Shown: positions 1-64,000 of the stretch, piece after piece
How the letters are laid out: every line of letters starts with the position of its first letter
Numbering within the stretch: position 1 is the stretch's first letter
From: Acidovorax sp. KKS102
GTDB taxonomy: Bacteria; Pseudomonadota; Gammaproteobacteria; Burkholderiales; Burkholderiaceae_C
Assembly: GCF_000302535.1 (NCBI RefSeq)
Contig: NC_018708.1
Span: 5,022,001 to 5,086,000 of the forward strand
Direction of reading: 5' to 3'
DNA: 64,000 bases
The notes under the pieces: generated by a model
Database searches by the model: none
The model's input: only the letters and a program-made list of their open reading frames with translations
Told to the model about the DNA's origin: nothing
Translations under genes and position numbers: made by a program

Positions 1-642
1 CCTGACAGTGGCGTGATCTCGGCGCGCACCGCTACGGTGGGCGCGGTGGTGGGTGCCGGCACAGAGCTGTTCCGCATGGTGCGCAAGGGCCGCCTGGAGT
101 GGCGCGCCGAGGTCACGTCCACCGAGCTGCGGCGCATCCAGCCCGGCGCCAAAGTCAGCGTCACCGCAGCAAGCGGCGCCGTGGCCGAGGGCACCGTGCG
201 CATGGTCGCGCCCACGGTGGACCCGCAGACGCGCAATGCGCTGGTCTACGTGGATCTGCCCGCCAATGCGGACTTCCGAGCCGGGATGTTTGCGCGGGGC
301 GACTTCGCGCTGGGCAGCAGCGACGCGCTCACCGTGCCGCAGGAGGCGCTGGTGGTGCGCGACGGGTTCTCGTACGTGTTTGTGGTGGGCGGCGACCAGC
401 GCGTGCAGATGCGCAAGGTCCAGACCGGCCGCCGCGTGGCCGACCGGGTCGAGGTGCTGTCGGGCCTGGACGCCGGAGCCTCCGTCGCCGTGCGCGGTGC
501 GGGCTTTTTGAACGATGGCGACCTCGTGCGCGTGGCAGCCCCTGCGGCGGCGCCAGCGGCGGGCAAGCAGTCCTCCAGCGGACATTTCATGCAAAAAGTG
601 CCTGTAGCGCTAGTGGATCATGCGCTAGCAGCTATCAATTGA
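1..642 (+). CDS. RND efflux periplasmic adaptor subunit, C-terminal part (5' end outside window)
   Basis: The last 213 codons of a membrane-fusion (HlyD/AcrA-type) adaptor that would bridge the inner-membrane pump to an outer-membrane channel. The frame is open from base 1. The visible protein has the beta-barrel and membrane-proximal part typical of the family, including the segment VDPQTRNALVYVDLP and the stretch LTVPQEALVVRDGFSYVFVV. Only 12 bases separate it from the RND permease, so they form one operon. The last residues and the TGA stop come from a dispersed repeat (583-635), so the natural C-terminus has probably been replaced or extended. Substrate cannot be told from sequence. Confidence 0.9.
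   Translation, partial: PDSGVISARTATVGAVVGAGTELFRMVRKGRLEWRAEVTSTELRRIQPGAKVSVTAASGAVAEGTVRMVAPTVDPQTRNALVYVDLPANADFRAGMFARGDFALGSSDALTVPQEALVVRDGFSYVFVVGGDQRVQMRKVQTGRRVADRVEVLSGLDAGASVAVRGAGFLNDGDLVRVAAPAAAPAAGKQSSSGHFMQKVPVALVDHALAAIN
583..635 (-). repeat. Dispersed Comamonadaceae-type repeat, copy 1 (inside adaptor gene)
   Basis: Read on the minus strand this copy has the family layout: an ATAGCTGCT-like 9-mer, 13 variable bases, CTAGCGCT, then about 23 bases ending in an A-rich tail. It encodes, antisense to the repeat, the adaptor's last residues (QKVPVALVDHALAAIN). The stop codon lies just beyond it. Confidence 0.85.
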
Positions 643-654
643 GGAGCATTCCAG

Positions 655-3600
655 ATGAATGTATCCACCTGGTCCATCAAGAACCCCATACCGGCGCTGA
701 TGCTGTTTGTGCTGCTGACCTTCGGCGGCCTGCTGTCCTTCAACGCGATGAAGGTGCAGAACTTTCCCGACATCGACCTGCCCACGATCTCCGTCACGGT
801 GGCGCTGCCCGGCGCCTCGCCCGCGCAGCTGGAGAACGACGTGGCGCGCAAGATCGAGAACAGCATCGCCACGCTGCAGGGCCTCAAGCACATCTACACC
901 AAGGTGCAGGACGGCGGCGCCACCATCACCGCCGAGTTCCGGCTGGAGAAGCCCACGCAGGAGGCGCTGGACGATGTGCGCTCGGCCGTGGCCCGCGTGC
1001 GCGGCGACCTGCCGGGCGACGTGCGCGACCCCATCGTGACCAAGATGGACCTGGCCGCGCAGCCCGTGCTGGCCTTTACCATCGCGTCGGCCCGCATGGA
1101 CGATGAGGCGCTGTCCTGGTTTGTGGACGACGCCGTGGCCAAGAAGCTGCTCACCGTGCGCGGCGTGGGCGCCGTCAACCGCGTGGGTGGCGTGCAGCGC
1201 GAGGTGCATGTGGCGCTCGACCCGGTCAAGCTGCAGTCCCTGGGCGCCACGGCGGCCGATGTGTCGCGCCAGCTGCGGCTGGTGCAGACTGAGAGCGCCG
1301 GCGGCCGCACCGACCTGGGCGGCAGCGAGCAGCCGGTGCGCACGCTGGCCACGGTGCAGTCGGCGCAGGAGCTGGCGGGCCTGACGCTGGCCCTGTCCGA
1401 TGGCCGCCATGTGCGGCTGGACCAGGTGGCCACAGTGACGGACACCATCGCCGAGCCCCGCGCGCTGGCGCTGCTCAACGGCAAGCCGGTGGTGGGCTTT
1501 GAGGTGGCGCGCAGCAAGGGCGCGAGCGAAGTGGAAGTGGGTGCTGCCGTGCAGGCGGCCCTGCAGGAGATGCGTACGCAGCACCCCGACCTGGAAATCA
1601 CCGAGGCCTTCAACTTCGTGCAGCCCGTGCAGGAGGAATACGACGGCTCCATGCACCTGCTGTACGAAGGTGCCCTGCTGGCCGTGCTGGTGGTGTGGCT
1701 GTTCCTGCGCGACTGGCGCGCGACGTTTGTGTCGGCTGTGGCGCTGCCGCTGTCGGTGATCCCGGCGTTCATCGGCATGTACTGGCTGGGCTTCTCGATC
1801 AACGTGATCACGCTGCTGGCGCTGTCGCTGGTGGTAGGCATCCTGGTAGACGACGCCATCGTGGAGGTCGAGAACATCGTGCGCCACCTGCGCATGGGCA
1901 AGACGCCCTACCAGGCGGCCATGGAGGCGGCCGACGAGATCGGCCTGGCCGTGATCGCCACCACCTTCACGCTGATCGCGGTGTTTTTGCCCACGGCGTT
2001 CATGAGCGGCATTGCGGGCAAGTTCTTCAAGCAGTTTGGCTGGACGGCGTCGCTCGCGGTGTTTGCCAGTCTGGTGGTGGCCCGCCTGCTCACGCCCATG
2101 ATGGCGGCCTACATCCTGAAGCCCATCGTGGGAGACCACAAGGAGCCGCGCTGGATGACGGTGTACCTGCGCTGGGCCGCGTGGTGCATCAAGCACCGGT
2201 GGATGACCTTCATCGCCACAGCGGCGTTCTTCATCGGCTCGCTGGCGCTGATCCCGCTGCTGCCCACGGGCTTCATCCCGCCGGACGACAACTCGCAGAC
2301 CCAGGTGTACCTGGAGCTACCGCCCGGCGCCACGCTGGGGCAGACGCGTGCCGTGGCCGAAGACGCGCGCCAGCGCATCGCCCAGGTGGAGCATGTGCAA
2401 AGCGTGTACACCACCATTGGCGGCGGCTCGGCCGGCACTGACCCCTTCATGGGCGGCGCCAGCACCGAAACGCGCAAGGCCACGCTGACCATCTTGCTGT
2501 CCCCGCGCGGCGACCGGCCGCGCAAGCAGGGCATCGAGAACCAGATCCGCGCCGCGCTGGAGACGCTGCCCGGTGTGCGCAGCAAGGTGGGCCTGGGCGG
2601 ATCGGGCGAGAAGTACGTGCTGGTGCTCACGGGCGACGACCCGCAAGCGCTGACCACGGCCGCCTTGGCGGTCGAGAAGGACCTGCGCACCATCCCCGGC
2701 CTCGGTAGCATCTCGTCCACCGCCAGCCTGGTGCGGTCCGAGATCGCCGTGCGCCCCGACTTCGCCCGCGCCGCCGACCTGGGTGTCACCAGCAGCGCCA
2801 TCGCCGAGACCCTGCGCATCGCCACCGTGGGCGACTACGACGTATCGCTGCCCAAGCTCAACCTGGCCGCGCGCCAGGTGCCCATCGTCGTCAAGCTGCA
2901 GGACGATGCACGCAAGGACCTGTCGCTGCTGGAGCGGCTGCCGGTGCCCGGCGCCAAGGGCCCGGTGATGCTGGGCCAGGTGGCCACGCTGGAGTTCAGC
3001 GGCGGCCCGGCCGTGGTGGACCGCTATGACCGCGCACGCAATGTGAACTTCGAGATCGAACTCTCGGGCCAGCCGCTGGGCGACGTGACCAAGGCGGTGG
3101 AGGCGCTGCCCTCCATACAGAACCTGCCGCCGGGCGTGCGCCAGATCACGATTGGTGACGCCGAAATGATGGGCGAGCTGTTTGCCAGCTTCGGCCTGGC
3201 CATGCTCACTGGCGTGCTGTGCATCTACATCGTGCTGGTGCTGTTGTTCAAGGACTTCCTGCACCCGGTGACCATCCTGGCGGCGCTGCCGCTGTCGCTG
3301 GGCGGTGCGTTTGTGGGGCTGCTGATTGCACAAAAGAGCTTCTCGATGCCCTCGCTCATCGGGCTGATCATGCTCATGGGCATTGCCACCAAAAACTCCA
3401 TCCTGCTGGTGGAATACGCCATCCTGGCGCGGCGCGAACACGGCATGACGCGTTTTGAGGCGCTGATCGATGCCTGCCACAAGCGCGCACGGCCCATCAT
3501 CATGACCACGCTGGCCATGGGCGCGGGCATGCTGCCCATCGCCATCGGCCTGGGGGCTGCGGACGCGAGCTTTCGCTCGCCGATGGCGGTGGCGGTGATT

Positions 3601-3789
3601 GGCGGGCTCATCACCTCCACGCTGCTGAGCCTCTTGGTGATTCCGGCAGTGTTCACCGGGGTGGACGACTTGGGACAGGGGTTCGGGCGGCTGGTCCGCC
3701 GCCTGCGCGGGGGGCGCCATGCCCCGGGCGCACCGGCGGCCCCCGCAGCCCCGGCCACGGCGCCATCAACGCCGCATTCCGCCCCCTGA
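655..3789 (+). CDS. RND multidrug efflux permease (HAE1/AcrB family)
   Basis: A 1044-residue inner-membrane proton-driven pump, the usual length for AcrB/MexB relatives. It starts with the family N-terminus (MNVSTWSIKNPIPALML) and has two repeats of one TM helix, a large periplasmic loop and five more TM helices. The proton-relay residues are present: adjacent Asp399-Asp400 in TM4 (VGILVDDAIVEVEN) and Lys913 in TM10 (GIATKNSILLVEY). A GAGGAG ribosome site overlaps the adaptor stop codon, suggesting translational coupling. The proline/alanine-rich tail after residue about 1015 is poorly conserved. No outer-membrane channel gene follows, so TolC-like partners must be encoded elsewhere or upstream. 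Confidence 0.95.
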   Translation: MNVSTWSIKNPIPALMLFVLLTFGGLLSFNAMKVQNFPDIDLPTISVTVALPGASPAQLENDVARKIENSIATLQGLKHIYTKVQDGGATITAEFRLEKPTQEALDDVRSAVARVRGDLPGDVRDPIVTKMDLAAQPVLAFTIASARMDDEALSWFVDDAVAKKLLTVRGVGAVNRVGGVQREVHVALDPVKLQSLGATAADVSRQLRLVQTESAGGRTDLGGSEQPVRTLATVQSAQELAGLTLALSDGRHVRLDQVATVTDTIAEPRALALLNGKPVVGFEVARSKGASEVEVGAAVQAALQEMRTQHPDLEITEAFNFVQPVQEEYDGSMHLLYEGALLAVLVVWLFLRDWRATFVSAVALPLSVIPAFIGMYWLGFSINVITLLALSLVVGILVDDAIVEVENIVRHLRMGKTPYQAAMEAADEIGLAVIATTFTLIAVFLPTAFMSGIAGKFFKQFGWTASLAVFASLVVARLLTPMMAAYILKPIVGDHKEPRWMTVYLRWAAWCIKHRWMTFIATAAFFIGSLALIPLLPTGFIPPDDNSQTQVYLELPPGATLGQTRAVAEDARQRIAQVEHVQSVYTTIGGGSAGTDPFMGGASTETRKATLTILLSPRGDRPRKQGIENQIRAALETLPGVRSKVGLGGSGEKYVLVLTGDDPQALTTAALAVEKDLRTIPGLGSISSTASLVRSEIAVRPDFARAADLGVTSSAIAETLRIATVGDYDVSLPKLNLAARQVPIVVKLQDDARKDLSLLERLPVPGAKGPVMLGQVATLEFSGGPAVVDRYDRARNVNFEIELSGQPLGDVTKAVEALPSIQNLPPGVRQITIGDAEMMGELFASFGLAMLTGVLCIYIVLVLLFKDFLHPVTILAALPLSLGGAFVGLLIAQKSFSMPSLIGLIMLMGIATKNSILLVEYAILARREHGMTRFEALIDACHKRARPIIMTTLAMGAGMLPIAIGLGAADASFRSPMAVAVIGGLITSTLLSLLVIPAVFTGVDDLGQGFGRLVRRLRGGRHAPGAPAAPAAPATAPSTPHSAP

Positions 3790-3897
3790 CGCCCGCACTT
3801 GGCGCGCCCCCCCCGGCGTGAGCCCAAAAAGCAGGGCAATCACGGGGGTTGCGCGGGCTTTGGCGAGGGGTAGCCGTCGGATAATGCAACGCGCACC

Positions 3898-5109
3898 ATG
3901 AACCTCGTCAGCCTCAACATCGAATCCATCCAGCTGGGCCACCCCTTGCCTTTTGTGCTGCGGGGGGCCGATGGCGTGTTGCTGGCGCAAAAGGGCTATG
4001 TGATCCGCACCCGCGACGAGCTGGCCAAGCTGGTCGAACGGGGCCGCGAGCTGTGCGTGGACACCGACGAATCCGGCGGCAGCCACCGCGCCTACCTGGC
4101 GCAGCTGCAGCGCATGCTGATCGCCGACACCAACCTGGGCGAAATCGCCGCCATGAAGATGACGGCGGGCGAGCAGGCCGCCGCTGCAGCCGCCGCGCGT
4201 GCAGGCAAGACCCTGCCCGACTGGCCCGAACTGCAGTTGCGCGCCACGCAGTTGCTGCGCTCTCCGTCGCCCAGCGACTTCGGCGGGCGCTTCCAGGCGC
4301 TGCACGACGAACTGGCGCGCCATTGCGAACAGACCCCCGACGCCACCTTGCTGGGCCTGATTTACCTGTCGGCCCAGGAAACACGCATGTACAGCGCCAC
4401 CCACTCCATGCTGGTCAGTTGCGTGTGCATGGTGGTCGCCCGCGAGATGCTGCGCTGGCCCGGCAGCCGCGTGCAGCAACTGGGGCACGCGGCGCTGAGC
4501 ATGAACATCGCCATGACCGAGCTGCAGGACCAGCTGGTGCTGCAGACCCAACCCCTCACCGCGACCCAGATCGCGGCCGTGGAAGACCACGCGGCGCGGT
4601 CCGAGGCGCTGCTGCGCCACCTGGGCGTGGCCGACCCGGTGTGGCTGGAGGCCGTGCGCTGCCACCACCACCGCACGCCCGGGCCGCTGTCCAAGAAGAC
4701 CGAAGCCCAGCAGATGGCACGCCTGCTGCAGCGCGCCGACATTTTTGGCGCCCGCTTGGCCCCCCGTGCGGCGCGGCTGCCCATGCCCGTCACCGCCGCC
4801 ATGCAGGCCAGCTACTACGACGAAGAACACCAGGTGGACGAGGCCGGGGCCGCCCTCGTCAAGACGCTGGGCGTCTACCCCCCGGGTGCCTTTGTGCGCC
4901 TGGCCAGCCGTGAAGTGGGCGTGGTCATCCGGCGGGGCACCACCGCCACCACCCCCCGCGTGGCCGTGGTGACCAACCGCGACGGCATGGCCACGGGCGA
5001 ACCCATTCCCCGCGACACGGGCATGCCGCCCTGGAAGGTCACCGGCGTGGTGGCGTTCAAGGACGTGCGCGTCAACCTGTCGCTGGACCGCCTGCTGCAG
5101 ATGGTCTGA
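3898..5109 (+). CDS. Degenerate HD-GYP/HDOD-like signalling protein
   Basis: A 403-residue cytoplasmic protein with no signal peptide. The N-terminal 70 residues resemble the small domain before many HD-GYP phosphodiesterases (LRGADGVLLAQKGYVIRTRDEL). The middle keeps the HD-GYP pattern: YSATHSMLVSC where the helix usually starts HSxRV, AALSMNIA where AALLHDIG is expected, a helix with EDHAARSEALLRHLG, then HHHRTPG in place of HHERxDG. The HD pair and the GYP triad are missing, so c-di-GMP hydrolysis is unlikely. A binding or scaffolding role is more plausible. It is monocistronic: a strong terminator follows directly. Family assignment rests on pattern matching only. Confidence 0.7.
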   Translation: MNLVSLNIESIQLGHPLPFVLRGADGVLLAQKGYVIRTRDELAKLVERGRELCVDTDESGGSHRAYLAQLQRMLIADTNLGEIAAMKMTAGEQAAAAAAARAGKTLPDWPELQLRATQLLRSPSPSDFGGRFQALHDELARHCEQTPDATLLGLIYLSAQETRMYSATHSMLVSCVCMVVAREMLRWPGSRVQQLGHAALSMNIAMTELQDQLVLQTQPLTATQIAAVEDHAARSEALLRHLGVADPVWLEAVRCHHHRTPGPLSKKTEAQQMARLLQRADIFGARLAPRAARLPMPVTAAMQASYYDEEHQVDEAGAALVKTLGVYPPGAFVRLASREVGVVIRRGTTATTPRVAVVTNRDGMATGEPIPRDTGMPPWKVTGVVAFKDVRVNLSLDRLLQMV

Positions 5110-5112
5110 CGC

Positions 5113-5142
5113 CTGGGAGGGCGCTGAAATCCCTCCCAGTTT
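5113..5142 (+). terminator. Rho-independent terminator after the HD-GYP-like gene
   Basis: A perfect 9-bp stem, CTGGGAGGG (5113-5121) with CCCTCCCAG (5131-5139), has a 9-base loop and is followed by TTT. It starts four bases after the stop codon. The U-run is short, so termination may be partial. Confidence 0.7.
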
Positions 5143-5452
5143 CCGCGCGCCGCCGCTGTCTGCGGAGCGCTACGCCTCCCCTCTGATACGTGCATGGAGC
5201 GTCGCCCCATGCGTGGCTCCTGCCGTCCGTCACAGGGGCTGACGCCGTATCCCCTCCTTTCCCTGCCCAGCCATGGGCTGGCGCCGGTGGCACTGCGCGG
5301 CCGCTTTTTGCCCCCCCCCCGCGTCCCGTTTCCTGCCGAAATCTGAATCCAAACGCGTGCGCGCCACGTAAACCATTCAGTACAAATAAAAACTCATGTG
5401 GACAAAAAATGATGAAATGGTTAAATTGGCTGCACTCACTGCCCAAAGTCCT
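5143..5452. other. Intergenic region with a C10 tract
   Basis: No convincing gene. It holds a run of ten C at 5311-5320 and becomes AT-rich at 5380-5425, where the glutathione peroxidase promoter probably lies. I could not fix -35/-10 elements with confidence. Confidence 0.5.
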
Positions 5453-6037
5453 ATGAATCGCCTCACAAGACTCCTCTCGACCGCTGCCGCCCTGGGGGCC
5501 TGGCTGTTGCTGGCGCCCGCCGCCCAGGCGGCCGACGCGCCTGCCGGGTGCCCGGCCACGCTGCAGCACACCTTCCCGCGCCTGCAGGACGAAAAGCCCC
5601 AGTCGCTGTGCCAATACAGCGGCAAGGTGGTTCTGGTGGTCAACACAGCCAGCTTCTGTGGCTTTACCGGCCAGTACAAGGGGCTGGAAGAGCTGTATGC
5701 CCGCTACAAGGACAAGGGGCTGGTGGTGCTGGGCTTCCCGTCCAACGACTTTGCCCAGGAAAAAGGCAGCAACAAGGAAATCGCCGACTTCTGCGAAAAC
5801 ACCTTCGGCGTGAAATTTCCGATGTTTGCCAAGAGCAGCGTGAAAGGACCGGAGGCCTCGCCGCTGTACCAGCAGCTGGCCCAGCTGTCGGGCACGGCGC
5901 CCCGCTGGAACTTCCACAAGTACCTGCTGGGCCGCGACGGCAAGCTGGTGGACAACTACTCCAGCCTGACCGGGCCGGACAACAAGGGCCTGGTGCGTGC
6001 CATCGAACAGCAGCTCGCCCTGCCTACTCCCCGGTAA
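5453..6037 (+). CDS. Exported glutathione peroxidase family protein
   Basis: 194 residues. The start at 5453 was chosen because it gives a clean signal peptide (about 27 residues, ending LLLAPAAQAA); the frame is open upstream to 5396. The thiol-peroxidase core follows: catalytic Cys in NTASFCGFTGQYKGLEELY, the WNFHKYLLGRDGKLV motif, and a second Cys in ADFCENTFGVKFPMF that could act as resolving cysteine. The motif normally reading GFPCNQF is GFPSNDF, so the usual catalytic Gln is Asp. It would reduce hydroperoxides in the periplasm, probably with a thioredoxin-like donor rather than glutathione (inference). It precedes a lipid/oxidative-stress operon but is separated from it by 244 bases. 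Confidence 0.88.
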   Translation: MNRLTRLLSTAAALGAWLLLAPAAQAADAPAGCPATLQHTFPRLQDEKPQSLCQYSGKVVLVVNTASFCGFTGQYKGLEELYARYKDKGLVVLGFPSNDFAQEKGSNKEIADFCENTFGVKFPMFAKSSVKGPEASPLYQQLAQLSGTAPRWNFHKYLLGRDGKLVDNYSSLTGPDNKGLVRAIEQQLALPTPR

Positions 6038-6085
6038 GCGCCATGACTTCTTTACATTTCTTGAAAAAAAATACAGGCGCCCTCT

Positions 6086-6114
6086 GGAACTTCGCCGCAG
6101 CGGCCCCACTCTAT
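6086..6114 (+). promoter_or_regulatory. Candidate ECF-sigma (RpoE-type) promoter
   Basis: GGAACTT at 6086-6092, a 17-base spacer, then TCTAT at 6110-6114. This resembles the E. coli sigma-E consensus (GGAACTT, 16-17 bases, TCTRA). Transcription would start near 6120 and give a leader of about 160 bases before the FAD-oxidoreductase gene. No ECF sigma or anti-sigma gene is in the window. Confidence 0.45.
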
Positions 6115-6152
6115 CCATTGCGCAAGACGATTGCGCGGCGTACAGTTTTAAC

Positions 6153-6252
6153 GTTGCGAAGCCTTTCGGGCCCCTGGGTTCCGACTGACCTCCTGGAGCG
6201 CTTCTCCTCCCTCCCTCTCTTATTCGTTTCGGGACGCTTCGCAACCTTTTTA
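6153..6252 (+). other. Long-range inverted repeat in operon leader
   Basis: GTTGCGAAGC (6153-6162) is perfectly inverted as GCTTCGCAAC (6236-6245), with 73 bases between. CTTTTTATT follows the right arm. The layout could form an attenuator-like structure ahead of the operon, or simply a terminator-like fold with a large internal loop. Confidence 0.4.
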
Positions 6253-6281
6253 TTCCAGGCGCCGGCCAGAGGGGGCCGGCC

Positions 6282-7592
6282 ATGAAAATCGCCATCATCG
6301 GCTCCGGCATCTCCGGGCTCTCCGTCGCGCACCAGCTGCGCGGCCAGGCGAACATCACGCTGTTTGAGGCGGGCGACTACTTCGGTGGGCACACCCACAC
6401 CGTCGATGTCACCTTGCCCGATGCGTCGGGCACCCCCGTCACCCACGGCGTGGACACCGGGTTTCTGGTGTTCAACGAGCGCACCTACCCTCATCTCATC
6501 CGCCTGCTGGCCGAGCTGGGCGTGGAGACGGCCCAATCCGACATGTCGTTTTCGGTGCAGGTGCCCGCAGCCCTGGGCGGTGGCCGCGCGCTGGAATGGA
6601 GCGGCACCAACCTCAGCACCGTGTTTGCCCAGCGCTCCAACCTGGTCAACCCGCGTTTTCTGGGCATGCTGCGCGACCTGCTGCGCTTCAACAGGCTGTG
6701 CACGCGCATCGCCGAAAAGCAGGCCGAGGCCGCGCTGATGCAGCCCCTGGGAGACTTCCTGCGCGAGCACCGCTTTGGCGACGCGTTCCGCGACTGGTAC
6801 TTCTTGCCCATGCTGGGCTGCATCTGGAGCTGCCCCACGGACCAGATGCTGAAGTTCCCCGTGGCCACCATGATCCGGTTCTGCCACAACCACGGCCTGA
6901 TCCAGGTGAGCAACCGGCCGCAGTGGTGGACGGTGTCCGGCGGCGCGCGCCACTATGTGGACAAGATCGTGGCGGGCATTGCCGACAAGCGCCTGAACAC
7001 CCCCGTGCGCCGCATCGAACGCGACGCCGCCGGTGTGCGCGTGGTGACCGCAGGCCACACAGAACACTTCGACAAGGTGGTGCTGGCCACACACTCCGAC
7101 CAGTCCCTCGCCCTGCTGGCCCAGCCCACGACGCAGGAGCGCGCCGTACTCGGTGCCATCCGCTACCAGGCCAACCGCGCCGTGCTGCACACCGATACGT
7201 CGGTGCTGCCCCAGCGCCGCGCCGCCTGGGCCGCGTGGAACTACGAGCGCGCCCAACAGCGCAGCCGCGAGTCGGCCCGCGTGTGCCTGCACTACCTCAT
7301 CAACCAGCTGCAGCCCGTGCCGTTCGCGCAGCCCGTGGTGGTGTCGCTCAACCCGGTGCGTGACATTGCGCCCGAGCACGTGATCGGCAGCTACGAATAC
7401 GCCCACCCGGTGTTCGACATGGCCGCCATCCGCGCGCAGCAGCAGGTGGGCAAGCTGCAGGGGCAGCAGCACACCTGGTTCTGCGGCGCCTGGACGGGCT
7501 ACGGCTTCCACGAGGACGGGCTGAAATCCGGCCTGGCCGTGGCCGAGCAATTGCGGGCGGCCCTGCCAGCCCCCTTGGCGGAGGCCGCGTGA
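6282..7592 (+). CDS. FAD-dependent amine-oxidase-like oxidoreductase (lipid-modification operon)
   Basis: 436 residues. The dinucleotide-binding motif GSGISGLSVAHQL lies at residues 7-19 with the acidic end of strand 2 (LFEAGDYFGGHTHTV), typical of the NAD/FAD-binding amine-oxidase superfamily. The C-terminus has the second FAD motif (WFCGAWTGYGFHEDGLKSG). A GAGGGGG ribosome site precedes the ATG. The next gene overlaps it by four bases (GTGA), so it heads a tightly coupled operon with DUF1365 and a CFA-synthase-like methyltransferase. In Rhodobacter sphaeroides a similar gene set belongs to the sigma-E/ChrR singlet-oxygen regulon and is linked to furan fatty acids (from memory). A role as a fatty-acyl desaturase/oxidase on methylated lipid is therefore a reasonable inference. 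Confidence 0.85.
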   Translation: MKIAIIGSGISGLSVAHQLRGQANITLFEAGDYFGGHTHTVDVTLPDASGTPVTHGVDTGFLVFNERTYPHLIRLLAELGVETAQSDMSFSVQVPAALGGGRALEWSGTNLSTVFAQRSNLVNPRFLGMLRDLLRFNRLCTRIAEKQAEAALMQPLGDFLREHRFGDAFRDWYFLPMLGCIWSCPTDQMLKFPVATMIRFCHNHGLIQVSNRPQWWTVSGGARHYVDKIVAGIADKRLNTPVRRIERDAAGVRVVTAGHTEHFDKVVLATHSDQSLALLAQPTTQERAVLGAIRYQANRAVLHTDTSVLPQRRAAWAAWNYERAQQRSRESARVCLHYLINQLQPVPFAQPVVVSLNPVRDIAPEHVIGSYEYAHPVFDMAAIRAQQQVGKLQGQQHTWFCGAWTGYGFHEDGLKSGLAVAEQLRAALPAPLAEAA

Positions 7593-8392
7593 GCCACGCC
7601 CCGGCCCCATCCGCAGCGCCCCTCATTGGCTTCGGCCAGGTGCGCCACACGCGGCTGCGGCCCCGGCGGCACGCGTTTGCCTACCCCACGTTTTTCCTGA
7701 TGCTGCCGATGCGCAGCCTGAGCGGCACGCACACGCCGCTGGCGGTGAACCGCGGCGGTGCCATCAGCTTCCATGATGTGGACCACGGCGACGGCCGCAG
7801 TGCCGCGCAGGGCGGGGCGCTGGCCTGGCTGGACGAGCTGCTGCACACCGAAGGCATCACCGATGCCACGGGGGAGGTCTGGCTGCACTGCTACCCCCGC
7901 GTGCTGGGCTACACCTTCAAGCCCGTGAGCTTCTGGTATTGCCACCGTGCGGACGGCCACCTGCGCGCCATCGTGGTCGAGGTGAACAACACCTTTGGCG
8001 AGCGCCACTGCTACCTGCTGGACGCGCCGCAGTACGGCGTGGAACAGCGGGCGCGCAAGGTGTTCCATGTGTCTCCCTTTTGCGAGGTGAGCGGCGGCTA
8101 TCGCTTCCGCTTCATGCGCACCGAGGCCAGTACCAAGGCCGGTGCACAGGATGCGGGCCGCACCGTGGTGCGCATCGACCACGACGACGACACCGGCCCC
8201 CTCATCCAGACCAGCGTGAGCGGCACCCTGCAGGCCATTACCCCAGAGACCCTGCGCCAGGCACTGTGGGGCTACCCCGCCATGACGCTGGCCATCATTG
8301 CCCGCATTCACTGGCACGCGCTGCAGCTGTGGCTCAAGCGCGTGCGTTTCCACCGCAAGCCCGAGGCGCCCGCCGCCGCCGTGACCCGTTGA
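7589..8392 (+). CDS. DUF1365 family protein
   Basis: 267 residues with a GTG start that overlaps the upstream stop (GTGA). Family features are visible: VRHTRLRPRRHAFAYP near the N-terminus, the GYTFKPVSFWYCHR core, VVEVNNTFGERHCYLL and KVFHVSPFCEVSGGYRF. Biochemistry of DUF1365 is not established to my knowledge. Its constant placement beside the FAD oxidoreductase and a CFA-like methyltransferase suggests a part in modifying membrane acyl chains. No signal peptide or clear membrane helix. A related C-terminal segment is rich in Arg/Lys. Confidence 0.88.
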   Translation: MSHAPAPSAAPLIGFGQVRHTRLRPRRHAFAYPTFFLMLPMRSLSGTHTPLAVNRGGAISFHDVDHGDGRSAAQGGALAWLDELLHTEGITDATGEVWLHCYPRVLGYTFKPVSFWYCHRADGHLRAIVVEVNNTFGERHCYLLDAPQYGVEQRARKVFHVSPFCEVSGGYRFRFMRTEASTKAGAQDAGRTVVRIDHDDDTGPLIQTSVSGTLQAITPETLRQALWGYPAMTLAIIARIHWHALQLWLKRVRFHRKPEAPAAAVTR

Positions 8393-8397
8393 TTTCC

Positions 8398-9639
8398 ATG
8401 ACGAACGAGACCGCCATGAACTCCACCACCGCCCCCCGCTCTGCCCAGACCCTGCCCGCCGGCACCCCCGCAGCCGCACGCACAGCGCTCAAGCTGCTGC
8501 ACAAGCTGCAGCACGGTCACCTCACGGTGCAACTGCCCGACGGCACCCTGCAGCACTTCGGCCACGGGAACGGTCCCTCGGCCGCGATCACGCTCAAGAA
8601 CTGGAATGTGTGCAGCGCCGCACTCAAGTCGGGCGACATCGGCTTTGCCGAGAGCTACATCGCGGGCGACTGGACCACGCCGCACCTCACCGACCTGCTC
8701 AAGCTCTTCATCGCCAACCGCCAACAGGTCGAAGGCGTGATCTACGGCACCTGGGCGGGCCGCCTGCTGTACCGCATCAAGCATTTGCTCAACCGCAACA
8801 CCCGCGCCAACAGCCAGAAGAACATCCACGCCCACTACGACCTGGGCAATGCGTTCTACGAACTCTGGCTGGACGACACGATGAACTATTCGTCCGCTTG
8901 GTTCGAGGGCGATGCGGGCGGCGACATGCGCAAGGCCCAGCACGCCAAAGTGCGCCGCGCGTTGCGTATGGCCGGCGTGCAGGCGGGCGACCGCGTGCTG
9001 GAGATCGGCTGCGGCTGGGGCGCGCTGGCCGAGATGGCAACCGTCGAATTCGGCGCCCGCCTGACGGGGGTGACGCTGTCCACCGAGCAGCTCGCGTTTG
9101 CGCAAAAGCGCATGGCGCAGCAGGGGGTGGCCGAGCGTGCCGACCTGCGCCTGCAGGACTACCGCGACATCCAGGACGGCCCGTACGACGCCATCTGCTC
9201 CATCGAGATGGTCGAGGCCGTGGGCCGCGAATACTGGCCCACCTACTTCCAGTCGGTGAACCGGCTGCTCAAGCCCGGTGGCAAGGCCTGCATCCAGAGC
9301 ATCGTCATCGACGACAGCCTGTTCGACCGCTACATCAGTTCCACCGACTTCATCCAGCAATACATTTTCCCCGGCGGCTGCCTGCCCTGCCCGCGCGAGT
9401 TCCGCCGCGAGGCCGAGACGGCGGGCCTGCGCGTGGTGGACGAGTTCGCGTTCGGCCAGGACTACGCCGAAACCCTCAAGCGCTGGCGCGAGCGTTTTCT
9501 GGCGCAGCGCACGCAGATCCTGCAGTTGGGCTTTGACCAGCGCTTCATGCACATCTGGGAGTTCTACCTCGCGTACTGCGAAGCGGCGTTTGCGATGAGC
9601 AACATCGACCTGGTGCAGTACACGCTGGTCAAGGACTGA
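8398..9639 (+). CDS. Cyclopropane-fatty-acyl-phospholipid synthase family methyltransferase
   Basis: 413 residues from ATG 8398; the open frame runs further upstream but only as a shadow of the DUF1365 gene. It has the CFA-synthase fold: YDLGNAFYELWLDDTMNYSSAWFEG, the SAM motif VLEIGCGWGALAEMA near residue 200, CSIEMVEAVG, and the C-terminal FIQQYIFPGGCLP block. It would transfer a methyl or methylene from SAM to unsaturated acyl chains of membrane phospholipids. Because of its neighbours (FAD oxidoreductase, DUF1365) it could be the methylase of a furan-fatty-acid route rather than a true cyclopropane synthase. It sits 5 bases after DUF1365 in the same operon. Confidence 0.9.
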   Translation: MTNETAMNSTTAPRSAQTLPAGTPAAARTALKLLHKLQHGHLTVQLPDGTLQHFGHGNGPSAAITLKNWNVCSAALKSGDIGFAESYIAGDWTTPHLTDLLKLFIANRQQVEGVIYGTWAGRLLYRIKHLLNRNTRANSQKNIHAHYDLGNAFYELWLDDTMNYSSAWFEGDAGGDMRKAQHAKVRRALRMAGVQAGDRVLEIGCGWGALAEMATVEFGARLTGVTLSTEQLAFAQKRMAQQGVAERADLRLQDYRDIQDGPYDAICSIEMVEAVGREYWPTYFQSVNRLLKPGGKACIQSIVIDDSLFDRYISSTDFIQQYIFPGGCLPCPREFRREAETAGLRVVDEFAFGQDYAETLKRWRERFLAQRTQILQLGFDQRFMHIWEFYLAYCEAAFAMSNIDLVQYTLVKD

Positions 9640-9658
9640 TCAAAAACCGAGAATTGCT

Positions 9659-10234
9659 ATGAAAAACATAGCTATTACCGCAATATTCACTAGCGCTTTG
9701 ATGGCTTTTGGACCTCAAACCGCGCTGGCGCAGGTGGCAGAGGCCAGCGCCGCCGCTGCAGCCCCGCTGTCGGGCGCGCGGCTGGTGGGGCAGGGCGTGC
9801 TGCGCTTTCTGGGGTTTGAGATCTACCGCGCGCGGCTGTGGGTGCAGCCCGGCTTTGACGCCGACAACTACGCGGCCCACCCCTTGGCGCTGGAGCTGAC
9901 CTACCACCGCGATTTTTCGGCCGACGCCATCGCCAAGCGCTCCATCGAGGAGATGCGCCGCGTCGGCAGCTTCACGCCCCAGCAGGCCGCGCGCTGGCAG
10001 CAGGCGCTGGCCGCCGCCTTGCCAGATGTAAAGGCGGGCGACCGGCTGCTGGGCCTGTACCAGCCCGGCGCGGGCGCCGTGTTCAAGATGGGCGGGCGTG
10101 TGGTGGGCGAGGTGCCCGACGCCGAGTTCTCGCGCCTGTTCTTCGGCATCTGGCTGTCGCCACAGACCTCCGAGCCCGGACTGCGGCAAGAGCTGATCGC
10201 CGCCACCCGCACGGCGGGCCAAGGGCAGCAATGA
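9659..10234 (+). CDS. Exported chalcone-isomerase-like protein
   Basis: 191 residues. The signal peptide MKNIAITAIFTSALMAFG...TALAQ is followed by the chalcone-isomerase-like fold seen in many proteobacterial periplasmic proteins (GQGVLRFLGFEIYRARLWV, then ELTYHRDFSADAIAKRSIEEMRR). Plant chalcone isomerase catalysis is not implied; relatives probably bind fatty acids. Most of the signal peptide is encoded by a dispersed repeat (9668-9720). Its stop overlaps the ATG of the MFS gene (ATGA), so translation is coupled. Role in the lipid operon: perhaps acyl-chain binding in the periplasm (inference). Confidence 0.8.
   Translation: MKNIAITAIFTSALMAFGPQTALAQVAEASAAAAAPLSGARLVGQGVLRFLGFEIYRARLWVQPGFDADNYAAHPLALELTYHRDFSADAIAKRSIEEMRRVGSFTPQQAARWQQALAAALPDVKAGDRLLGLYQPGAGAVFKMGGRVVGEVPDAEFSRLFFGIWLSPQTSEPGLRQELIAATRTAGQGQQ
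9668..9720 (+). repeat. Dispersed repeat, copy 2 (signal peptide of chalcone-isomerase-like protein)
   Basis: Layout: ATAGCTATT, 13 bases, CTAGCGCT, then 23 bases ending CCTCAAAC. It aligns without gaps to the intergenic copy at 63209-63261. It encodes IAITAIFTSALMAFGPQ, the hydrophobic core of the signal peptide. Confidence 0.85.
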
Positions 10235-11523
10235 CCACCACCCCGCCCATTCGCGCCGGCCAAGGCCTGGCCTATGGGCTGCTGGGCCTGCCGCTGGCGT
10301 TTGTGGCGCTGCCTCTGTACGTGCTGCTGCCCAACCACTACGCGCGCGAGTTCGGCATGCCGCTGGCCACGCTGGGGTCGGTGCTGCTGGCGGCAAGGCT
10401 GTTGGATGCGGTGTCCGACCCGCTGCTGGGCCGCCTGTCGGACTACCTGTTTGGCCGCTCGGTGCGCGCCGTTCTGGCGGTGGGCGCGGTGTCTGCCGTG
10501 GTGCTGGCACTGGGGCTGACCAGCCTGTTCTTCCCGCAGGTGCGCGGGGCCGATGCGCTCATCGCCTGGGCGATGGTGGCGCTGCTCATCACCTACACCG
10601 CCTACAGCCAGCTGGGCATTGCGCACCAGTCCTGGGGCGCGCGGCTGGGCGGCGACGAGCTGCAGCGCGGCCGCATCGTGGCCTGGCGCGAGGGCGCAGC
10701 GCTGGTCGGAGTAGTCACCGCCTCGGTGCTGCCCGCACTGCTGGGCCTGCCAGTCATGCTCAGCGTGTTTGCACTCACCTTGCTGCTGGGCTGGTGGGCG
10801 TGGACGCGCGCGCCGCGCCCCACAGGCCACGCGGGCGCCGTGGCCGGCGTGTACCGCCCGCCCCAACGTGCCAGCCTGTGGCGGCCCTGGGGGCGGCCCG
10901 CCTTCCGCCGCTTGCTGGCGGTGTTCATGCTCAACGGCATTGCCAGCGCCATCCCCGCCACGCTGGTACTGTTCTTCATTCAGGACCGCCTGCAGGCCCC
11001 GCCCGCGCAGGAGCCGATGTTCCTGGCCGCTTATTTCGTCTGCGCGGCGCTGTCCATCCCGCTGTGGCTGCGCGCCGTGGCGCGCTGGGGTCTGGCGCGC
11101 ACCTGGCTGGCCGGCATGCTGCTGGCGATTGCGGTGTTTGTGTGGACGGCGTTCCTGGGTGCGGGCGATGTGGTGCCATTCCTCATCGTCTGTGCGCTGT
11201 CGGGCGTGGCCCTGGGCACCGACCTGGCCCTGCCCAGCGCCCTGCTGGCGGGCGTGATTGCCGCCGAGGGCGACAGCGGCCAGCACGAGGGCGCTTACTT
11301 TGGCTGGTGGAACTTTGCCACCAAGCTCAACCTGGCGCTGGCCGCAGGCCTGGCGCTGCCGCTGCTAGGCTGGTGGGGCTACACGCCAGGCACACGCAGC
11401 GACGACGGCCTGCACACCCTGGGGCTGGCCTACGCCGTGCTGCCCTGCGCGCTCAAGCTGCTGGCAGCGGCGGCGCTGTATTGGCTGGTGCTTCGGCCTG
11501 CGCGCGGCGCGGCCAGTGCCTGA
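10231..11523 (+). CDS. MFS / sugar-cation symporter-like carrier
   Basis: 430 residues with about 12 hydrophobic helices. Resembles the GPH (MelB-like) branch: LLAARLLDAVSDPLLGRLSDYLFG near the N-terminus carries the conserved Asp pair in helix 2, and TYTAYSQLGIAHQSWGA lies in helix 4. The ATG overlaps the stop of the preceding gene (ATGA). In this operon context a lipid-linked or metabolite substrate is more likely than a sugar, but nothing in the sequence decides this. The equivalent carrier is part of the Rhodobacter operon. Confidence 0.85.
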   Translation: MTTTPPIRAGQGLAYGLLGLPLAFVALPLYVLLPNHYAREFGMPLATLGSVLLAARLLDAVSDPLLGRLSDYLFGRSVRAVLAVGAVSAVVLALGLTSLFFPQVRGADALIAWAMVALLITYTAYSQLGIAHQSWGARLGGDELQRGRIVAWREGAALVGVVTASVLPALLGLPVMLSVFALTLLLGWWAWTRAPRPTGHAGAVAGVYRPPQRASLWRPWGRPAFRRLLAVFMLNGIASAIPATLVLFFIQDRLQAPPAQEPMFLAAYFVCAALSIPLWLRAVARWGLARTWLAGMLLAIAVFVWTAFLGAGDVVPFLIVCALSGVALGTDLALPSALLAGVIAAEGDSGQHEGAYFGWWNFATKLNLALAAGLALPLLGWWGYTPGTRSDDGLHTLGLAYAVLPCALKLLAAAALYWLVLRPARGAASA

Positions 11524-11543
11524 TTTTTCAAGGGATGCCCAAC

Positions 11544-12083
11544 ATGCAAAGACGCCTTCTCCTCTCCGCCGCCGTGGCCGCACCTGTGGTCTTGTCCGGC
11601 TGCGCCAGCCAGAACCTCGATGGCTACGCCAGCGAAAAACCGGTGCTGGACCTGGCCCAGTACTTCAACGGCAAGATCGACGCCTACGGCATCTTCCAGG
11701 ACCGCAGCGGGCAGATCGTCAAACGCTTCACCGTGGTGATGGACTGCAGCTGGAAGGGCAACGAGGGCGTGCTGGACGAAGCCTTCACCTATTCCGACGG
11801 CACCACGCAGCGCCGCATCTGGCGCCTGACGAAGCATTCCGACGGCCGCTACACCGGTACCGCCGACGATGTGGTGGGCACGGCCAACGGCCAGACGCGC
11901 GGCAACGCCTTCCGCTGGAACTACACGCTGGCCCTGCCCGTGGATGGCAAGGTCTACAACGTGGACCTGGACGACTGGATGTACCTCATCGATGATCGCG
12001 TGATGCTCAACCGCGCCACCATGAGCAAGTTCGGCGTGCGGCTTGGCGAGATCACCTTGTCCTTCACCAAGCGCGCACCATGA
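11544..12083 (+). CDS. DUF3833 family lipoprotein
   Basis: 179 residues. ATG 11544 was preferred over 11535 because AAGGG lies about 9 bases upstream of it. It begins with a lipoprotein signal (MQRRLLLSAAVAAPVVLSGC), lipobox LSGC. The body has DUF3833 features: YFNGKIDAYGIFQDRSGQIV, a WRL strand and the VDLDDWMYLIDDRVMLNR block near the C-terminus. Probably anchored in the outer or inner membrane facing the periplasm. The stop overlaps the next gene (ATGA). Function is unknown; conserved companion of the SDR and MFS genes in this type of operon. Confidence 0.85.
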   Translation: MQRRLLLSAAVAAPVVLSGCASQNLDGYASEKPVLDLAQYFNGKIDAYGIFQDRSGQIVKRFTVVMDCSWKGNEGVLDEAFTYSDGTTQRRIWRLTKHSDGRYTGTADDVVGTANGQTRGNAFRWNYTLALPVDGKVYNVDLDDWMYLIDDRVMLNRATMSKFGVRLGEITLSFTKRAP

Positions 12084-12862
12084 AACTCAACCCTCCCTTG
12101 CGCGACTGGAAGGGTCGCCGGGCCTGGCTCATCGGAGCCAGCAGCGGCATTGGCCGGGCCACGGCGGCAGCGCTGCATGCGCGCGGCGCGCAAGTCATCG
12201 TCTCGGCCCGGAGCAGCGATGCGCTGAACGCCTTTGTGGTGCAGCACCCCGGCAGCACCGCGCTGGCTTTTGACACGGCTGAACCTGCCCAGGTACAAGC
12301 CGCCGCCGCGCAGGTGCTGGCGGACGGCGTGCCCGACCTGGTGTGCTACTGCGCGGGCTACTACCGCGACATGCGCGCGACCGACTTCGACCTGACCGTG
12401 ATGCTGCGCCACGAGCAGATCAACTACAACGGCGCACTGCATGTGCTGGCCGCCGTGCTGCCCGCCATGCTCACTGCGGCCCATACGGGGCACCCTGGGC
12501 ATGTGAGCCTGATCAGCAGCGTGGCGGGGTTCCGGGGCCTGCCCAAGAGCCTGGCCTACGGGCCCACCAAGGCCGCGCTCATCAACCTGGCCGAGGCGCT
12601 GTACCTGGACCTGCACGACCTGGGCCTGGGCGTGAGCGTGATTAACCCCGGCTTTGTGGCCACGCCGCTCACGGCGGGCAACGACTTCACCATGCCTGCG
12701 CTCATCTCCCCCGAAGCGGCAGCCGACGCCATCCTGCAGGGCTGGGCGCGCGGGCAGTTCGATATTCACTTCCCCAAGCGCTTTACGCGCGTGATGAAGC
12801 TGCTGCGGCTGCTGCCCTACCGGTGGTACTTTCCAGCCGTCCGCAAGTTCACGGGACTCTGA
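12080..12862 (+). CDS. Short-chain dehydrogenase/reductase (SDR)
   Basis: 260 residues, Rossmann fold. The NAD(P) motif is GASSGIGRATAAAL near residue 18; the catalytic Ser is in SLISSVAG and the YxxxK pair in YGPTKAALINLAE. An N-terminal Arg-rich turn and VIVSAR after strand 2 favour NADP(H). The C-terminal segment FPKRFTRVMKLLRLLPYRWYF is basic and amphipathic, suggesting peripheral membrane contact. Translationally coupled to the DUF3833 gene. Likely acts on a lipid-derived carbonyl or hydroxyl group (inference). Confidence 0.88.
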   Translation: MKLNPPLRDWKGRRAWLIGASSGIGRATAAALHARGAQVIVSARSSDALNAFVVQHPGSTALAFDTAEPAQVQAAAAQVLADGVPDLVCYCAGYYRDMRATDFDLTVMLRHEQINYNGALHVLAAVLPAMLTAAHTGHPGHVSLISSVAGFRGLPKSLAYGPTKAALINLAEALYLDLHDLGLGVSVINPGFVATPLTAGNDFTMPALISPEAAADAILQGWARGQFDIHFPKRFTRVMKLLRLLPYRWYFPAVRKFTGL

Positions 12863-12868
12863 GTTTCC

Positions 12869-13324
12869 ATGCAACCCCCTTACACCGCCCCCGCTACCGA
12901 AGAAGCCGTCACGCGCGTCATTGCGTTTTTTGAAAACCTGTCGCCCGCCGATGTGGCGACCATCGGCCAGTTCTATGCGCCCCAGGCGCGCTTCAAGGAC
13001 CCGTTCAACGAGGTGGTGGGCGTGCCTGCCATCCAGGGCATCTTTGCCCACATGTTCGAGGCCCTGGAGCAGCCGCGTTTTGTGGTTACGGGCCGCGTGG
13101 TGCAGGGACAGCAGTGCTTCTTGACCTGGGACTTTCTGTTCGCGTTCAAGGACTTCCACAAGGGCGTGACGCAGACAGTGCGCGGCGCCTCGCACCTGGT
13201 GCTGGACGCCCAGGGCCAGGTGACCTTGCACCGCGACTACTGGGATGCCGCCGAGGAGCTGTACGAAAAGCTGCCCGTGGTGGGCGCGCTGATGCGCTGG
13301 CTCAAGAAGCGCGCCAACAGCTGA
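12869..13324 (+). CDS. NTF2-like (SnoaL-type) family protein
   Basis: 151 residues, last gene of the operon, 6 bases after the SDR. It shows the alpha+beta cone pattern: an N-terminal helix pair with FYAPQARFKDPFNEVVG, then strands containing TWDFLFAF and HLVLDAQGQVTLHRDYWDA. Relatives are isomerases, dehydratases or binding proteins for steroid- and polyketide-like molecules. No catalytic pair can be fixed from sequence alone. It ends 15 bases before the stop codon of a convergent gene, so any terminator must overlap that gene. Confidence 0.75.
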   Translation: MQPPYTAPATEEAVTRVIAFFENLSPADVATIGQFYAPQARFKDPFNEVVGVPAIQGIFAHMFEALEQPRFVVTGRVVQGQQCFLTWDFLFAFKDFHKGVTQTVRGASHLVLDAQGQVTLHRDYWDAAEELYEKLPVVGALMRWLKKRANS

Positions 13325-13339
13325 CGGTCCGGGCCTTCA

Positions 13340-14245
13340 TCACCCCACCGCGCGGATGCGTGGGTGCCCCGGCAGCGGCACCGCACGCTGCAGCACGCCT
13401 TCGGCCAGCCACAGTGCACTGTTCCATGCGCGCTGCGCGACATAGGGCAGCGGCAGCTGCTGGTAGTCGTCGTTGAAGACTTCAAAGCTGTAGTCGCCCT
13501 GGTAGCCCATGCCATCCAGCGTGCGCACCAGCTCGGCCAGCGCCTGGCTGTGCACGCCCTCGCCGGGGAACACGCGAAAGTGCCGCGCAGTCTCGATGCG
13601 CTCCTGCACCGTGCGCGTCTCCTGCCACATGAAGTCCGACAGCTGCACGAGGTAGATCTTGGCCGGATCCACATCCTCCAGCGCCGAGAGTGGCGTGCTG
13701 GTGGCGAACTGGTGGTACGAGTCGATGGCCAGGCCCAGGTTGGGGCAGTCGGCCTGCTCCACGGCCGCCCAGGCCTGGTGCACCTCGTTGATGTGGCGGC
13801 CCCACGAGAGGCCTTCAAAGGCCACACGGATGCCGTGCGGCAGCGCCAGCAGGGCCAGCTTGCGCAGGTCCCGCGCAATGGCGTCGGCGTCGGCCGTGGC
13901 GTGTGACGATGTGGAGCTGCAGGCCAGCAGCACGGGCGCACCCAGGTCGCGCGCCATCAGGATCATCTGCTTGGCAATGTCCACCTTGTAGCTGTGCAGG
14001 TGGCCTGAGAGGCCTTCAAAATCGCGCAGCACCTGAAAGCCCGTCACGCGCAGGCCGCTGTTGCGCACGGCGTGCACAGCGGCCTCGATGCCCGCAGGGT
14101 GGCCCACGATGTCGCGCGCGGCCAGCATGATCTGACCGAAGCCTGCCGCCTTGACGGCGGCGAGCTTGGCCTCCAGCGGCCCGGCCAGGCTGATGGTGTC
14201 CATGCCGAAATCGGCGACGTTGCGTTGCATGGTGGATCGGCGCAT
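13340..14245 (-). CDS. 3-dehydroshikimate dehydratase-like TIM-barrel protein
   Basis: 301 residues of the AP-endonuclease-2/sugar-phosphate-isomerase superfamily. Candidate metal ligands line up with bacterial dehydroshikimate dehydratases: Glu near 142 (RVAFEGLSWGRH), Asp/His near 174-177 (LAIDSYHQF), Gln near 199 (YLVQLSDF) and Glu near 252 (YSFEVFND). It would convert 3-dehydroshikimate to protocatechuate. In pseudomonads (QuiC) this domain is fused to an HPPD-like domain; here the two halves are separate adjacent genes. Last gene of a minus-strand operon with shikimate dehydrogenase and a TRAP transporter. Confidence 0.78.
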   Translation of the reverse strand: MRRSTMQRNVADFGMDTISLAGPLEAKLAAVKAAGFGQIMLAARDIVGHPAGIEAAVHAVRNSGLRVTGFQVLRDFEGLSGHLHSYKVDIAKQMILMARDLGAPVLLACSSTSSHATADADAIARDLRKLALLALPHGIRVAFEGLSWGRHINEVHQAWAAVEQADCPNLGLAIDSYHQFATSTPLSALEDVDPAKIYLVQLSDFMWQETRTVQERIETARHFRVFPGEGVHSQALAELVRTLDGMGYQGDYSFEVFNDDYQQLPLPYVAQRAWNSALWLAEGVLQRAVPLPGHPRIRAVG

Positions 14246-14260
14246 GGGCAGTCTCCAGGC

Positions 14261-15160
14261 TCAGCGCGCGTCGAGCACCAGCTCGAAGCTGGGCGAGGCT
14301 GCATCGGCACGCGTGAGGGCGCCGCGCGTGCCGGTGTGCACGCCCGTGGGCGACTCCACAAACTCCACGCCGCGCGCACGCAGTGCATTCACAGTGGCCA
14401 GCACGTCGGGCGTGCCAAAGGCCACGCGCTGCAGCAGCTCCTCGGGGTCGGCATCCAGTGCATCGACCTGCGGCTCAATCAGTTGCCAGTGCAATGTGCC
14501 GCACGGGCTGGACAGGATGCGGCCATGGGTGAGCACGCCAAACGACTGGTTGGGCGCCAGCTCGGCAAAGCCGAACAGCTCGCTGTAGAAGTGGATCCAG
14601 TCCGCCGCGCGCCCCAGGCCGATGTACTGCACCACGCCAAACAAGTGCAGGCCTTGCAGTGCGGGCGGGCACGGGTGGACGGTGGGAATGGGCACAAAGT
14701 CCACGTCGTAGATGGAGAACTCTTTCCAGCGGTCCACGAAGTAGATGCGGCTCGCGCCCACACCGTGGATGGCGGGGATGTTCAGCTCCATCACCTCAAC
14801 CTCGGTGTGCACGGCCCATGCGCCCAACTCCAGCACGCGGCGAAACGCTGCGGCGGCATTGCCGACACGGAATGCGACGGCGGCCAGCACGGGGGCTTCG
14901 GTGAGCGTAGGCGGTGCATGCAGGCCCGTGCGCTCGGCATCCTGGTGTGCGTTGACGATGATGTTCATGTCGCCCTGGCGGTACAGCAGCACCTCGCGCG
15001 AGCGGTGGCGCGCCACGGGCTGGAAGCCCATGCGCTCCAGCGCCTGGCCCAGCGCTTGCGGGCGGCTGGTGGCGTATTCGATGAACTCCACGCCCTGCAA
15101 GCCCAGGGGGTTGGGCAGTTCGCCCAGCGCTTCGCGGGCGGCCATCATCGGGGTGCTCAT
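14261..15160 (-). CDS. HPPD-like (VOC fold) protein, metal ligands apparently lost
   Basis: 299 residues from ATG 15160, which has AAGGAG 8 bases upstream; the frame is open 29 codons further into the neighbouring gene. Two VOC repeats resemble 4-hydroxyphenylpyruvate dioxygenase: GVEFIEYAT opens the first, and the second holds DWIHFYSELFGF, a late LQRVAFGTPDV strand and a terminal FELVLDAR. Where HPPD has its two iron-binding His (before the second FY helix, and in QHIA) this protein shows Val/Gln and Arg; only the final Glu remains. It is 15 bases upstream of the dehydratase gene and matches the C-terminal half of fused QuiC proteins. Probably a structural partner or altered enzyme. Confidence 0.72.
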   Translation of the reverse strand: MSTPMMAAREALGELPNPLGLQGVEFIEYATSRPQALGQALERMGFQPVARHRSREVLLYRQGDMNIIVNAHQDAERTGLHAPPTLTEAPVLAAVAFRVGNAAAAFRRVLELGAWAVHTEVEVMELNIPAIHGVGASRIYFVDRWKEFSIYDVDFVPIPTVHPCPPALQGLHLFGVVQYIGLGRAADWIHFYSELFGFAELAPNQSFGVLTHGRILSSPCGTLHWQLIEPQVDALDADPEELLQRVAFGTPDVLATVNALRARGVEFVESPTGVHTGTRGALTRADAASPSFELVLDAR

Positions 15161-15197
15161 GGGGTTGGCTCCTTGTGGTTTGCTGCGGGCGTTGGCA

Positions 15198-16106
15198 TCA
15201 GCGGGTACTGACCAGGCGGCGGAAATGCGCGTCCATGCGTGCGGCATCGGGCGCCTCGCCAGTGAACAGCTCGAACGCGCCCACAGCCTGGCCCACGGCC
15301 ATGCCGCCGCCGTCCGACACGCGGCAGCCCAGTGCGCGCGCGGCCTGCACCAGCGCGGTGTCGAGCGGGAAATACACCACCTCAGACACCCACATCGCGG
15401 GCCGCAGCAGCGCCACGTCCAGCGGCAGGCCGGGCAGTTTGTCCATGCCCGTGGGCGTGGCGTGGATCAGGCCGGTGGCTTGTGCCATGGCCGCTTGGAT
15501 GTCAGCCGCTTCGGCCCGGGCGCCGTAGAGCGCATTCACGTCGGCCGCCAGTTGCGCTGCGCGCTCGGGCTGTGCATCGACGATGCTCAGGTGCTCGGCG
15601 CCCAGGCGCAACACGGCGTGTGCAATTGCAGCGCCCGCACCGCCTGCGCCCAGCAGCACCACGCGGCGCAGGTCGGCGCCGGGCAGCGCGCGGGTAAAGC
15701 CCCAGGCCCAGCCCGATCCATCGGTGTTGTGCCCCACCAGTTGTCCATCACGGATAACCACGGTGTTCACGGCGCCCATAGCGCGCGCTTCTTCGGACAG
15801 GCTGTCGAGGTGCGGGATCACTGCCTGCTTGCAGGGGTAGGTCACGTTGCAGCCCGCATAGCCCATGATGCGCGCCGCTGACAACAGCGTGGGCAGATGC
15901 TCCACCGAGGACGCCGAGCGGTCCAGGTCAATGAGCTGGTAGTGCAGGCGCATGCCGTGGTGGCGTGCTTCTTCTTCGTGCAGCGCGGGCGACAGCGACT
16001 TCTGGATGCCGGCACCGATCAGCCCGATCAGCACCTTGCGGGGGCTTGTGGAGGACATGGTGGACATGGGTGTGGTGACCGGGGGATCAAGCAGCTGGGT
16101 GCTCAT
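15198..16106 (-). CDS. Shikimate/quinate dehydrogenase (AroE family)
   Basis: Up to 302 residues; internal Met codons at 16067 and 16058 are alternative starts and none has a clear ribosome site. Family motifs: KSLSPALH (substrate Ser pair), NVTYPCKQ with the catalytic Lys near residue 92, GHNTDGSGW, and LLGAGGAGAAIAHA for NAD(P) binding. Clustering with a dehydroshikimate dehydratase and a TRAP transporter points to catabolism of quinate or shikimate (oxidation toward 3-dehydroshikimate), not to the biosynthetic AroE role. Part of the six-gene minus-strand operon. Confidence 0.88.
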   Translation of the reverse strand: MSTQLLDPPVTTPMSTMSSTSPRKVLIGLIGAGIQKSLSPALHEEEARHHGMRLHYQLIDLDRSASSVEHLPTLLSAARIMGYAGCNVTYPCKQAVIPHLDSLSEEARAMGAVNTVVIRDGQLVGHNTDGSGWAWGFTRALPGADLRRVVLLGAGGAGAAIAHAVLRLGAEHLSIVDAQPERAAQLAADVNALYGARAEAADIQAAMAQATGLIHATPTGMDKLPGLPLDVALLRPAMWVSEVVYFPLDTALVQAARALGCRVSDGGGMAVGQAVGAFELFTGEAPDAARMDAHFRRLVSTR

Positions 16107-16187
16107 GGGGCGGGCGGAATGCGGGGTGAATGCACGGCCGGGCGTGGCCAGGCCATGGGCGGCCGTGCGAGGAGGACAGCGTGGGGC

Positions 16188-17192
16188 TTACTTGCCGCCG
16201 CGCAGCTTGGCCAGCGTGGCGTAGACCTCTTTCACCGTCTCGGCGCCGACTTTTTCGCTGTGCTTTTCGACCACGGGCTTGACCTTGGCGCGCAGCTTGT
16301 CCAGCTCGGCGGGCGAGAACTCGGACACCTGCATGCCGGCCTTCTTGAGGTCTTCCAACGCCACGTTGGCCTGCACGCGCGACACACCGCGCTGGAAGGT
16401 GGTGGCCTCGGCCATGGCGTCGGTGAGCGCCTTCTGGTCGGCAGGGTTCAGGCTGTCCCAGAACTTCTTGCTCACGATCACGGCCTGGGGGTTGTACATG
16501 TGGCGCGTGACGGTCAGGTACTTCTGCACCTCCGCAAACTTGGACGACAGGATGGTGGAGAACGGGTTCTCCTGGCCGTCCACGGCCTTCTGCTCCATGG
16601 CGGTGTACAGCTCGGGGAACGGCATGGGAACGGCGTTGGCGCCCAGCGCGTTGAACATGTCGATGTAGATGGGCGACTGGATCACGCGGATCTTGAGGCC
16701 CGCAATGTCCTCGGCCTTGGTGATGGGACGCTTGCTGTTGGTGAGGTTGCGAAAGCCCAGCTCCCAGTAGCCCAGGCCGATCAGGTTCTTGGCCTGCAGC
16801 TTGTCGAGCAGCTTCTTGCCGAAGGGGCCGTCGGTCACGGCATCAGCCTCTTGGGGCGTAGCGAACAGGAACGGGAAGTCGTAGATGCCGAATTCCTTGG
16901 CCTGGGCCGAGAGAATGCCTGCGTTGAGCACCGTCATCTCCACCGTGCCACCTTGCAGCGCCGACACCGTCTGCAGGTCGCCGCCGAGCGTGCCGCCGGG
17001 GAAGAGCTTGACCGCAATGCGACCGTTGGTCTTGGCTGCCACCAGGTCTGCAAACTTTTGCGCGCCCTGGGCCTGCGGGTGGTCCTTCTGGTTCTGGAAG
17101 GCGAACTTGATGGTGCGCTCCTGCGCGTGCGCGGCGGGCAGCAGCGATGCGGCGATGAGGGCCGTGGCGAGCAGGGTTTTGAGCAGCTTCAT
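16188..17192 (-). CDS. TRAP transporter substrate-binding protein (DctP family)
   Basis: 334 residues with a signal peptide (MKLLKTLLATALIAASLLPAAHA). Typical DctP features: QNQKDHPQAQGAQKFADLV, FPGGTLGG, and the conserved Arg in GLKIRVIQSP that binds a substrate carboxylate. It delivers an organic acid to the DctQM membrane permease encoded just upstream. Given the neighbours, the likely ligand is quinate, shikimate or a related hydroxy acid (inference). The gene order dctQ-dctM-dctP-aroE is on the minus strand with short gaps. Confidence 0.9.
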   Translation of the reverse strand: MKLLKTLLATALIAASLLPAAHAQERTIKFAFQNQKDHPQAQGAQKFADLVAAKTNGRIAVKLFPGGTLGGDLQTVSALQGGTVEMTVLNAGILSAQAKEFGIYDFPFLFATPQEADAVTDGPFGKKLLDKLQAKNLIGLGYWELGFRNLTNSKRPITKAEDIAGLKIRVIQSPIYIDMFNALGANAVPMPFPELYTAMEQKAVDGQENPFSTILSSKFAEVQKYLTVTRHMYNPQAVIVSKKFWDSLNPADQKALTDAMAEATTFQRGVSRVQANVALEDLKKAGMQVSEFSPAELDKLRAKVKPVVEKHSEKVGAETVKEVYATLAKLRGGK

Positions 17193-17247
17193 GGAATGGT
17201 CTCCTTGGGTTTTGGGCAGGCAGAAACGGTAGGCGAGTAGGGGCGGG

Positions 17248-18528
17248 TCAGCCCCCCAGCAGGCGCAAGGGCACGAGAACGATGGACGGGAACAGCACCA
17301 GCAGGAACATGACGATGAACTGCGCCACCATGAACGGCATGACGCCCCGGGTGACCTGCGACATGGAAATGCGGCCTACCCCGGCTACCACGTTGAGCAC
17401 GGTGCCCACGGGTGGCGTGATGAGGCCAATGGCGTTGTTGATGATGAACAGCACGCCGAAGTACACCGGGTCAATGCCGGCTGCCTTCACCACCGGCATC
17501 AGCACGGGCGTGAGGATGAGGATGGTGGGCGTCATGTCCATCGCGGTGCCCACCACCATGACCAGCACCATGATCGCGATCAGCAACAGCGTCTGGTTGC
17601 CCATGAAAGGCTCCAGCATGCCGATGACAGCGGACGGAAGATCGGCCACGGTGATGAGCCAGGCCGACACCATGGCAGCTGCGACCAGGAACATGACCAC
17701 GGCACTGGTGCGTGCGGAGGTCTGGAAGATATCCACCAGCTGGCGCAGGGTCAGCTCGCGGTACACGACCATCGCGACAAACAGCGAGTAGACGGCGGCC
17801 ACCACGGCGGCCTCGGTGGGTGTGAACACCCCCATGCGCAGACCCACCAGGATGATGATGGGCAGGCCCAGGGCCCACACGGCTTCACGCAACGCCAGCA
17901 GCAGCTCGGCGCGCGTGGCGCGCTTGGGCGGCGCAACGTTCTCGCGCCGCACCAGCCACCACCACGTCACGGCCAGCGAGAGCCCCAGCAGCACGCCAGG
18001 AACAATGCCCGCCAGGAACAGCTTGCTGATGGACACGTTGGCGGCCACGCCAAAGATCACAAAACCGATGGAGGGAGGGATCACTGGCGCGATGATCCCG
18101 GCAGAGGCAATCAGGCCCGCCGAGCGCTCCTTGTTGTGCCCAGCCGCCACCATCATCGGCAGCAGCAGGGACGCTAAGGCCGCCGCATCCGCCACGGCCG
18201 AGCCCGAGACAGCCGCCAGAATCACGGCCGCCATGATGGCCACATAGCCCAGGCCGCCGGGGACATGGCCCACCACGGTGAGCGCCAGCTTCACGATGCG
18301 CTTGGACAGCCCACCCACATTCATGATCTCGCCCGCCAGCATGAAGAAAGGCACGGCCAGCAGCGGAAAGCTGTCGGCGCCATTGATCACGTTTTGCGCC
18401 AGGATCTGCGCGTCGAACAGGTCCAGATGCCACATGAGCGCCACACCGCAGATCAGCAGCGCGTAGGCGATGGGGACGCCGATCGCCATGGCAAGCAGCA
18501 GGGAGCCCAGGAAGATGGTGACGGTCAT
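17248..18528 (-). CDS. TRAP transporter large permease (DctM family)
   Basis: 426 residues, about 12 hydrophobic segments, the usual length of the family. Visible signatures include FPLLAVPFFMLAGEIMNVGG, GIIAPVIPPSIGFVIFG (the PP-containing re-entrant loop) and AIGLITPPVGTVLNVV. It uses the sodium gradient to drive uptake from the binding protein. It starts 27 bases after the small permease gene. Confidence 0.93.
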   Translation of the reverse strand: MTVTIFLGSLLLAMAIGVPIAYALLICGVALMWHLDLFDAQILAQNVINGADSFPLLAVPFFMLAGEIMNVGGLSKRIVKLALTVVGHVPGGLGYVAIMAAVILAAVSGSAVADAAALASLLLPMMVAAGHNKERSAGLIASAGIIAPVIPPSIGFVIFGVAANVSISKLFLAGIVPGVLLGLSLAVTWWWLVRRENVAPPKRATRAELLLALREAVWALGLPIIILVGLRMGVFTPTEAAVVAAVYSLFVAMVVYRELTLRQLVDIFQTSARTSAVVMFLVAAAMVSAWLITVADLPSAVIGMLEPFMGNQTLLLIAIMVLVMVVGTAMDMTPTILILTPVLMPVVKAAGIDPVYFGVLFIINNAIGLITPPVGTVLNVVAGVGRISMSQVTRGVMPFMVAQFIVMFLLVLFPSIVLVPLRLLGG

Positions 18529-18555
18529 GGTGCGCGTTCCAGTGCAAAAGGGGGA

Positions 18556-19140
18556 TCAGCGGCGCGAGCCTGCCGAGGGAGGGGTGACACTGGCGTCTTC
18601 CGTGCGGTGTTGCAGGGCCGCGAGTTCTTCGCTCTCCTGCACCATGACCAGGTCGTTTTCGCCCAGCGGCACAAAGAGCGTGCGCAGCAGGTCACGCAGC
18701 AGGATGGCAATGGCGGACCCGCCCATGAGCACACCGCTGGCGTAGAAGATGCCCACCGATGCCCCCGTGACCGGTGCCTCGGTGTCGACATTGATCACCA
18801 TCTGCGCCCAGCTGCCCTTGAGCAGCAGCCAGGAGACATACAGCATGGCAACCTGTGCGAGCACCAGACAGACCTTTTTGCCCGCCGCAGGCAGGCGGGA
18901 CACCAGCACGTCGGTGCCCAGGTGTCCGTGCTCCCGCAAGGCCACCACGGCCCCCATGAAGGTCAGCCACACAAACAGCCATCGCGACAGCTCTTCGGAC
19001 ACCGTGATGCCCGAGTTCGCGGTGTAGCGCAACACCACATTGCCAAACACCAGCACCACCATGATGGCCAGGCACAGTCCGGAAAGCATGTCGAGTGCGC
19101 GGGTGTATCGCCCGAGCCAGCGGTCGGCCAGTGCAAGCAT
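18556..19140 (-). CDS. TRAP transporter small permease (DctQ family)
   Basis: 194 residues with four predicted membrane helices and the DctQ hallmark EELSRWLFVWLTFMGAVVA. First gene of the TRAP/quinate-type operon. The C-terminal 30 residues are hydrophilic and repetitive (Glu/Arg/Ser). A TetR-type palindrome lies 40-57 bases upstream of the start. Confidence 0.9.
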   Translation of the reverse strand: MLALADRWLGRYTRALDMLSGLCLAIMVVLVFGNVVLRYTANSGITVSEELSRWLFVWLTFMGAVVALREHGHLGTDVLVSRLPAAGKKVCLVLAQVAMLYVSWLLLKGSWAQMVINVDTEAPVTGASVGIFYASGVLMGGSAIAILLRDLLRTLFVPLGENDLVMVQESEELAALQHRTEDASVTPPSAGSRR

Positions 19141-19179
19141 GGTGTCTCCAGTCGTTATCGGTTGCTGTTTTTAAATTTT

Positions 19180-19197
19180 GTACGAACTGGTTAGTAT
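19180..19197. promoter_or_regulatory. TetR-type operator upstream of the TRAP operon
   Basis: GTACGAACTGGTTAGTAT is an imperfect palindrome (TAC and AAC match in both arms), the usual form of TetR/AcrR operators. It lies in the AT-rich region ahead of dctQ, 40 bases from its start codon, and downstream of the tetR gene. Binding by the adjacent TetR protein is inferred. Confidence 0.55.
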
Positions 19198-19353
19198 TTG
19201 ATCTAGGTGCAAACCCTGCTCGTTGGCGGCGGTCGGGCCGTGCGGGAATGGCCGCAATGCGGGAGCGCACGGCGCAAGACGCAGAGCGCCCCCGGCTCCG
19301 ATGTCCGGGAGCACCGCACGGTCAAGGCGCGCAATGCGTCGGAGAAATGCGAA

Positions 19354-20070
19354 TCAGGGCCGCAGAAAGCGCACGATCATTTCAATGATCGATTCACGGC
19401 GTTGCGCCGTGGCGGCAGGCGTGTCCAGCGAGCGCTTGAAGATCGCGCCAAAGGTGTGGCGGTTGGCCACGTTGAAAAAGCACAGGGCGGAGATCGACAT
19501 GTGCAGATCGACCGGGTCCACATCCGGACGAAAAACCCCCGCCGCCACGCCGCGCTGGTACACATCGCGCACCGCATGGATGACTGGGATGTTCAGTTCC
19601 TGGATCGTGGCCGATTGGGTGATGTACTCGCCCCGGTGCATGTTTTCGTTCATCACCAGACGGATGAAGTCGGGGTTGGCGAGCTGGTAGTCCACCGTGA
19701 AGCCGACCAGGGTGCGCAGGGCCTGCTCGGGTGCCAGGTCTTCGAGGTGCAGTTCGGACTCGATGCGGCGGATGCGCCGGTAGGCATCCTCCAGCACCGC
19801 CACATACAGACCTTCCTTGCTACCGAAGTAGTAGTAGATCATGCGCTTGCTGCTGCTGGTCAGCGCCGCGATCTCGTCGATGCGCGCCCCGGCGAGGCCC
19901 TTGTCGGCAAACTCTGCCGTGGCCACCTGCAGGATGTTGGCCATGGTGCGGTCCGGGTCGTTCACGCGCACTCGGTCGGCGCCCGGGGTGGCAGCGGCCT
20001 CGCGTGCGGCGCGCTGGCGGGTCGCCCTGGTACCAGCGACTAGGGGTGGGTTTTGAACCATTTCGTTCAT
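19354..20070 (-). CDS. TetR/AcrR family regulator of the TRAP/shikimate operon
   Basis: 238 residues from ATG 20070; an upstream in-frame start at 20112 is possible and neither has a strong ribosome site. The DNA-binding helix-turn-helix is near residues 42-90 (ATAEFADKGLAGARIDEIA, then KRMIYYYFGSKEGLYVAVL). The C-terminal ligand domain has ANPDFIRLVMNENMHRGEY. Encoded directly upstream of, and on the same strand as, the dctQMP-aroE operon, with a palindromic operator between them. The inducer is probably a quinate-pathway intermediate (inference). Confidence 0.88.
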   Translation of the reverse strand: MNEMVQNPPLVAGTRATRQRAAREAAATPGADRVRVNDPDRTMANILQVATAEFADKGLAGARIDEIAALTSSSKRMIYYYFGSKEGLYVAVLEDAYRRIRRIESELHLEDLAPEQALRTLVGFTVDYQLANPDFIRLVMNENMHRGEYITQSATIQELNIPVIHAVRDVYQRGVAAGVFRPDVDPVDLHMSISALCFFNVANRHTFGAIFKRSLDTPAATAQRRESIIEMIVRFLRP

Positions 20071-20110
20071 ACGTCCGGGAGCATACGGCAAGCGGAGGGT
20101 CGAACGGCAC

Positions 20111-20137
20111 AAAGACCCGCCGCACTCTGCGGCAGGA
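20111..20137 (-). terminator. Probable terminator after the GST gene
   Basis: On the minus strand, a 9-bp stem with one T-G wobble (arms 20129-20137 and 20117-20125) and a 3-base loop is followed by TCTTTG. It lies between the GST stop and the tetR start. Confidence 0.5.
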
Positions 20138-20175
20138 CGGGCTCGCCGGAGCCTCTAAGCGGCCCCGGGAACAGG

Positions 20176-20790
20176 TCAGGCAGGCTTGGTGTCCGCGAAA
20201 CTGGGGCGCTGCATCAGCTTGTCGAGCAGTTTGCCCAGGTTGGGGTATTCGTTGCGCCAGGCGATCTCGGGAAAGCGGAACTCCAGCCAGCCCAACGCAC
20301 AGCCCACCGCAATGTCGGACAGGCTCAGGTGGATGCCGCTGCAATAGGGCTTGTCGCCCAGGCCCTGGCTCATGGACTTGAGGCCATCGTTGACCTTGAC
20401 CAACTGGCGGTCGATCCAGGCCTGGCTGCGTTCGCTGTCCTTGCGGTGAACCCAGGTGGCTTCCAGGCGGGCCAGTATGCCGGCGTCCATCACGCCGTCG
20501 GCCAGGGCCTCCCAGGTCTTGACCTCTGCGCGCTCGCGCCCTTGCGATGGGATGAGCTTGCCCACGGGCGACAGGGTGTCGAGGTATTCCACGATGACGC
20601 GCGAATCAAACACGGCCTCGCCGCCTTCCATCACCAGGCAGGGCACCTTGCCCAAGGGGTTGGATGCGGAGATGTGGGTGTCGTCTGCCCAGACGTTTTC
20701 TTGCACGAACTGGTAGTCGAGCTTTTTCTCAGCCATCACGATACGTACCTTGCGCACGTAGGGGCTGGTGGTGGCTCCGATCAATTTCAT
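20176..20790 (-). CDS. Glutathione S-transferase family protein
   Basis: 204 residues from ATG 20790; the frame extends upstream without support. The thioredoxin-like N-terminal domain has MKLIGATTSPYVRKVRIVMAE with Ser/Tyr at the glutathione site, the cis-Pro in NPLGKVPCLV, and the FDSRVIVEYLD glutathione gamma-glutamyl motif. The C-terminal domain is all helical and contains SLSDIAVGCALGWLEFRFP. Relatives include stringent-starvation and plant-like GSTs; substrate unknown. A probable terminator follows, so it is monocistronic. Confidence 0.9.
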   Translation of the reverse strand: MKLIGATTSPYVRKVRIVMAEKKLDYQFVQENVWADDTHISASNPLGKVPCLVMEGGEAVFDSRVIVEYLDTLSPVGKLIPSQGRERAEVKTWEALADGVMDAGILARLEATWVHRKDSERSQAWIDRQLVKVNDGLKSMSQGLGDKPYCSGIHLSLSDIAVGCALGWLEFRFPEIAWRNEYPNLGKLLDKLMQRPSFADTKPA

Positions 20791-20870
20791 GGTGTGTCTT
20801 CCAGTGCGCGGGGATGCTGAACAATTCGGGTTTGATTCTATCGACAGCGACCCGGCGTGAGGCTGACTGA

Positions 20871-22301
<1,431 letters not shown>

Positions 22302-22306
22302 AAATG

Positions 22307-22345
22307 ATAGCTGCCCGCGCTTATCGCGTGGGCACTTAAAACCTC
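22307..22345 (+). repeat. Dispersed repeat, copy 3 (truncated, after purB)
   Basis: ATAGCTGCC, 13 bases, TGGGCACT, then directly TAAAACC; about 14 bases of the right part are missing compared with full copies. The GCCCGCG/CGCGTGGGC arms can pair. Confidence 0.7.
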
Positions 22346-22347
22346 TG

Positions 22348-22393
22348 GAGCTGCCAAAGCAAGCACCCACTTGCACTGGCAGCTCTTGTTTTT
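22348..22393 (+). terminator. Rho-independent terminator of purB
   Basis: GAGCTGCCA (22348-22356) pairs with TGGCAGCTC (22377-22385). An inner GCAAG/CTTGC stem sits above a 2-base bulge, and TTGTTTTT follows. A strong intrinsic terminator 46 bases after purB, ending 9 bases before yaeQ. Confidence 0.9.
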
Positions 22394-22402
22394 GATACAT
22401 CC

Positions 22403-22963
22403 ATGGCCATCAAATCCACCATCTTCAAGGCGAACCTCCAGATCGCCGACATCGACCACGGCTACTACGCCGACCATGCCCTCACCCTGGCCCGCCACCC
22501 CAGCGAGACGGACGAGCGCATGATGGTGCGGCTGGCGGCCCTGGCCATGCAGGCGCACCAGCTCAACGACCTTTGCAATGGCGACGCCACATTGGCGTTT
22601 GGCGCGGGCCTGTCGGACCCGGACGACCCGGATGCGTCCCTCACCGACTTCACGGGCCGCAAACGCCTGTGGATCGAAGTGGGCCAGCCCGAGGACAAGC
22701 CGCTCACCAAGGCCTGCAGCAAGGCGGACTCCGTGATCGTCTACTGCTTCAACCACGCCGCAGAAATCTGGTGGAAAGGCATTGAGAGCAAGCTTTCGCG
22801 CCTGGACAAGCTGCAGGTGTGGCGCATTCCGACCGAAGCCTCCCAGGCGCTGGCGCAACTGGCCGAACGCAGCATGCAGCTGCAGGCCACCGTGCAGGAA
22901 GGGGCCATCACCCTGAGCAGCACGCAGGGCAGCGTGCATGTGGAGCCGGTGCGCTGGAAGTAA
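22403..22963 (+). CDS. yaeQ: YaeQ family protein
   Basis: 186 residues, the expected length. Recognised by MAIKSTIFKANLQIADIDHG, the HPSETDERMMVRL segment and LWIEVGQPEDKPLTKACSKAD. YaeQ has a PD-(D/E)xK-nuclease-like fold: Glu in WIEVGQP and Lys in KACSKAD match the core. In E. coli it was reported as a suppressor connected with RfaH-dependent expression; the actual reaction is unclear. Transcribed from its own promoter after the purB terminator. A repeat copy follows its stop codon. Confidence 0.93.
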   Translation: MAIKSTIFKANLQIADIDHGYYADHALTLARHPSETDERMMVRLAALAMQAHQLNDLCNGDATLAFGAGLSDPDDPDASLTDFTGRKRLWIEVGQPEDKPLTKACSKADSVIVYCFNHAAEIWWKGIESKLSRLDKLQVWRIPTEASQALAQLAERSMQLQATVQEGAITLSSTQGSVHVEPVRWK

Positions 22964-22966
22964 GGG

Positions 22967-23019
22967 GGTTTTGAGCCAAAGTGCCCACTAGCGCTAGTGC
23001 AACATGCCTCAGTAGCTAT
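22967..23019 (-). repeat. Dispersed repeat, copy 4 (after yaeQ)
   Basis: On the minus strand: ATAGCTACT, 13 bases, CTAGCGCT, then a tail ending CTCAAAACC. Upstream flank TTTGCTATATATTCA parallels TTTGCTATAAATTAG of the copy at 63209. It lies between the yaeQ stop and the convergent zinc-ribbon gene. Confidence 0.85.
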
Positions 23020-23048
23020 TGAATATATAGCAAACGAGTTCTGTGTCG

Positions 23049-23354
23049 TCAGTCGCGGGGCATGAACGCGCCGCAATTCCAGCACTGCTCAAAACCGCCT
23101 TCCACCATCTCGCCGCAGCGGCAGGCCCAGTGGCGCTGTGGCAGGTCTTGCAGCTCCTGCAGCAAGGCCCGGGCGCGGGCAACATGCTCTTCATGGTCCA
23201 GCCAGATCTCGGGCAGGCACTGGTCGGGCGGCAGGTGGCCCGCAGCGGCACTCAGGTACTGGCGCTGAACTGAGGCGGTCATACCTGCCTCGCATAGCAG
23301 GTCCGCCCACAGGGTCGCGATGGCGATATTCGGGGCTTTGGTCAGACGCTGCAT
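23049..23354 (-). CDS. Small zinc-ribbon protein (DUF2007-like)
   Basis: 101 residues. N-terminal half resembles the DUF2007/putative signal-transducing fold (TKAPNIAIATLWADLLCEAG, then strand-helix with EIWLDHEEHVARARALLQEL). The C-terminus has four Cys, in ACRCGE and QCWNCG, forming a likely zinc ribbon. Function is unknown. It ends near repeat copy 4 and stands alone between yaeQ and a DUF1289 gene. Confidence 0.75.
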   Translation of the reverse strand: MQRLTKAPNIAIATLWADLLCEAGMTASVQRQYLSAAAGHLPPDQCLPEIWLDHEEHVARARALLQELQDLPQRHWACRCGEMVEGGFEQCWNCGAFMPRD

Positions 23355-23401
23355 GGCACCACCTTAGCGGTTTGCCAGGCCGGCGCATAGCCCGCCACGC
23401 G

Positions 23402-23848
23402 CTAAACCCCCTTGCTGCTGGCGGCGCCCGGGGTCGTCACCCCCTCGGCCGCCCGCTCGGCATACCGGTTGAACCGCCAGGCCGAGTGCTCCAGGGTGAT
23501 GCGACGCCACACCCCCCGCTTTTCTGCTGGCGTGAACGAGAGCCAGAATTGCACCTCGTCGAACGTGCGTCCGCAGCCTTTGCACAGATCGTCGCCCTGG
23601 CTGGTGGAACAAATGGCGATGCAGGGCGTGTCGGGTGTCGTGTCGTACCAGCTCTGCCATGCGGCCATGGCGGCGGGAGGCAGGCTGTCCTCGTCGATTT
23701 CCGTGGTGTGGCCATAGACCATGAGCGCGTAGACCTCCCCCAGGGCCTGGACCTCAGGCGCCAGGCCCAGCCCCTCGGCCGATGCAGGCGCGCGGTGGCG
23801 CCAGTAATTGATGGCGGCTTCGATGTCGGTGATGTGGATGGCAGCCAT
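23402..23848 (-). CDS. DUF3717 + DUF1289 protein
   Basis: 148 residues from ATG 23848; the frame is open to 24172 but that part has no family similarity and lies in the riboswitch leader on the other strand. N-terminal MAAIHITDIEAAINYWR with ALGEVYALMVYGHTTEID matches DUF3717. The C-terminal domain has the DUF1289 pattern TPCIAICSTSQGDDLCKGCGRTFDEV, with four Cys probably binding metal. WFNRY-like end (SAWRFNRYAERAAEG). Role unknown. Confidence 0.8.
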   Translation of the reverse strand: MAAIHITDIEAAINYWRHRAPASAEGLGLAPEVQALGEVYALMVYGHTTEIDEDSLPPAAMAAWQSWYDTTPDTPCIAICSTSQGDDLCKGCGRTFDEVQFWLSFTPAEKRGVWRRITLEHSAWRFNRYAERAAEGVTTPGAASSKGV

Positions 23849-24050
23849 GGGAACGGGGCGAGAGGGCAGAAGCGCAGCGGTACAGCAGGAGAAGGGGGCT
23901 GGATCATAGCGGTCCCCCACAAGGGACGCTGGCAGTGGTGGTATCCATCGTCTGCCCGCCCCATCCACCTCACAAGCCCCACAGACATACGCAGTAACCA
24001 CAACGCCCGAGCCCTTGCGCTGCCACGCCGGGGATGTTCCAATCGCTGTC

Positions 24051-24205
24051 TCGAAGGGGAGTAGCTCCCGCCTTGCAAGCCGACCCGCCATCATTCGGGC
24101 CGAGCCAGCGCAAGGCATCGGATTTGTCGTCAATACGAAGCCATGCTTCCGGCAATCCGGGTTCACACACAACCAGCCTGTGTGGAACTGAGCAAGACCT
24201 TTGAT
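24051..24205 (+). ncRNA. yybP-ykoY manganese riboswitch
   Basis: The hallmark GGGGAGTAGC is at 24056-24065 and the 3' hallmark AGCAAGACCTTT at 24191-24202. The ends can pair as P1: TCGAAGG (24051-24057) with CCTTTGA (24199-24205), one G-U wobble. This is the layout of the Mn2+-sensing yybP-ykoY riboswitch. It is followed on the same strand by a TerC-family gene, the best-known partner of this RNA. Between the aptamer and the ATG (166 bases) there are GC-rich hairpins but no U-run, so translational control is more likely than termination. Confidence 0.88.
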
Positions 24206-24371
24206 GGGCCCACCGTGGGCTGATCAAGGCCGTCCCTTCGCTTGCCAACGCACCCCTGTCCGGGGCAAGCCTTCCTTGACCAGGTCACCCAAAGCCCCCT
24301 ATCCCTGCGGGGGACTCGGCGCTACAGTGGCGCCAGGATCCTCGTTTCGCGCCACTGACATTGAGGAATTT

Positions 24372-25127
24372 ATGGACTTTTTGGCTTCGCCCGAATTCTG
24401 GCTCGCACTCGGCCAGATCATCATCATCGACATCCTGCTGGGGGGCGACAACGCAGTGGTCATTGCCCTGGCTTGCCGCAAACTGCCTCCCGCACAGCGC
24501 ACCAAGGGCATCATCTGGGGCACGGCCGGCGCCATCGTGCTGCGTGTGATCCTGATCGCCTTCGCAATGACCTTGCTGGCACTGCCCTTCCTCAAGTTTG
24601 TGGGCGCGCTGCTGCTGGTGTGGATTGGCGTGAAGCTGCTGGCCCCCGATGAAGAAGGCCATGGCGACGTGCAAGGCAGCGACAAGCTGCTGGCCGCCAT
24701 CAAGACCATCATCGTGGCCGACCTGGTCATGAGCGTGGACAACGTGATCGCCATTGCCGGTGCAGCGCAGAATGCGGGCGACCACTCGTTCTTGCTGGTG
24801 GTATTGGGTCTGCTGATCTCTATCCCGATCATCGTCTGGGGGAGTCAGCTGGTCATCAAGCTCATGGAGCGGTTTCCTCTCATCATCACGCTGGGCGGTA
24901 TGTTGCTGGGCTGGATTGCGGGCGGCATGCTGGTCACCGACCCGGCGCTCGCCAACCCCGACAAGTGGCAGTGGATGCTCAAGATGCCCGTCGATAGCGT
25001 GACCGGCGAAGTGACCGATGTCGTGAAGTACGGGGCGAGCGTGGCTGGCGCGCTGCTGGTTTTGCTGGCAGGCAAGATCATCCTGGCTCGCCGCGCCAGT
25101 GCCGGCTCTGCACCGGCAGGGCACTGA
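24372..25127 (+). CDS. TerC-family membrane protein, likely Mn2+ exporter
   Basis: 251 residues from ATG 24372 (GAGGA just upstream; the frame is open upstream through the leader). Seven or so TM helices with the paired acidic motifs of the TerC/Alx superfamily: LLGGDNAVVIALACRKLP in the first half and LVMSVDNVIAIAGAAQ in the second. A Mn2+ riboswitch in its leader supports a role in manganese efflux or in metalation of exported enzymes (family knowledge). A second TerC-like protein, without riboswitch, is at 39310-39996. Confidence 0.9.
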   Translation: MDFLASPEFWLALGQIIIIDILLGGDNAVVIALACRKLPPAQRTKGIIWGTAGAIVLRVILIAFAMTLLALPFLKFVGALLLVWIGVKLLAPDEEGHGDVQGSDKLLAAIKTIIVADLVMSVDNVIAIAGAAQNAGDHSFLLVVLGLLISIPIIVWGSQLVIKLMERFPLIITLGGMLLGWIAGGMLVTDPALANPDKWQWMLKMPVDSVTGEVTDVVKYGASVAGALLVLLAGKIILARRASAGSAPAGH

Positions 25128-25218
25128 CCCGACCGTTTCACGCGGATTGCATTGCATCTGAGGCAGCACAGGGGGCCATACCGCGCCCCTGTGGCCTGCC
25201 GCACACCTGGAGGTGGGT

Positions 25219-25677
25219 ATGGACAAAGTCATCGTGTATGTGGACGACGCAGCGTACGCGCAGCAGGTACTCGCCCCCCTGTGCGGGCGCCCCGCCAGCG
25301 CACACACCCATTGGGTGCTGGTGGCGTGTGCACCCCGTATGACCCACCGCGTCAGCAAATGGGTGAGCCACAGCACCCGTGAGAACTGGCGTACCAAATG
25401 GGCGGACAAGCTGTTCGCACAAATTGTCCCGACGTTGCATGCACCTTCGGGCGCGGTGACCACGGTGGTGGCCAAGGGCCCGCTGGCCGAACTCACGGCC
25501 CAAATTCAGGCAGAGGTCGGTGGCGCAGTGGCCGCCCCCGTGGTGGATGCACGTCGCCCCAAGTCCGAGCCCGTGCAGCCCGCCGGCCGTCTGGACGGGC
25601 GCTGGTCGTCACTGTCGGGCACGCTGGGCAGCGTGCTCACCGGCTTTGGCGTGTTGTGGGTGCTGGCGCTCGAATAG
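25219..25677 (+). CDS. Uncharacterised protein with C-terminal membrane anchor
   Basis: 152 residues from ATG 25219 (GGAGG 5 bases upstream). The first 60 residues read like a small alpha/beta domain (MDKVIVYVDDAAYAQQVL), and the last 20 (LTGFGVLWVLALE) form one hydrophobic helix. A middle segment is Pro/Arg-rich. I do not recognise the family. It is 91 bases after the TerC gene on the same strand and could share its transcript. Confidence 0.65.
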   Translation: MDKVIVYVDDAAYAQQVLAPLCGRPASAHTHWVLVACAPRMTHRVSKWVSHSTRENWRTKWADKLFAQIVPTLHAPSGAVTTVVAKGPLAELTAQIQAEVGGAVAAPVVDARRPKSEPVQPAGRLDGRWSSLSGTLGSVLTGFGVLWVLALE

Positions 25678-25751
25678 GCCGGTAGGTGTGTGTGGCCAGC
25701 CAAGCCACATCCAGCGATTGCAGTACAGCAGGCCAGTGCTATTCTCCGGCC

Positions 25752-26105
25752 ATGCGACTTCTTCTGAAATGGCTGCTCAGCGCTGCATCGCTGCTGTTTG
25801 TGGCTTACGTCTACAGCGGTGTGGAGGTGAAAAGCTTCACCTCGGCGCTGATCGCGGCCTTCGTGATCGGCCTGTTCAATGTGGTGCTGCGACCGGTGCT
25901 GGTCGTACTCACCTTACCCGTCACCATCGTTACGGTCGGGCTGTTTCTCTTCGTCATCAACGCACTCATGTTCTGGGCAGCGGCCAGCGTGCTGGACGGC
26001 TTCCACGTCGCCGGTTTTGGGGCTGCGTTGCTGGGCTCGCTGATCTACTCGGTGCTCGGCGTGATCATCGAATCAGCGCTCGGCGGCCTGTTCGCGAAGA
26101 AGTGA
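25752..26105 (+). CDS. Phage-holin-family (PF04020-type, YvlD-like) membrane protein
   Basis: 117 residues with four membrane helices: MRLLLKWLLSAASLLFVA, TSALIAAFVIGLFNVVLRPV, LTLPVTIVTVGLFLFVIN and a C-terminal pair. Motif NVVLRPVLVVLTLPVTIVT is diagnostic of this widespread family, which despite its name is not tied to phage here. Its last 33 bases overlap the 3' end of the convergent M48 protease gene. Confidence 0.88.
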   Translation: MRLLLKWLLSAASLLFVAYVYSGVEVKSFTSALIAAFVIGLFNVVLRPVLVVLTLPVTIVTVGLFLFVINALMFWAAASVLDGFHVAGFGAALLGSLIYSVLGVIIESALGGLFAKK

Positions 26106-27671
26106 CTCCATCGCGCGCAAACGGGTGTCGATGATGGAAGCCTCAATGTGGTCCACCGCAGGTCCACCTCGGCGGGCCATCTCTTGGCCGGCCTTGAACC
26201 GGTCTACCGCAGCAGCATAGTCATACCGCGCGGCTTGCGCTTCGGCCTCTGCACGAATCGCCCTCAACGCCTGGCCTTGCGCTTGCCAGCTTGATGCGAG
26301 CAGTTGCCACACGGTCGCATCCTTGGGGTGGGTGGCCACCCAGGTTTGCAACGCCTGCGTGGCGTCCGCTGCTCGGTTGGCGCGCAACAGGGCTTGAGTA
26401 CGCAGCACCAACTCTGGCCTGCGTGCGTTGTTGCCCTCTGGCATGGACGCAAGGGCTGCAGAGGCATCGCCCGCTGCCAGCTCGATCTCCGCCGCCAACA
26501 GGCGTGACAGGCGGTGAGCGGCGGGGTCCTGCCGCACCAGGTCATCCAGCTGGCGGGCAACCAGACGCGCATTGGCTGCATCACGCAGCTGGCTGCTTGC
26601 CAGCGCCGCCGCATACAGCGCGGCGGCCCGTCGCGGCAGCGGCTGTGACTGAAACCCTGAGCCCTTGGGCTCCGCAATCCATTGACGCAAAGTGTCCACC
26701 CCAGGATTGGACAACACGCGCGCCCGCGCGGCCACCATGGCATGTTCGCTGGAAGTCTGCGTTGGGCCCCCAGGCGCAGACGCTGCTCCCGGAGGGATGC
26801 GCGACTGCATGTCTGCCATGCGCTCTGTGGTCAGCGGATGGCTGCGCAAATAGGGCCACGATCCGTTGTCGTTGAGCCGGTTGGCCTGCTGCAGCTTTTC
26901 AAACATGCTCACAAAGCCCTGGGGCGCGAAGCCTGCCGGGGCCATCAGCCCATAGCCAATACGGTCCGCCTCGCGCTCCATGTCCCGCGAGAAATTGAGC
27001 TGGTTCTGAATGGCCAAGGCTTGACCACCTACGACCAGGGCCTGCGTGGCGCCAGGGTTTTTGCTGGCTGCAAGCGCCCCCAACACCATCGCCCCCAGCA
27101 GTAGCGGCGTCTGCTTGCTCTGCTGCGTGATCAGCCGCGAGATATGGCGCTGAGTCACATGGCTCAGTTCGTGCGCTAACACGGAAGCCAGTTCATCACG
27201 TGTCGCCACCACACCAATCAAACCCAGATGCACCCCTAGGTAGCCGCCGGGCAGGGCAAACGCATTCACCGTGCGGTCTCGACCCAGCAGGATTTCCCAG
27301 GCAAAGCGCTCATCAAGCTCGGCGCTGAGTTCACCACGTGACTTGGCCGCAGACAGGAGAGGCTGCCAGATTCCCTGTACATAGTCGGCCACAACGGGGT
27401 CATCGACGTAGTCGGGGTCCCTGTACAGCTCGCGGATGATGCGGTCGCCCAGACGGCGCTCGGCGCTGGTGGTGAGGTCGCTGGAGTCGCCAAGGGTGGG
27501 GAGAGGAGATTGTGCGACGGCAGGAAGTGCCACACCAACACCAATTGCTATTAATAGAGAAGCGTTCAGTGCAATACCAGAAAGCGTTATAGGCACTTTT
27601 TGCTGTTTTTTTTGAATAACCAAGGAGACCTTAGTTCCTGGTACTTCGGGGGTGTGTTTAGCGTTCCACAT
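26073..27671 (-). CDS. M48 family metalloprotease with TPR tail (BepA-like)
   Basis: 532 residues. Zinc site HELSHVTQRH near residue 168 with the third ligand Glu in MEREADRIGYGLM. The C-terminal half is a run of TPR-like helices (ALASSQLRDAANARLVARQ, LRANRAADATQALQTW). BepA-type proteases act in the periplasm on outer-membrane protein assembly. The N-terminus is unusual: about 30 hydrophilic residues precede the hydrophobic signal, and the segment QQKVPITLSGIALNASLLIA is encoded by a dispersed repeat. A non-ATG internal start (TTG at codon 18) is possible. 33-bp convergent overlap with the holin-family gene. Confidence 0.9.
   Translation of the reverse strand: MWNAKHTPEVPGTKVSLVIQKKQQKVPITLSGIALNASLLIAIGVGVALPAVAQSPLPTLGDSSDLTTSAERRLGDRIIRELYRDPDYVDDPVVADYVQGIWQPLLSAAKSRGELSAELDERFAWEILLGRDRTVNAFALPGGYLGVHLGLIGVVATRDELASVLAHELSHVTQRHISRLITQQSKQTPLLLGAMVLGALAASKNPGATQALVVGGQALAIQNQLNFSRDMEREADRIGYGLMAPAGFAPQGFVSMFEKLQQANRLNDNGSWPYLRSHPLTTERMADMQSRIPPGAASAPGGPTQTSSEHAMVAARARVLSNPGVDTLRQWIAEPKGSGFQSQPLPRRAAALYAAALASSQLRDAANARLVARQLDDLVRQDPAAHRLSRLLAAEIELAAGDASAALASMPEGNNARRPELVLRTQALLRANRAADATQALQTWVATHPKDATVWQLLASSWQAQGQALRAIRAEAEAQAARYDYAAAVDRFKAGQEMARRGGPAVDHIEASIIDTRLRAMESLLREQAAER
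27545..27611 (+). repeat. Dispersed repeat, copy 5 (signal peptide of M48 protease)
   Basis: Flank TTGCTAT plus 7 bases, a divergent 9-mer (GAAGCGTTC), 13 bases, AAAGCGTT, then ATAGGCACTTTTTGC, the same tail as copy 1. Core 27559-27611 keeps the 9+13+8+23 spacing. The protease reads through it antisense, in the same frame that the adaptor uses in copy 1. Confidence 0.7.
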
Positions 27672-27729
27672 GCCCGTATGATGCCCACTCGCTCAAATGT
27701 TTCCCATCGATTCACCCGGTTATCACGCC

Positions 27730-28221
27730 ATGTCAGCACTCACTCACTTCGATGCCCAAGGCCGGGCCCACATGGTTGACGTGGCCGCCAAGGCCACCAC
27801 ACACCGTATTGCCGTCGCCAGTGGACGCATAGAAATGCTGCCCGCCACCTTGGCTGTCATCGAAGCGGGCACCGCGAAGAAAGGCGATGTGCTGGGTATT
27901 GCTCGCATCGCTGGCATCATGGCGGCAAAAAAAACCAGCGACTTGATTCCCCTGTGCCACCCGCTGGCATTGACTCGCGTCGCTATTGAATTCGAGGCTT
28001 CTAGCGCCCAACAATTGGGCGCCGTCGGCATATTTTGCTCAGCAACGGTAGAGACCGTTGGCCAGACCGGTGTAGAGATGGAAGCCCTCACTGCCGTGCA
28101 AGTGGCCCTGCTTACCATCTACGACATGTGCAAGGCCGTGGACCGGGGCATGTCGATCCATGAGGTTCGCGTAATAGAGAAGCATGGGGGGAAATCGGGG
28201 AGTTTTGTGGCGGCGGGGTGA
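27730..28221 (+). CDS. moaC: Cyclic pyranopterin monophosphate synthase accessory/lyase MoaC
   Basis: 163 residues from ATG 27730, second in-frame Met. Acts with MoaA in molybdenum cofactor synthesis, making cyclic pyranopterin monophosphate. Conserved blocks: [63 protein letters not shown] and [12 protein letters not shown], with the catalytic Lys/His region intact. Residues about 84-100 ([15 protein letters not shown]) coincide with a divergent repeat copy and make this loop about four residues longer than in E. coli MoaC. Divergent from the M48 protease gene. Confidence 0.96.
27979..28031 (+). repeat. Possible dispersed repeat, copy 6 (inside moaC)
   Basis: GTCGCTATT, 13 bases, CTAGCGCC: the spacing and most conserved positions of the family, but the tail is divergent. 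In the same reading frame as copies 2 and 9. The weakest member. Confidence 0.45.
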
Positions 28222-28264
28222 ACCGCCGTCAGTGCGACGCCGTTGCGCGTTAAAGGATTTGCTA

Positions 28265-29023
28265 TCAGAAAGAGTCCAGTGGCAGAAAACCAACTGGCTC
28301 GGCGCTGTTGGCATCCAACAGCACAGTCCAAGCCATTTTTCTACTCAACAAGGGGAGGTAGCGCAGACTTGCGACCGGCCGACCCGTGGCCGTAACGGCC
28401 TGATCGATTTGCACGGTTCGGCCAGGAAAACGCGTGTACAGATTCGCAGCGGGCTTCGCTTCCTTCAAAACATCGCCCTTAGCCGTTTCGTAAGTTTGCC
28501 AAAGGTCGCTACGGGCAGCGAGCGCAAAGCCCCTGAGCGCAGCCGTTGTGGACTCAAACTCTTCCACAGAATTTTTGAAAGGACGCAGGGCAATTGCTGT
28601 CGGTCCTGTGAGGGGGAGCTTTTGTAAGCCGGGCGGCGCTTTACTGAGCAAGGCGGCGTCCACCTCGATGGCGTGGACCACACTCATGCGAGAGTACTCA
28701 AAAACCAGATGCACCGGCCTCGCCACAAAGACCGTCCACAACCCATAGCCCAAGGCAGCTAGTTGCAACAAGCCCACCAACGCAAAGTCCATCAGCAGTT
28801 CGCGGCGAGGCTTGGTACGATTAAAAATGATCAGGGTGATCAAGGGCCCTATGACTACGTCTACCGCAACCACCAAGAAAAATAACTCACGCCCACCAGA
28901 AATTTCCCGATAAGGAAAGGGATACCACAGCCCAAAAACCAGCGCAGCTGCCAGCGTCGCAAAACAAAGACTGATACACAAATGGATACCACTTACACGC
29001 AGGCGCTTCTTCCAGTTTTGCAT
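28265..29023 (-). CDS. Type IV pilin accessory protein (TfpX/TfpZ family)
   Basis: 252 residues taking MQNWKKRLRVSGIHL as start; ATG 29041 is 6 codons upstream. Two to three N-terminal membrane helices contain the family blocks AALVFGLWYPFPYREISGG and VDVVIGPLITLIIFN, then LVGLLQLAALGYGLWTV. The periplasmic C-terminal region ends with LLDANSAEPVGFLPLDSF. These proteins aid surface display of their cognate pilin. It belongs with the pilin and oligosaccharyltransferase genes upstream on the same strand, separated from the latter by 154 bases. Confidence 0.88.
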   Translation of the reverse strand: MQNWKKRLRVSGIHLCISLCFATLAAALVFGLWYPFPYREISGGRELFFLVVAVDVVIGPLITLIIFNRTKPRRELLMDFALVGLLQLAALGYGLWTVFVARPVHLVFEYSRMSVVHAIEVDAALLSKAPPGLQKLPLTGPTAIALRPFKNSVEEFESTTAALRGFALAARSDLWQTYETAKGDVLKEAKPAANLYTRFPGRTVQIDQAVTATGRPVASLRYLPLLSRKMAWTVLLDANSAEPVGFLPLDSF

Positions 29024-29177
29024 AGTCGTAGTTGCTTTCATTGAATGAGCGTGAGAAACCACCTTTTGACTGCGTCTGTATTCTTGTTTTTTGATTCACG
29101 ACACCAAGTCCGCATGCTTGAAGTAGTTGCCAGAAAGCGGCCAGCCCTTGCATGGCCGTCGCAGCTCGCTGAGGATG

Positions 29178-30839
29178 CTAAGGCAAAGCAAGAACCTTTA
29201 ATTGGGGGAATTTGGTTTGCGCCAGCTCCACCCAAGTTGCTTTGACTCCTTCGTACACCTTTTCTCCGTGTGCGGCCCGCAGAACCTTTAGTTGCCTGAT
29301 GGCTTCTGGTGAGTTTCCATTCAGTGCAAGAGAAAGCGCGTAAGTATTTTGCACTGGCACCCAAGGAAATCTCAGTGTAGCTGCGCGGAGCAGATCAATT
29401 TCCTCAGCAGCCATAAGCGGCCGTGGCACAGTTCTGGTTGCTGCGATCATTGCCTTAAGCTGTGTCAGTAACAGAGTATTTGGCTGCTCGTAGCCAGCTG
29501 GTGTCTGACCCAAATTGATACTCTCGAATCTAGCAATGCGAAAATCTTCCTCTATATTTAAATACTCCACACTCAACCAAACCAATACCAATCCAAACAG
29601 GAAAAACATCCCATATAAGATTCTTGATGAAACAATTTTCGTCATAGAACGTTCAACTTGCTGCCCCAACATTCCAATAGCCAGCATGGCAGGCACCAAA
29701 AAGTAAGCATAGGCAAAAGGGTATTCGAATAGACTATGAATACCTAATGGAATCAGCAAGCCTACTGCATACCAGGATCGTGTCGTCTCAACATTTCTTA
29801 CCTGCTGCCACATCCACACCGATGCGGCGCACACAACAAGCGCAGTCAAAGGGATACCCATACCAATCATCATGTCCAAGATGATGTTGTGCGCATAGGT
29901 AAATGGTGAGCTATGAACATAATTGTGTTGCACTGCATTTAGCGCCGTGGATACACCCCGCAAACCCCAGCCCAGCCATGGTTTGATCCACATGGCGTCC
30001 CATAGCTGTTGCCAAACCTCCACACGAATACCGGCGGAAGTGTTTATCGTCACCCCTTTTTGCGGTGTGCCTGCCTCATGAATGTGCGAAATCAAAGGTG
30101 GCCATACCCACATGATGGCGATGAGCGCCAGCGCACACGTCGCAATCCATGGCCAATACAAGGCACGGACCAATACCCGCCTACGTGCAAACCACCAAAA
30201 GCACAAGGCGAGACCGCTGAGCAGCCCAGTGCGCGACTCTGCAACGCCCATGCCCACGAACAGCACAAGGCTCAACAAAATTGTTACGGGGCGACTGACA
30301 GACAGGCGTTGATTCAGATAAATCAAACTGGCAGCGCCCATGACCAAGAGCGTGGCCAAATGGTTTGGTTGCCCTAGATTTGCTCCCGGCCTGCGGAATC
30401 CTGAATATTGAACAATCCAGCCCGCCTCACCCCACACGCCCAGTGCCTGTGTAAGTGCAATAAGGGTAGACGCCAGGGCTGTTATAAGCAATGCCAATGC
30501 CAAGGCAACGGGCCACACTGCATCATCGCCATGCCATTGGGCAACAAGAAGTGCACTGATGCATAAAAAAACGTAAAGCAATAAAATTATTGCATCTCCA
30601 CCAAATTCAATTTGTCCACTGACGTATTGAATCGAAATCAACACACTCAAGCCAAGCAATACAAGAATCGGCGAGCTCAATCGAACTTGAAAAACTCCAA
30701 TACGACGCGCGACACCCCAGGCCCATGCCAATACGGCGAAGAATGCGAAGAGTTCACTGTGTGCGGATCTCCACGGAAGCGCGCTAAAGCTTTGGAGAAA
30801 ACAGCACATCAGCAAACTCAAGCCAAGTACATAGTTCAT
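29178..30839 (-). CDS. PglL/PilO-like O-oligosaccharyltransferase (O-antigen ligase family)
   Basis: 553 residues with about 12 membrane helices. Signature elements of pilin-type O-OTases: GFRRPGANLGQPNHLATLL with the conserved His, and the periplasmic loop VHSSPFTYAHNIILDMMIGMG, followed by a Wzy_C_2-like tail of helices. It would transfer lipid-linked glycan (or a single O-antigen unit) to Ser/Thr of the pilin encoded next to it. The gene is visibly more AT-rich than its neighbours. Start codon is just 17 bases beyond the pilin terminator, so expression needs readthrough or a promoter inside that region. Confidence 0.88.
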   Translation of the reverse strand: MNYVLGLSLLMCCFLQSFSALPWRSAHSELFAFFAVLAWAWGVARRIGVFQVRLSSPILVLLGLSVLISIQYVSGQIEFGGDAIILLLYVFLCISALLVAQWHGDDAVWPVALALALLITALASTLIALTQALGVWGEAGWIVQYSGFRRPGANLGQPNHLATLLVMGAASLIYLNQRLSVSRPVTILLSLVLFVGMGVAESRTGLLSGLALCFWWFARRRVLVRALYWPWIATCALALIAIMWVWPPLISHIHEAGTPQKGVTINTSAGIRVEVWQQLWDAMWIKPWLGWGLRGVSTALNAVQHNYVHSSPFTYAHNIILDMMIGMGIPLTALVVCAASVWMWQQVRNVETTRSWYAVGLLIPLGIHSLFEYPFAYAYFLVPAMLAIGMLGQQVERSMTKIVSSRILYGMFFLFGLVLVWLSVEYLNIEEDFRIARFESINLGQTPAGYEQPNTLLLTQLKAMIAATRTVPRPLMAAEEIDLLRAATLRFPWVPVQNTYALSLALNGNSPEAIRQLKVLRAAHGEKVYEGVKATWVELAQTKFPQLKVLALP

Positions 30840-30855
30840 GCAGTGAAAACTAAAT

Positions 30856-30881
30856 AAAAACGCCCCCGAGGGGGCGTTTTT
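30856..30881 (-). terminator. Bidirectional terminator after the pilin gene
   Basis: AAAAACGCCCCC / GGGGGCGTTTTT palindrome with a tiny loop. It gives an U-run on both strands. It lies 36 bases after the pilin stop and 17 bases before the O-OTase start, so it sets pilin well above the downstream genes. Confidence 0.93.
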
Positions 30882-30916
30882 ATAGCATTGATGAATAATC
30901 TATGCATTCACACGCA

Positions 30917-31456
30917 TTAGCCGCGGCAAGAACCTGGCAGGAACTTTGATGAAACAGTTGTGCCGTCAGCTGGCAAGCCGCAACGCCATGAATAGATGGT
31001 CAGACCGGTATCCGTATTTGTAAGCTCCGCAGGGGTGGCAGCACCAGTCCCTGTGTTAGTGTTTTTCAAAGGAACTAGGGTAACAACTCCGCCAACAGCC
31101 GGGGGGGTGGCATTACTATTTTTCAAACCCTGGGTAGTAACCAAAATCTTGCCAGTGTTTGTGGTTTCAATCTTCTGAACATACGTCGAGGGACTTCCGG
31201 AGACGTTACCTGAGGCATCAGTGATACCAGCCTCGCAGCCCCATCCGTTGGCGGCCGGCAAGGTGGAAGTAGCAGATTGAACGGTTTCAGTAATGGAAGT
31301 ACGGCAGCCGGAGGCCGCCAAGACTGCCTCAGACATCTTTGCTCGCATGGTGTAGTCCTGATAAGCAGGCAGAGCCACAGCAGCCAAGATACCGATGATC
31401 GCGACCACGATCATCAATTCGATCAGGGTAAAACCCTTTTGGAGAGAACGCTTCAT
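30917..31456 (-). CDS. pilA: Type IV major pilin (PilA-like prepilin)
   Basis: 179 residues. Class III signal: short basic leader MKRSLQKG, cleavage before Phe, then [20 protein letters not shown] with Glu at +5 of the mature protein. The globular part has a Cys pair near the C-terminus (WRCGLP and LPGSCRG) forming the D-region loop, and another pair (SGCRT, WGCEA). It is Thr/Ser/Asn-rich, suitable for O-glycosylation by the neighbouring transferase. AGGAG ribosome site and sigma-54 promoter upstream; terminator downstream. Confidence 0.96.
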
Positions 31457-31494
31457 GAAGAACTCCTAGGACAGTTGCAAATGCATGGTGTTGA

Positions 31495-31510
31495 AGCAAT
31501 CGGCGTGCCC
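31495..31510 (-). promoter_or_regulatory. Sigma-54 promoter of the pilin gene
   Basis: On the minus strand GGGCACGCCGATTGCT matches the RpoN consensus TGGCACGNNNNTTGCW at all fixed positions but the first. The -24 GG and -12 GC are correctly spaced. It lies 39 bases before the start codon, as in PilS/PilR-controlled pilA genes. Confidence 0.85.
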
Positions 31511-31772
31511 ACTTACCAGAACGGTTCTCGATCAAGCGAACCCATCGTGAACCCGATGGACGAGCTAAAAGCTTGGCAATTTCAGACTGCACAATCAAAA
31601 GTCAAGCAACTCCACCAAAAATTTGGCAGAAAAGATCACTTTTTAGCCCTTGTTGGAGAACCCGCCCAATGCACTCAACCGCAGATGCGAATACGCGCAC
31701 GCACAACAACCTTGCAGTCATCAGAAATTACATTTTTGTCGCCCAATATTGTCACTACTGCCAGCCAAATCC
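31511..31772. other. Upstream region of pilA, no gene seen
   Basis: About 260 bases, moderately AT-rich, between the sigma-54 promoter and the stop codon of the phosphodiesterase-like gene. Expected place for PilR-type enhancer sites; I could not define a repeat motif by eye. Confidence 0.5.
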
Positions 31773-32561
31773 TCATACCTCCATCGTCTCCCCTGCACTC
31801 AACCAGCGGATGTCATGCGGGCTGAGGTGGGTGCGGGCAGTACAGTCGAGCAGACTGATCTCGTCCATGATTAGCGAGGTCTCCGACGGCTTGGTGTGCG
31901 TGATATAGATGGGGTAATGGTTAGCTGCCGGGATATGAGCCAGTTCCTGCGCCAAGGTCTCGGGGGAGAGGTGCAGGCTCCGTCGGGCTAGATCGCTTTC
32001 ACGATTGCTGAAGGCTGTTTCGATCACCAAACAAGTCACCTTCAATGTGTTGATGCGATTCCAGAATGGCGGGTTGCGTTCGGTGTCCCCGCTGAAAACC
32101 CACCAGCCTGTATCACCCAGCACCGCAAACCCCACGGCGGGAACGGTATGGTGGGCCGGTAGCACCTCGATTTGAACACCTGCGATGCTCAATACGTCGC
32201 CCGATACAAAAGCTTGATACTGCAGAAACGGTGATGCAGCAGACGGTATCGCGCTGAAATCCGGCCAGATGACGTTGTTAAAGACATGCGTCTGCAGCGC
32301 AGAGATGGTGGCAGCCAGGGCATGCACTTGCACCGGGTGCCGGCGCTGCGACGACACCGCGTCGAGCATCAGGGGCAGCGCGGCGATGTGGTCCAGGTGG
32401 GAATGGGTCAGCAACACATGGTCAATCTTGCCCATCTCTTCCAGCGTCAGGTCGCCCACGCCGGTGCCGGCATCAAGCAAGATGCTGTCACCAATCAAGA
32501 ACGATGTCGTGCGACAGTCCTTGGCAATAGCGCCGGAACACCCCAGCACGCGAACCTTCAT
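31773..32561 (-). CDS. Metallo-beta-lactamase-fold hydrolase, candidate class II cyclic-nucleotide phosphodiesterase
   Basis: 262 residues from ATG 32561. Metal motif THSHLDHIAALP (HxHLDH), further ligands in LPAHHTVPAVGF, VFSGDTERN and YITHTKP. The HSHLDHIAA form and the overall length fit the class II cAMP phosphodiesterase branch (PDE1/CpdP type) of the MBL fold. The gene is 10 bases downstream of a class III adenylate cyclase gene on the same strand, so degradation of its cAMP product is the simplest role (inference). No signal peptide. Confidence 0.8.
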   Translation of the reverse strand: MKVRVLGCSGAIAKDCRTTSFLIGDSILLDAGTGVGDLTLEEMGKIDHVLLTHSHLDHIAALPLMLDAVSSQRRHPVQVHALAATISALQTHVFNNVIWPDFSAIPSAASPFLQYQAFVSGDVLSIAGVQIEVLPAHHTVPAVGFAVLGDTGWWVFSGDTERNPPFWNRINTLKVTCLVIETAFSNRESDLARRSLHLSPETLAQELAHIPAANHYPIYITHTKPSETSLIMDEISLLDCTARTHLSPHDIRWLSAGETMEV

Positions 32562-32571
32562 GTAGAACCCT

Positions 32572-34836
32572 CTACTTGGTATCGAAATTGGTGGCGCTGT
32601 CCCAGTCAGGATTGAAAGGCAACCCACGCAGGCCTTCGACCCGTGCAGCATACAAATCGTAGAGAGTGCAACGAGGTCTGAGGCCTCGCAACTGAGCCAT
32701 CAGCTTGTCGCATTGTGCCCATTCCTGCGCCGCATAGGCTCGCAAAAAACCCTCCCATATCACCAGTTCTTCAGCGAGTTCGGCGTGTAGCTGATCCCGG
32801 GGCGCCAGCGGCTGGTAAATCGGTACGGCCTGCGCCTTGCCCTTGACGCGAACGCGATCCATGGCCTGCCAAACAAACTGAGGGGCGAGCTGCATGGCAG
32901 ATTCACTCACCACGATCGACGTGCCGTAGTGTTTGGACAACCCCTCAAGCCGCGAGCCAAGGTTGACCGCATCCCCGATGACCGTGTAGCTGCGCCGGAT
33001 GTCCGAGCCCATATCGCCCACGCACATGACGCCCGTATTGAGCCCAATGCCCACTCCGATCTCAGGCAGGCCGCGCTGGCGATGATCGGCGTTGATTTGC
33101 CCAATGGCCTGCGACATTTCCAGGGCCGCAGTCACCGCCAGCTGCGCGTGGTCTGGCGTCGCCACGGGCGCACCCCAAAACGCCATGACGCAGTCGCCCA
33201 TGTATTTGTCGATGGTGCCGCGGTGGCTGCGGATGATATGGGTGAGCTTGCTGAACACTTCATTCAGCAACCCTTGCAGTTGCAAAGGCTCCATCCTCTC
33301 AGACATGGCGGTGAAGCCGCGCATGTCGCAGAACATCACCGTCAGCTCCCGGTTGGTGGCCTGCATGCTGTAGTGCTCTGGCTGCTTGACCATTTCGGCC
33401 ACCAGCTCTGGAGGCACATAGGCGCTGAACAGCGCTGCGAGTTCGCGCTTGGACCGGCTCTCCACAAAATAACCGTAGGCCATGTTGAGCGCGAAGGCCA
33501 GCATGGACATCACCACCGCCGTAGCCAGTGGCAACGCCAAACCTTGCGCAATGTACATCCACAGGTTCAGCCCCACTAGCGCAGAAACCACGCCGGCGCT
33601 CAGCAAGACCGCTGAAGATGCAGACAAGAGTGGCAATGCCACCGCCAAAAGTAGCCCTGCGCAGAGGAGCTGCAGCACATCGAACCCGGCGGCATAGTCG
33701 GGCCGAACGATGCTTTTGCCATCCAGGAATGCCGACAACACGTTGGCATGGGTTTCTACGCCAGGGTAGGTTCTGCCCACTGGCGTCACACGCAAATCGA
33801 GCAAGCCAGGCGCGGTGGACCCGACCAGCACCAATTGATCCTTGAGCTGGCCAGGTGGGAGCACGCCATCCAGAACGTCCGACGCTGAGATGTACCGAAA
33901 GGAGCCCCCTTTGGCATCTCCCGGTCCCCGATAAGGAATGAGGGTGGCCAGTTGCTGGTCTACAGGGAGCGCCAGAGTGCGACCGTCCTGTCGCAACACG
34001 ATGCTTTGCAGCAAATCATGCGTCCCAACCGGTGTGGGATTCACAAAGCCCGGATGGATTTCTGGCAGCCCGATGGCTGTGCGGAACATGGCCAACGCCA
34101 GCGACTCGTAATACTGCCCTTGGTACTCGGCCAACAAAGGCAAGGAGCGAACGACCCCGTCCTCGTCCGTGATGGAGTTGAAGAACCCCGCTGCAGGGGC
34201 TGCGCGGGTCAGCGCCTCGATATTGCTGCTATAGCCGCGCCAGGTGGTTGCTCCCAGCGGCAGGCCCCGTAAGCGCTCCAACGGGAGCGCAGGGTCCGGC
34301 AGCATGCCTTTCGTGATGCCGTCGCGGTCTTCGCCCGACAGGTAGTAACCCAGCACCACGGGCTGCCCACGCAAGGACTGCGCAAAAAGCGCGTCATAGT
34401 CCAGCGACGGTGCCAGTCTTTTCAGTTGCTCCTGGAAGGCCGGCTGGCTGCGCAAAGGGCCTTGGGCCAGCTCTTGCAACGTAGAGAGACCTGAACTCTC
34501 GTCGGCCTCGGCAAACAGAACGTCAAATCCGACGACCGACACTTGCTGGCGCTCAAACAGTTCGCGCACCAGCGCTGCCATTTTGTCCCTGCGCCAGGGC
34601 CATTGGCCCACACGCCCCAGACTTTTCTCGTCGATATCGACAATGACGATGCGCTCGTCCAGCGTTCGAGGCATAGTCACCCGCAGGCGGGTGTCGTAGA
34701 TGATGTTGTCCAGTCGTTCCAACACCTGCAGGTGGAGCACATCGGCAACATGCAGCAGTGCAAAAACCAGCGGTATCAGCGTGACTGCAATGCGCCGCCA
34801 GCGTCGGCGGAACAGGTGCGACAGGGACTGCAGCAT
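32572..34836 (-). CDS. CHASE2-domain class III adenylate/guanylate cyclase
   Basis: 754 residues: N-terminal TM helix, extracytoplasmic CHASE2 sensor (about 40-370, containing RIVIVDIDEKSLGRVGQWPW and VVGFDVLF), three TM helices (about 375-460), then a cyclase catalytic domain from about 495 to 680. Both metal Asp are present (MFCDMRGF and KYMGDCVMAFW), as is the substrate and transition-state set in YTVIGDAVNLGSRLEG (Asp for adenine, Asn, Arg). This favours ATP, i.e. cAMP. It lies in an operon with a second CHASE2 sensor (kinase), an FHA protein and a candidate phosphodiesterase. Confidence 0.93.
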   Translation of the reverse strand: MLQSLSHLFRRRWRRIAVTLIPLVFALLHVADVLHLQVLERLDNIIYDTRLRVTMPRTLDERIVIVDIDEKSLGRVGQWPWRRDKMAALVRELFERQQVSVVGFDVLFAEADESSGLSTLQELAQGPLRSQPAFQEQLKRLAPSLDYDALFAQSLRGQPVVLGYYLSGEDRDGITKGMLPDPALPLERLRGLPLGATTWRGYSSNIEALTRAAPAAGFFNSITDEDGVVRSLPLLAEYQGQYYESLALAMFRTAIGLPEIHPGFVNPTPVGTHDLLQSIVLRQDGRTLALPVDQQLATLIPYRGPGDAKGGSFRYISASDVLDGVLPPGQLKDQLVLVGSTAPGLLDLRVTPVGRTYPGVETHANVLSAFLDGKSIVRPDYAAGFDVLQLLCAGLLLAVALPLLSASSAVLLSAGVVSALVGLNLWMYIAQGLALPLATAVVMSMLAFALNMAYGYFVESRSKRELAALFSAYVPPELVAEMVKQPEHYSMQATNRELTVMFCDMRGFTAMSERMEPLQLQGLLNEVFSKLTHIIRSHRGTIDKYMGDCVMAFWGAPVATPDHAQLAVTAALEMSQAIGQINADHRQRGLPEIGVGIGLNTGVMCVGDMGSDIRRSYTVIGDAVNLGSRLEGLSKHYGTSIVVSESAMQLAPQFVWQAMDRVRVKGKAQAVPIYQPLAPRDQLHAELAEELVIWEGFLRAYAAQEWAQCDKLMAQLRGLRPRCTLYDLYAARVEGLRGLPFNPDWDSATNFDTK

Positions 34837-34908
34837 GGGTCCGCGCGCAAGGAGAGAAGGTTCAGGTCAGCAGAGGCCCGCAGCCATGACGCGGGCCCAT
34901 GCCAGAGG

Positions 34909-35559
34909 TCAAGTCTGTTCGAACTGCATCTCGGTGCCAGCCAGTTCCAGGCGATCGCCGTGCTTGAGAGGAACGGGCGAAGCACCAATGGCCGCACCGT
35001 TGAGCAGGGGCATTTCAGGCCCCTCCACGTGAGCCAAGACAAAACCCTGGTGCCGCTTGGTGATGGATGCCACAGCCACGCCAGGCTTGCCAATGGTGGT
35101 CACGACCTTCTGCAAGGACACCTCGCGCCCCGCTGCTGCGCCCGACATGACACGAATTACCGCTGAAATCGGAGCGGGCGCAGGGGCGGCTGGCGCGGGC
35201 CTGGCGGCGGCCACTGCAGGCGGCACCATGCCGGGCTTGAAGATCATGGTCTTTTCGAAATTCTGACCTTCGGCATCCTGCAAAAAGCGAATCTTGTACT
35301 TGCCCACCTCGACCGTGTCGCCATTGCGCAGCTCCTGGCGCTTGACGGCCTTGGCATTCACGTAGGTACCGTTCGTGCTGCCCAGATCCTCAATCTCCAC
35401 ATCGTGTCCCACCATGTGGAGCACCGCATGTTCGCCGCTCACCGCAAGGTTGTCGATCACGATGTCGTTGTATGGGCGCCGACCCAGCGTAGTCCGCTCC
35501 TTGGTCAGCTGCACTTCCTTGATAACAACGCCGTCGATTGAAACGATCATTCTCGGCAT
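34909..35559 (-). CDS. Tandem FHA-domain protein
   Basis: 216 residues from ATG 35559 (AGGAG upstream). First FHA domain about 5-90 with the phosphothreonine-binding set TTLGRRPYNDIVID, SGEHAVL and DLGSTNGTYVN. After a Pro/Ala linker (about 125-145) there is a second, divergent FHA-like domain (VVTTIGKPGVAVASITKRHQGF, then LNGAAIGASPVPLKHGDRL). The linker start FEKTMIFKP holds a Thr that could be a kinase target, as in GarA/OdhI-type switches (inference). Encoded between PP2C and cyclase genes, it may relay the kinase signal to the cyclase. Confidence 0.88.
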   Translation of the reverse strand: MPRMIVSIDGVVIKEVQLTKERTTLGRRPYNDIVIDNLAVSGEHAVLHMVGHDVEIEDLGSTNGTYVNAKAVKRQELRNGDTVEVGKYKIRFLQDAEGQNFEKTMIFKPGMVPPAVAAARPAPAAPAPAPISAVIRVMSGAAAGREVSLQKVVTTIGKPGVAVASITKRHQGFVLAHVEGPEMPLLNGAAIGASPVPLKHGDRLELAGTEMQFEQT

Positions 35560-35600
35560 GATCCACTCCTGATGTGATGAATTGTTGTAGTTCGGGCCGT

Positions 35601-36410
35601 TCAAGAGGCCCCTAGCAATCGGGACATGAGGCCGCGCTTCTTGCCTCCTGCGGCAGCCTGCACCAGCAGCACGCTCACGTTATCACGACCACCGTTGGCA
35701 TTGGCGGTGTCAATGAGCAGTGTCGCTTTTTCTTCCAAAGGCATGGGCGCCCGTACCAGCTCCGCCAGATCCGAATCGGACACCATGTCGGTGAGCCCGT
35801 CGGAGCACAGCAGGAACAGGTCATTCGGCGCCACCTGGAACTCGTTGACTTCCATCAGCACATTGGGCTCCACACCCAAGGCCCGCGTCACCAGATTGCG
35901 ATTGGAAGACAGGGCCGCCTGCTGTGCCGTCAGCAGACCTGCATCGACCTGCTCCTGCAACCAGGAATGGTCGCGCGTGATTTGCTGCAAAGCACCATCG
36001 CGCAGGCGGTAGCAGCGCGAATCGCCGATATGCCCCAGGATCAGGCGGCTGCCATGGAACACCGCCACCACCAGCGTCGTACCCATACCCGCGTACTGCG
36101 GATTGGAGAGCGACGCCCCCAAAATGGCGTGGTTGGCATTCTCGACACAGATTTCCAGCGCCCGGCGCACGTCCGTGGACTGGGGACTTGCGCCCGCTTG
36201 GGCCAGCCAGCGGGCCATCTCGGTACGAATGAAGGTGGTGGCCATGCCGCTGGCCACCTCACCCGCGTTATAACCGCCCATGCCATCGGCCAGTATCGCG
36301 ACCTGCGCATCGCGGTCAACGGCGACCGCGTCTTCGTTGTTGGAACGCACGCGGCCCTTATCGGTCCGCGCAGTGAATTCGTAGGTCATGGATGTGGAGG
36401 CGTGCGTCAT
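35601..36410 (-). CDS. PP2C-type Ser/Thr protein phosphatase
   Basis: 269 residues. PPM family motifs: ARTDKGRVRSNNEDAV, ILADGMGGYNAGEVAS, GHIGDSRCYRLRDG, LLCSDGLTDMV and NGGRDNVSVLLV, giving the metal-binding Asp set. Its ATG overlaps the kinase stop codon (ATGA), so the two are translationally coupled and it is the natural antagonist of that kinase. Length fits the PrpC/Stp group. Cytoplasmic. Confidence 0.95.
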   Translation of the reverse strand: MTHASTSMTYEFTARTDKGRVRSNNEDAVAVDRDAQVAILADGMGGYNAGEVASGMATTFIRTEMARWLAQAGASPQSTDVRRALEICVENANHAILGASLSNPQYAGMGTTLVVAVFHGSRLILGHIGDSRCYRLRDGALQQITRDHSWLQEQVDAGLLTAQQAALSSNRNLVTRALGVEPNVLMEVNEFQVAPNDLFLLCSDGLTDMVSDSDLAELVRAPMPLEEKATLLIDTANANGGRDNVSVLLVQAAAGGKKRGLMSRLLGAS

Positions 36411-39082
36411 GGGGCGCCCGAAATCGGCGGGGCTGCCGCACCCCGCACGGCGGGGGGCTCCATCACGGTTTCCTGAAAATCCGCCATTTCTTGCCCTGTT
36501 GCATCGCGGTCCGCATCATAGACGACTGCCTCAGGGCTGGATTGCGCGTCGCCCGCCAAGGCCTGCCGCAGGTCCGCCGCAAACTGCCGCCCGGTCTGAT
36601 AGCGTGCCTCCGGGCGCTTTTGCAAGGACAGCGCCACCACCTTGGCCACAGCCGCTGAAAGTTCAGGACGCAGCTGCCGCACATCGGGAGCCTCCACGCT
36701 CGCAATCTTGTGCATCAGCTCGGTCATGGACGCACCCCGCAGCGGCAGCGTACCCGTCAGCAACTGGAAGAGGGTGATGCCCAGCGAATAAAGATCCGAA
36801 CGCCCGTCGACCTTCTTTCCGGCCAATTGCTCCGGGGACATGAAGCTGGGCGTTCCCAGAACGAGCCCCGTGCGGGTCTTGCTCGAATCCGTGATGCGCG
36901 CAATGCCGAAGTCCGTCACCTTCACCGCGTCGGTGCCGCGGTCAAACATGATGTTGGCCGGCTTGATATCGCGGTGCACCACGTTGTGGGCATGGGCATA
37001 GTCCAGCGCATCGGCTACCCTGGCCGCAATGGAGAGCACGGTGGGGACTGGCAGCAGCCGGTCCTGGCCGCAAGCATGGGTCAGGTCCTGGCCTTTGAGG
37101 AACTCCATGGCGATGTAGGCCAAGTCATGCTCCTCGCCGGCATCAAAAATGGTGACGATGTTCGGATGCTGCAATCGCCCCGCAGTTTCGGCTTCGCGGA
37201 AAAACCGCGCGCGCGCATCAATCAAGGCATCGCCTTCAAATTCTTGTCCCAAGGCCAGCGTCTTGATGGCCACGACGCGGCCGATCTTGGGATCACGCCC
37301 CAGATACACCACCCCCATGGCACCTTTGCCAATTTCGCGGTCAATCTGGTAGCGCCCCAGCATGGGCACGCCCACGCTCGCGTCACCGGGCAGGCGGGGT
37401 GCTCCGGCGGAGGCGCTTGGCAAAGAGTCTGCAGCGCCTAACGAAGCTTGCGCCCCCCCTTGGGCCTGTGCCTTGGCACGCTTGTAGCGGCTGCGAGCGT
37501 CCTTGTAGTGTCGGTCGTGGCGCAGGATATGTTCGTATACCGCCTGCGCCTTGCCGAAGTGGCGCTTGCGTTCGAAGTCCTCCGCCAAATGGTAGAGATT
37601 GTCCAGAAGCGCGCCGCTGGCAGGCACCTTGCGCAAGCGCTCAAAGGCCATGTCCAGCTGCCCTTGGCCTTGCAGGGCCAAGCCCATCATGCGGTCGGCT
37701 TCGGCGGCTTCGGCAGAGCGCGCGGAGGTTTCGCTGCGCTGCCCTTGGTGCAAAAGTGCTACGACGGTGGTACCGGTCAGTACGGCCAGAACGGGCGACA
37801 GCAACGAAAGCCACAAACCGCCGTAACGCAAAAGAGTCCACTCCGTGGCAACACCCGCAAGCACGAGCCCAGCCCCCACAGCCACCACCAAGGGGCGCGC
37901 CAAACGGGGCGCCACCAGCACCACATAGAGCAACGCCAGCGCTAACACCAGCCAGGTGACCGGCATGGCCCAGCTTGGTTCGACCACCCCCAATCCGAGA
38001 CGCATGGATGACACGGCTTGCGCAATCACCTCCACGGGATGGACGAGGCGCTCTCCCCCCCTGACTGCGGCAGCGCCCGGCGCATCTGTCATTTCGCCCA
38101 CCAGCACGATCTTGCCCTTGAGGCTGCCGGCGGGAGCCGTTCCATCGAGCACACTTGCAGCTGAGAGCGTTGGGAATGTACCTGCACCGTCACCGGACAC
38201 CTGCCAGCGAGGGCGCAGCATGACTCCTGCATTGGTGGGAATATTCAACCCGCCCAGGCGCAAGCCCTCCGACGCATCCAGCGCACGAAGGTCATCCAGG
38301 CCCAGGTGTAGGCTGTGTTGTACCGCCAGCAACGCCAAGGACGGCACCCCGACGCTGTCGTAGCGAAGCAGCAGAGGAATCTGGCGCACACGGCCGTCGT
38401 TGTCGGGCTCTGCATACACATGCCCCACTCCCGCAGCCACCGTTCCCAACGACGGGATGGGGTGCTGCGCGGATTGCAGCGTGGTGGCAGTCGTACCCGG
38501 GTCGGGTGCCGTGCTGCGGCGTACGTACGCGGGCAGAGGGGCTGCAGCACCCGCATTTTCATACCGCGAGGCCAGGAACACATTGCCCGCCCGCTGGATG
38601 GATGCCGTCAGACGCGCATCTCCGTCCAGTGCGGCTTCTGCCTCTCCCACCACGCGGCCCAGTTCGGCTGTCAGCGGGGTTGTTTCTGTCGAAGCTGACA
38701 GGGTGTCGCGGATTTTGCGCAGATAGGCCAGCCCCCTGTCACTCTGGGGCTGCGTGAATGCGGGGGTGTAAACAACGGTTTGGGCGCCGGCTGCGGACAG
38801 GCGATCAATCAATCGGGCATGGATGTCGCGCGACCAGGGCCACGGGCCTAGTGCAGCCAGGCTGGCATCGTCGATGCCCACAATCACCACGTCGGCCAGC
38901 GGGGCGGGTGACGCAGTGCGGATGGCTGCGTCGTAGAGCTTGTGTTCAAGCGTGAGCGATGCGCCCGTCACTGCGCACAGGCCTGCAACAGCCAATGCCA
39001 CCAATCCGCCCCACAAGCCATCGGTACGCCATCCACCCATCCGCCGCGCCGAGGTTTTTCGTCCCACTTGCTGTTTTTCCAC
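36407..39082 (-). CDS. CHASE2-domain Ser/Thr protein kinase (Hanks type)
   Basis: 891 residues. N-terminal TM, extracytoplasmic CHASE2 (about 45-370, VVIVGIDDASLAALGPWPWS), three TM helices (about 375-450), a TPR-like helical linker, then a kinase domain from about 575 to 850. Catalytic elements are complete: GKGAMGVVYLG, VAIKTL (Lys near 605), HRDIKPANIMF (near 700), DFGIARI, and GTPSFMSPEQL. First gene of a five-gene operon with PP2C, FHA, CHASE2-cyclase and phosphodiesterase-like genes. The shared CHASE2 input suggests both outputs respond to related envelope signals. Confidence 0.95.
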   Translation of the reverse strand: MEKQQVGRKTSARRMGGWRTDGLWGGLVALAVAGLCAVTGASLTLEHKLYDAAIRTASPAPLADVVIVGIDDASLAALGPWPWSRDIHARLIDRLSAAGAQTVVYTPAFTQPQSDRGLAYLRKIRDTLSASTETTPLTAELGRVVGEAEAALDGDARLTASIQRAGNVFLASRYENAGAAAPLPAYVRRSTAPDPGTTATTLQSAQHPIPSLGTVAAGVGHVYAEPDNDGRVRQIPLLLRYDSVGVPSLALLAVQHSLHLGLDDLRALDASEGLRLGGLNIPTNAGVMLRPRWQVSGDGAGTFPTLSAASVLDGTAPAGSLKGKIVLVGEMTDAPGAAAVRGGERLVHPVEVIAQAVSSMRLGLGVVEPSWAMPVTWLVLALALLYVVLVAPRLARPLVVAVGAGLVLAGVATEWTLLRYGGLWLSLLSPVLAVLTGTTVVALLHQGQRSETSARSAEAAEADRMMGLALQGQGQLDMAFERLRKVPASGALLDNLYHLAEDFERKRHFGKAQAVYEHILRHDRHYKDARSRYKRAKAQAQGGAQASLGAADSLPSASAGAPRLPGDASVGVPMLGRYQIDREIGKGAMGVVYLGRDPKIGRVVAIKTLALGQEFEGDALIDARARFFREAETAGRLQHPNIVTIFDAGEEHDLAYIAMEFLKGQDLTHACGQDRLLPVPTVLSIAARVADALDYAHAHNVVHRDIKPANIMFDRGTDAVKVTDFGIARITDSSKTRTGLVLGTPSFMSPEQLAGKKVDGRSDLYSLGITLFQLLTGTLPLRGASMTELMHKIASVEAPDVRQLRPELSAAVAKVVALSLQKRPEARYQTGRQFAADLRQALAGDAQSSPEAVVYDADRDATGQEMADFQETVMEPPAVRGAAAPPISGAP

Positions 39083-39309
39083 TCAGTATTGGGTGGATTT
39101 CAAGCAATAACCGCGCCCAGGCAAACACAGGCAGTCGGGACAGCAGAGACAAGGGGATGGGCGGCGAATCGCTCCCCGGGGCAGCGCCAGGTGCCGTTCT
39201 TGTCACGCAGCCTTTCCATAGGAAGTGACTGCCGTGCCATTTTTGTCACACTTTGTATCTGACGCAACGGCCGAGGCCTGCGCGCAAGCCCCGGCCGCAG
39301 CTCCAGCCG

Positions 39310-39996
39310 TCAAGTGGCGGAGGCGCTGTTCGACCCCTTGCGCCAGAACTTGCCGACGCCCACGACCAGCGCTGCGCCGAGTGCGGCCGCCACATAGTGC
39401 AGTGCGGGATGCGCCACCGCATAGTCGTGCAAGATGGCATCGCTGGCGATGGTTTCACCACCCACCCAACCAATCAGGGCAGCCCCCAGCACCACGATGA
39501 TGGGGAAACGCTCCATGAGCTTGATCATGAGGGTGCTGCCAAAGATGACCAGCGGAATGCTGATGGCCAAGCCCAGCACCAGCAGCACCACGTTGCCCTG
39601 CGCCGCAGCCGCCACGGCGATCACGTTGTCGAGGCTCATCACCAGGTCGGCAATGAGGATGGTGCGAACGGCGGCCATCAGGCTGCCATAGGTCTTGGAC
39701 TCGCCCTCTTCCTCCTCGTCGTCGCTGAGCAGCTGAAAACCAATCCACAGCAACAGGCAACCGCCCACGATCTGCAGGAACGAAAGCTCCAGCAGCTTGG
39801 CCGCCACCACCGTCAGTAAGATCCGCAGGACCACGGCAGCGCCGGAGCCCCAGAACACGGCTTTCTTTTGCTGATGGGGGGGAAGGGACCGGGCGGCCAG
39901 CGCGATGACCACTGCGTTATCGCCCGAAAGAATGATGTTGATCCAGACGATCTTCACCAGGCCGATCCAGAAATCGGCGCTTTGCAGAAACTCCAT
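39310..39996 (-). CDS. TerC-family membrane protein (second copy)
   Basis: 228 residues from ATG 39996 (GGAG 8 bases upstream; a GTG at 40008 is the alternative). Same family as the protein at 24372: IILSGDNAVVIALAARSLP and LVMSLDNVIAVAAAAQG. It has an acidic cytoplasmic loop, DDEEEEGESK, where the paralogue has DEEGHGD. No yybP-ykoY element precedes it. Possible role in metal ion transport; substrate not known. Confidence 0.88.
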   Translation of the reverse strand: MEFLQSADFWIGLVKIVWINIILSGDNAVVIALAARSLPPHQQKKAVFWGSGAAVVLRILLTVVAAKLLELSFLQIVGGCLLLWIGFQLLSDDEEEEGESKTYGSLMAAVRTILIADLVMSLDNVIAVAAAAQGNVVLLVLGLAISIPLVIFGSTLMIKLMERFPIIVVLGAALIGWVGGETIASDAILHDYAVAHPALHYVAAALGAALVVGVGKFWRKGSNSASAT

Positions 39997-40021
39997 GACT
40001 GACTCCACTGTTATGAATGCA

Positions 40022-40061
40022 AGAAGCGCCCGGAACCGGGGTTCCGAGCGCTTCTCTTTTT
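40022..40061 (+). terminator. Hairpin with U-run on the plus strand, between terC-like gene and sucD
   Basis: AGAAGCGC pairs with GCGCTTCT, then a C-A mismatch, then CGGAACC with GGTTCCG; CTTTTT follows on the plus strand. Flanking genes are on the minus strand, where the base run after the hairpin (TTGCATTC) is a poorer terminator. It may still end sucCD transcripts. Confidence 0.6.
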
Positions 40062-40140
40062 GTTGGAGCCGCCAGTCTAGCGGTCTGTGCCGAGCGCCGC
40101 GTCCGTAATTGTGCTTACGGTCGCGGCGGGGCCAGGCAAC

Positions 40141-41037
40141 TTACTTCAGCTGGGCCTTGAGCAGCTTGCCCAGTTCAGACGGGTTGCGCGTGATGACGAA
40201 GCCCGACTCTTCCATGATGGCGAGCTTGGCGTCGGCCGTGTCAGCACCGCCGGAGATCAGGGCGCCTGCGTGGCCCATGCGCTTGCCGGGAGGAGCGGTC
40301 ACGCCAGCGATGAAGCCCACCACGGGCTTCTTCATGTTGGCCTTGCACCACTGGGCGGCTTCGGCTTCGTCAGGACCGCCGATTTCGCCAATCATGATCA
40401 CGGCATCGGTGTCTGGATCGTCGTTGAAGGCCTTCATCACGTCGATGTGCTTGAGGCCATTGATGGGGTCGCCACCAATGCCCACGGCGCTCGACTGGCC
40501 CAGGCCGACTTCGGTCAGCATGGCCACGGCTTCGTACGTCAGCGTGCCCGAGCGGGACACCACGCCGATACGGCCCTTGCGGTGGATGTGGCCGGGCATG
40601 ATGCCGATCTTGATTTCGTCAGGCGTGATCAGGCCGGGGCAGTTGGGGCCCAGCAGCAGCGTCTTCTTGCCGCCAGCAGCTTCCTTGGCCTTCATCTTGT
40701 TGCGCACCATCAGCATGTCCTTGACGGGAATGCCTTCGGTGATGCAGATGGCCAAGTCCAGGTCGGCTTCCACGGCTTCCCAGATGGCGTCCGCAGCACC
40801 TGCTGGAGGCACATAGATCACCGACACGGTAGCGCCGGTCTGCTGGGCAGCTTCCTTGACGGAGGCATAGATCGGGATGTTGAAGATGGACTCGCCAGCC
40901 TTCTTGGGGTTCACGCCTGCCACGAAGGCATTCTTGCCGTTCGCGTATTCCTGGCACTTCTCGGTGTGGAACTGGCCCGTCTTGCCCGTGATGCCCTGGG
41001 TGATGACCTTGGTGTCTTTGTTGATGTAGATCGACAT
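40141..41037 (-). CDS. sucD: Succinyl-CoA synthetase alpha subunit
   Basis: 298 residues. ADP/GDP-forming succinate-CoA ligase alpha chain of the TCA cycle. CoA-binding part [17 protein letters not shown], and the phospho-histidine in [37 protein letters not shown] is conserved. Directly downstream of sucC (15 bases), same operon. Confidence 0.97.
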
Positions 41038-41052
41038 GTGTGTTCTCCGGGC

Positions 41053-42213
<1,161 letters not shown>

Positions 42214-42416
42214 GAGGTCTCTCTCAGGGAAGGGTGGTAGTTACCCGTTTACCATGAACAGTTGTCTGGCCGCGGGCTTGGGACATGGCAACCCGCGACT
42301 GTATCATGCTGCAACGCACCATCCTTGTGCCTGGCTTACATCCAGGGTTGGCGTCGCAGCCTTTCCCATTCCTTTTGCCGGCAGACGCTGCCGTCCTTTT
42401 TTGCAGGAGCACCTCC

Positions 42417-43349
42417 ATGTCCAAAGTCTTTATTGATGGCGAAGCCGGCACCACAGGCCTGCAGATCCGCGAGCGTCTGCAGGCCATGCCGCAGATCGAG
42501 CTGGTCAGCATTGCGCCCGAGCTGCGCAAAGATCCTGCCGCCAAGCGCGACCTGATCGCGGGGGTGGATCTGGTGGTGCTGTGCCTGCACGACGACGCCG
42601 CGCGCGACACCGTGGCCATGGTGGACGAGATCGAGCGCAGTTCGGGCCGCAAAGTCAAGGTCATCGATGCCAGCACCGCGCACCGCACGGCCGATGGCTG
42701 GGTGTACGGGTTTCCAGAACTCGCCGCATCGCAGGCACAGGCAGTGCGCGAAGCCAGCCGCGTCTCCAACCCCGGCTGCTACGCCACGGGGGCCATTGCC
42801 ATCTTGCGCCCGCTGGTCGATGCGGGCCTGATCCCTGCGGACTACCCCTTGAGCCTGCCCTCGGTGTCGGGCTACTCCGGCGGTGGCCGCACGATGATCG
42901 AAGCGTACGAGGCAGGTACGGCAGCACCTTATGAAGCGTATGCACTGGGCCTGTCGCACAAGCACATCCCAGAGATCCTGCGCTACACCGGGCTCACGCG
43001 CCGCCCGGTGTTCATCCCCGCCGTGGGCAACTTCCGCCAGGGCATGCTGGTGCAGTTGCCGCTACACCTGGACCTGCTGCCCGGCGCCCCCAAGGCCAGC
43101 GACCTGCACGACGCGCTGGCTGCCCACTACAGCCGCACCAACACGCCCGAACAATGGGTGAGCGTGCTGCCGCCCACCGGCGATTTGAAGCTGGCGGCCG
43201 ACACGCTGACCGACACCAACAAGCTGGAACTGCGCGTGTTTGCCAACGAGCAATACCGGCAAGCCGTGGTCATTGCGCGCCTGGACAACCTGGGCAAGGG
43301 CGCCAGCGGTGCCGCCGTGCAGAACCTGCAGTTGATGCTGGGCGTGTAA
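42417..43349 (+). CDS. argC: N-acetyl-gamma-glutamyl-phosphate reductase, short type
   Basis: 310 residues from ATG 42417 (AGGAG 8 bases upstream); the open frame to 42285 is not needed. NADPH-binding start [15 protein letters not shown], catalytic Cys in [11 protein letters not shown], and [11 protein letters not shown]. The length and the GEAGTTG motif mark the short (type 2) ArgC. It reduces N-acetylglutamyl phosphate in arginine synthesis. Monocistronic, convergent with recX. Confidence 0.95.
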
Positions 43350-43402
43350 CCATACCCCAGCGCTTCAGAAGGGGGCGAAAGCCCTGCTTGTGAGCAGTGC
43401 GC

Positions 43403-43861
43403 TCACCCCTCGTCGGAATCGTCGGCGCCCTGCACGGCGCGCCGCACCACATCGCCTGAGAACCCCCGCGTCAGCAAGAAGCGCATCTGTTTGGCGCGGG
43501 TTTGTGGGTCTGCGGCGGGCTCGCCAAACTTGCGGCGCCACACCTCGCGGGCACGCTCCAGTTCGCTGCCCTGCAGCTGGGCCACGGCCTGCTGCACGGC
43601 CTCTGCGCCCAGCCCTTTGGATTGCAGCTCTTGCCGGATGCGCGATGCACCCAGGCGACCGGCGCGCCGGTTCAGCACCGACTCCACGACCCGCGCCTCG
43701 CTGATGAAGTCCCGGGCCTGCAGGTCGTCCAGCACGGCCTCCAGGTCTTCGCCCTCTTGCACATGGGGGCTGAGCTTGCGCTGCAGCTCGGCCCGCGAAT
43801 GTTCGCGCTGGCTCAGCAGCCGCAGTGCACGGCCTTTGAGCGAGAGCGCAATGAATCCCAT
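43403..43861 (-). CDS. recX: RecA regulator RecX
   Basis: 152 residues. Three-helix-repeat protein with RALRLLSQREHSRAELQRKL, RDFISEARVVESVLNRRAGRL-type second repeat and a C-terminal VWRRKFGEPAADPQTRAKQMRFLLTRGFS (split here for length: VWRRKFGEP and QMRFLLTRGFS). RecX limits RecA filament growth. It lies 84 bases downstream of recA on the same strand, with a hairpin-forming repeat copy in the gap. Confidence 0.95.
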   Translation of the reverse strand: MGFIALSLKGRALRLLSQREHSRAELQRKLSPHVQEGEDLEAVLDDLQARDFISEARVVESVLNRRAGRLGASRIRQELQSKGLGAEAVQQAVAQLQGSELERAREVWRRKFGEPAADPQTRAKQMRFLLTRGFSGDVVRRAVQGADDSDEG

Positions 43862-43885
43862 GGCTGACCAAACGCTATATTTTCA

Positions 43886-43938
43886 ATAGCTGCAGGCGCA
43901 TATGGAATGTGCGCCTGCAGGCCATTTGGCTTCAAAAA
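43886..43938 (+). repeat. Dispersed repeat, copy 7 (between recA and recX)
   Basis: ATAGCTGCA, 13 bases, TGTGCGCC, 23-base tail. The arms CTGCAGGCGCA (43890-43900) and TGCGCCTGCAG (43910-43920) form a perfect 11-bp stem with a 9-base loop. Changes in both arms keep the pairing, although the sequence differs from other copies. Confidence 0.85.
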
Positions 43939-43945
43939 CCGTCAA

Positions 43946-45022
43946 TCACTCGTCGGCAGCCGCTGCTGGAGCCTGCAGTGCGCCAGGCAGCAGCGCAATG
44001 CCCAGCCCTTCGCGCACCTTGTTCTCGATCTCGCGGGCCAGGTCGGGGTTTTCACGCAAAAACTCGCGGGCGTTGTCACGGCCCTGACCGATCTTCTCGC
44101 CGTTGTAGGCGTACCAGGCGCCGCTCTTTTCGATGACCTTGGCGTTCACGCCCATGTCGATGATCTCGCCTTCGCGGCTGATGCCTTCGCCAAACAGGAT
44201 GTCGAACTCGGCCGTCTTGAAGGGCGGGCTCACCTTGTTCTTGACCACCTTGACCTTGGTCTCGTTGCCGATGGCTTCGTCGCCCTTCTTGATGGTGCCG
44301 GTGCGGCGGATATCCAGGCGCACCGAGGCATAGAACTTCAGCGCATTGCCGCCGGTCGTCGTTTCGGGCGAGCCGAACATCACGCCGATCTTCATGCGGA
44401 TCTGGTTGATGAAGATGACCATGCAGTTGGTCTTCTTGATCGTGGCGGTGAGTTTGCGCAGCGCCTGGCTCATCAGGCGGGCCTGCAGGCCGGGCAGGGC
44501 ATCGCCCATTTCGCCTTCGATTTCGGCCTTGGGCGTGAGTGCGGCCACCGAGTCCACGATGATCAGGTCCACGGCCCCGGAACGAACGAGGCTATCCACG
44601 ATTTCCAGGGCTTGTTCGCCGGTGTCGGGCTGGCTGATGAGCAGGTCGGACAGCTGCACGCCCAGCTTCTGGGCGTATTGCACGTCGAGGGCGTGCTCGG
44701 CATCGACAAACGCGCAGGTGCCGCCTTGCTTTTGCATCTCGGCCACCACCTGCAGCGTGAGCGTGGTCTTGCCCGACGATTCCGGGCCGTAGATCTCGAC
44801 CACACGGCCGCGGGGCAGGCCGCCCACGCCCAGGGCAATGTCCAGGCCCAAGGAGCCGGTGGAGACCACCTGGATGTCCTCGATCACCTCGCCTTCACCC
44901 AGGCGCATGATCGTGCCCTTGCCAAATTGCTTCTCGATCTGGGCGAGCGCGGCGGCCAGGGCCTTGGCCTTTTCGGTGTTCACTGGCAATGCGGGGTTGG
45001 TGCCTTTGACTGCGACGTCCAT
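43946..45022 (-). CDS. recA: Recombinase RecA
   Basis: 358 residues. Walker [11 protein letters not shown] near residues 70-79, Walker [16 protein letters not shown]-binding loop L1 and L2 region ([34 protein letters not shown]). Central to homologous recombination and to LexA cleavage in the SOS response. A LexA-type box overlaps its promoter. The C-terminal tail is Ala-rich rather than strongly acidic (APAAAADE). Confidence 0.98.
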
Positions 45023-45081
45023 GAGAAACTCCTTGAAAACAACAGGTTGGATGCTTGCATCGCTCTGCGGTTAATCACAGG

Positions 45082-45127
45082 CTGGATGCTTGAACAGTAG
45101 TTTATGCGAGCAATGAAATCCAGATAA
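45082..45127 (-). promoter_or_regulatory. recA promoter with LexA (SOS) box
   Basis: On the minus strand, TTATCT (45122-45127) and TAAACT (45099-45104) with 17-base spacing serve as -35/-10. The box CTGTTCAAGCATCCAG (45082-45097) follows directly, matching CTG-N10-CAG with TA before it. It is 60 bases upstream of the recA start. Confidence 0.72.
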
Positions 45128-45138
45128 AGCGATTTTTA

Positions 45139-45153
45139 GTCAGTTTGCCTGAC
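45139..45153. promoter_or_regulatory. Palindrome ahead of the marR-type gene
   Basis: GTCAGTTTGCCTGAC: two perfect 5-bp arms, 5-base centre, ending 8 bases before the start codon of the MarR gene. A candidate autoregulatory operator. Confidence 0.45.
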
Positions 45154-45161
45154 AATATCGC

Positions 45162-45683
45162 ATGGCCGATTTTTCTCCTGCCACCGTCTCCGCCACGCCC
45201 ACCCCGGGAGCGGACGACCGCTGGCGCCAAACCCACCTAGGCCGCCTGATGGGCAGTGCATTGCGCCGCTTCGACGCGCGGGTGCTGCAGCTGATGGCGC
45301 GCAACGTGGAGGTGCCTCTAGCCTTGTCCAACCTCGCGGCGCGCGACCAGGTGACGGCCGCCCATGTGCACATCACGCGCCACCTGGCCTTGCAGGGCGA
45401 CCGGCTGACCGACCTGGCCCAGCGCGCGGGCATGACCAAGCAGGCCATGGCCAACCTGGTGGACCAGTGCGAGGCCTGGGGGCTGGTCACACGGCAGGTA
45501 GACCCGCTGGATGCGCGGGCGCGCCGCGTGTGCTTCACGCCCACCGGCCTGGCGTGGCTGCAAGCGTTCCGGGATGCAGTGGCGCAGGCCGAGGCAGAGT
45601 TCCGCGCCGAGGTGGGCCAAGACGTAGCCACTGTGGTGGCGATCGGGCTGGAAGCCTATGCGGGCGGAGATACGGGTGTCTGA
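45162..45683 (+). CDS. MarR family transcriptional regulator
   Basis: 173 residues with a winged helix: HITRHLALQGDRLTDLAQRAG, recognition helix MTKQAMANLVDQCEAWGLV and the wing RQVDPLDARARRVCFTPTG. Divergent from recA. Its 3' end overlaps the convergent LysR gene by 28 bases. Ligand and targets unknown; no obvious target gene lies next to it. Confidence 0.9.
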   Translation: MADFSPATVSATPTPGADDRWRQTHLGRLMGSALRRFDARVLQLMARNVEVPLALSNLAARDQVTAAHVHITRHLALQGDRLTDLAQRAGMTKQAMANLVDQCEAWGLVTRQVDPLDARARRVCFTPTGLAWLQAFRDAVAQAEAEFRAEVGQDVATVVAIGLEAYAGGDTGV

Positions 45684-46603
45684 GCCCCCACCGGCTCGGC
45701 GCACGCCAGCAACCATTCCTTGAAGCACTGCAGCGCGTGCAGTTGCGTGCGGCCTTCGGGGTAGCAGAACCAGTAGCCCACATCGCTGCGGTAGCCGCCG
45801 CGCAGGTCGGCATCGGGCAGGGGCTCGCGCACCAGGCCCGCTGTGATTTCGTCCTGCACCAGGCAACGCGGCACCAGCGCCAGGCCCATGCCCGCCATCA
45901 CGGCGCGGATCATGGTCTGGAACTGGTCGAACTGCGGCCCGGCCAGCGGGTCGATGAGGCCCTCCACCCCGTGTGTCTCGCTCCAGCGCAGCCACGCCTC
46001 AGGCACGGTCACGTGGCGCAGCAGGGTGTAGCGGGCCACATCGCGCGGGGTGTGGATGGGCCAGTCGGCCACCTTGGTGCGGGGGGCAATCAGCGCCACC
46101 TCGTTGCCAGTGATGTGGTGGGCGTGCGCGCCGGGCCAGTGGCCGTCGCCGAACAGAATGGCGCAGTCCAGCTCGGGCCGGGTGAAGTCGTAGCTGTGCA
46201 CATAGGGCACAAAGTGCAGCGTGATTTGCGGATGCTGCTGCTGGAACTGGGGCAGGCGCGGGATGAGCCACTTGGCGGCAAACGTGGGCAGGCTGGACAG
46301 GTGCAGCGCGCCGCCGCCGTCATCGCTGGTGATCAGCTCCAGTGTGGCCGCCTCCAGCTGCGCCAGCACGCCGCGCACGGCCTTCTCGTAGCGCTCGCCC
46401 GCGGGGGTCAGCGCCAGGCGCTTGCGGCTGCGCTCGAACAACGGTACGCCCACCCAGCCCTCCAGTTCCTTGACCTGCTTGCTGACCGCGCTTTGGGTGA
46501 GGTGCAGGGCGTCGGCCGCGCGGGAGACGCTGCCAAACCGCGTGACCATAGAGAACGCGCGCAACAGGTGCAAAGGGGGCGACAACCGGCGGAGGGAGGA
46601 CAT
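45656..46603 (-). CDS. LysR family regulator (GcvA-like)
   Basis: 315 residues. N-terminal HTH: LRAFSMVTRFGSVSRAADAL, HLTQSAVSKQVKELEGWVG, PLFERSRKRLALTPAG. The effector domain has two lobes (LHLSSLPTFAAKWLIPRLP, DCAILFGDGHWPGAHAHH). Encoded divergently from a Bug-type binding protein across 109 bases holding a perfect palindrome, so it probably regulates that gene and itself. Confidence 0.92.
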   Translation of the reverse strand: MSSLRRLSPPLHLLRAFSMVTRFGSVSRAADALHLTQSAVSKQVKELEGWVGVPLFERSRKRLALTPAGERYEKAVRGVLAQLEAATLELITSDDGGGALHLSSLPTFAAKWLIPRLPQFQQQHPQITLHFVPYVHSYDFTRPELDCAILFGDGHWPGAHAHHITGNEVALIAPRTKVADWPIHTPRDVARYTLLRHVTVPEAWLRWSETHGVEGLIDPLAGPQFDQFQTMIRAVMAGMGLALVPRCLVQDEITAGLVREPLPDADLRGGYRSDVGYWFCYPEGRTQLHALQCFKEWLLACAEPVGAQTPVSPPA

Positions 46604-46617
46604 GGGCTCAGCGCTTG

Positions 46618-46638
46618 AACATTCCAGTATGGAATGTT
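46618..46638. promoter_or_regulatory. Perfect 21-bp palindrome between LysR and Bug genes
   Basis: AACATTCCA (46618-46626), GTA, TGGAATGTT (46630-46638). It starts 15 bases from the LysR start codon and lies 75 bases before the Bug gene. Contains TTCC-N3-GGAA symmetry compatible with a LysR recognition site. Confidence 0.65.
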
Positions 46639-46712
46639 ATCAGGCCCAACCATTGCTTGTTGATTGGGAGCAGCCTCCGTAACCTTGAGTCTCCCCAATA
46701 GGAGAATCCTCC

Positions 46713-47678
46713 ATGCAACGCCGTCATATGCTCTCAGCGCTGGCCGCTGTATCTTTCGTTCCTGGAATATCCTTGGCGCAAGAGGGCAAGCCCCTGCGCA
46801 TCATCGTGCCCTTCCCCCCGGGCGGAGCGACCGACATCACGGCCCGCAGCCTGCAAGAGCCGCTGGCGCGCATCCTCAAGCAGCCCGTGGTGCTGGAGAA
46901 CCGGGGCGGCGCAGGCGGCTCCATCGGCATGGCCGAAGTAGCGCGGGCTCCCGCAGACGGCCTGACCCTGGGGGTGGCCACGCTGTCCACCCATGGGGTG
47001 AACCCCGCCGTCTACAGCAAGCTGCCGTACGACCCCACCAAGGACTTTGTGGGCGTGACCGAAATCGTCAAGGCGCCTGGCGTGATCGTGGTGAATCCGA
47101 CGGTACTGCCCGTCAAAGACCTCGCCGAGCTGGTGAAATACCTCAAGGCCAACCCCGGCAAGGTGTCGTACGCCACCCCCGGCAACGGCACCATCGGCCA
47201 CATGTGGGGCGAGCTGTTCAAGCGCGCATCGGGCACCTCCATGGTCCACATCGCCTACCGCGGCGCGGGCCCGGCCATCAACGATGTGCTGGCGGGCCAG
47301 GTAGGGGTGTACTTTGACCAGGTGGCCTCATCGCTGCCGTACATCAAGGCGGGCAAGCTCAGGGCGCTGGCCGTTTCCTGGCCCGTGCGGCTGGACGTGC
47401 TGCCCGACGTGCCCACCTACGCCGCGCTGGGCTACAAGCAGGCCAACGAACCCTCGTGGTTTGGCATGGTCGCCCCCACGGGCACACCCACCGCCGTGGT
47501 GGAACGCATCCAGCAGGCCGTGGCCCAGGCCCTGAAGGAACCCACCGTGCGGGAGCGCCTCGCGGGGCAGGGCCTGTACCCATCGGGCACAACGTCCAAA
47601 GAGTTCACCGCGCAGATCGCCCACGAGATCGAGAAAATGAAGGGCGTTGCCGCCTACGCCAAGGTGGTGCTCGACTGA
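46713..47678 (+). CDS. Bug/TctC family extracytoplasmic solute-binding protein
   Basis: 321 residues with a signal peptide (MQRRHMLSALAAVSFVPGISLA). Family blocks: LRIIVPFPPGGATDITAR, NRGGAGGSIGMAEVARAPADG, TPGNGTIGHMWGELF and VHIAYRGAGPAINDVLAGQV. Binds an organic or amino acid through water-bridged carboxylate contacts. No TctA/TctB permease genes are nearby, a usual situation for these very numerous proteins. AGGAG ribosome site; divergent LysR gene. Confidence 0.93.
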   Translation: MQRRHMLSALAAVSFVPGISLAQEGKPLRIIVPFPPGGATDITARSLQEPLARILKQPVVLENRGGAGGSIGMAEVARAPADGLTLGVATLSTHGVNPAVYSKLPYDPTKDFVGVTEIVKAPGVIVVNPTVLPVKDLAELVKYLKANPGKVSYATPGNGTIGHMWGELFKRASGTSMVHIAYRGAGPAINDVLAGQVGVYFDQVASSLPYIKAGKLRALAVSWPVRLDVLPDVPTYAALGYKQANEPSWFGMVAPTGTPTAVVERIQQAVAQALKEPTVRERLAGQGLYPSGTTSKEFTAQIAHEIEKMKGVAAYAKVVLD

Positions 47679-47820
47679 CCTGATTCCCCCCCGGGCCCTG
47701 GGCCCGGGGACGGCCACAGCCGGGATGACGAAACGACGCGGATGCCCCTCAGGGATAACCATAGTCACATCCCGGTCTGGGCGGCTAGGCCAGCCGCCCT
47801 CCTTTGCGCACACTCTGCCT

Positions 47821-48756
47821 ATGCATGCAGCCTTGAAACTGATCCACCACCGCTTCCAGCAGGCCCAGCCCGGCGTCACCGGCTCGCCGGGGCTTGCCAC
47901 ACAACCCTCCAGCACCGCCACCGTCACTGCGGTGCCCGGCAGCACACCACTGGTCCTCGACTCCCCCCACAGCGGCACCCGGTACCCCGACGACTTTGGT
48001 TCCGCCCTAGACCTGGCCACGCTGCGCCGGGCCGAAGACACCCACGTCGAAAAGATCTACGACTTTGCCCCCGCGCTCGGCGTGGCCTGGGTCGAGGCCC
48101 ACTTCCCCCGCATCTACCTGGACGCCAACCGCGATACGACCGAGCTGGACACCAGCCTGCTGGACGGCGACTGGCCCGACCCCATCTCCACCGATCCCAA
48201 GGTGCTCAGCAAGGTGCGCCTGGGCAAGGGGCTGATCTGGAAGTTCACCGACCAGGGCGAACCCATCTACCAGCGCCAGCTCACTGTGGTCGAGGTGCGT
48301 GCGCGCATCGACCGCTGCTGGCGCCCGTACCACGCCGCCGTGGCACAAGCCATCGATGCCGCCCACGCGCGCCATGGCTACAGCATCCACCTCAACTGCC
48401 ACTCCATGCCCGCCGTGGCCGGGCGCTTTGCCACCGAGTTTCCAGGGCTGGAGCATGCGGACTTTGTGATCGGCGACCGCGACGGCACCACGGCCAGCCC
48501 GGCGCTGTCGGCGCTGATCTGCGAGCACCTGCGCGCGTGCGGCTACAGCGTCGAATACAACCACCCCTACAAGGGCGTGGAACTGGTGCGCCGCTACGGC
48601 CACCCCGCGCAGCAGCGCCACAGCATCCAGGTCGAGATCAACCGCAAGCTCTACATGGACGAGCAGACGCTCGCCCAGCACCCCGAGGGCATGGCCCGCC
48701 TGCAGGCCGACCTGCAAGCCCTGGTACACAAGCTGCTGGCGCACGACCCGCGCTGA
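47821..48756 (+). CDS. N-formylglutamate amidohydrolase family protein
   Basis: 311 residues from ATG 47821; the open frame upstream is not supported. FGase family features: VLDSPHSGTRYPDDF, the acidic/His set EDTHVEKIYDFAP, VDANRDTTELD-like (YLDANRDTTELDTSLL), HLNCHSMPAVAG and EINRKLYMDE. It hydrolyses N-formylglutamate (histidine degradation) or related N-acyl amino acids. No hut genes are near, so the physiological substrate is open. Confidence 0.9.
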   Translation: MHAALKLIHHRFQQAQPGVTGSPGLATQPSSTATVTAVPGSTPLVLDSPHSGTRYPDDFGSALDLATLRRAEDTHVEKIYDFAPALGVAWVEAHFPRIYLDANRDTTELDTSLLDGDWPDPISTDPKVLSKVRLGKGLIWKFTDQGEPIYQRQLTVVEVRARIDRCWRPYHAAVAQAIDAAHARHGYSIHLNCHSMPAVAGRFATEFPGLEHADFVIGDRDGTTASPALSALICEHLRACGYSVEYNHPYKGVELVRRYGHPAQQRHSIQVEINRKLYMDEQTLAQHPEGMARLQADLQALVHKLLAHDPR

Positions 48757-48883
48757 CAGCCCCGGGCCTGGGCGCTGCGCGCGCAAAGGGCGCCGTTTTC
48801 TCGGCGCAGCGGGGCGCGGCGCCGCCTAAAATCGACGCACAGGCGCGGCGCCAGACCGCTGCCACCCACCAGGAGACACCCGC

Positions 48884-49558
48884 ATGCGCATCCTCATTGC
48901 CGAAGACGACCAGGTGCTGGCCGATGGCCTGCTGCGCACGCTGCGTGCCTCGGGCGCCGTGGTGGACCATGTCGCCAGCGGCAGCGAGGCCGACGCGGCG
49001 CTCATGACCAACAACGAGTTCGACCTGCTCATCCTGGACTTGGGCCTGCCCAAGATGCATGGGCTGGAAGTGCTGAAAAAGCTGCGCGGCCGGGGCTCTG
49101 CCCTGCCGGTGCTGATCCTCACCGCCGCCGACAGCGTGGAAGAGCGCGTGAAGGGGCTGGACTTTGGCGCCGACGACTACATGGCCAAGCCCTTCAGCCT
49201 GCAGGAGCTGGAAGCCCGCGTGCGCGCCCTCACGCGCCGGGGCATGGGCGGCACCAGCAGCGCCATCAAGCACGGCCCGCTGGTGTACGACCAGGCCGGC
49301 CGCGTGGCCACCATCGACGGCAAGATGATCGAACTTTCCGCCCGCGAGCTGGGCCTGCTGGAAGTACTGCTGCAGCGCGCCGGCCGCCTGGTGAGCAAGG
49401 AGCAGCTGGTGGAGCGCCTGTGCGAGTGGGGCGAAGAGGTGAGCAACAACGCCATCGAGGTCTACATCCACCGCCTGCGCAAGAAGATCGAGGGCGGGCC
49501 CATCCGCATCGCCACCGTGCGCGGCCTGGGCTACTGCCTTGAGAAGATCCCCAGTTAA
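48884..49558 (+). CDS. OmpR-family response regulator (TctD/QseB-like)
   Basis: 224 residues. Receiver domain 1-115: acidic pocket EDD (8-10), phospho-acceptor Asp in LLILDLGLP, Thr in LILTAADS and Lys in DYMAKPFS. Winged-helix output 125-220 with LSARELGLLEVLLQRAGRL and NNAIEVYIHRLRKKIEG. AGGAGA ribosome site. Pairs with the sensor kinase that follows after an inserted repeat copy. Confidence 0.94.
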   Translation: MRILIAEDDQVLADGLLRTLRASGAVVDHVASGSEADAALMTNNEFDLLILDLGLPKMHGLEVLKKLRGRGSALPVLILTAADSVEERVKGLDFGADDYMAKPFSLQELEARVRALTRRGMGGTSSAIKHGPLVYDQAGRVATIDGKMIELSARELGLLEVLLQRAGRLVSKEQLVERLCEWGEEVSNNAIEVYIHRLRKKIEGGPIRIATVRGLGYCLEKIPS

Positions 49559-49569
49559 CTATCAAAACG

Positions 49570-49622
49570 ATAGCTGCTCGCGCATATGAATCCAGCGCTA
49601 TCGGGTGTTTTGGCTTCTAAAC
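49570..49622 (+). repeat. Dispersed repeat, copy 8 (between response regulator and kinase)
   Basis: ATAGCTGCT, 13 bases, CCAGCGCT, 23-base tail ending TTCTAAAC. It starts 12 bases after the regulator stop and supplies the in-frame TAA just upstream of the kinase's GTG start. Confidence 0.85.
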
Positions 49623-49638
49623 TGCCTCGGCGGGCGCT

Positions 49639-51090
49639 GTGAAGATCTTCCAGCGCGAGCAGCGCTCCCTGTTCGGCGAAATCCTCGACTGGATGCTCAC
49701 GCCGCTGCTGCTGCTGTGGCCGGTGAGCCTGGCGCTGACCTGGCTGGTGGCCCAGGGCCTGGCCAACAAGCCGTTTGACCGGGCGCTGGAATACAACGCC
49801 CACGCACTCGCGCAGCTGGTGAGCGTGGTGGGCGACAAGGCCCAGTTCAACCTGCCCCAGCCCGCCAGCGAGATCCTGCGGGCCGACGACTCCGACATCG
49901 TGTACTACCAGGTCATCGGCCCGGGCGGCGAGTTCCTCTCGGGCGAGCGCGAGCTGCCCGAGCCCCCGAGCGACGAGGTGCCCCTGTCGGGCGAGGTGCG
50001 GCTGCGCGATGCCGAGATGCGCGGCATTGACATCCGCGTGGCCTATATCTGGGTGCGCCTGCCGCTCAAGGACACGCCGGTGGCGCTGGTCCAGGTGGCC
50101 GAGACGCGCGAAAAGCGCAGCGTGCTGGCCACCGAAATCATCAAGGGCGTGATGCTGCCGCAGTTCGTCATCCTGCCGCTGGCGGTGCTGCTGGTGTGGC
50201 TGGCGCTGGCGCGCGGCATCCAGCCGCTCAACCAGCTGGAGCAGCGCATCCGCGCGCGCAACCCCGACGACCTCTCGCCCCTGGACGACCGCACCGTGCC
50301 CCTCGAAGTGGCGCCGCTGGTGTCGTCCGTGAACGACTTGCTCACGCGCCTGAACGATTCGCTGGCCACCCAAAAGCGCTTTCTGGCCGACGCCGCCCAC
50401 CAGCTCAAGACCCCGCTGGCGGGCCTGCGCATGCAGGCCGACCTGGCCCAGCGCGAAGGCACCAGCACGGAAGAGCTCAAGCGCTCGCTGCAGCAGATCG
50501 GCCGCTCCAGCATCCGCGCCACACACACCGTCAACCAGCTGCTGGCGCTGGCGCGCGCCGAAGGCAGCGGCGTGGGCATTGCCCGCCAGCCCTGCGACCT
50601 GGCACGCCTGGTGATCGAGGTGGTGCGCGACTCGGTGCCCCGCGCGCTCGACAAGCACATCGACCTGGGCTACGACGGCGCTGAACCGGGATCGCCGGGC
50701 GTGCTGATCGACGGCAACCCCACGCTGCTCAAGGAGCTGGTGCGCAACCTGGTGGACAACGCCATCAACTACACCCCCTCCACGCCGGACAAACCCGGCG
50801 TGGTCACCGCCCGCGTGCTGGCCGACACCTTCGGCCATGTGCTGCTGCTGCAGGTCGAAGACTCCGGCCCCGGCGTGCCCGAGGCCGAGCGCGAGCTGGT
50901 GTTCCAGCCGTTCTACCGCGCCCTGGGCAGCGAGGCCGATGGCTCCGGGCTGGGCCTGCCCATCGTGCTGGAGATTGCCAGCAAGCACGATGCCGAGGTC
51001 ACGCTCGAAGACGCGCGCCCTGGCCAGACCCCGCCCGGCGCGCGCTTCAGCGTGCGGTTTGCGGCGCGGGACGTGGTGGCGGGCAGCTGA
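49639..51090 (+). CDS. TctE-like sensor histidine kinase
   Basis: 483 residues. Two TM helices (LLLLWPVSLALTWLVAQG and GVMLPQFVILPLAVLLVWLA) flank a periplasmic 2CSK_N-type sensor. HAMP-like region, H-box ADAAHQLKTPLAGLRMQADL, N-box LVRNLVDNAINYTPS, and G-boxes QVEDSGPGVP and GSGLGLPIVLEIA. An in-frame stop at 49618 leaves GTG 49639 as the only usual start, with no good ribosome site. TctE kinases control organic acid uptake genes. Confidence 0.9.
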   Translation: MKIFQREQRSLFGEILDWMLTPLLLLWPVSLALTWLVAQGLANKPFDRALEYNAHALAQLVSVVGDKAQFNLPQPASEILRADDSDIVYYQVIGPGGEFLSGERELPEPPSDEVPLSGEVRLRDAEMRGIDIRVAYIWVRLPLKDTPVALVQVAETREKRSVLATEIIKGVMLPQFVILPLAVLLVWLALARGIQPLNQLEQRIRARNPDDLSPLDDRTVPLEVAPLVSSVNDLLTRLNDSLATQKRFLADAAHQLKTPLAGLRMQADLAQREGTSTEELKRSLQQIGRSSIRATHTVNQLLALARAEGSGVGIARQPCDLARLVIEVVRDSVPRALDKHIDLGYDGAEPGSPGVLIDGNPTLLKELVRNLVDNAINYTPSTPDKPGVVTARVLADTFGHVLLLQVEDSGPGVPEAERELVFQPFYRALGSEADGSGLGLPIVLEIASKHDAEVTLEDARPGQTPPGARFSVRFAARDVVAGS

Positions 51091-51217
51091 CCCTGTGGCA
51101 GAAGACAAGGCCGGCACGCCGCAGGGTTGATGCGCCGGCAGCCCGCCACAGCACCGGGCATCCGGCATCATGCGGCCTCGTCGCTTGGCCCGATCTTTTT
51201 GCACGGACGCAGCCCCC

Positions 51218-52222
51218 ATGACCTCACCACCCCGCCGCTTTGCCAATACGCACCCTGACGTGGTGATCGGCAACTTCCCCTGGTACGAAATGGTCTGGCG
51301 CTCGCTGCGCGGCGATTTCAAGCCCCGCAGCGAACCGGCGGGTGGCTACGCGGCCTTTGCCCGGCAATGGACGCAGCCCGTGGACCCTGCCCGCCTAGCG
51401 CAGCGCCAGCAGGCGCCCGTGATCACCTGGCTGGGCCATGTCTCCATGCTGCTGCAGGTGGCGGGCCTCAACGTGCTGATCGACCCCACGCTGTGCGGTT
51501 TTGCGGGCCCCCTGGGCCGCTTTGGCGCCCCGCGCCGGGTGCCCGTGCCCCTGGCGCCCGAGGACCTGCCGCCCATCGATGTGGTGCTGATCTCGCACAA
51601 CCACTACGACCACCTGTGCTACGGCACCTTGCGCCGCCTGCGCGACGCGGGCCAGTCGCCCCGCTTTGTGGTGCCGCTGGGGCTGGCCGACTGGTTCACA
51701 CAGCGGGGCATGGGCCCCGTCACCGCGCTGAACTGGTGGGAGCACGCCGACATCGCCCCCGGCGTGCGCGTGGTGTTCACACCGTCGCAGCACTGGAGCC
51801 GCCGCACCCCGTGGGATACGAATGCCTCGCTGTGGGGTGGGTACCTGCTGGAATGGGCGCGCCCGCAGGCGGCTGCGCCCTGGCGCTTTCTGTTCCCGGG
51901 CGACACGGGCTACAGCGACGACTTCAAGGCCATCCGCCAGCGCCTGGGGCCGGTGGACTTTCTGGCCCTGCCCATCGGCGCCTACCTGCCCCGCGACTTC
52001 ATGAAGCCCATGCACGTGAACCCCGAGGACGCCGTGCAGCTGATGCTGGATGTGGAGGCCAGGCAAGCCATGGGCGTGCACTGGGGCACGTTCATGCTGA
52101 CGCAGGAGGCCTTCGACCACCCGCCGCGCGACCTGGCCACCGCACTGGCGCAGCGGGGCCTGCCGCTGGACCGCGTCTGGCTCCTGCGGCAGGGCGAGAC
52201 GCGCGCCATCCCGTTGCCATAG
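51218..52222 (+). CDS. NAPE-PLD/UlaG-like metallo-beta-lactamase-fold hydrolase
   Basis: 334 residues from ATG 51218. Zinc motif SHNHYDHLCYG, further ligands in TPSQHWSRR, LFPGDTGYSDDF and GVHWGTF, the pattern of the NAPE-hydrolysing phospholipase D-like branch (RomA/OutP). N-terminal WRSLRGDFKPRSEP. Likely hydrolyses a phosphodiester lipid or related compound; no signal peptide. No operon partner is clear. Confidence 0.88.
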   Translation: MTSPPRRFANTHPDVVIGNFPWYEMVWRSLRGDFKPRSEPAGGYAAFARQWTQPVDPARLAQRQQAPVITWLGHVSMLLQVAGLNVLIDPTLCGFAGPLGRFGAPRRVPVPLAPEDLPPIDVVLISHNHYDHLCYGTLRRLRDAGQSPRFVVPLGLADWFTQRGMGPVTALNWWEHADIAPGVRVVFTPSQHWSRRTPWDTNASLWGGYLLEWARPQAAAPWRFLFPGDTGYSDDFKAIRQRLGPVDFLALPIGAYLPRDFMKPMHVNPEDAVQLMLDVEARQAMGVHWGTFMLTQEAFDHPPRDLATALAQRGLPLDRVWLLRQGETRAIPLP

Positions 52223-52253
52223 CGCTGCACCCGGGTGGGCGCAGCAACCGTGC

Positions 52254-53006
52254 TCACGCCACGCGTTGCACCGACATCAGGGCCATGTACAAAAAGCCCC
52301 GGTCCATGGGCACTCGGTACACCCCCTGGGCGCCCAGCACCTGCGCGGCCACGCCCGACAGCTCCCAGCCATCGACGGCATCGCCCTTCCACAGCGGCAC
52401 CGTGAGGTGCAGAAAGCCCTGGGCTTCGCCCCACTCCCGCACGGCCGCGATGCGCGACACCACCGGGGTTTCGTTGTGGAAATTGGCCCAGGCCCACAGC
52501 CAGGTGCCACTGGCCTCCGACACCGATCCGATGAACTCGATGTCGGCCACCACCCGGGGCACCCCTCCGGCCGAAAAGGTCAAAGTGCCGGCGGACTGGT
52601 CGTAGTCCCAGCGCTCAAAGCTGGCGATGCCGTAGTCCTGCTCCAGCGCGCGCTGCTTGTCCCGCAGCGCGTGGTGGCCCTGCGTCACCGCCTCGATCCA
52701 GGCGGCTTGGGTGTCGCCATCCAGCGCCTCCACACTGCGCGCCATGGCGTCCTGGTAGCAGTGGTGGCACAGGATCTGGAGGTCCAGGCAGTCCGCGTTG
52801 TGTTCGTTCCACTCGCCGCCCGTCTTGAGCAGCTCGGCATTGCAGCTGGCGCACCATGCGTCCGGGTAGGGGGTGTCGGGCGAGGGCGCATCGCAAAACC
52901 AGCGCTGCACCGGGTGGCGGCACAGATGACCACACACGTAGGTGGGCGCGGCGTCGCCGTGCTCGCCGCAATGGATGGACGTTGGCTCTTCATTCATGGT
53001 GGCCAT
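52254..53006 (-). CDS. Uncharacterised protein with Cys-rich N-terminus
   Basis: 250 residues; ATG 52997 (MNEEPTSIHCGEHG) is an equally good start. The first 80 residues carry Cys/His clusters (IHCGEHG, YVCGHLCRH, WCASCNAELL, LCHHCYQDA), likely two zinc knuckles. The rest is a beta-rich domain with Trp patches (FERWDYDQSAGTLTF, TWLWAWANFHNETPV) that recalls DUF6882-type proteins. Family unsure. Follows the SPOR gene by 13 bases on the same strand. Confidence 0.75.
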   Translation of the reverse strand: MATMNEEPTSIHCGEHGDAAPTYVCGHLCRHPVQRWFCDAPSPDTPYPDAWCASCNAELLKTGGEWNEHNADCLDLQILCHHCYQDAMARSVEALDGDTQAAWIEAVTQGHHALRDKQRALEQDYGIASFERWDYDQSAGTLTFSAGGVPRVVADIEFIGSVSEASGTWLWAWANFHNETPVVSRIAAVREWGEAQGFLHLTVPLWKGDAVDGWELSGVAAQVLGAQGVYRVPMDRGFLYMALMSVQRVA

Positions 53007-53019
53007 GTGCAAAAGGGCG

Positions 53020-53757
53020 TCAGCCGCAGGCACGCAGCGTCTTGCCCGCCATGGCCGTGCGCAGCACATCCAGCTGGGCACGCAAGGCGTCGTTCACGGC
53101 GGGCAGGCGCAGCGTGAAGCCGGGGGCTTCGGCGCGCTCCTGGATCACGCGGGCGGTGCGCACGCCCTTGGTGCCCAGGTTGGTCAGCTCGCGCTCGGCC
53201 GCCTCCTTGGAGGCAAAACGGCCCAGCGACAGGCCCAGTTCAAGCGTGCCCCCGGCGCGGTCATGGTCCACCTTGCGGGCGCGCAGCTCGGCGCGTTTGC
53301 GGTCCAGGGTTTCGATATCGTCAAACCGCCCCATGTAGACCATCCAGCGGCCTGGGATGGGCGTGGGCTCCAGCATCCAGCTGCCGGCGGGCAACCCGGC
53401 AGCCGCTGTGCGCAGCGCCTCGGCCTGGCGGTCGTCAAACACGCCGGCCTGCAGGCACTCCGCAGAGTCTGCCGGGGCCGAGGCGGCCGGTGTGGTGGGG
53501 GGGGCGGGGGAGTCGTTGGCGGCGGTGGCCTGGGAGGGGGAAGTGGGGGTGGACGTGGAACCGGGAGGCGCAGCGGAGGAGGTCTTGCTGGGGTTGACCT
53601 TTAGGATCTGCAGCGTCTCGGGCCGGATCTGCTGGTTCATGCGCTGGGGTTCCGACTGCTCCTGCGGCGCGTAGCCCAACTGGCGCAGCAGGCCCTGTGA
53701 CCACGCGTAATAGCCCGCGTTGGCCAGGAGCAGCACGATCACGGCAAGACGGAGCAT
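53020..53757 (-). CDS. SPOR-domain-like membrane-anchored protein
   Basis: 245 residues from ATG 53757; the frame is open upstream without support. One N-terminal TM helix (LRLAVIVLLLANAGYYAWSQ), a Pro/Ser/Thr linker of about 50 residues, and a C-terminal peptidoglycan-binding SPOR-like fold (RWMVYMGRFDDIETLDRKR, SLGRFASKEAAERELTNLG, RVIQERAEAPGFTLRLP). Probably in the periplasm, attached to the inner membrane, at division or cell-wall sites. Downstream of birA. Confidence 0.82.
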   Translation of the reverse strand: MLRLAVIVLLLANAGYYAWSQGLLRQLGYAPQEQSEPQRMNQQIRPETLQILKVNPSKTSSAAPPGSTSTPTSPSQATAANDSPAPPTTPAASAPADSAECLQAGVFDDRQAEALRTAAAGLPAGSWMLEPTPIPGRWMVYMGRFDDIETLDRKRAELRARKVDHDRAGGTLELGLSLGRFASKEAAERELTNLGTKGVRTARVIQERAEAPGFTLRLPAVNDALRAQLDVLRTAMAGKTLRACG

Positions 53758-53803
53758 GGGGCGCGGCCTTTCAAGAACACTCGCATCGGAAGGAAAAGCG
53801 GGC

Positions 53804-54664
53804 TCACACCGGTGGCACCGCTGTCGGCCGCACGCTGATTTCGGAGCTGGTGATGGCCTGCATGCCACCCGCCGTGTGCACCAGCAGCGCCCCGTCATCA
53901 CCCACGCCATGCGCGGTGCCCGTGTGGCCGTCGCTCAGCGTCACGGCGCGGCCCTGCAGCACATCGCGCGCCGCAAAGCGGGGCTGCATGGGCGCAAAGC
54001 CATAGCCCGCAAACGACTGCAGCATGGCCACCAGCGGCGGCACGATGCGTTGCAGCGCGGTGGGCGCGTCCAGGCCCGGTTCCACCTCCTGCAGGCTGCC
54101 GGGGGGCATGCTCATGCCCTCGGGGCTGCGGGGCAGCACGTTGATGCCGATGCCTACCACCACATAGCGCGCGGTGCTGGTGTTCGTCTGCGGGGCAACG
54201 GCCTGGGGCGCCACAAAACTCGCGGTCTCCACCAGAATGCCGCCCAGCTTGCGGTCGCCCGCCGCACCGCCCAGCCAGAGGTCGTTGGGCCACTTGAGTC
54301 CCACGCGAGCCGGCTGGTTCGCGCCCAGCGGTGGCAGCACGGGCTGCAGGCTCTCGGCCACGCTCACCCCCACGGCGAGCGACAGGCCAGACCAATCCTG
54401 GGGTGCCAGCGGCAAGCCCAAGGACATCATCAGAGAAGCCCCCACATCGCTTTGCCATACCCGCCCCAGCCGCCCGCGCCCGGCGGTCTGCTGCTCGGCC
54501 ACCAGCAGGGTGGGCTCGCACTGGCCGTTGCGCGCACGGCGCATCAGCTCGGTGTTGGTGGAGTCGATGGTGGGCAGCACCTCCACAGTGAAGCCCGGCA
54601 GCAGCGGGGATACCGCCTCCCAGATGGCCTCGGCGGGCCAGCGGATCGGGGATGTGGCGCTCAC
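53804..54664 (-). CDS. birA: Biotin--[acetyl-CoA-carboxylase] ligase
   Basis: 286 residues from a GTG at 54664 that overlaps the stop of the SET gene (GTGA). Biotin-binding loop GRGRLGRVW, LKWPNDLW, KLGGILVET and GIGINV are intact, followed by the small C-terminal SH3-like domain. There is no N-terminal helix-turn-helix, so it is a ligase only, unlike E. coli BirA. It biotinylates acetyl-CoA carboxylase carrier protein. The frame is open upstream within the SET gene but is not the real start. Confidence 0.92.
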   Translation of the reverse strand: MSATSPIRWPAEAIWEAVSPLLPGFTVEVLPTIDSTNTELMRRARNGQCEPTLLVAEQQTAGRGRLGRVWQSDVGASLMMSLGLPLAPQDWSGLSLAVGVSVAESLQPVLPPLGANQPARVGLKWPNDLWLGGAAGDRKLGGILVETASFVAPQAVAPQTNTSTARYVVVGIGINVLPRSPEGMSMPPGSLQEVEPGLDAPTALQRIVPPLVAMLQSFAGYGFAPMQPRFAARDVLQGRAVTLSDGHTGTAHGVGDDGALLVHTAGGMQAITSSEISVRPTAVPPV

Positions 54665-55251
54665 TGGCTGCGGCCTCGCGGCTTGGCCTTCTGGGGAGCC
54701 TTGGCGGCCTTCTTCGCCTTGGCAGAAGACGGCTTGGACTGTGGCAGCGGCACCGGCGGTGCCCAGCCGCGCTTGGGCGCCAGCAGCGTGCCCCGGCAGT
54801 TGGGGCTGCCGCACCAGCAGGGGTACTCGGCCTTGAGCTTGGGGGTGTAGCGCTCTTCGATGATTAGGCCGTAGTCGTAGTTCAGCTCTTCGCCCGCCTT
54901 GATGTTGCGCAGCGCGGTGATGAAAATGCGGCCGTCGCGCTCGTCGGCGTAGCAGTTGGGGTTGCAGCTGTGGTTGATCCAGCGCGACGAATTGCCGCCG
55001 AACTTTGCGTCGATCACATGGTCTTCATCCACATGGAAGTAGAACGTGTGGTTGGGCTGCAAGGGGTCGTGCGGGTGCCGGTCCTGCGCTTCCTGCCAGC
55101 CGATCACTTCACCCGTGTATTCAACAAGGACTTCGCCCTCTGCAATATCCTGCACGGCAAAAACGCCCTTGCCGTGCACGCCCGAGCGCCGGGTCTGGAT
55201 GCGACGCCCCTGCGCAGGGGTCGGGGTTGCAGGCGGTGCGGTGCGGGGCAT
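54661..55251 (-). CDS. SET-domain protein-lysine methyltransferase
   Basis: 196 residues from ATG 55251. SET domain: GVHGKGVFAVQDIAEGE, VLVEYTGEVIG, the cofactor/catalytic NHSC in SRWINHSCNPNCYAD (near residue 92), and ELNYDYG. A post-SET zinc motif follows (CWCGSPNCRG) and completes with the NHSC Cys. The tail is Lys/Ala-rich (SAKAKKAAKAPQKAKPRGRS), like histone H1 or the linker of the divergent topoisomerase. Likely methylates lysines on a DNA-associated protein (inference). Translationally coupled to birA. Confidence 0.9.
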   Translation of the reverse strand: MPRTAPPATPTPAQGRRIQTRRSGVHGKGVFAVQDIAEGEVLVEYTGEVIGWQEAQDRHPHDPLQPNHTFYFHVDEDHVIDAKFGGNSSRWINHSCNPNCYADERDGRIFITALRNIKAGEELNYDYGLIIEERYTPKLKAEYPCWCGSPNCRGTLLAPKRGWAPPVPLPQSKPSSAKAKKAAKAPQKAKPRGRSQ

Positions 55252-55370
55252 GGCAAAAACTCTGTTAACTTGAATATGCACACATGCGCGTGCGCGTGTA
55301 CGCGTGAGGCAACGGATTGTAGAAGCGACCGGCCGGATGCCGGACAGCCAGACTGGCGAGAAACCAAAAA

Positions 55371-58280
55371 ATGACCAAGACCCTGGTAATTGCAGAAAAA
55401 CCCTCGGTGGCGCAAGACATCGTGCGCGCACTGACCCCCGTGGCGGGCAAGTTCGAGAAGCACGAAGACCACTTCGAGAACGACCGCTATGTCGTCACCA
55501 GCGCCGTGGGCCACCTGGTGGAGATCCAGGCCCCCGAGCAGTTTGACGTCAAGCGCGGCAAGTGGAGCTTTGCGCACCTGCCCGTGATCCCGCCGTACTT
55601 TGACCTGAAGCCCGTGGACAAGACCAAGAGCCGCCTGAACGCGGTGGTCAAGCAGGCCAAGCGCAAGGACGTGACCGAACTCATCAACGCCTGTGACGCG
55701 GGCCGTGAGGGGGAACTGATCTTCCGCCTGATCGAGCAGTACGCTGGAGGCAGCAAACCGTTGGGCAAACCCGTCAAACGCCTGTGGCTGCAGTCCATGA
55801 CGCCCCAGGCCATCCGCGACGGCTTTGATGCGCTGCGCAGCGAGCAGCAGATGGCAGGCCTCGCCAGTGCGGCCCGCAGCCGCTCCGAGGCCGACTGGCT
55901 GGTGGGCATCAACGGCACGCGCGCCATGACGGCGTTCAACTCGCGCGACGGTGGCTTCTTCTTGACCACCGTGGGCCGGGTGCAGACGCCCACGCTGTCG
56001 CTGGTGGTGGAGCGCGAGGAAAAGATCCGCAAGTTCATCAGCCGCGACTACTGGGAAATCCACGCCACCTTCGGCGCCCAGGCGGGCGAGTACCCCGCCA
56101 AGTGGTTCGACCCCAAGTGGAAAAAAGGCGAGGACGTGGAAGCCCGCGCCGACCGCGTATGGTCGGCCGCTGAAGCGCAAGCCATTGCCAACGCCGTGCG
56201 CGGCAAACAGGCCACCGTCACCGAAGAGAGCAAGCCCACCACCCAGGCATCGCCCCTGCTGTTTGACCTGACCAGCCTGCAGCGCGAGGCCAACGGCAAG
56301 TTCGGCTTTTCTGCCAAGACCACGCTCGCCCTGGCGCAAAGCCTGTACGAGCGCCACAAGGCCCTGACCTACCCGCGTACCGATTCGCGCGCGCTGCCCG
56401 AAGACTATTTGCCCGTGGCCAAGCAAACTTTTGAAATGCTGGCCGACAGCGGCATGCGCCACCTGGCGCCGCACGCGCTCACCGCGCTGAACAACAACTA
56501 CATCCGCCCATCCAAGCGCATCTTCGACAACAGCAAGGTGAGTGACCACTTTGCGATCATCCCCACCACGCAAGCCCCGTCGGGCTTGAGCGAGGCTGAG
56601 CAAAAGCTGTACGACCTGGTCGTGCGCCGCTTCATGGCCGTGTTCTTCCCGAGTGCCGAATACACCGTCACCACCCGCATCAGCACCGTGGCCCCGCACA
56701 GCTTCAAGACCGAAGGCAAGGTGCTGGTCAAGCCGGGCTGGCTGGCCATCTACGGCAAGGAAGCCGCCGACGAAGTCGAAGGCGGCAAGGACGGCGACAA
56801 GGGCCAGAACTTGGTGCCTGTGAAGCCCGGTGAAATGGTCAACACCCTGCAGGTCGATCCCAAGGGCCTCAAGACCAAGCCGCCCGCCCGCTACTCCGAA
56901 GCCACGCTGCTCGGCGCCATGGAAAGCGCCGGCAAGCAGATCGACGACGACGAGCTGCGCGAAGCCATGCAGGAAAAGGGCCTGGGCACGCCTGCCACGC
57001 GCGCGGCCATCATCGAAGGCTTGCTGACTGAAAAGTACATGCTGCGCGAAGGCCGCGAGATCATCCCCACGGCCAAGGCCTTCCAGCTCATGACGCTGCT
57101 GCGCGGGCTGGAGGTGGAAGAGCTCTGCCGTGCCGAACTCACGGGCGAGTGGGAGTACAAGCTCTCGCAGATGGAGAAGGGCCAACTCAGCCGCGAAGCC
57201 TTCATGCAAGAGATTGCCGCCATGACCGAGCGCATGGTGAAGAAGGCCAAGGAATACGACCGCGACACCATCCCCGGCGACTACGCCACGCTTGAATCCC
57301 CTTGCCCCAACTGCGGTGGCGTGGTGAAGGAAAACTACCGCAGGTATGCCTGCGTGGGCAAGCCGGGCGCAGAAGGTTGTGGCTTCAGCTTTGGCAAGTC
57401 GCCCGCCGGCCGCACGTTTGAAACGGCCGAGGCCGAACAGCTGCTGCGCGACAAGAAGATCGGCCCGCTGGAGGGCTTCCGCTCCAAGGCGGGCTGGCCG
57501 TTCACGTCCGAAATCGTCATCAAGTACGACGACGAGGCGCACAACTACAAGCTCGAATTCGACTTTGGCGATGACAAGAACGCCGAGGAATCCGGCGAGC
57601 TGGTGGAGTTTGAAGACGCATCGCTGGGTGCCTGCCCCATCTGCGGATCGGAAGTGCACGAGCACGGCAGCAACTACGTGTGCAGCAAGGCCGTGCCCAC
57701 GGCCGCCCAGCCCACGCCCAGCTGCACCTTCAAGAGCGGAAAGATCATCCTGCAGCAGCCCGTGGAACGCGAGCAGATGCACAAGCTGCTGGAGACAGGC
57801 AAGACCGACCTGCTCGACAAGTTCGTCAGCATGCGCACGCGCCGCAACTTCAAGGCCCACCTGGCGTGGGACAAGGAGGCGGGCAAGGTCAACTTTGAAT
57901 TTGCGCCCAGCAAGTTCCCACCTCGCCCAGGAGCCGCTGCAAAAACAATAGCAGCCAAGGCAAAAGCCACTAGCGCTACTGCCAAAAAAGCCCCTGCAAA
58001 GAAGGCCGCAACCAAAACCGCTGCCGCCAAAGCCCCGCGCAAGGCCGCCGCAGGCAAGGCCCCCAGCGCCGCCCTGGCCGCAGTGATTGGCAACGAGCCG
58101 GTGGCGCGCCCCGAGGCCGTCAAGAAGATGTGGGAATACATCAAGGCCCACAACCTGCAGGACCCCAAGGACAAGCGCACCATCGTCGCCGACGACAAGC
58201 TGCGCGCCGTGTTCGGCAAGGACAGCGCAGGCATGTTCGAGCTGGCCGGCATTCTGGGCAACCACCTGGGCGGCGAATGA
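55371..58280 (+). CDS. topB: DNA topoisomerase III with C-terminal SWIB domain
   Basis: 969 residues. Type IA core: Toprim start KTLVIAEKPSVAQDI, DAGREGELIFRLI, TTVGRVQTPTLSLVVERE, and the active-site Tyr334 in TYPRTDSRALPEDY. Two C-terminal zinc-ribbon-like repeats (CPNCGGVV near 645, CPICGSEV near 755). A Lys/Ala/Thr linker (about 850-905) resembles histone H1 tails, part of it encoded by a dispersed repeat. Residues about 912-966 (KKMWEYIKAHNLQDPKDKRT, then the ILGNHL end) form a SWIB/MDM2 domain. Relaxes or decatenates DNA. Divergent from the SET gene by 119 bases. Confidence 0.96.
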   Translation: MTKTLVIAEKPSVAQDIVRALTPVAGKFEKHEDHFENDRYVVTSAVGHLVEIQAPEQFDVKRGKWSFAHLPVIPPYFDLKPVDKTKSRLNAVVKQAKRKDVTELINACDAGREGELIFRLIEQYAGGSKPLGKPVKRLWLQSMTPQAIRDGFDALRSEQQMAGLASAARSRSEADWLVGINGTRAMTAFNSRDGGFFLTTVGRVQTPTLSLVVEREEKIRKFISRDYWEIHATFGAQAGEYPAKWFDPKWKKGEDVEARADRVWSAAEAQAIANAVRGKQATVTEESKPTTQASPLLFDLTSLQREANGKFGFSAKTTLALAQSLYERHKALTYPRTDSRALPEDYLPVAKQTFEMLADSGMRHLAPHALTALNNNYIRPSKRIFDNSKVSDHFAIIPTTQAPSGLSEAEQKLYDLVVRRFMAVFFPSAEYTVTTRISTVAPHSFKTEGKVLVKPGWLAIYGKEAADEVEGGKDGDKGQNLVPVKPGEMVNTLQVDPKGLKTKPPARYSEATLLGAMESAGKQIDDDELREAMQEKGLGTPATRAAIIEGLLTEKYMLREGREIIPTAKAFQLMTLLRGLEVEELCRAELTGEWEYKLSQMEKGQLSREAFMQEIAAMTERMVKKAKEYDRDTIPGDYATLESPCPNCGGVVKENYRRYACVGKPGAEGCGFSFGKSPAGRTFETAEAEQLLRDKKIGPLEGFRSKAGWPFTSEIVIKYDDEAHNYKLEFDFGDDKNAEESGELVEFEDASLGACPICGSEVHEHGSNYVCSKAVPTAAQPTPSCTFKSGKIILQQPVEREQMHKLLETGKTDLLDKFVSMRTRRNFKAHLAWDKEAGKVNFEFAPSKFPPRPGAAAKTIAAKAKATSATAKKAPAKKAATKTAAAKAPRKAAAGKAPSAALAAVIGNEPVARPEAVKKMWEYIKAHNLQDPKDKRTIVADDKLRAVFGKDSAGMFELAGILGNHLGGE
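57948..58000 (+). repeat. Dispersed repeat, copy 9 (inside topB linker)
   Basis: ATAGCAGCC, 13 bases, CTAGCGCT, 23-base tail. Encodes IAAKAKATSATAKKAPA in the H1-like linker, in the same frame as copies 2 and 6. Confidence 0.75.
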
Positions 58281-58498
58281 TGAAGCCGCTGAACAGGGCA
58301 CCTACCGCGTCGATGGCAGGCAGCGTCTGCCGCACTTCGCTGGTGGCCATCGCGGTTGCCGCTGCGCTGGGGGGTTGCACCACCACAGGCTCCGCGCGCT
58401 CCAGCGACCCGGCCAGCCAGCAGCAGCCCCAGGGCGCGAGCGGCGTGACCGTGTTTGGTGACATCGACGTGAACGTGACGCGCGAGCGCACACGCTGA
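58277..58498 (+). CDS. Small putative lipoprotein
   Basis: 73 residues; ATG 58277 overlaps the topB stop (ATGATG), and the second ATG 58280 is equally usable. An N-terminal hydrophobic segment (SLVAIAVAAALGGC) ends with lipobox LGGC. The mature part is only about 40 residues: a Ser/Gln-rich stretch and VTVFGDIDVNVTRERTR. Translationally coupled to topB. Function unknown. Confidence 0.65.
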   Translation: MMKPLNRAPTASMAGSVCRTSLVAIAVAAALGGCTTTGSARSSDPASQQQPQGASGVTVFGDIDVNVTRERTR

Positions 58499-58530
58499 CA
58501 AGCCTTTTCCAGCGCTCTCACCGCATCCGT

Positions 58531-58875
58531 ATGCGCAGCCGCACTGAACGCACCGTCCTCACCGCCATCGCGGTCGTGGTGGTTGCTGCCGCCGCCGCTG
58601 CGTGGTGGACGCGCGATAGCTGGCTGCCCCACGCAGGGCCGTGGTCCGAGCAGATGTGGAAAAAGATCACCCGCCCGGGCCCCGACACCCTGCCGCCCGA
58701 CAAGCGGCCCGCCCAGGCGCAGCCCGCGCGCAGCGGCACGTCCACGCCCGCCGCGCCGCAGCCACGCAAGTGCGTGCAACACGGCCGCACTACCTACACC
58801 GACCAGCCTTGCCCCAAGGGGGCCCAGGAGCAGCCGGTGGACGGCGCCGTCACCTCGCTCCCCAGCGCGCAATAG
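58531..58875 (+). CDS. DUF4124-like small exported/membrane protein
   Basis: 114 residues. N-terminal TM helix (LTAIAVVVVAAAAAAWW), Pro/Ala-rich linker, then KCVQHGRTTYTDQPCPKGAQ, the Cys-x-Tyr-x-Asp-x-Pro-Cys pattern of DUF4124 domains. Probably periplasmic and anchored to the inner membrane. Role unknown. Confidence 0.7.
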   Translation: MRSRTERTVLTAIAVVVVAAAAAAWWTRDSWLPHAGPWSEQMWKKITRPGPDTLPPDKRPAQAQPARSGTSTPAAPQPRKCVQHGRTTYTDQPCPKGAQEQPVDGAVTSLPSAQ

Positions 58876-58995
58876 TTTCACGGCGGGCGCCTGCGGGCAT
58901 GTCGCTTTTTTCCTAGCTCTCCACAGGGCGCTGGGATTCAATCAGTGCATTGATCACCTTCCAAGGCCTTTCTCTGTGAGAGGTCGACCGCAACG

Positions 58996-59319
58996 ATGCA
59001 CGACCACCGGTACCTTCGCACCTTTTTTCTTCTGCTGGCTCTTGTCGGCCTCGCCGTCCCCTGGTATTTCAATGCGGTGTATTTCCTGGCGGGGGGCAGC
59101 GTGATGCCAGGCGTTTTCTGGCGCGATGCCTTTGCCAACCCGCTGACCACGGCCATCACCCTGGATGTGTACTTGGCGGCTGGGGCCTTCACCGCCTGGG
59201 TTGCCGCAGACCGAGCCCTGGGCGCGTGGCGCTGGGCCTGCATCGCCGCCTGCTGGGGCCTGGGCCTGGCGTTCGCCATGCCGCTGTACTTGGCTCAGCG
59301 CCTGCGGGCAGATTCCTGA
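58996..59319 (+). CDS. DUF2834 family membrane protein
   Basis: 107 residues with three TM helices: LRTFFLLLALVGLAVPWYF, TAITLDVYLAAGAFTAWVAA and WACIAACWGLGLAFAMPLYL. Matches DUF2834. Its last 25 bases overlap the convergent AraC gene. Function unknown. Confidence 0.82.
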   Translation: MHDHRYLRTFFLLLALVGLAVPWYFNAVYFLAGGSVMPGVFWRDAFANPLTTAITLDVYLAAGAFTAWVAADRALGAWRWACIAACWGLGLAFAMPLYLAQRLRADS

Positions 59320-60128
59320 TCGCTTTGGAGGTGTGCCAGCGCCTGCTGCGCCTGCACACCCACCTTCAAGGGCCATTGCGCACTGACAGGGGTGCGCGCG
59401 CCTTGCACCAAAGCCTGCAACGGATGGCCCGCCAGCCTGCGCACATCGCGCCCCATGTGCGACTGGTCGTAATAGCCTTCGTCGGCCGCTAGCTCTGCCA
59501 CTGAAACAGCACTGCCTGGCGTGTCAAGCGCATGCCCCAGCGCGCTGTTCATGCGCGCAATCACCTCAAATTGCTTGGGCGCCATGCCCCAGTGCGCCAC
59601 AAAGCGCCGTGCGAATTGCCGCTGGCCCAGGCCCATGCGATGGCCCATCGCAGCCAGCAAGGCCAGCCCCTGCAGCCGTCGCGATTCACAGGGCGACGGC
59701 GGTGCAAAGTTTTGCCGGACAAACTGGCACAACACCTCCAGCCGCGCGCCATCATCCGCCGCGCCCCTCACAGCGCATACGACTTCGGCCCACCTCGGGC
59801 CTGCCAAATCCGCCATCGGGCGCAAAGTGTTGACCTGCCCGAGCGCGGCGGCAAACAGCGCCGCCGCGGCCCCGGGTTGCAGCACCAGCACCACTGCTTG
59901 CACAGGCCCGCCGTGCTCGTACACGGTGGGCGTGGTGCTGGCGCTGATCCATGCCGAAGGTGGCACCAGCGCGCCCCGGCAATGCACCTGCCCCGCCAAC
60001 CGCACCACCAGCATGCTCGACACCATCGCCGGGAAATGCGACTGCGCCAGCGTCGCAGGGGTATCAACCACCACCGCAGCCATCAGCCACGGTTGCAGAT
60101 CAGGGGGAACGGGCACGAAACGCTGCAT
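59295..60128 (-). CDS. AraC family transcriptional regulator
   Basis: 277 residues from ATG 60128; the frame extends to 60197. N-terminal region resembles the DUF6597/cupin-like sensor (MQRFVPVPPDLQPWLMAAVV). C-terminal double helix-turn-helix: first HTH LGQRQFARRFVAHWGMAPKQF, second VAELAADEGYYDQSHMGRDV and RRLAGHPLQALV. Divergent from the tyrosine phosphatase gene (131 bases), which may be its target. Confidence 0.85.
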   Translation of the reverse strand: MQRFVPVPPDLQPWLMAAVVVDTPATLAQSHFPAMVSSMLVVRLAGQVHCRGALVPPSAWISASTTPTVYEHGGPVQAVVLVLQPGAAAALFAAALGQVNTLRPMADLAGPRWAEVVCAVRGAADDGARLEVLCQFVRQNFAPPSPCESRRLQGLALLAAMGHRMGLGQRQFARRFVAHWGMAPKQFEVIARMNSALGHALDTPGSAVSVAELAADEGYYDQSHMGRDVRRLAGHPLQALVQGARTPVSAQWPLKVGVQAQQALAHLQSDQESARRR

Positions 60129-60259
60129 GGCCAGATTCTGCACACTGCGACAGCCAGTGGCCGAACCAGCCACCCGTGCGACATGTGCCTGACGCACCGC
60201 CGGTCTATCCTTGGTGGCTCAGCACCCCACCCACCCATCGCATCTCCGTACCACGCACC

Positions 60260-61015
60260 ATGCAGCAAGCGCACACTCCCACCCGATCCCTCCCTCTCGC
60301 AGGCGCCACCAACTTCCGTGATCTCGGCGGCTATGTGGGCCATGGTGGGCAGGCCGTGAAATGGCGCCGCATCTTCCGCTCCGACCACCTGGCAGGCCTG
60401 ACGCCCGAAGACCAGGCCCTGCTGGCCGACCTGGGCGTCGCCCGCGCGGTGGACTTTCGCGGCCAGGCCGAAAGCGCCGCCTATGCCTACACGCTGCCCG
60501 GTGTGCAGTACCACCCGCTGCACATCGAACCCACGGTGGTGCAGCGTGCGCTGGAGCTACAGCGCACCGGCCGCCAGCTCACCGCCCAAGACGCCGTGGG
60601 CCTGATGCAGGACACCTACCGGGGTTTTGTGCACGACAACGCCCCGCGTTTTGCCGAGCTGTTCCGCCTGCTGCTGGCCAGCGATGCGCCCACGGTGTTT
60701 CACTGCACCGCAGGCAAGGACCGCACCGGCTTTGCCGCCGCCCTCATCCTGCTGACGCTGGGCGTGCCGCGCGATGTGGTGATGCACGACTACCTGCTGA
60801 CCAACGCGCTGTACCAGCGCCCACCCGGCATGGGCAGCCACGCGCCGGAAGAAGTGCTGCGCGTGCTGTGGCGTGTGCAGGAAGAGTTTCTGGACGCCGC
60901 CCTGCACATGGTGGACAACGACTTTGGCGGGCTGCAGGCGTATCTGGTGGACGTGCTGGGTGTTGACGCTGCCGCGCAGAAGGAACTGGCAGGGCGGTAT
61001 CTGCAGACGGCCTAA
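60260..61015 (+). CDS. Tyrosine-protein phosphatase family (CX5R)
   Basis: 251 residues from ATG 60260. N-terminal NFRDLGGY and RRIFRSDHLAGLTPED, and the P-loop HCTAGKDRTGFAAALILLTLG with catalytic Cys and Arg. This is the Y_phosphatase3 (PTP3/MptpB-like) branch, which dephosphorylates phosphotyrosine or phosphoinositides. No signal peptide. Sits between AraC and MFS genes. Confidence 0.9.
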   Translation: MQQAHTPTRSLPLAGATNFRDLGGYVGHGGQAVKWRRIFRSDHLAGLTPEDQALLADLGVARAVDFRGQAESAAYAYTLPGVQYHPLHIEPTVVQRALELQRTGRQLTAQDAVGLMQDTYRGFVHDNAPRFAELFRLLLASDAPTVFHCTAGKDRTGFAAALILLTLGVPRDVVMHDYLLTNALYQRPPGMGSHAPEEVLRVLWRVQEEFLDAALHMVDNDFGGLQAYLVDVLGVDAAAQKELAGRYLQTA

Positions 61016-61051
61016 ATCGCTGATGGTGCCCGCCGGCGGCGCCTGCCCGGC

Positions 61052-62389
61052 TTACCCCGCGCTGTGCTGCGGCCGCACTGTCACAGAGCGCTGTTGGCGC
61101 ACGTGCCAGAACAGCCAGCCCACGATCGACAGGTTCAGCAGGTTCCACGCCATGCCGTTCAAAAATGCCGCGCGGTAGCTGCCCGTCAGGTCAAAGATCC
61201 AGCCCGACATCCAGCCCCCCAGCGCCATGCCGATCAGCGTGGCCATGATCACCGCGCCCACCCGCGCGCCCGCCTCTTGCGGCGCGAAATACTCGCGGAT
61301 GATGATGGCGTAGGCGGGCACGATGCCGCCTTGGAACAGCCCGAACATGGCCGAGATGACATACAGCGGCACCAGCCCGTCAAATGGCAAAAACAGCGCC
61401 AGCCCCACGCCCTGCAACGCCGAGCCCAGCAGCAGCGTGCGCACGCCGCCAATGCGGTCGCAGATCACGCCCGACACCAGGCGGCTGACGATGCCGCACG
61501 CCAGCATCAGCGACAGCATCTCGGCCCCGCGCGCCGCACCAAAACCCAGGTCGGTGCAATACGCCACGATGTGCACCTGCGGCATCGCCATGGCCACGCA
61601 GCAGGCCACACCCGCCACACACAGCAGCAGCTGCGCATGCAATGGACGCAGGCCAAACGGGCGGCTGCGGTCGAGCGACAGCGCTGCAGGCGCCACACCG
61701 GCTGACGCACCCTGCGTCGATGCAGCGGGTGCAGCCGGTGCAGGGACTGCATCCATCTGCACCATGGGTGCGCGCTGGCGCATGCGCAGTGCCAGCAGCA
61801 GCATGCCCACGCCACACACCAGGCCCAGCAGCACATAGGTGTGGCGCCAGCCGATCAGCTCGATGCCGTGCTGCACGATGGGCGGCCACAGCGCGCCCGC
61901 AATGTAGTTGCCGCTGGCGCAGATCGCCACCGCAATGCCGCGCCGCTTGTTCCACCACAGCGCGGTGTCGGCCATCAGCGGCGCAAATGTGGCCGAGCTG
62001 CCAATCAGCCCCATCAGTCCGTGCGCCAGCCCAAACCCCCAGATGCTGCCCGACAGCCCAGCCCACACAAACCCGCCACACACGGCCACCGCGCCCACGC
62101 ACAGCACCGGCATCAGCCCATGCCGGTCGGCCATGCGCCCCGTCCAGATGCCGCCCAGCCCCAGGCACACCATCATCAGCGTGTAGGGCAGCGACGCATC
62201 GGCACGGCCCACGCCAAACTCAGCCTGCACGGCGGGCAGCACCACCGACACCACATACATACTGCTGTTGCCCAGCACCACCAGGCCCAGCGTGGTCAGC
62301 AGGCGCCACGCGGCCTGGCGGGAGTCGATGAGGGAAGCAGGTGCCGCTGCGCTAGCGGCGGCGGTTGTGGCTGGGGAGGGGTGGGGCAT
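61052..62389 (-). CDS. MFS transporter (monocarboxylate/OFA-like)
   Basis: 445 residues with 12 TM helices. Helix 2-3 loop GRMADRHGLMPVL carries the MFS Asp-Arg motif; WWNKRRGIAVAICASGNYIAGALWPP is in the N-terminal half (motif WWNKRRG). An Ala/Pro-rich cytoplasmic loop separates the halves. Likely exchanges carboxylic acids; substrate unknown. N-terminal 20 residues are low-complexity. Confidence 0.88.
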   Translation of the reverse strand: MPHPSPATTAAASAAAPASLIDSRQAAWRLLTTLGLVVLGNSSMYVVSVVLPAVQAEFGVGRADASLPYTLMMVCLGLGGIWTGRMADRHGLMPVLCVGAVAVCGGFVWAGLSGSIWGFGLAHGLMGLIGSSATFAPLMADTALWWNKRRGIAVAICASGNYIAGALWPPIVQHGIELIGWRHTYVLLGLVCGVGMLLLALRMRQRAPMVQMDAVPAPAAPAASTQGASAGVAPAALSLDRSRPFGLRPLHAQLLLCVAGVACCVAMAMPQVHIVAYCTDLGFGAARGAEMLSLMLACGIVSRLVSGVICDRIGGVRTLLLGSALQGVGLALFLPFDGLVPLYVISAMFGLFQGGIVPAYAIIIREYFAPQEAGARVGAVIMATLIGMALGGWMSGWIFDLTGSYRAAFLNGMAWNLLNLSIVGWLFWHVRQQRSVTVRPQHSAG

Positions 62390-62521
62390 TGAAGCAATTT
62401 ACCCGAACCAGTGTCCGGCCTGGGCACGACGTACGCTTCTGCAGACAGGCACCGTTCTGCGCCGACCCCACGGGTTGCCGGGCACCCGGCCGGGCCTGGA
62501 ACAAGCAGAGGACGCCGGACC

Positions 62522-63139
62522 TCACACCCGCACCGACTTCCCCGTCGCATAAAACTGCCCACCCGCCACGTAGTGCAACGTGCGCAAGTCATCCGGCGCG
62601 GTGTCGAACTCCCAGTGCCCGTTACGGAACACACGGTCGTCGGCCCAGGCGGCCACCACTTCGCTGATGAAGAGGTCGTAGGCCTGCTGGTTGTGGGGCT
62701 CGGGGACCACGCGGCACAGCAGCCAGGCGGCGCAGCCTTGCACCAGCGGGGGTGTGGTCTGCGCAGGTTGACCGGGGGCTTCAAAAAACGCCACGCCATG
62801 GCGCTGCAGCTTGTCGGGCGTGGTCTTGGCGGTGTCGGTGCCCAGGGCAACGGTCAGCGCTGCCAGGGGCACGGTGGGCAGCTGCAGTGCAAAGAAGCCG
62901 CTGGCCTCCACCAGCTCGCGCGTGCGCGTCGCCTTGTCGAGCACCACGGTGACCTTGGGCGGCGCAAAGTCCAGTGCGCAGGCCCACGATGCGGCCATGA
63001 CGTTGTGCTGGCCTGCATGGGTGGCCGACACCAGCACGACGGGGCCGTGGTTGAGCAGGCGGTAGGCCTTGTCGAGGGGCACCGGGGTGAAGTGGGGCGG
63101 GGAGGCAGTGGGCAGCATGGGGTGTGATGGCTTGTTCAA
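62522..63139 (-). CDS. Flavin reductase-like (FMN-binding) domain protein
   Basis: 205 residues; ATG 63118 (MLPTASPP) is an alternative start. Split-barrel flavin reductase features: GPVVLVSATHAGQHNVMAAS, PPKVTVVLDKATRTRELVEA, GFFALQLP and the C-terminal HYVAGGQFYATGKSV. Binds FMN and may supply reduced flavin or reduce a small substrate. No monooxygenase partner nearby. Confidence 0.88.
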   Translation of the reverse strand: MNKPSHPMLPTASPPHFTPVPLDKAYRLLNHGPVVLVSATHAGQHNVMAASWACALDFAPPKVTVVLDKATRTRELVEASGFFALQLPTVPLAALTVALGTDTAKTTPDKLQRHGVAFFEAPGQPAQTTPPLVQGCAAWLLCRVVPEPHNQQAYDLFISEVVAAWADDRVFRNGHWEFDTAPDDLRTLHYVAGGQFYATGKSVRV

Positions 63140-63208
63140 AGGGCGATACGAGGGGTATGAGATGGAGCGCGGAAGCTATTGGCGCTGAGGATGTTTGCTA
63201 TAAATTAG

Positions 63209-63261
63209 ATAGCTATTCAGGCATGTTGTACTAGCGCTATGGCGCATTTTTGCCTCAAAAC
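63209..63261 (+). repeat. Dispersed repeat, copy 10 (intergenic)
   Basis: ATAGCTATT, 13 bases, CTAGCGCT, 23-base tail ending CCTCAAAAC; flank TTTGCTATAAATTAG upstream. Aligns without gaps with copy 2. Confidence 0.88.
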
Positions 63262-63444
63262 GGCTTCCATGCAGCCTGTGTGGACGCCCGGGGGCCACAG
63301 AGGCTGCCGCCAAAAGGCGCCCCAGCCAGAGTGCCGCACAGGGGCTTGTGGCACGCCCCTGTGATGGCGATAGCCACCCGCTAACATGCCACCGCCAACC
63401 GTTGGCCACAACCCGCCCCTTGAGGGGCTTACAGGAGACGATGA
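63262..63444. other. Intergenic remainder before the VOC gene
   Basis: Together with 63140-63208 this is a 305-base gene-free gap. Besides repeat copy 10 it has a GAGGGGCTTACAGGAGACG segment with the ribosome site of the VOC gene. Nothing else recognised. Confidence 0.5.
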
Positions 63445-63828
63445 ATGTTCAGTCATGTGATGGTCGGTGTGAACGACCTGGAGCGGTCCAAGAAGTTTTA
63501 TGACGCGCTGCTGGGCACGCTGGGTGTACCGCCCGGGGTGGCCAACAAGAACCGCTACTTCTATCGCGGCCCCACCGGTACCTTCGGCATCACCACCCCC
63601 ATCAACGGCGAGCCCGCCACCTTTGCCAACGGCGGCACCATCGGTTTTGCCATGCAGTCGCCCGAGCAGGCCGACGCCTTTCATGCCGCTGGCGTGGCCA
63701 ACGGCGGCGTTACCTGCGAAGACCCACCCGGCTGGCGCGAAGGCCCCGGCGGCAAGCTGTACCTGGCGTACCTGCGCGACCCGGACGGCAACAAGATCTG
63801 CGCCCTGCACCGCCCGGCCAAGGCCTGA
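63445..63828 (+). CDS. VOC family (glyoxalase/bleomycin-resistance-like) protein
   Basis: 127 residues, a single VOC module pair. FSHVMVGVNDLERSKKFYDA at the start (first metal His), FGITTPINGEPATFANG in the middle, and LAYLRDPDGNKICALH at the end. Such proteins bind a divalent metal and act on small thiol adducts or other metabolites. AGGAGA ribosome site. Substrate unknown. Confidence 0.9.
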   Translation: MFSHVMVGVNDLERSKKFYDALLGTLGVPPGVANKNRYFYRGPTGTFGITTPINGEPATFANGGTIGFAMQSPEQADAFHAAGVANGGVTCEDPPGWREGPGGKLYLAYLRDPDGNKICALHRPAKA

Positions 63829-64000
63829 TCAGCGGGAAGGGCCGCCACAGCAACGCCGGTGGCGCTGCAGCCAGCGCTGGGCGGCCTGCACAGCTTGGCA
63901 GGCCGCAGCGGCCATGGCCCCGGTGACGGCCAGCATGACCAGGATGTGAACACCCAGCGCAGCCAACGCCAGCAGCAAGGGGGTGGAGAGCCCCGCCACC
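63829..64000 (-). CDS. C-terminal fragment of a membrane protein (runs off the window)
   Basis: About 56 codons are visible before the TGA at 63829-63831. They encode a hydrophobic helix (LLLALAALGVHILVMLAV) followed by a basic tail (RWLQRHRRCCGG). It could be the end of a LysE-type exporter, but too little is visible to name it. The stop lies directly next to the VOC stop codon (convergent). Confidence 0.5.
   Translation of the reverse strand, partial: VAGLSTPLLLALAALGVHILVMLAVTGAMAAAACQAVQAAQRWLQRHRRCCGGPSR

Follow-up and report, generated by a model that had tools for sequence, protein, structure and literature searches.

A ~63-bp chromosome-wide motif with clade-specific spellings in Acidovorax is a candidate DNA uptake signal

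Results

Ten copies of one motif in the window

The window analyzed here is a 64,000-nucleotide stretch of Acidovorax sp. KKS102 (contig NC_018708.1, positions 5,022,001 to 5,086,000), the source genome, designated G000; other G numbers designate the genomes compared with it. A sequence-only reading had proposed one fixed-spacing repeat family at ten places in this stretch, and all ten carry the motif described below, with corrections to coordinates and strand. Eight of the ten pass the threshold of E < 1e-3 set for a 63-bp profile in the window, 2 of these 8 on the minus strand. The copies are as follows:

587..649, minus strand: motif copy; E 4.2e-15; orthologous site occupied in 10/10 relatives fetched
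9654..9717, plus strand: motif copy; E 3.1e-8; occupied in 10/10 relatives fetched
22293..22355, plus strand: partial motif copy at a gene end; E 2.6e-4; matched over 22297-22325 only
22971..23033, minus strand: motif copy that fills the gap between two convergent genes; E 3.1e-14; occupied in 10/10 relatives fetched
27545..27607, plus strand: diverged motif copy (first placed at 27559); below threshold in the window; called in G001, G020, and G006
27980..28042, plus strand: diverged motif copy (first placed at 27979); below threshold in the window; called in G022, G014, and G010
43872..43934, plus strand: motif copy, intergenic; E 5.9e-11; called in 9/10 relatives
49556..49618, plus strand: motif copy at a gene 3' end; E 1.3e-12; occupied in 10/10 relatives fetched
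57934..57996, plus strand: motif copy in the part of a type I topoisomerase (Pfam; ORF 55371-58280) that is rich in Lys and Ala; E 1.9e-6
63195..63257, plus strand: motif copy in a divergent intergenic gap; E 4.3e-13; occupied in 6/6 alignable relatives

Coding use of the repeat, which had been claimed from the letters alone, is real for five of these copies. The copy at 587..649, read antisense, forms the last 17 residues (MQKVPVALVDHALAAIN) and the stop codon of the upstream gene, and it also places a GGAG-like stretch, probably a ribosome-binding site, ahead of the ACR_tran gene that follows (start 655). The copy at 9654..9717, read in sense, probably contributes both the start codon and the signal peptide (MKNIAITAIFTSALMAFGPQTALA) of a protein resembling chalcone isomerase (ORF 9659-10234, Pfam PF16036), for which a simple gene caller set the start at 9701 instead. 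The copy at 27545..27607 falls, antisense, within the N-terminal part of an M48 peptidase (PF01435; ORF 26073-27671, minus strand), which is hydrophobic and probably a signal region, and that at 27980..28042 lies inside MoaC (ORF 27697-28221, named by homology). For each of these last two, a copy was called at the orthologous site in three relatives, so we took them as diverged copies; at the MoaC site, the interval in the other relatives either matches in length or falls short by up to ~19 bp. Six relatives carry the copy at 22293..22355 on the opposite strand, the one relative of ten with no called copy at 43872..43934 has an interval of similar length, and the topoisomerase site is called in 5/10 relatives, with the other 5 of the same length.

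Abundance and build of the motif

A strict core pattern gave 63 + 63 exact matches (126) genome-wide in G000 and 0 + 0 in the reversed control. Against Markov and reversed copies of the window sequence, the best control match of the final profile had an E value of 0.48, and that of the first-round profile 0.078; the family stands clear of both kinds of control. The profile found 72 copies in 644 kb of G000, sampled as evenly spaced rather than random stretches, or about 1 copy per 9 kb. Three opposite-strand duplicate matches were taken out. The sequence-only reading was right on one fixed-spacing family, dispersed over the chromosome and present in relatives.

The motif is ~63 bp long, with two A/T tracts flanking a G/C core, and its G+C content is 46%, versus 65% for the window. 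It holds ~63 bits of information over background, spread over ~63 columns, a figure that the selection of copies by score makes somewhat too high. Pairwise distances among the G000 copies average 0.405 with a minimum of 0.12; no near-identical pairs were found among them, leaving no copy-paste signature, and recent copy-paste subfamilies were rejected. The columns are largely independent, with linkage slightly above independence: pairwise distances spread by 0.073, versus 0.060 in column-shuffled copies (shuffle standard deviation, 0.0018), so the columns keep a degree of linkage or common history.

Spacing of the copies in G000 is more even than chance (CV 0.607; null, 0.974); G017 also shows evenness, and G010 and G014 show it weakly (fractions 0.07 and 0.10). 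More core copies lie on the leading strand than on the lagging one (82/127, P = 0.0013, a lean noticed before testing), which an uptake signal does not predict.

Placement relative to genes

The motif prefers gene ends and intergenic gaps, convergent gaps included. By gene calls from our own simple codon-model script, which underlie both counts given here, the 72 copies in 644 kb divide into 40 intergenic, 23 overlapping a gene end, and 9 internal, and a recount with better-placed ends (n = 71) gave 44, 18, and 9. Half of the copies had been placed inside genes at the outset; this holds for the window (5/10 coding) and fails genome-wide (9/72 internal). Among copies lying mostly in genes in three genomes, one phase accounts for 8/10 sense copies, and two phases, with 10 and 7 copies, account for most of the 19 antisense ones, so that the initial claim of one frame per orientation survives for the sense strand and not for the antisense.

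Orthologous sites are mostly occupied

Starting from 34 copies of G000, we found alignable orthologous sites to be occupied in 28/28 cases in the nearest relative, G017, in 18/19 in G014, and in 6/7 in G010; G002, of the same genus, had no copy at its single comparable site. Across the wider set, 54/98 sites were unalignable to any second genome and stand outside the occupancy counts, leaving 44 multi-genome sites. These contained 30 unoccupied orthologous cells, of which 18 were of the same length as the occupied site, 3 longer, and 9 shorter, all 9 from 3 sites. The sequence-only reading had taken the repeat for an inserted element, for which copy-less orthologues should differ in length; with most orthologous sites already occupied and most copy-less ones unchanged in length, that part of it largely gave way. 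Coding copies were also compared with solved homologues, for four of the nine internal copies and MoaC, picked for likely solved homologues, using the two best alignments each: 5/5 proteins aligned without a whole-element gap, with small gaps of 0 to 10 residues and small loop expansions. Mobile insertion is disfavored by the occupancy, length, and protein-gap tests alike.

Clade-specific dialects

The motif has three clade-specific consensus spellings, or dialects, each common to the dispersed copies of its clade. A permutation test on 22 sites (123 of 217 copies) reached the observed value in 0/500 permutations, and leave-one-site-out assignment to the three clades was correct for 168/217 copies, where guessing the largest clade gives 123; since copies were partly called with a profile from their own genome, this comparison is biased toward each genome's dialect, and G022 was entered as dialect B though its copy at site 587 resembles A. 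Counts of the strict core patterns are free of this bias. The type A core, counted in only these two genomes of the genus, occurs 126 times in G000 and 2 times in G001; the type B core occurs 34 times in G000, 149 in G001, 275 in G010, and 397 in G020, with 13, 22, and 14 in G009, G012, and G013. Dialect B is palindromic, and dialect A breaks the palindrome.

Likely foreign DNA, ComEC, and RAYT genes

The second contig of G017 has 0 copies in 180 kb, versus ~20 expected, and integrase-rich stretches of G000 have 1 copy in 100 kb, versus ~11 expected; the five stretches were picked from integrase matches after gaps in the strict core had been noticed there. Both were probably imported, and the motif would then be nearly absent from foreign DNA.

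Motif-rich genomes, those with at least 20 matches to the first-round profile among the matches listed (E values of that profile being rough), number 22/100 in the family. ComEC was found in 97/100 family genomes (Fisher P = 1 against motif-rich status); with ComEC so widespread and motif-rich genomes so few, the motif does not track it across the family, and the comparison carries little information. Within the genus, ComEC is open in G000 and in 8/9 other genomes asked; the one with no match, G004, also has the fewest motif matches among those listed (6; core B, 1). G002 keeps ComEC and has 14 weak matches among those listed, 0 copies in 60 kb, and a core B count of 0.

The Y1_Tnp (RAYT) domain was found in 21/22 motif-rich genomes versus 52/78 others (P = 0.006, uncorrected for relatedness). 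RAYT is thus correlated with the motif, but it is not present wherever the repeat is abundant, because G123 is motif-rich and has no Y1_Tnp match; this exception led us to set aside dependence on RAYT. Five RAYT loci were inspected: one, in G047, adjoins a strong copy (E 9e-12), two have weak copies at ~350 to 380 bp, and two have none within 3 kb.

Discussion

We consider the motif a likely candidate DNA uptake signal for natural transformation, one that would favor DNA of the cell's own kind, and put the probability of this at roughly one in two. Orthologous retention, change in place, dialects, and near-absence from likely foreign DNA are traits of uptake sequences, and we therefore read the motif as a likely self-recognition signal. 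According to a 2014 study (PMC4212676), Acidovorax temperans, Acidovorax facilis, and Verminephrobacter eiseniae are naturally transformable, uptake by V. eiseniae is selective, and none of the tested Acidovorax strains was transformed by DNA of another Acidovorax species; its passages on uptake sequences name none for Verminephrobacter or Acidovorax. Failure of transformation across species could reflect sequence divergence instead of a choice made at uptake. Acidovorax delafieldii, not transformable in the same study, carries an exact dialect A core, which counts against an uptake function. Within the open-licence literature, we found no paper on DNA uptake sequences in Comamonadaceae, and for Acidovorax only PMC4212676 concerns the group; searches there with motif DNA strings returned unrelated papers only, the nearest repeat being BRE (PMC3110155).

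Descriptions of uptake signals cover two families, Pasteurellaceae and Neisseriaceae (PMC7811141). Of the traits shared by their signals, the Acidovorax motif has dispersed overrepresentation, in-place substitution, clade-wide dialects, and rarity in likely imported DNA, and it lacks the short signal of ~9 to 12 bp, extending instead over ~63 columns; because it is far longer, we describe it as working like an uptake signal and do not file it as a member of the class. The Pasteurellaceae USS likewise consists of dispersed intergenic and coding copies that arose in place rather than by insertion, with a strong core, A/T-rich flanks, and two clade types, Hin and Apl (Redfield et al., PMC1626085, who used the same gap test). 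Unlike our motif, with its G/C core between two A/T tracts, the USS has a core of 9 bp; 65% of USS copies in Haemophilus influenzae are coding, versus 9/72 motif copies internal to genes, and uptake has been demonstrated for the USS and is predicted for the Acidovorax motif. For the Neisseriaceae DUS, dialects are reported to be stable within a species and to follow phylogeny (PMC3630211). The DUS is nevertheless short and has thousands of copies, and our motif is long and has several hundred. BRE, a small repeat of Comamonadaceae and Bordetella that is mostly intergenic and sometimes coding (Hot et al. 2011, PMC3110155), differs in length and base composition as described: full-length Bordetella copies are 75 to 91 bp, 69.0% G+C, often tandem, and at most 29 per genome, whereas the motif is ~63 bp, 46% G+C, mostly single, and present in hundreds of copies.

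Two further kinds of repeat invite comparison. REP elements with their RAYT number in the hundreds, lean to a palindrome, and sit at gene ends, with a species-specific consensus, and the motif resembles them in each of these respects. It differs in having a motif-rich genome with no RAYT match, RAYT genes that are not regularly flanked by it, and evolution in place. Rickettsia palindromic elements are insertions that add residues; like them, the motif is used in coding frames, but no whole-element gap was seen in any of the five proteins compared.

Several observations count against an uptake function: the motif is far longer than the known signals of 9 to 11 bp, and sparser; it does not track ComEC across the family; G002 keeps ComEC yet has no copy in 60 kb; RAYT genes are associated with motif-rich genomes; three sites have shorter unoccupied orthologues, and residual column linkage remains; and spacing evenness is weak in G010 and G014. 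Part of this would suit a repeat of the REP type that a single-copy RAYT transposase spreads and maintains and whose REP consensus is species specific. The enrichment of Y1_Tnp, the several hundred copies with their gene-end bias, the palindromic dialect B, and the strong copy beside the G047 RAYT gene all fit; nonetheless, the motif-rich G123 with no Y1_Tnp match, the four RAYT loci with weak copies or none nearby, the lack of near-identical copies, the few length differences at unoccupied sites, and the near-absence from DNA that is probably foreign, into which a mobile repeat should insert as well, make it quite unlikely. An ordinary MITE-like element, inserted long ago and now decaying, would account for the three sites with shorter orthologues (9 cells), the small loop expansions at coding copies, and the residual linkage, and mobility was considered for BRE by its authors (PMC3110155). 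Yet 18/30 unoccupied cells are of the same length, the 9/30 shorter ones come from 3 of 44 multi-genome sites, coding copies align to homologues with no whole-element gaps, no copies are near identical, and dialects change in concert at fixed sites; we judge such an element very improbable.

Direct selection on chromosomal binding sites, one every few kilobases and co-evolving with a nucleoid or chromosome-organizing protein, is in our view unlikely. It would fit the even spacing in G000 and G017, the near-absence from the second contig and islands, retention at orthologous places, the mild leading-strand lean, and the A/T tracts on both sides of the G/C core, but ~63 bits over background is far above what theory requires at such a frequency, coordinated re-spelling of many sites is hard to explain without a drive, and G002 and G004 of the same genus live nearly without the motif. 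A transcription terminator or other RNA-level hairpin is very improbable as well: the motif's preference for gene ends and convergent gaps and the palindrome of dialect B are set against copies inside genes and a palindrome broken in dialect A, and an alignment of 49 copies gave no consensus RNA structure (energy 0), the window had no Rfam match at gathering thresholds, and no preference for sense or antisense was seen at nearby 3' ends (40 versus 32). On the lack of conserved structure and of an Rfam match, an RNA element was disfavored.

If the motif is an uptake signal, a DNA receptor of the type IV pilus or competence machinery would bind it, and fragments with a better match would be imported and recombined more often. 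Such a bias would, by point changes, draw toward the motif those sequences that tolerate it, in intergenic gaps, at gene ends, and in signal peptides and protein loops, and a shift in receptor preference in one lineage would drag its copies to a new dialect. It falls slightly short of an even bet, in our estimation, that this is a third, independently evolved uptake signal system, in Comamonadaceae, whose ~60-bp motif, several times longer than known signals, has a dialect for each group of species, forms a barrier against gene flow from one Acidovorax species to another, and is the origin of signal peptides, gene tails, and protein loops in conserved genes.

Were the motif the signal, the selective, species-limited transformation of Verminephrobacter and Acidovorax would become directly testable, and DNA receptor work would gain a long natural recognition site. 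It would also be a clear case of a genome-wide motif re-spelled in concert at fixed sites, protein-coding ones included. Even if the motif has another function, the coordinated re-spelling of so many fixed sites calls for explanation.

Copy number and distribution of the motif

The window (G000:C1:5022001-5086000) lies on the single 5,196,935-bp contig of the KKS102 genome (G000). Throughout that genome the core ATAGCT-N17-TAGCGCT is matched exactly 63 times on each strand, against none for its reversed control. Iterating a profile gave a 63-bp motif, approximately TTGCTATnAAATTnATAGCTGCTAGCGCATGTTnCACTAGCGCTnnCGGCCnnTTTnGC, with 72 copies in 644 kb of G000 (a contiguous 264 kb and 19 stretches of 20 kb at even intervals), or about 11 per 100 kb and, by extrapolation from this sample, about 580 per genome. 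The best match in control sequences was at E 0.48 with the final profile and 0.078 with the first-round profile; a second profile, made from relatives, had best control matches of E 0.086 to 0.13. All ten places listed in the sequence-only reading are family members, although those at 27559 and 27979 are discernible only through comparison with relatives. The motif carries about 63 bits over background, distributed along its length and somewhat inflated because copies were picked by score; A/T-only tracts near columns 10 to 12 and 53 to 55 flank a G/C core, and G+C is 46% in the copies versus 65% in the window.

At E 0.01, all 23 same-genus relatives sampled had at least one match; 20 had at least 133 each, one more had 114, and the motif-poor members G002 and G004 had 14 and 6. 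Matches at E 1e-3 or better were present in 33 of 100 family genomes (G000 counted), and 22 of the 100 had 20 or more; further variants occur in other genera of the family. No match was found in 16 genomes from 16 other families of the order. In an order sample of 200 genomes at E 1e-4, five matched: four from this family (G000 counted) and one, with a single marginal match, from outside it. One exact dialect-A spelling turned up only in Acidovorax delafieldii DSM 64, at three places, in a collection of named genomes from which records very close to G000 are possibly absent.

Copies are fixed in place and change in concert

The motif had been read as an inserted element, so that orthologous loci without a copy should be shorter. 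We compared syntenic stretches from ten relatives, with longer ones for G017, G010, and G014. Of the 34 G000 copies in the 264 kb, 28 were alignable to G017 and all 28 were occupied there; occupancy of alignable sites was 18/19 in G014 and 6/7 in G010. Across the 11 genomes, 44 of 98 sites were alignable in two or more, giving 163 occupied and 30 unoccupied cells (one site in one genome). Eighteen unoccupied cells were of equal length, three were longer, and only nine, from three sites, were shorter, which argues against insertion; the copies are fixed and do not jump. We also set five coding copies (Fmt, TruB, a short-chain dehydrogenase, NDH-2, and MoaC) against solved homologues, using two alignments for each. 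None showed a whole-element gap, and gaps over the roughly 20 residues that the motif encodes were of 0 to 10 residues; small loop expansions are therefore common at coding copies, and some may have accompanied the rise of the motif. Separately, the G010 region orthologous to 22971-23033 (L046/L047) holds a MITE-like insert of about 250 bp with long inverted repeats adjoining a motif copy, and G017, the closest relative, has about 1.1 kb of additional sequence in the region orthologous to 22293.

Per-genome consensus sequences form three clade-specific dialects:

Dialects of the motif and the genomes that carry them
A: G000, G017; ..GCATATTnnACTAGCGCT..
B: G010, G014, G006, G022, G001, G020; ..GCTTGATnnATAAGCGCTAGAGGCC..
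C: G009, G012, G013; ..GCTTGACTATCGCGCGGT..

Orthologous sites, including the signal-peptide site at 9654 and the topoisomerase I site at 57934, mostly carry each genome's own dialect; an exception is the G022 copy at 587, which resembles A. Between copies at different sites (22 sites, 123 copies), distance was lower within than between clades by 0.049, a value reached in 0 of 500 permutations of genome labels within sites (mean -0.0007, s.d. 0.0032, maximum 0.0119). Profiles built from other sites placed 168 of the 217 copies in their own clade, compared with 123 for a constant guess of the largest clade. Strict core counts over whole genomes, which need no profile, agree: core A occurs 126 times in G000 and 2 in G001, and core B 34 times in G000, 29 in G017, 149 in G001, 195 in G014, 275 in G010, 397 in G020, 13, 22, and 14 in the dialect-C genomes G009, G012, and G013, and 0 and 1 in the motif-poor G002 and G004 (controls, 0 to 1 per strand). 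The motif thus changes in concert across dispersed copies. Core B is also low (13 to 46) in motif-bearing G007, G009, G012, G013, G015, G019, and G023, and G007, G015, G019, and G023 may hold further dialects.

Pairwise distances among G000 copies (mean 0.405, minimum 0.12) rule out a family of recent copies. Column-shuffled copies had an equal mean and a minimum near 0.19; the spread was 0.073 in real versus 0.060 in shuffled copies (shuffle s.d. 0.0018). Independence of the columns is therefore large but incomplete.

Genomic placement and coding use

Half of the ten window copies had been placed inside genes, a share that does not hold for the genome sample: 9 of 72 copies are internal, 40 intergenic, and 23 across a gene end by our own gene caller, according to which 86% of the sequence is coding. 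A second count of 71 copies gave 9, 44, and 18. The coding copies in the window show ways in which the motif is tolerated in genes:

Coding use of motif copies in the window
587-649: 17-residue protein tail and stop and, for the following gene, a likely ribosome-binding sequence
9654, sense: likely signal peptide and start codon
27545, antisense: signal-like region
27980: MoaC loop
57934: Lys/Ala-rich topoisomerase stretch

The proposal of one frame per orientation survives for sense copies (8/10 in one phase), a preference that fits the TAG triplets within the motif, and fails for antisense copies, which use two frames (10 and 7 of 19). A subset of copies (L028:9337-9399, L028:13318-13380, and window 587-649) has CTCCT at the left end. 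In antisense this reads AGGAG and directly precedes a possible start codon, a layout in which the motif may serve for ribosome binding.

No sense preference was seen relative to nearby gene ends (40 versus 32 at 3' ends). Spacing in G000 was more even than random (CV 0.607, null 0.974, fraction 0.001), also against a null choosing intergenic gaps (fraction 0.002) and in the sister G017 (0.004), and was weak in G010 and G014 (0.07 and 0.10). With the terminus set at the GC-skew switch (about 2.46-2.70 Mb of G000), strict core copies mildly favour the leading strand (82/127, p = 0.0013), a lean spotted by eye before the test; the 72 profile copies show no significant bias (43 versus 29). The motif is absent from 180 kb of the 190-kb second contig of G017, probably a second replicon, where about 20 copies were expected. 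Integrase-rich stretches of G000 (100 kb), selected after strict-core gaps had been seen there, hold 1 copy versus about 11 expected. Four trios of tyrosine recombinases with matching scores and lengths (425, 540, and 357 residues) lie at G000:C1:1283750-1286212, 1298418-1300880, 1302977-1305439, and 2255553-2258015; they resemble recombinase-in-trio elements, and all but the last fall within an island poor in the motif.

Candidate explanations

The nearest printed repeat, as judged from its description, is BRE, for which PMC3110155 already notes copies within coding sequence. One doubt about a role in DNA uptake, the reading favoured below, is the association with a RAYT transposase: a RAYT gene occurs in 21 of 22 motif-rich genomes versus 52 of 78 others (p = 0.006, uncorrected for relatedness), but motif-rich G123 has no RAYT match and the gene is not regularly flanked by motif copies. 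On contig G052:C1 the Y1 transposase domain is matched twenty times; several of these matches have identical scores, and some are split at one point. A chromosome-organising protein binding the motif would also account for the spacing and the chromosome-only location.

By our comparison, the motif has traits known from uptake sequences: origin in place, fixed-site dialects, A/T segments beside the core, and avoidance of likely foreign DNA. Redfield et al. (PMC1626085) applied the same gap test and showed USS not to be insertions, with two subclades having different USS types and a matching uptake preference. A further doubt about the uptake reading is the length of the motif, which far exceeds that of the known signals. 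An open ComEC gene is present in G000 and in eight of nine other genus genomes checked; G004 lacks a ComEC match and is poorest in the motif, and G002 keeps ComEC yet has 0 copies in 60 kb. Presence of ComEC is too common across the family (97 of 100 genomes) to discriminate. In motif-rich G042 (G042:C1:1836740-1837544), ComEC matches fall in three adjoining pieces, seemingly in different frames, which seems to be a broken gene or a sequencing error. According to Davidson et al. (PMC4212676), A. temperans, A. facilis, and V. eiseniae are naturally transformable, uptake by V. eiseniae is selective, and none of the Acidovorax strains tested was transformed by other Acidovorax DNA; the paper's passages on uptake sequences treat the DUS of other families and name none for the authors' own bacteria. 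DNA uptake is therefore the best-fitting putative role of the motif.
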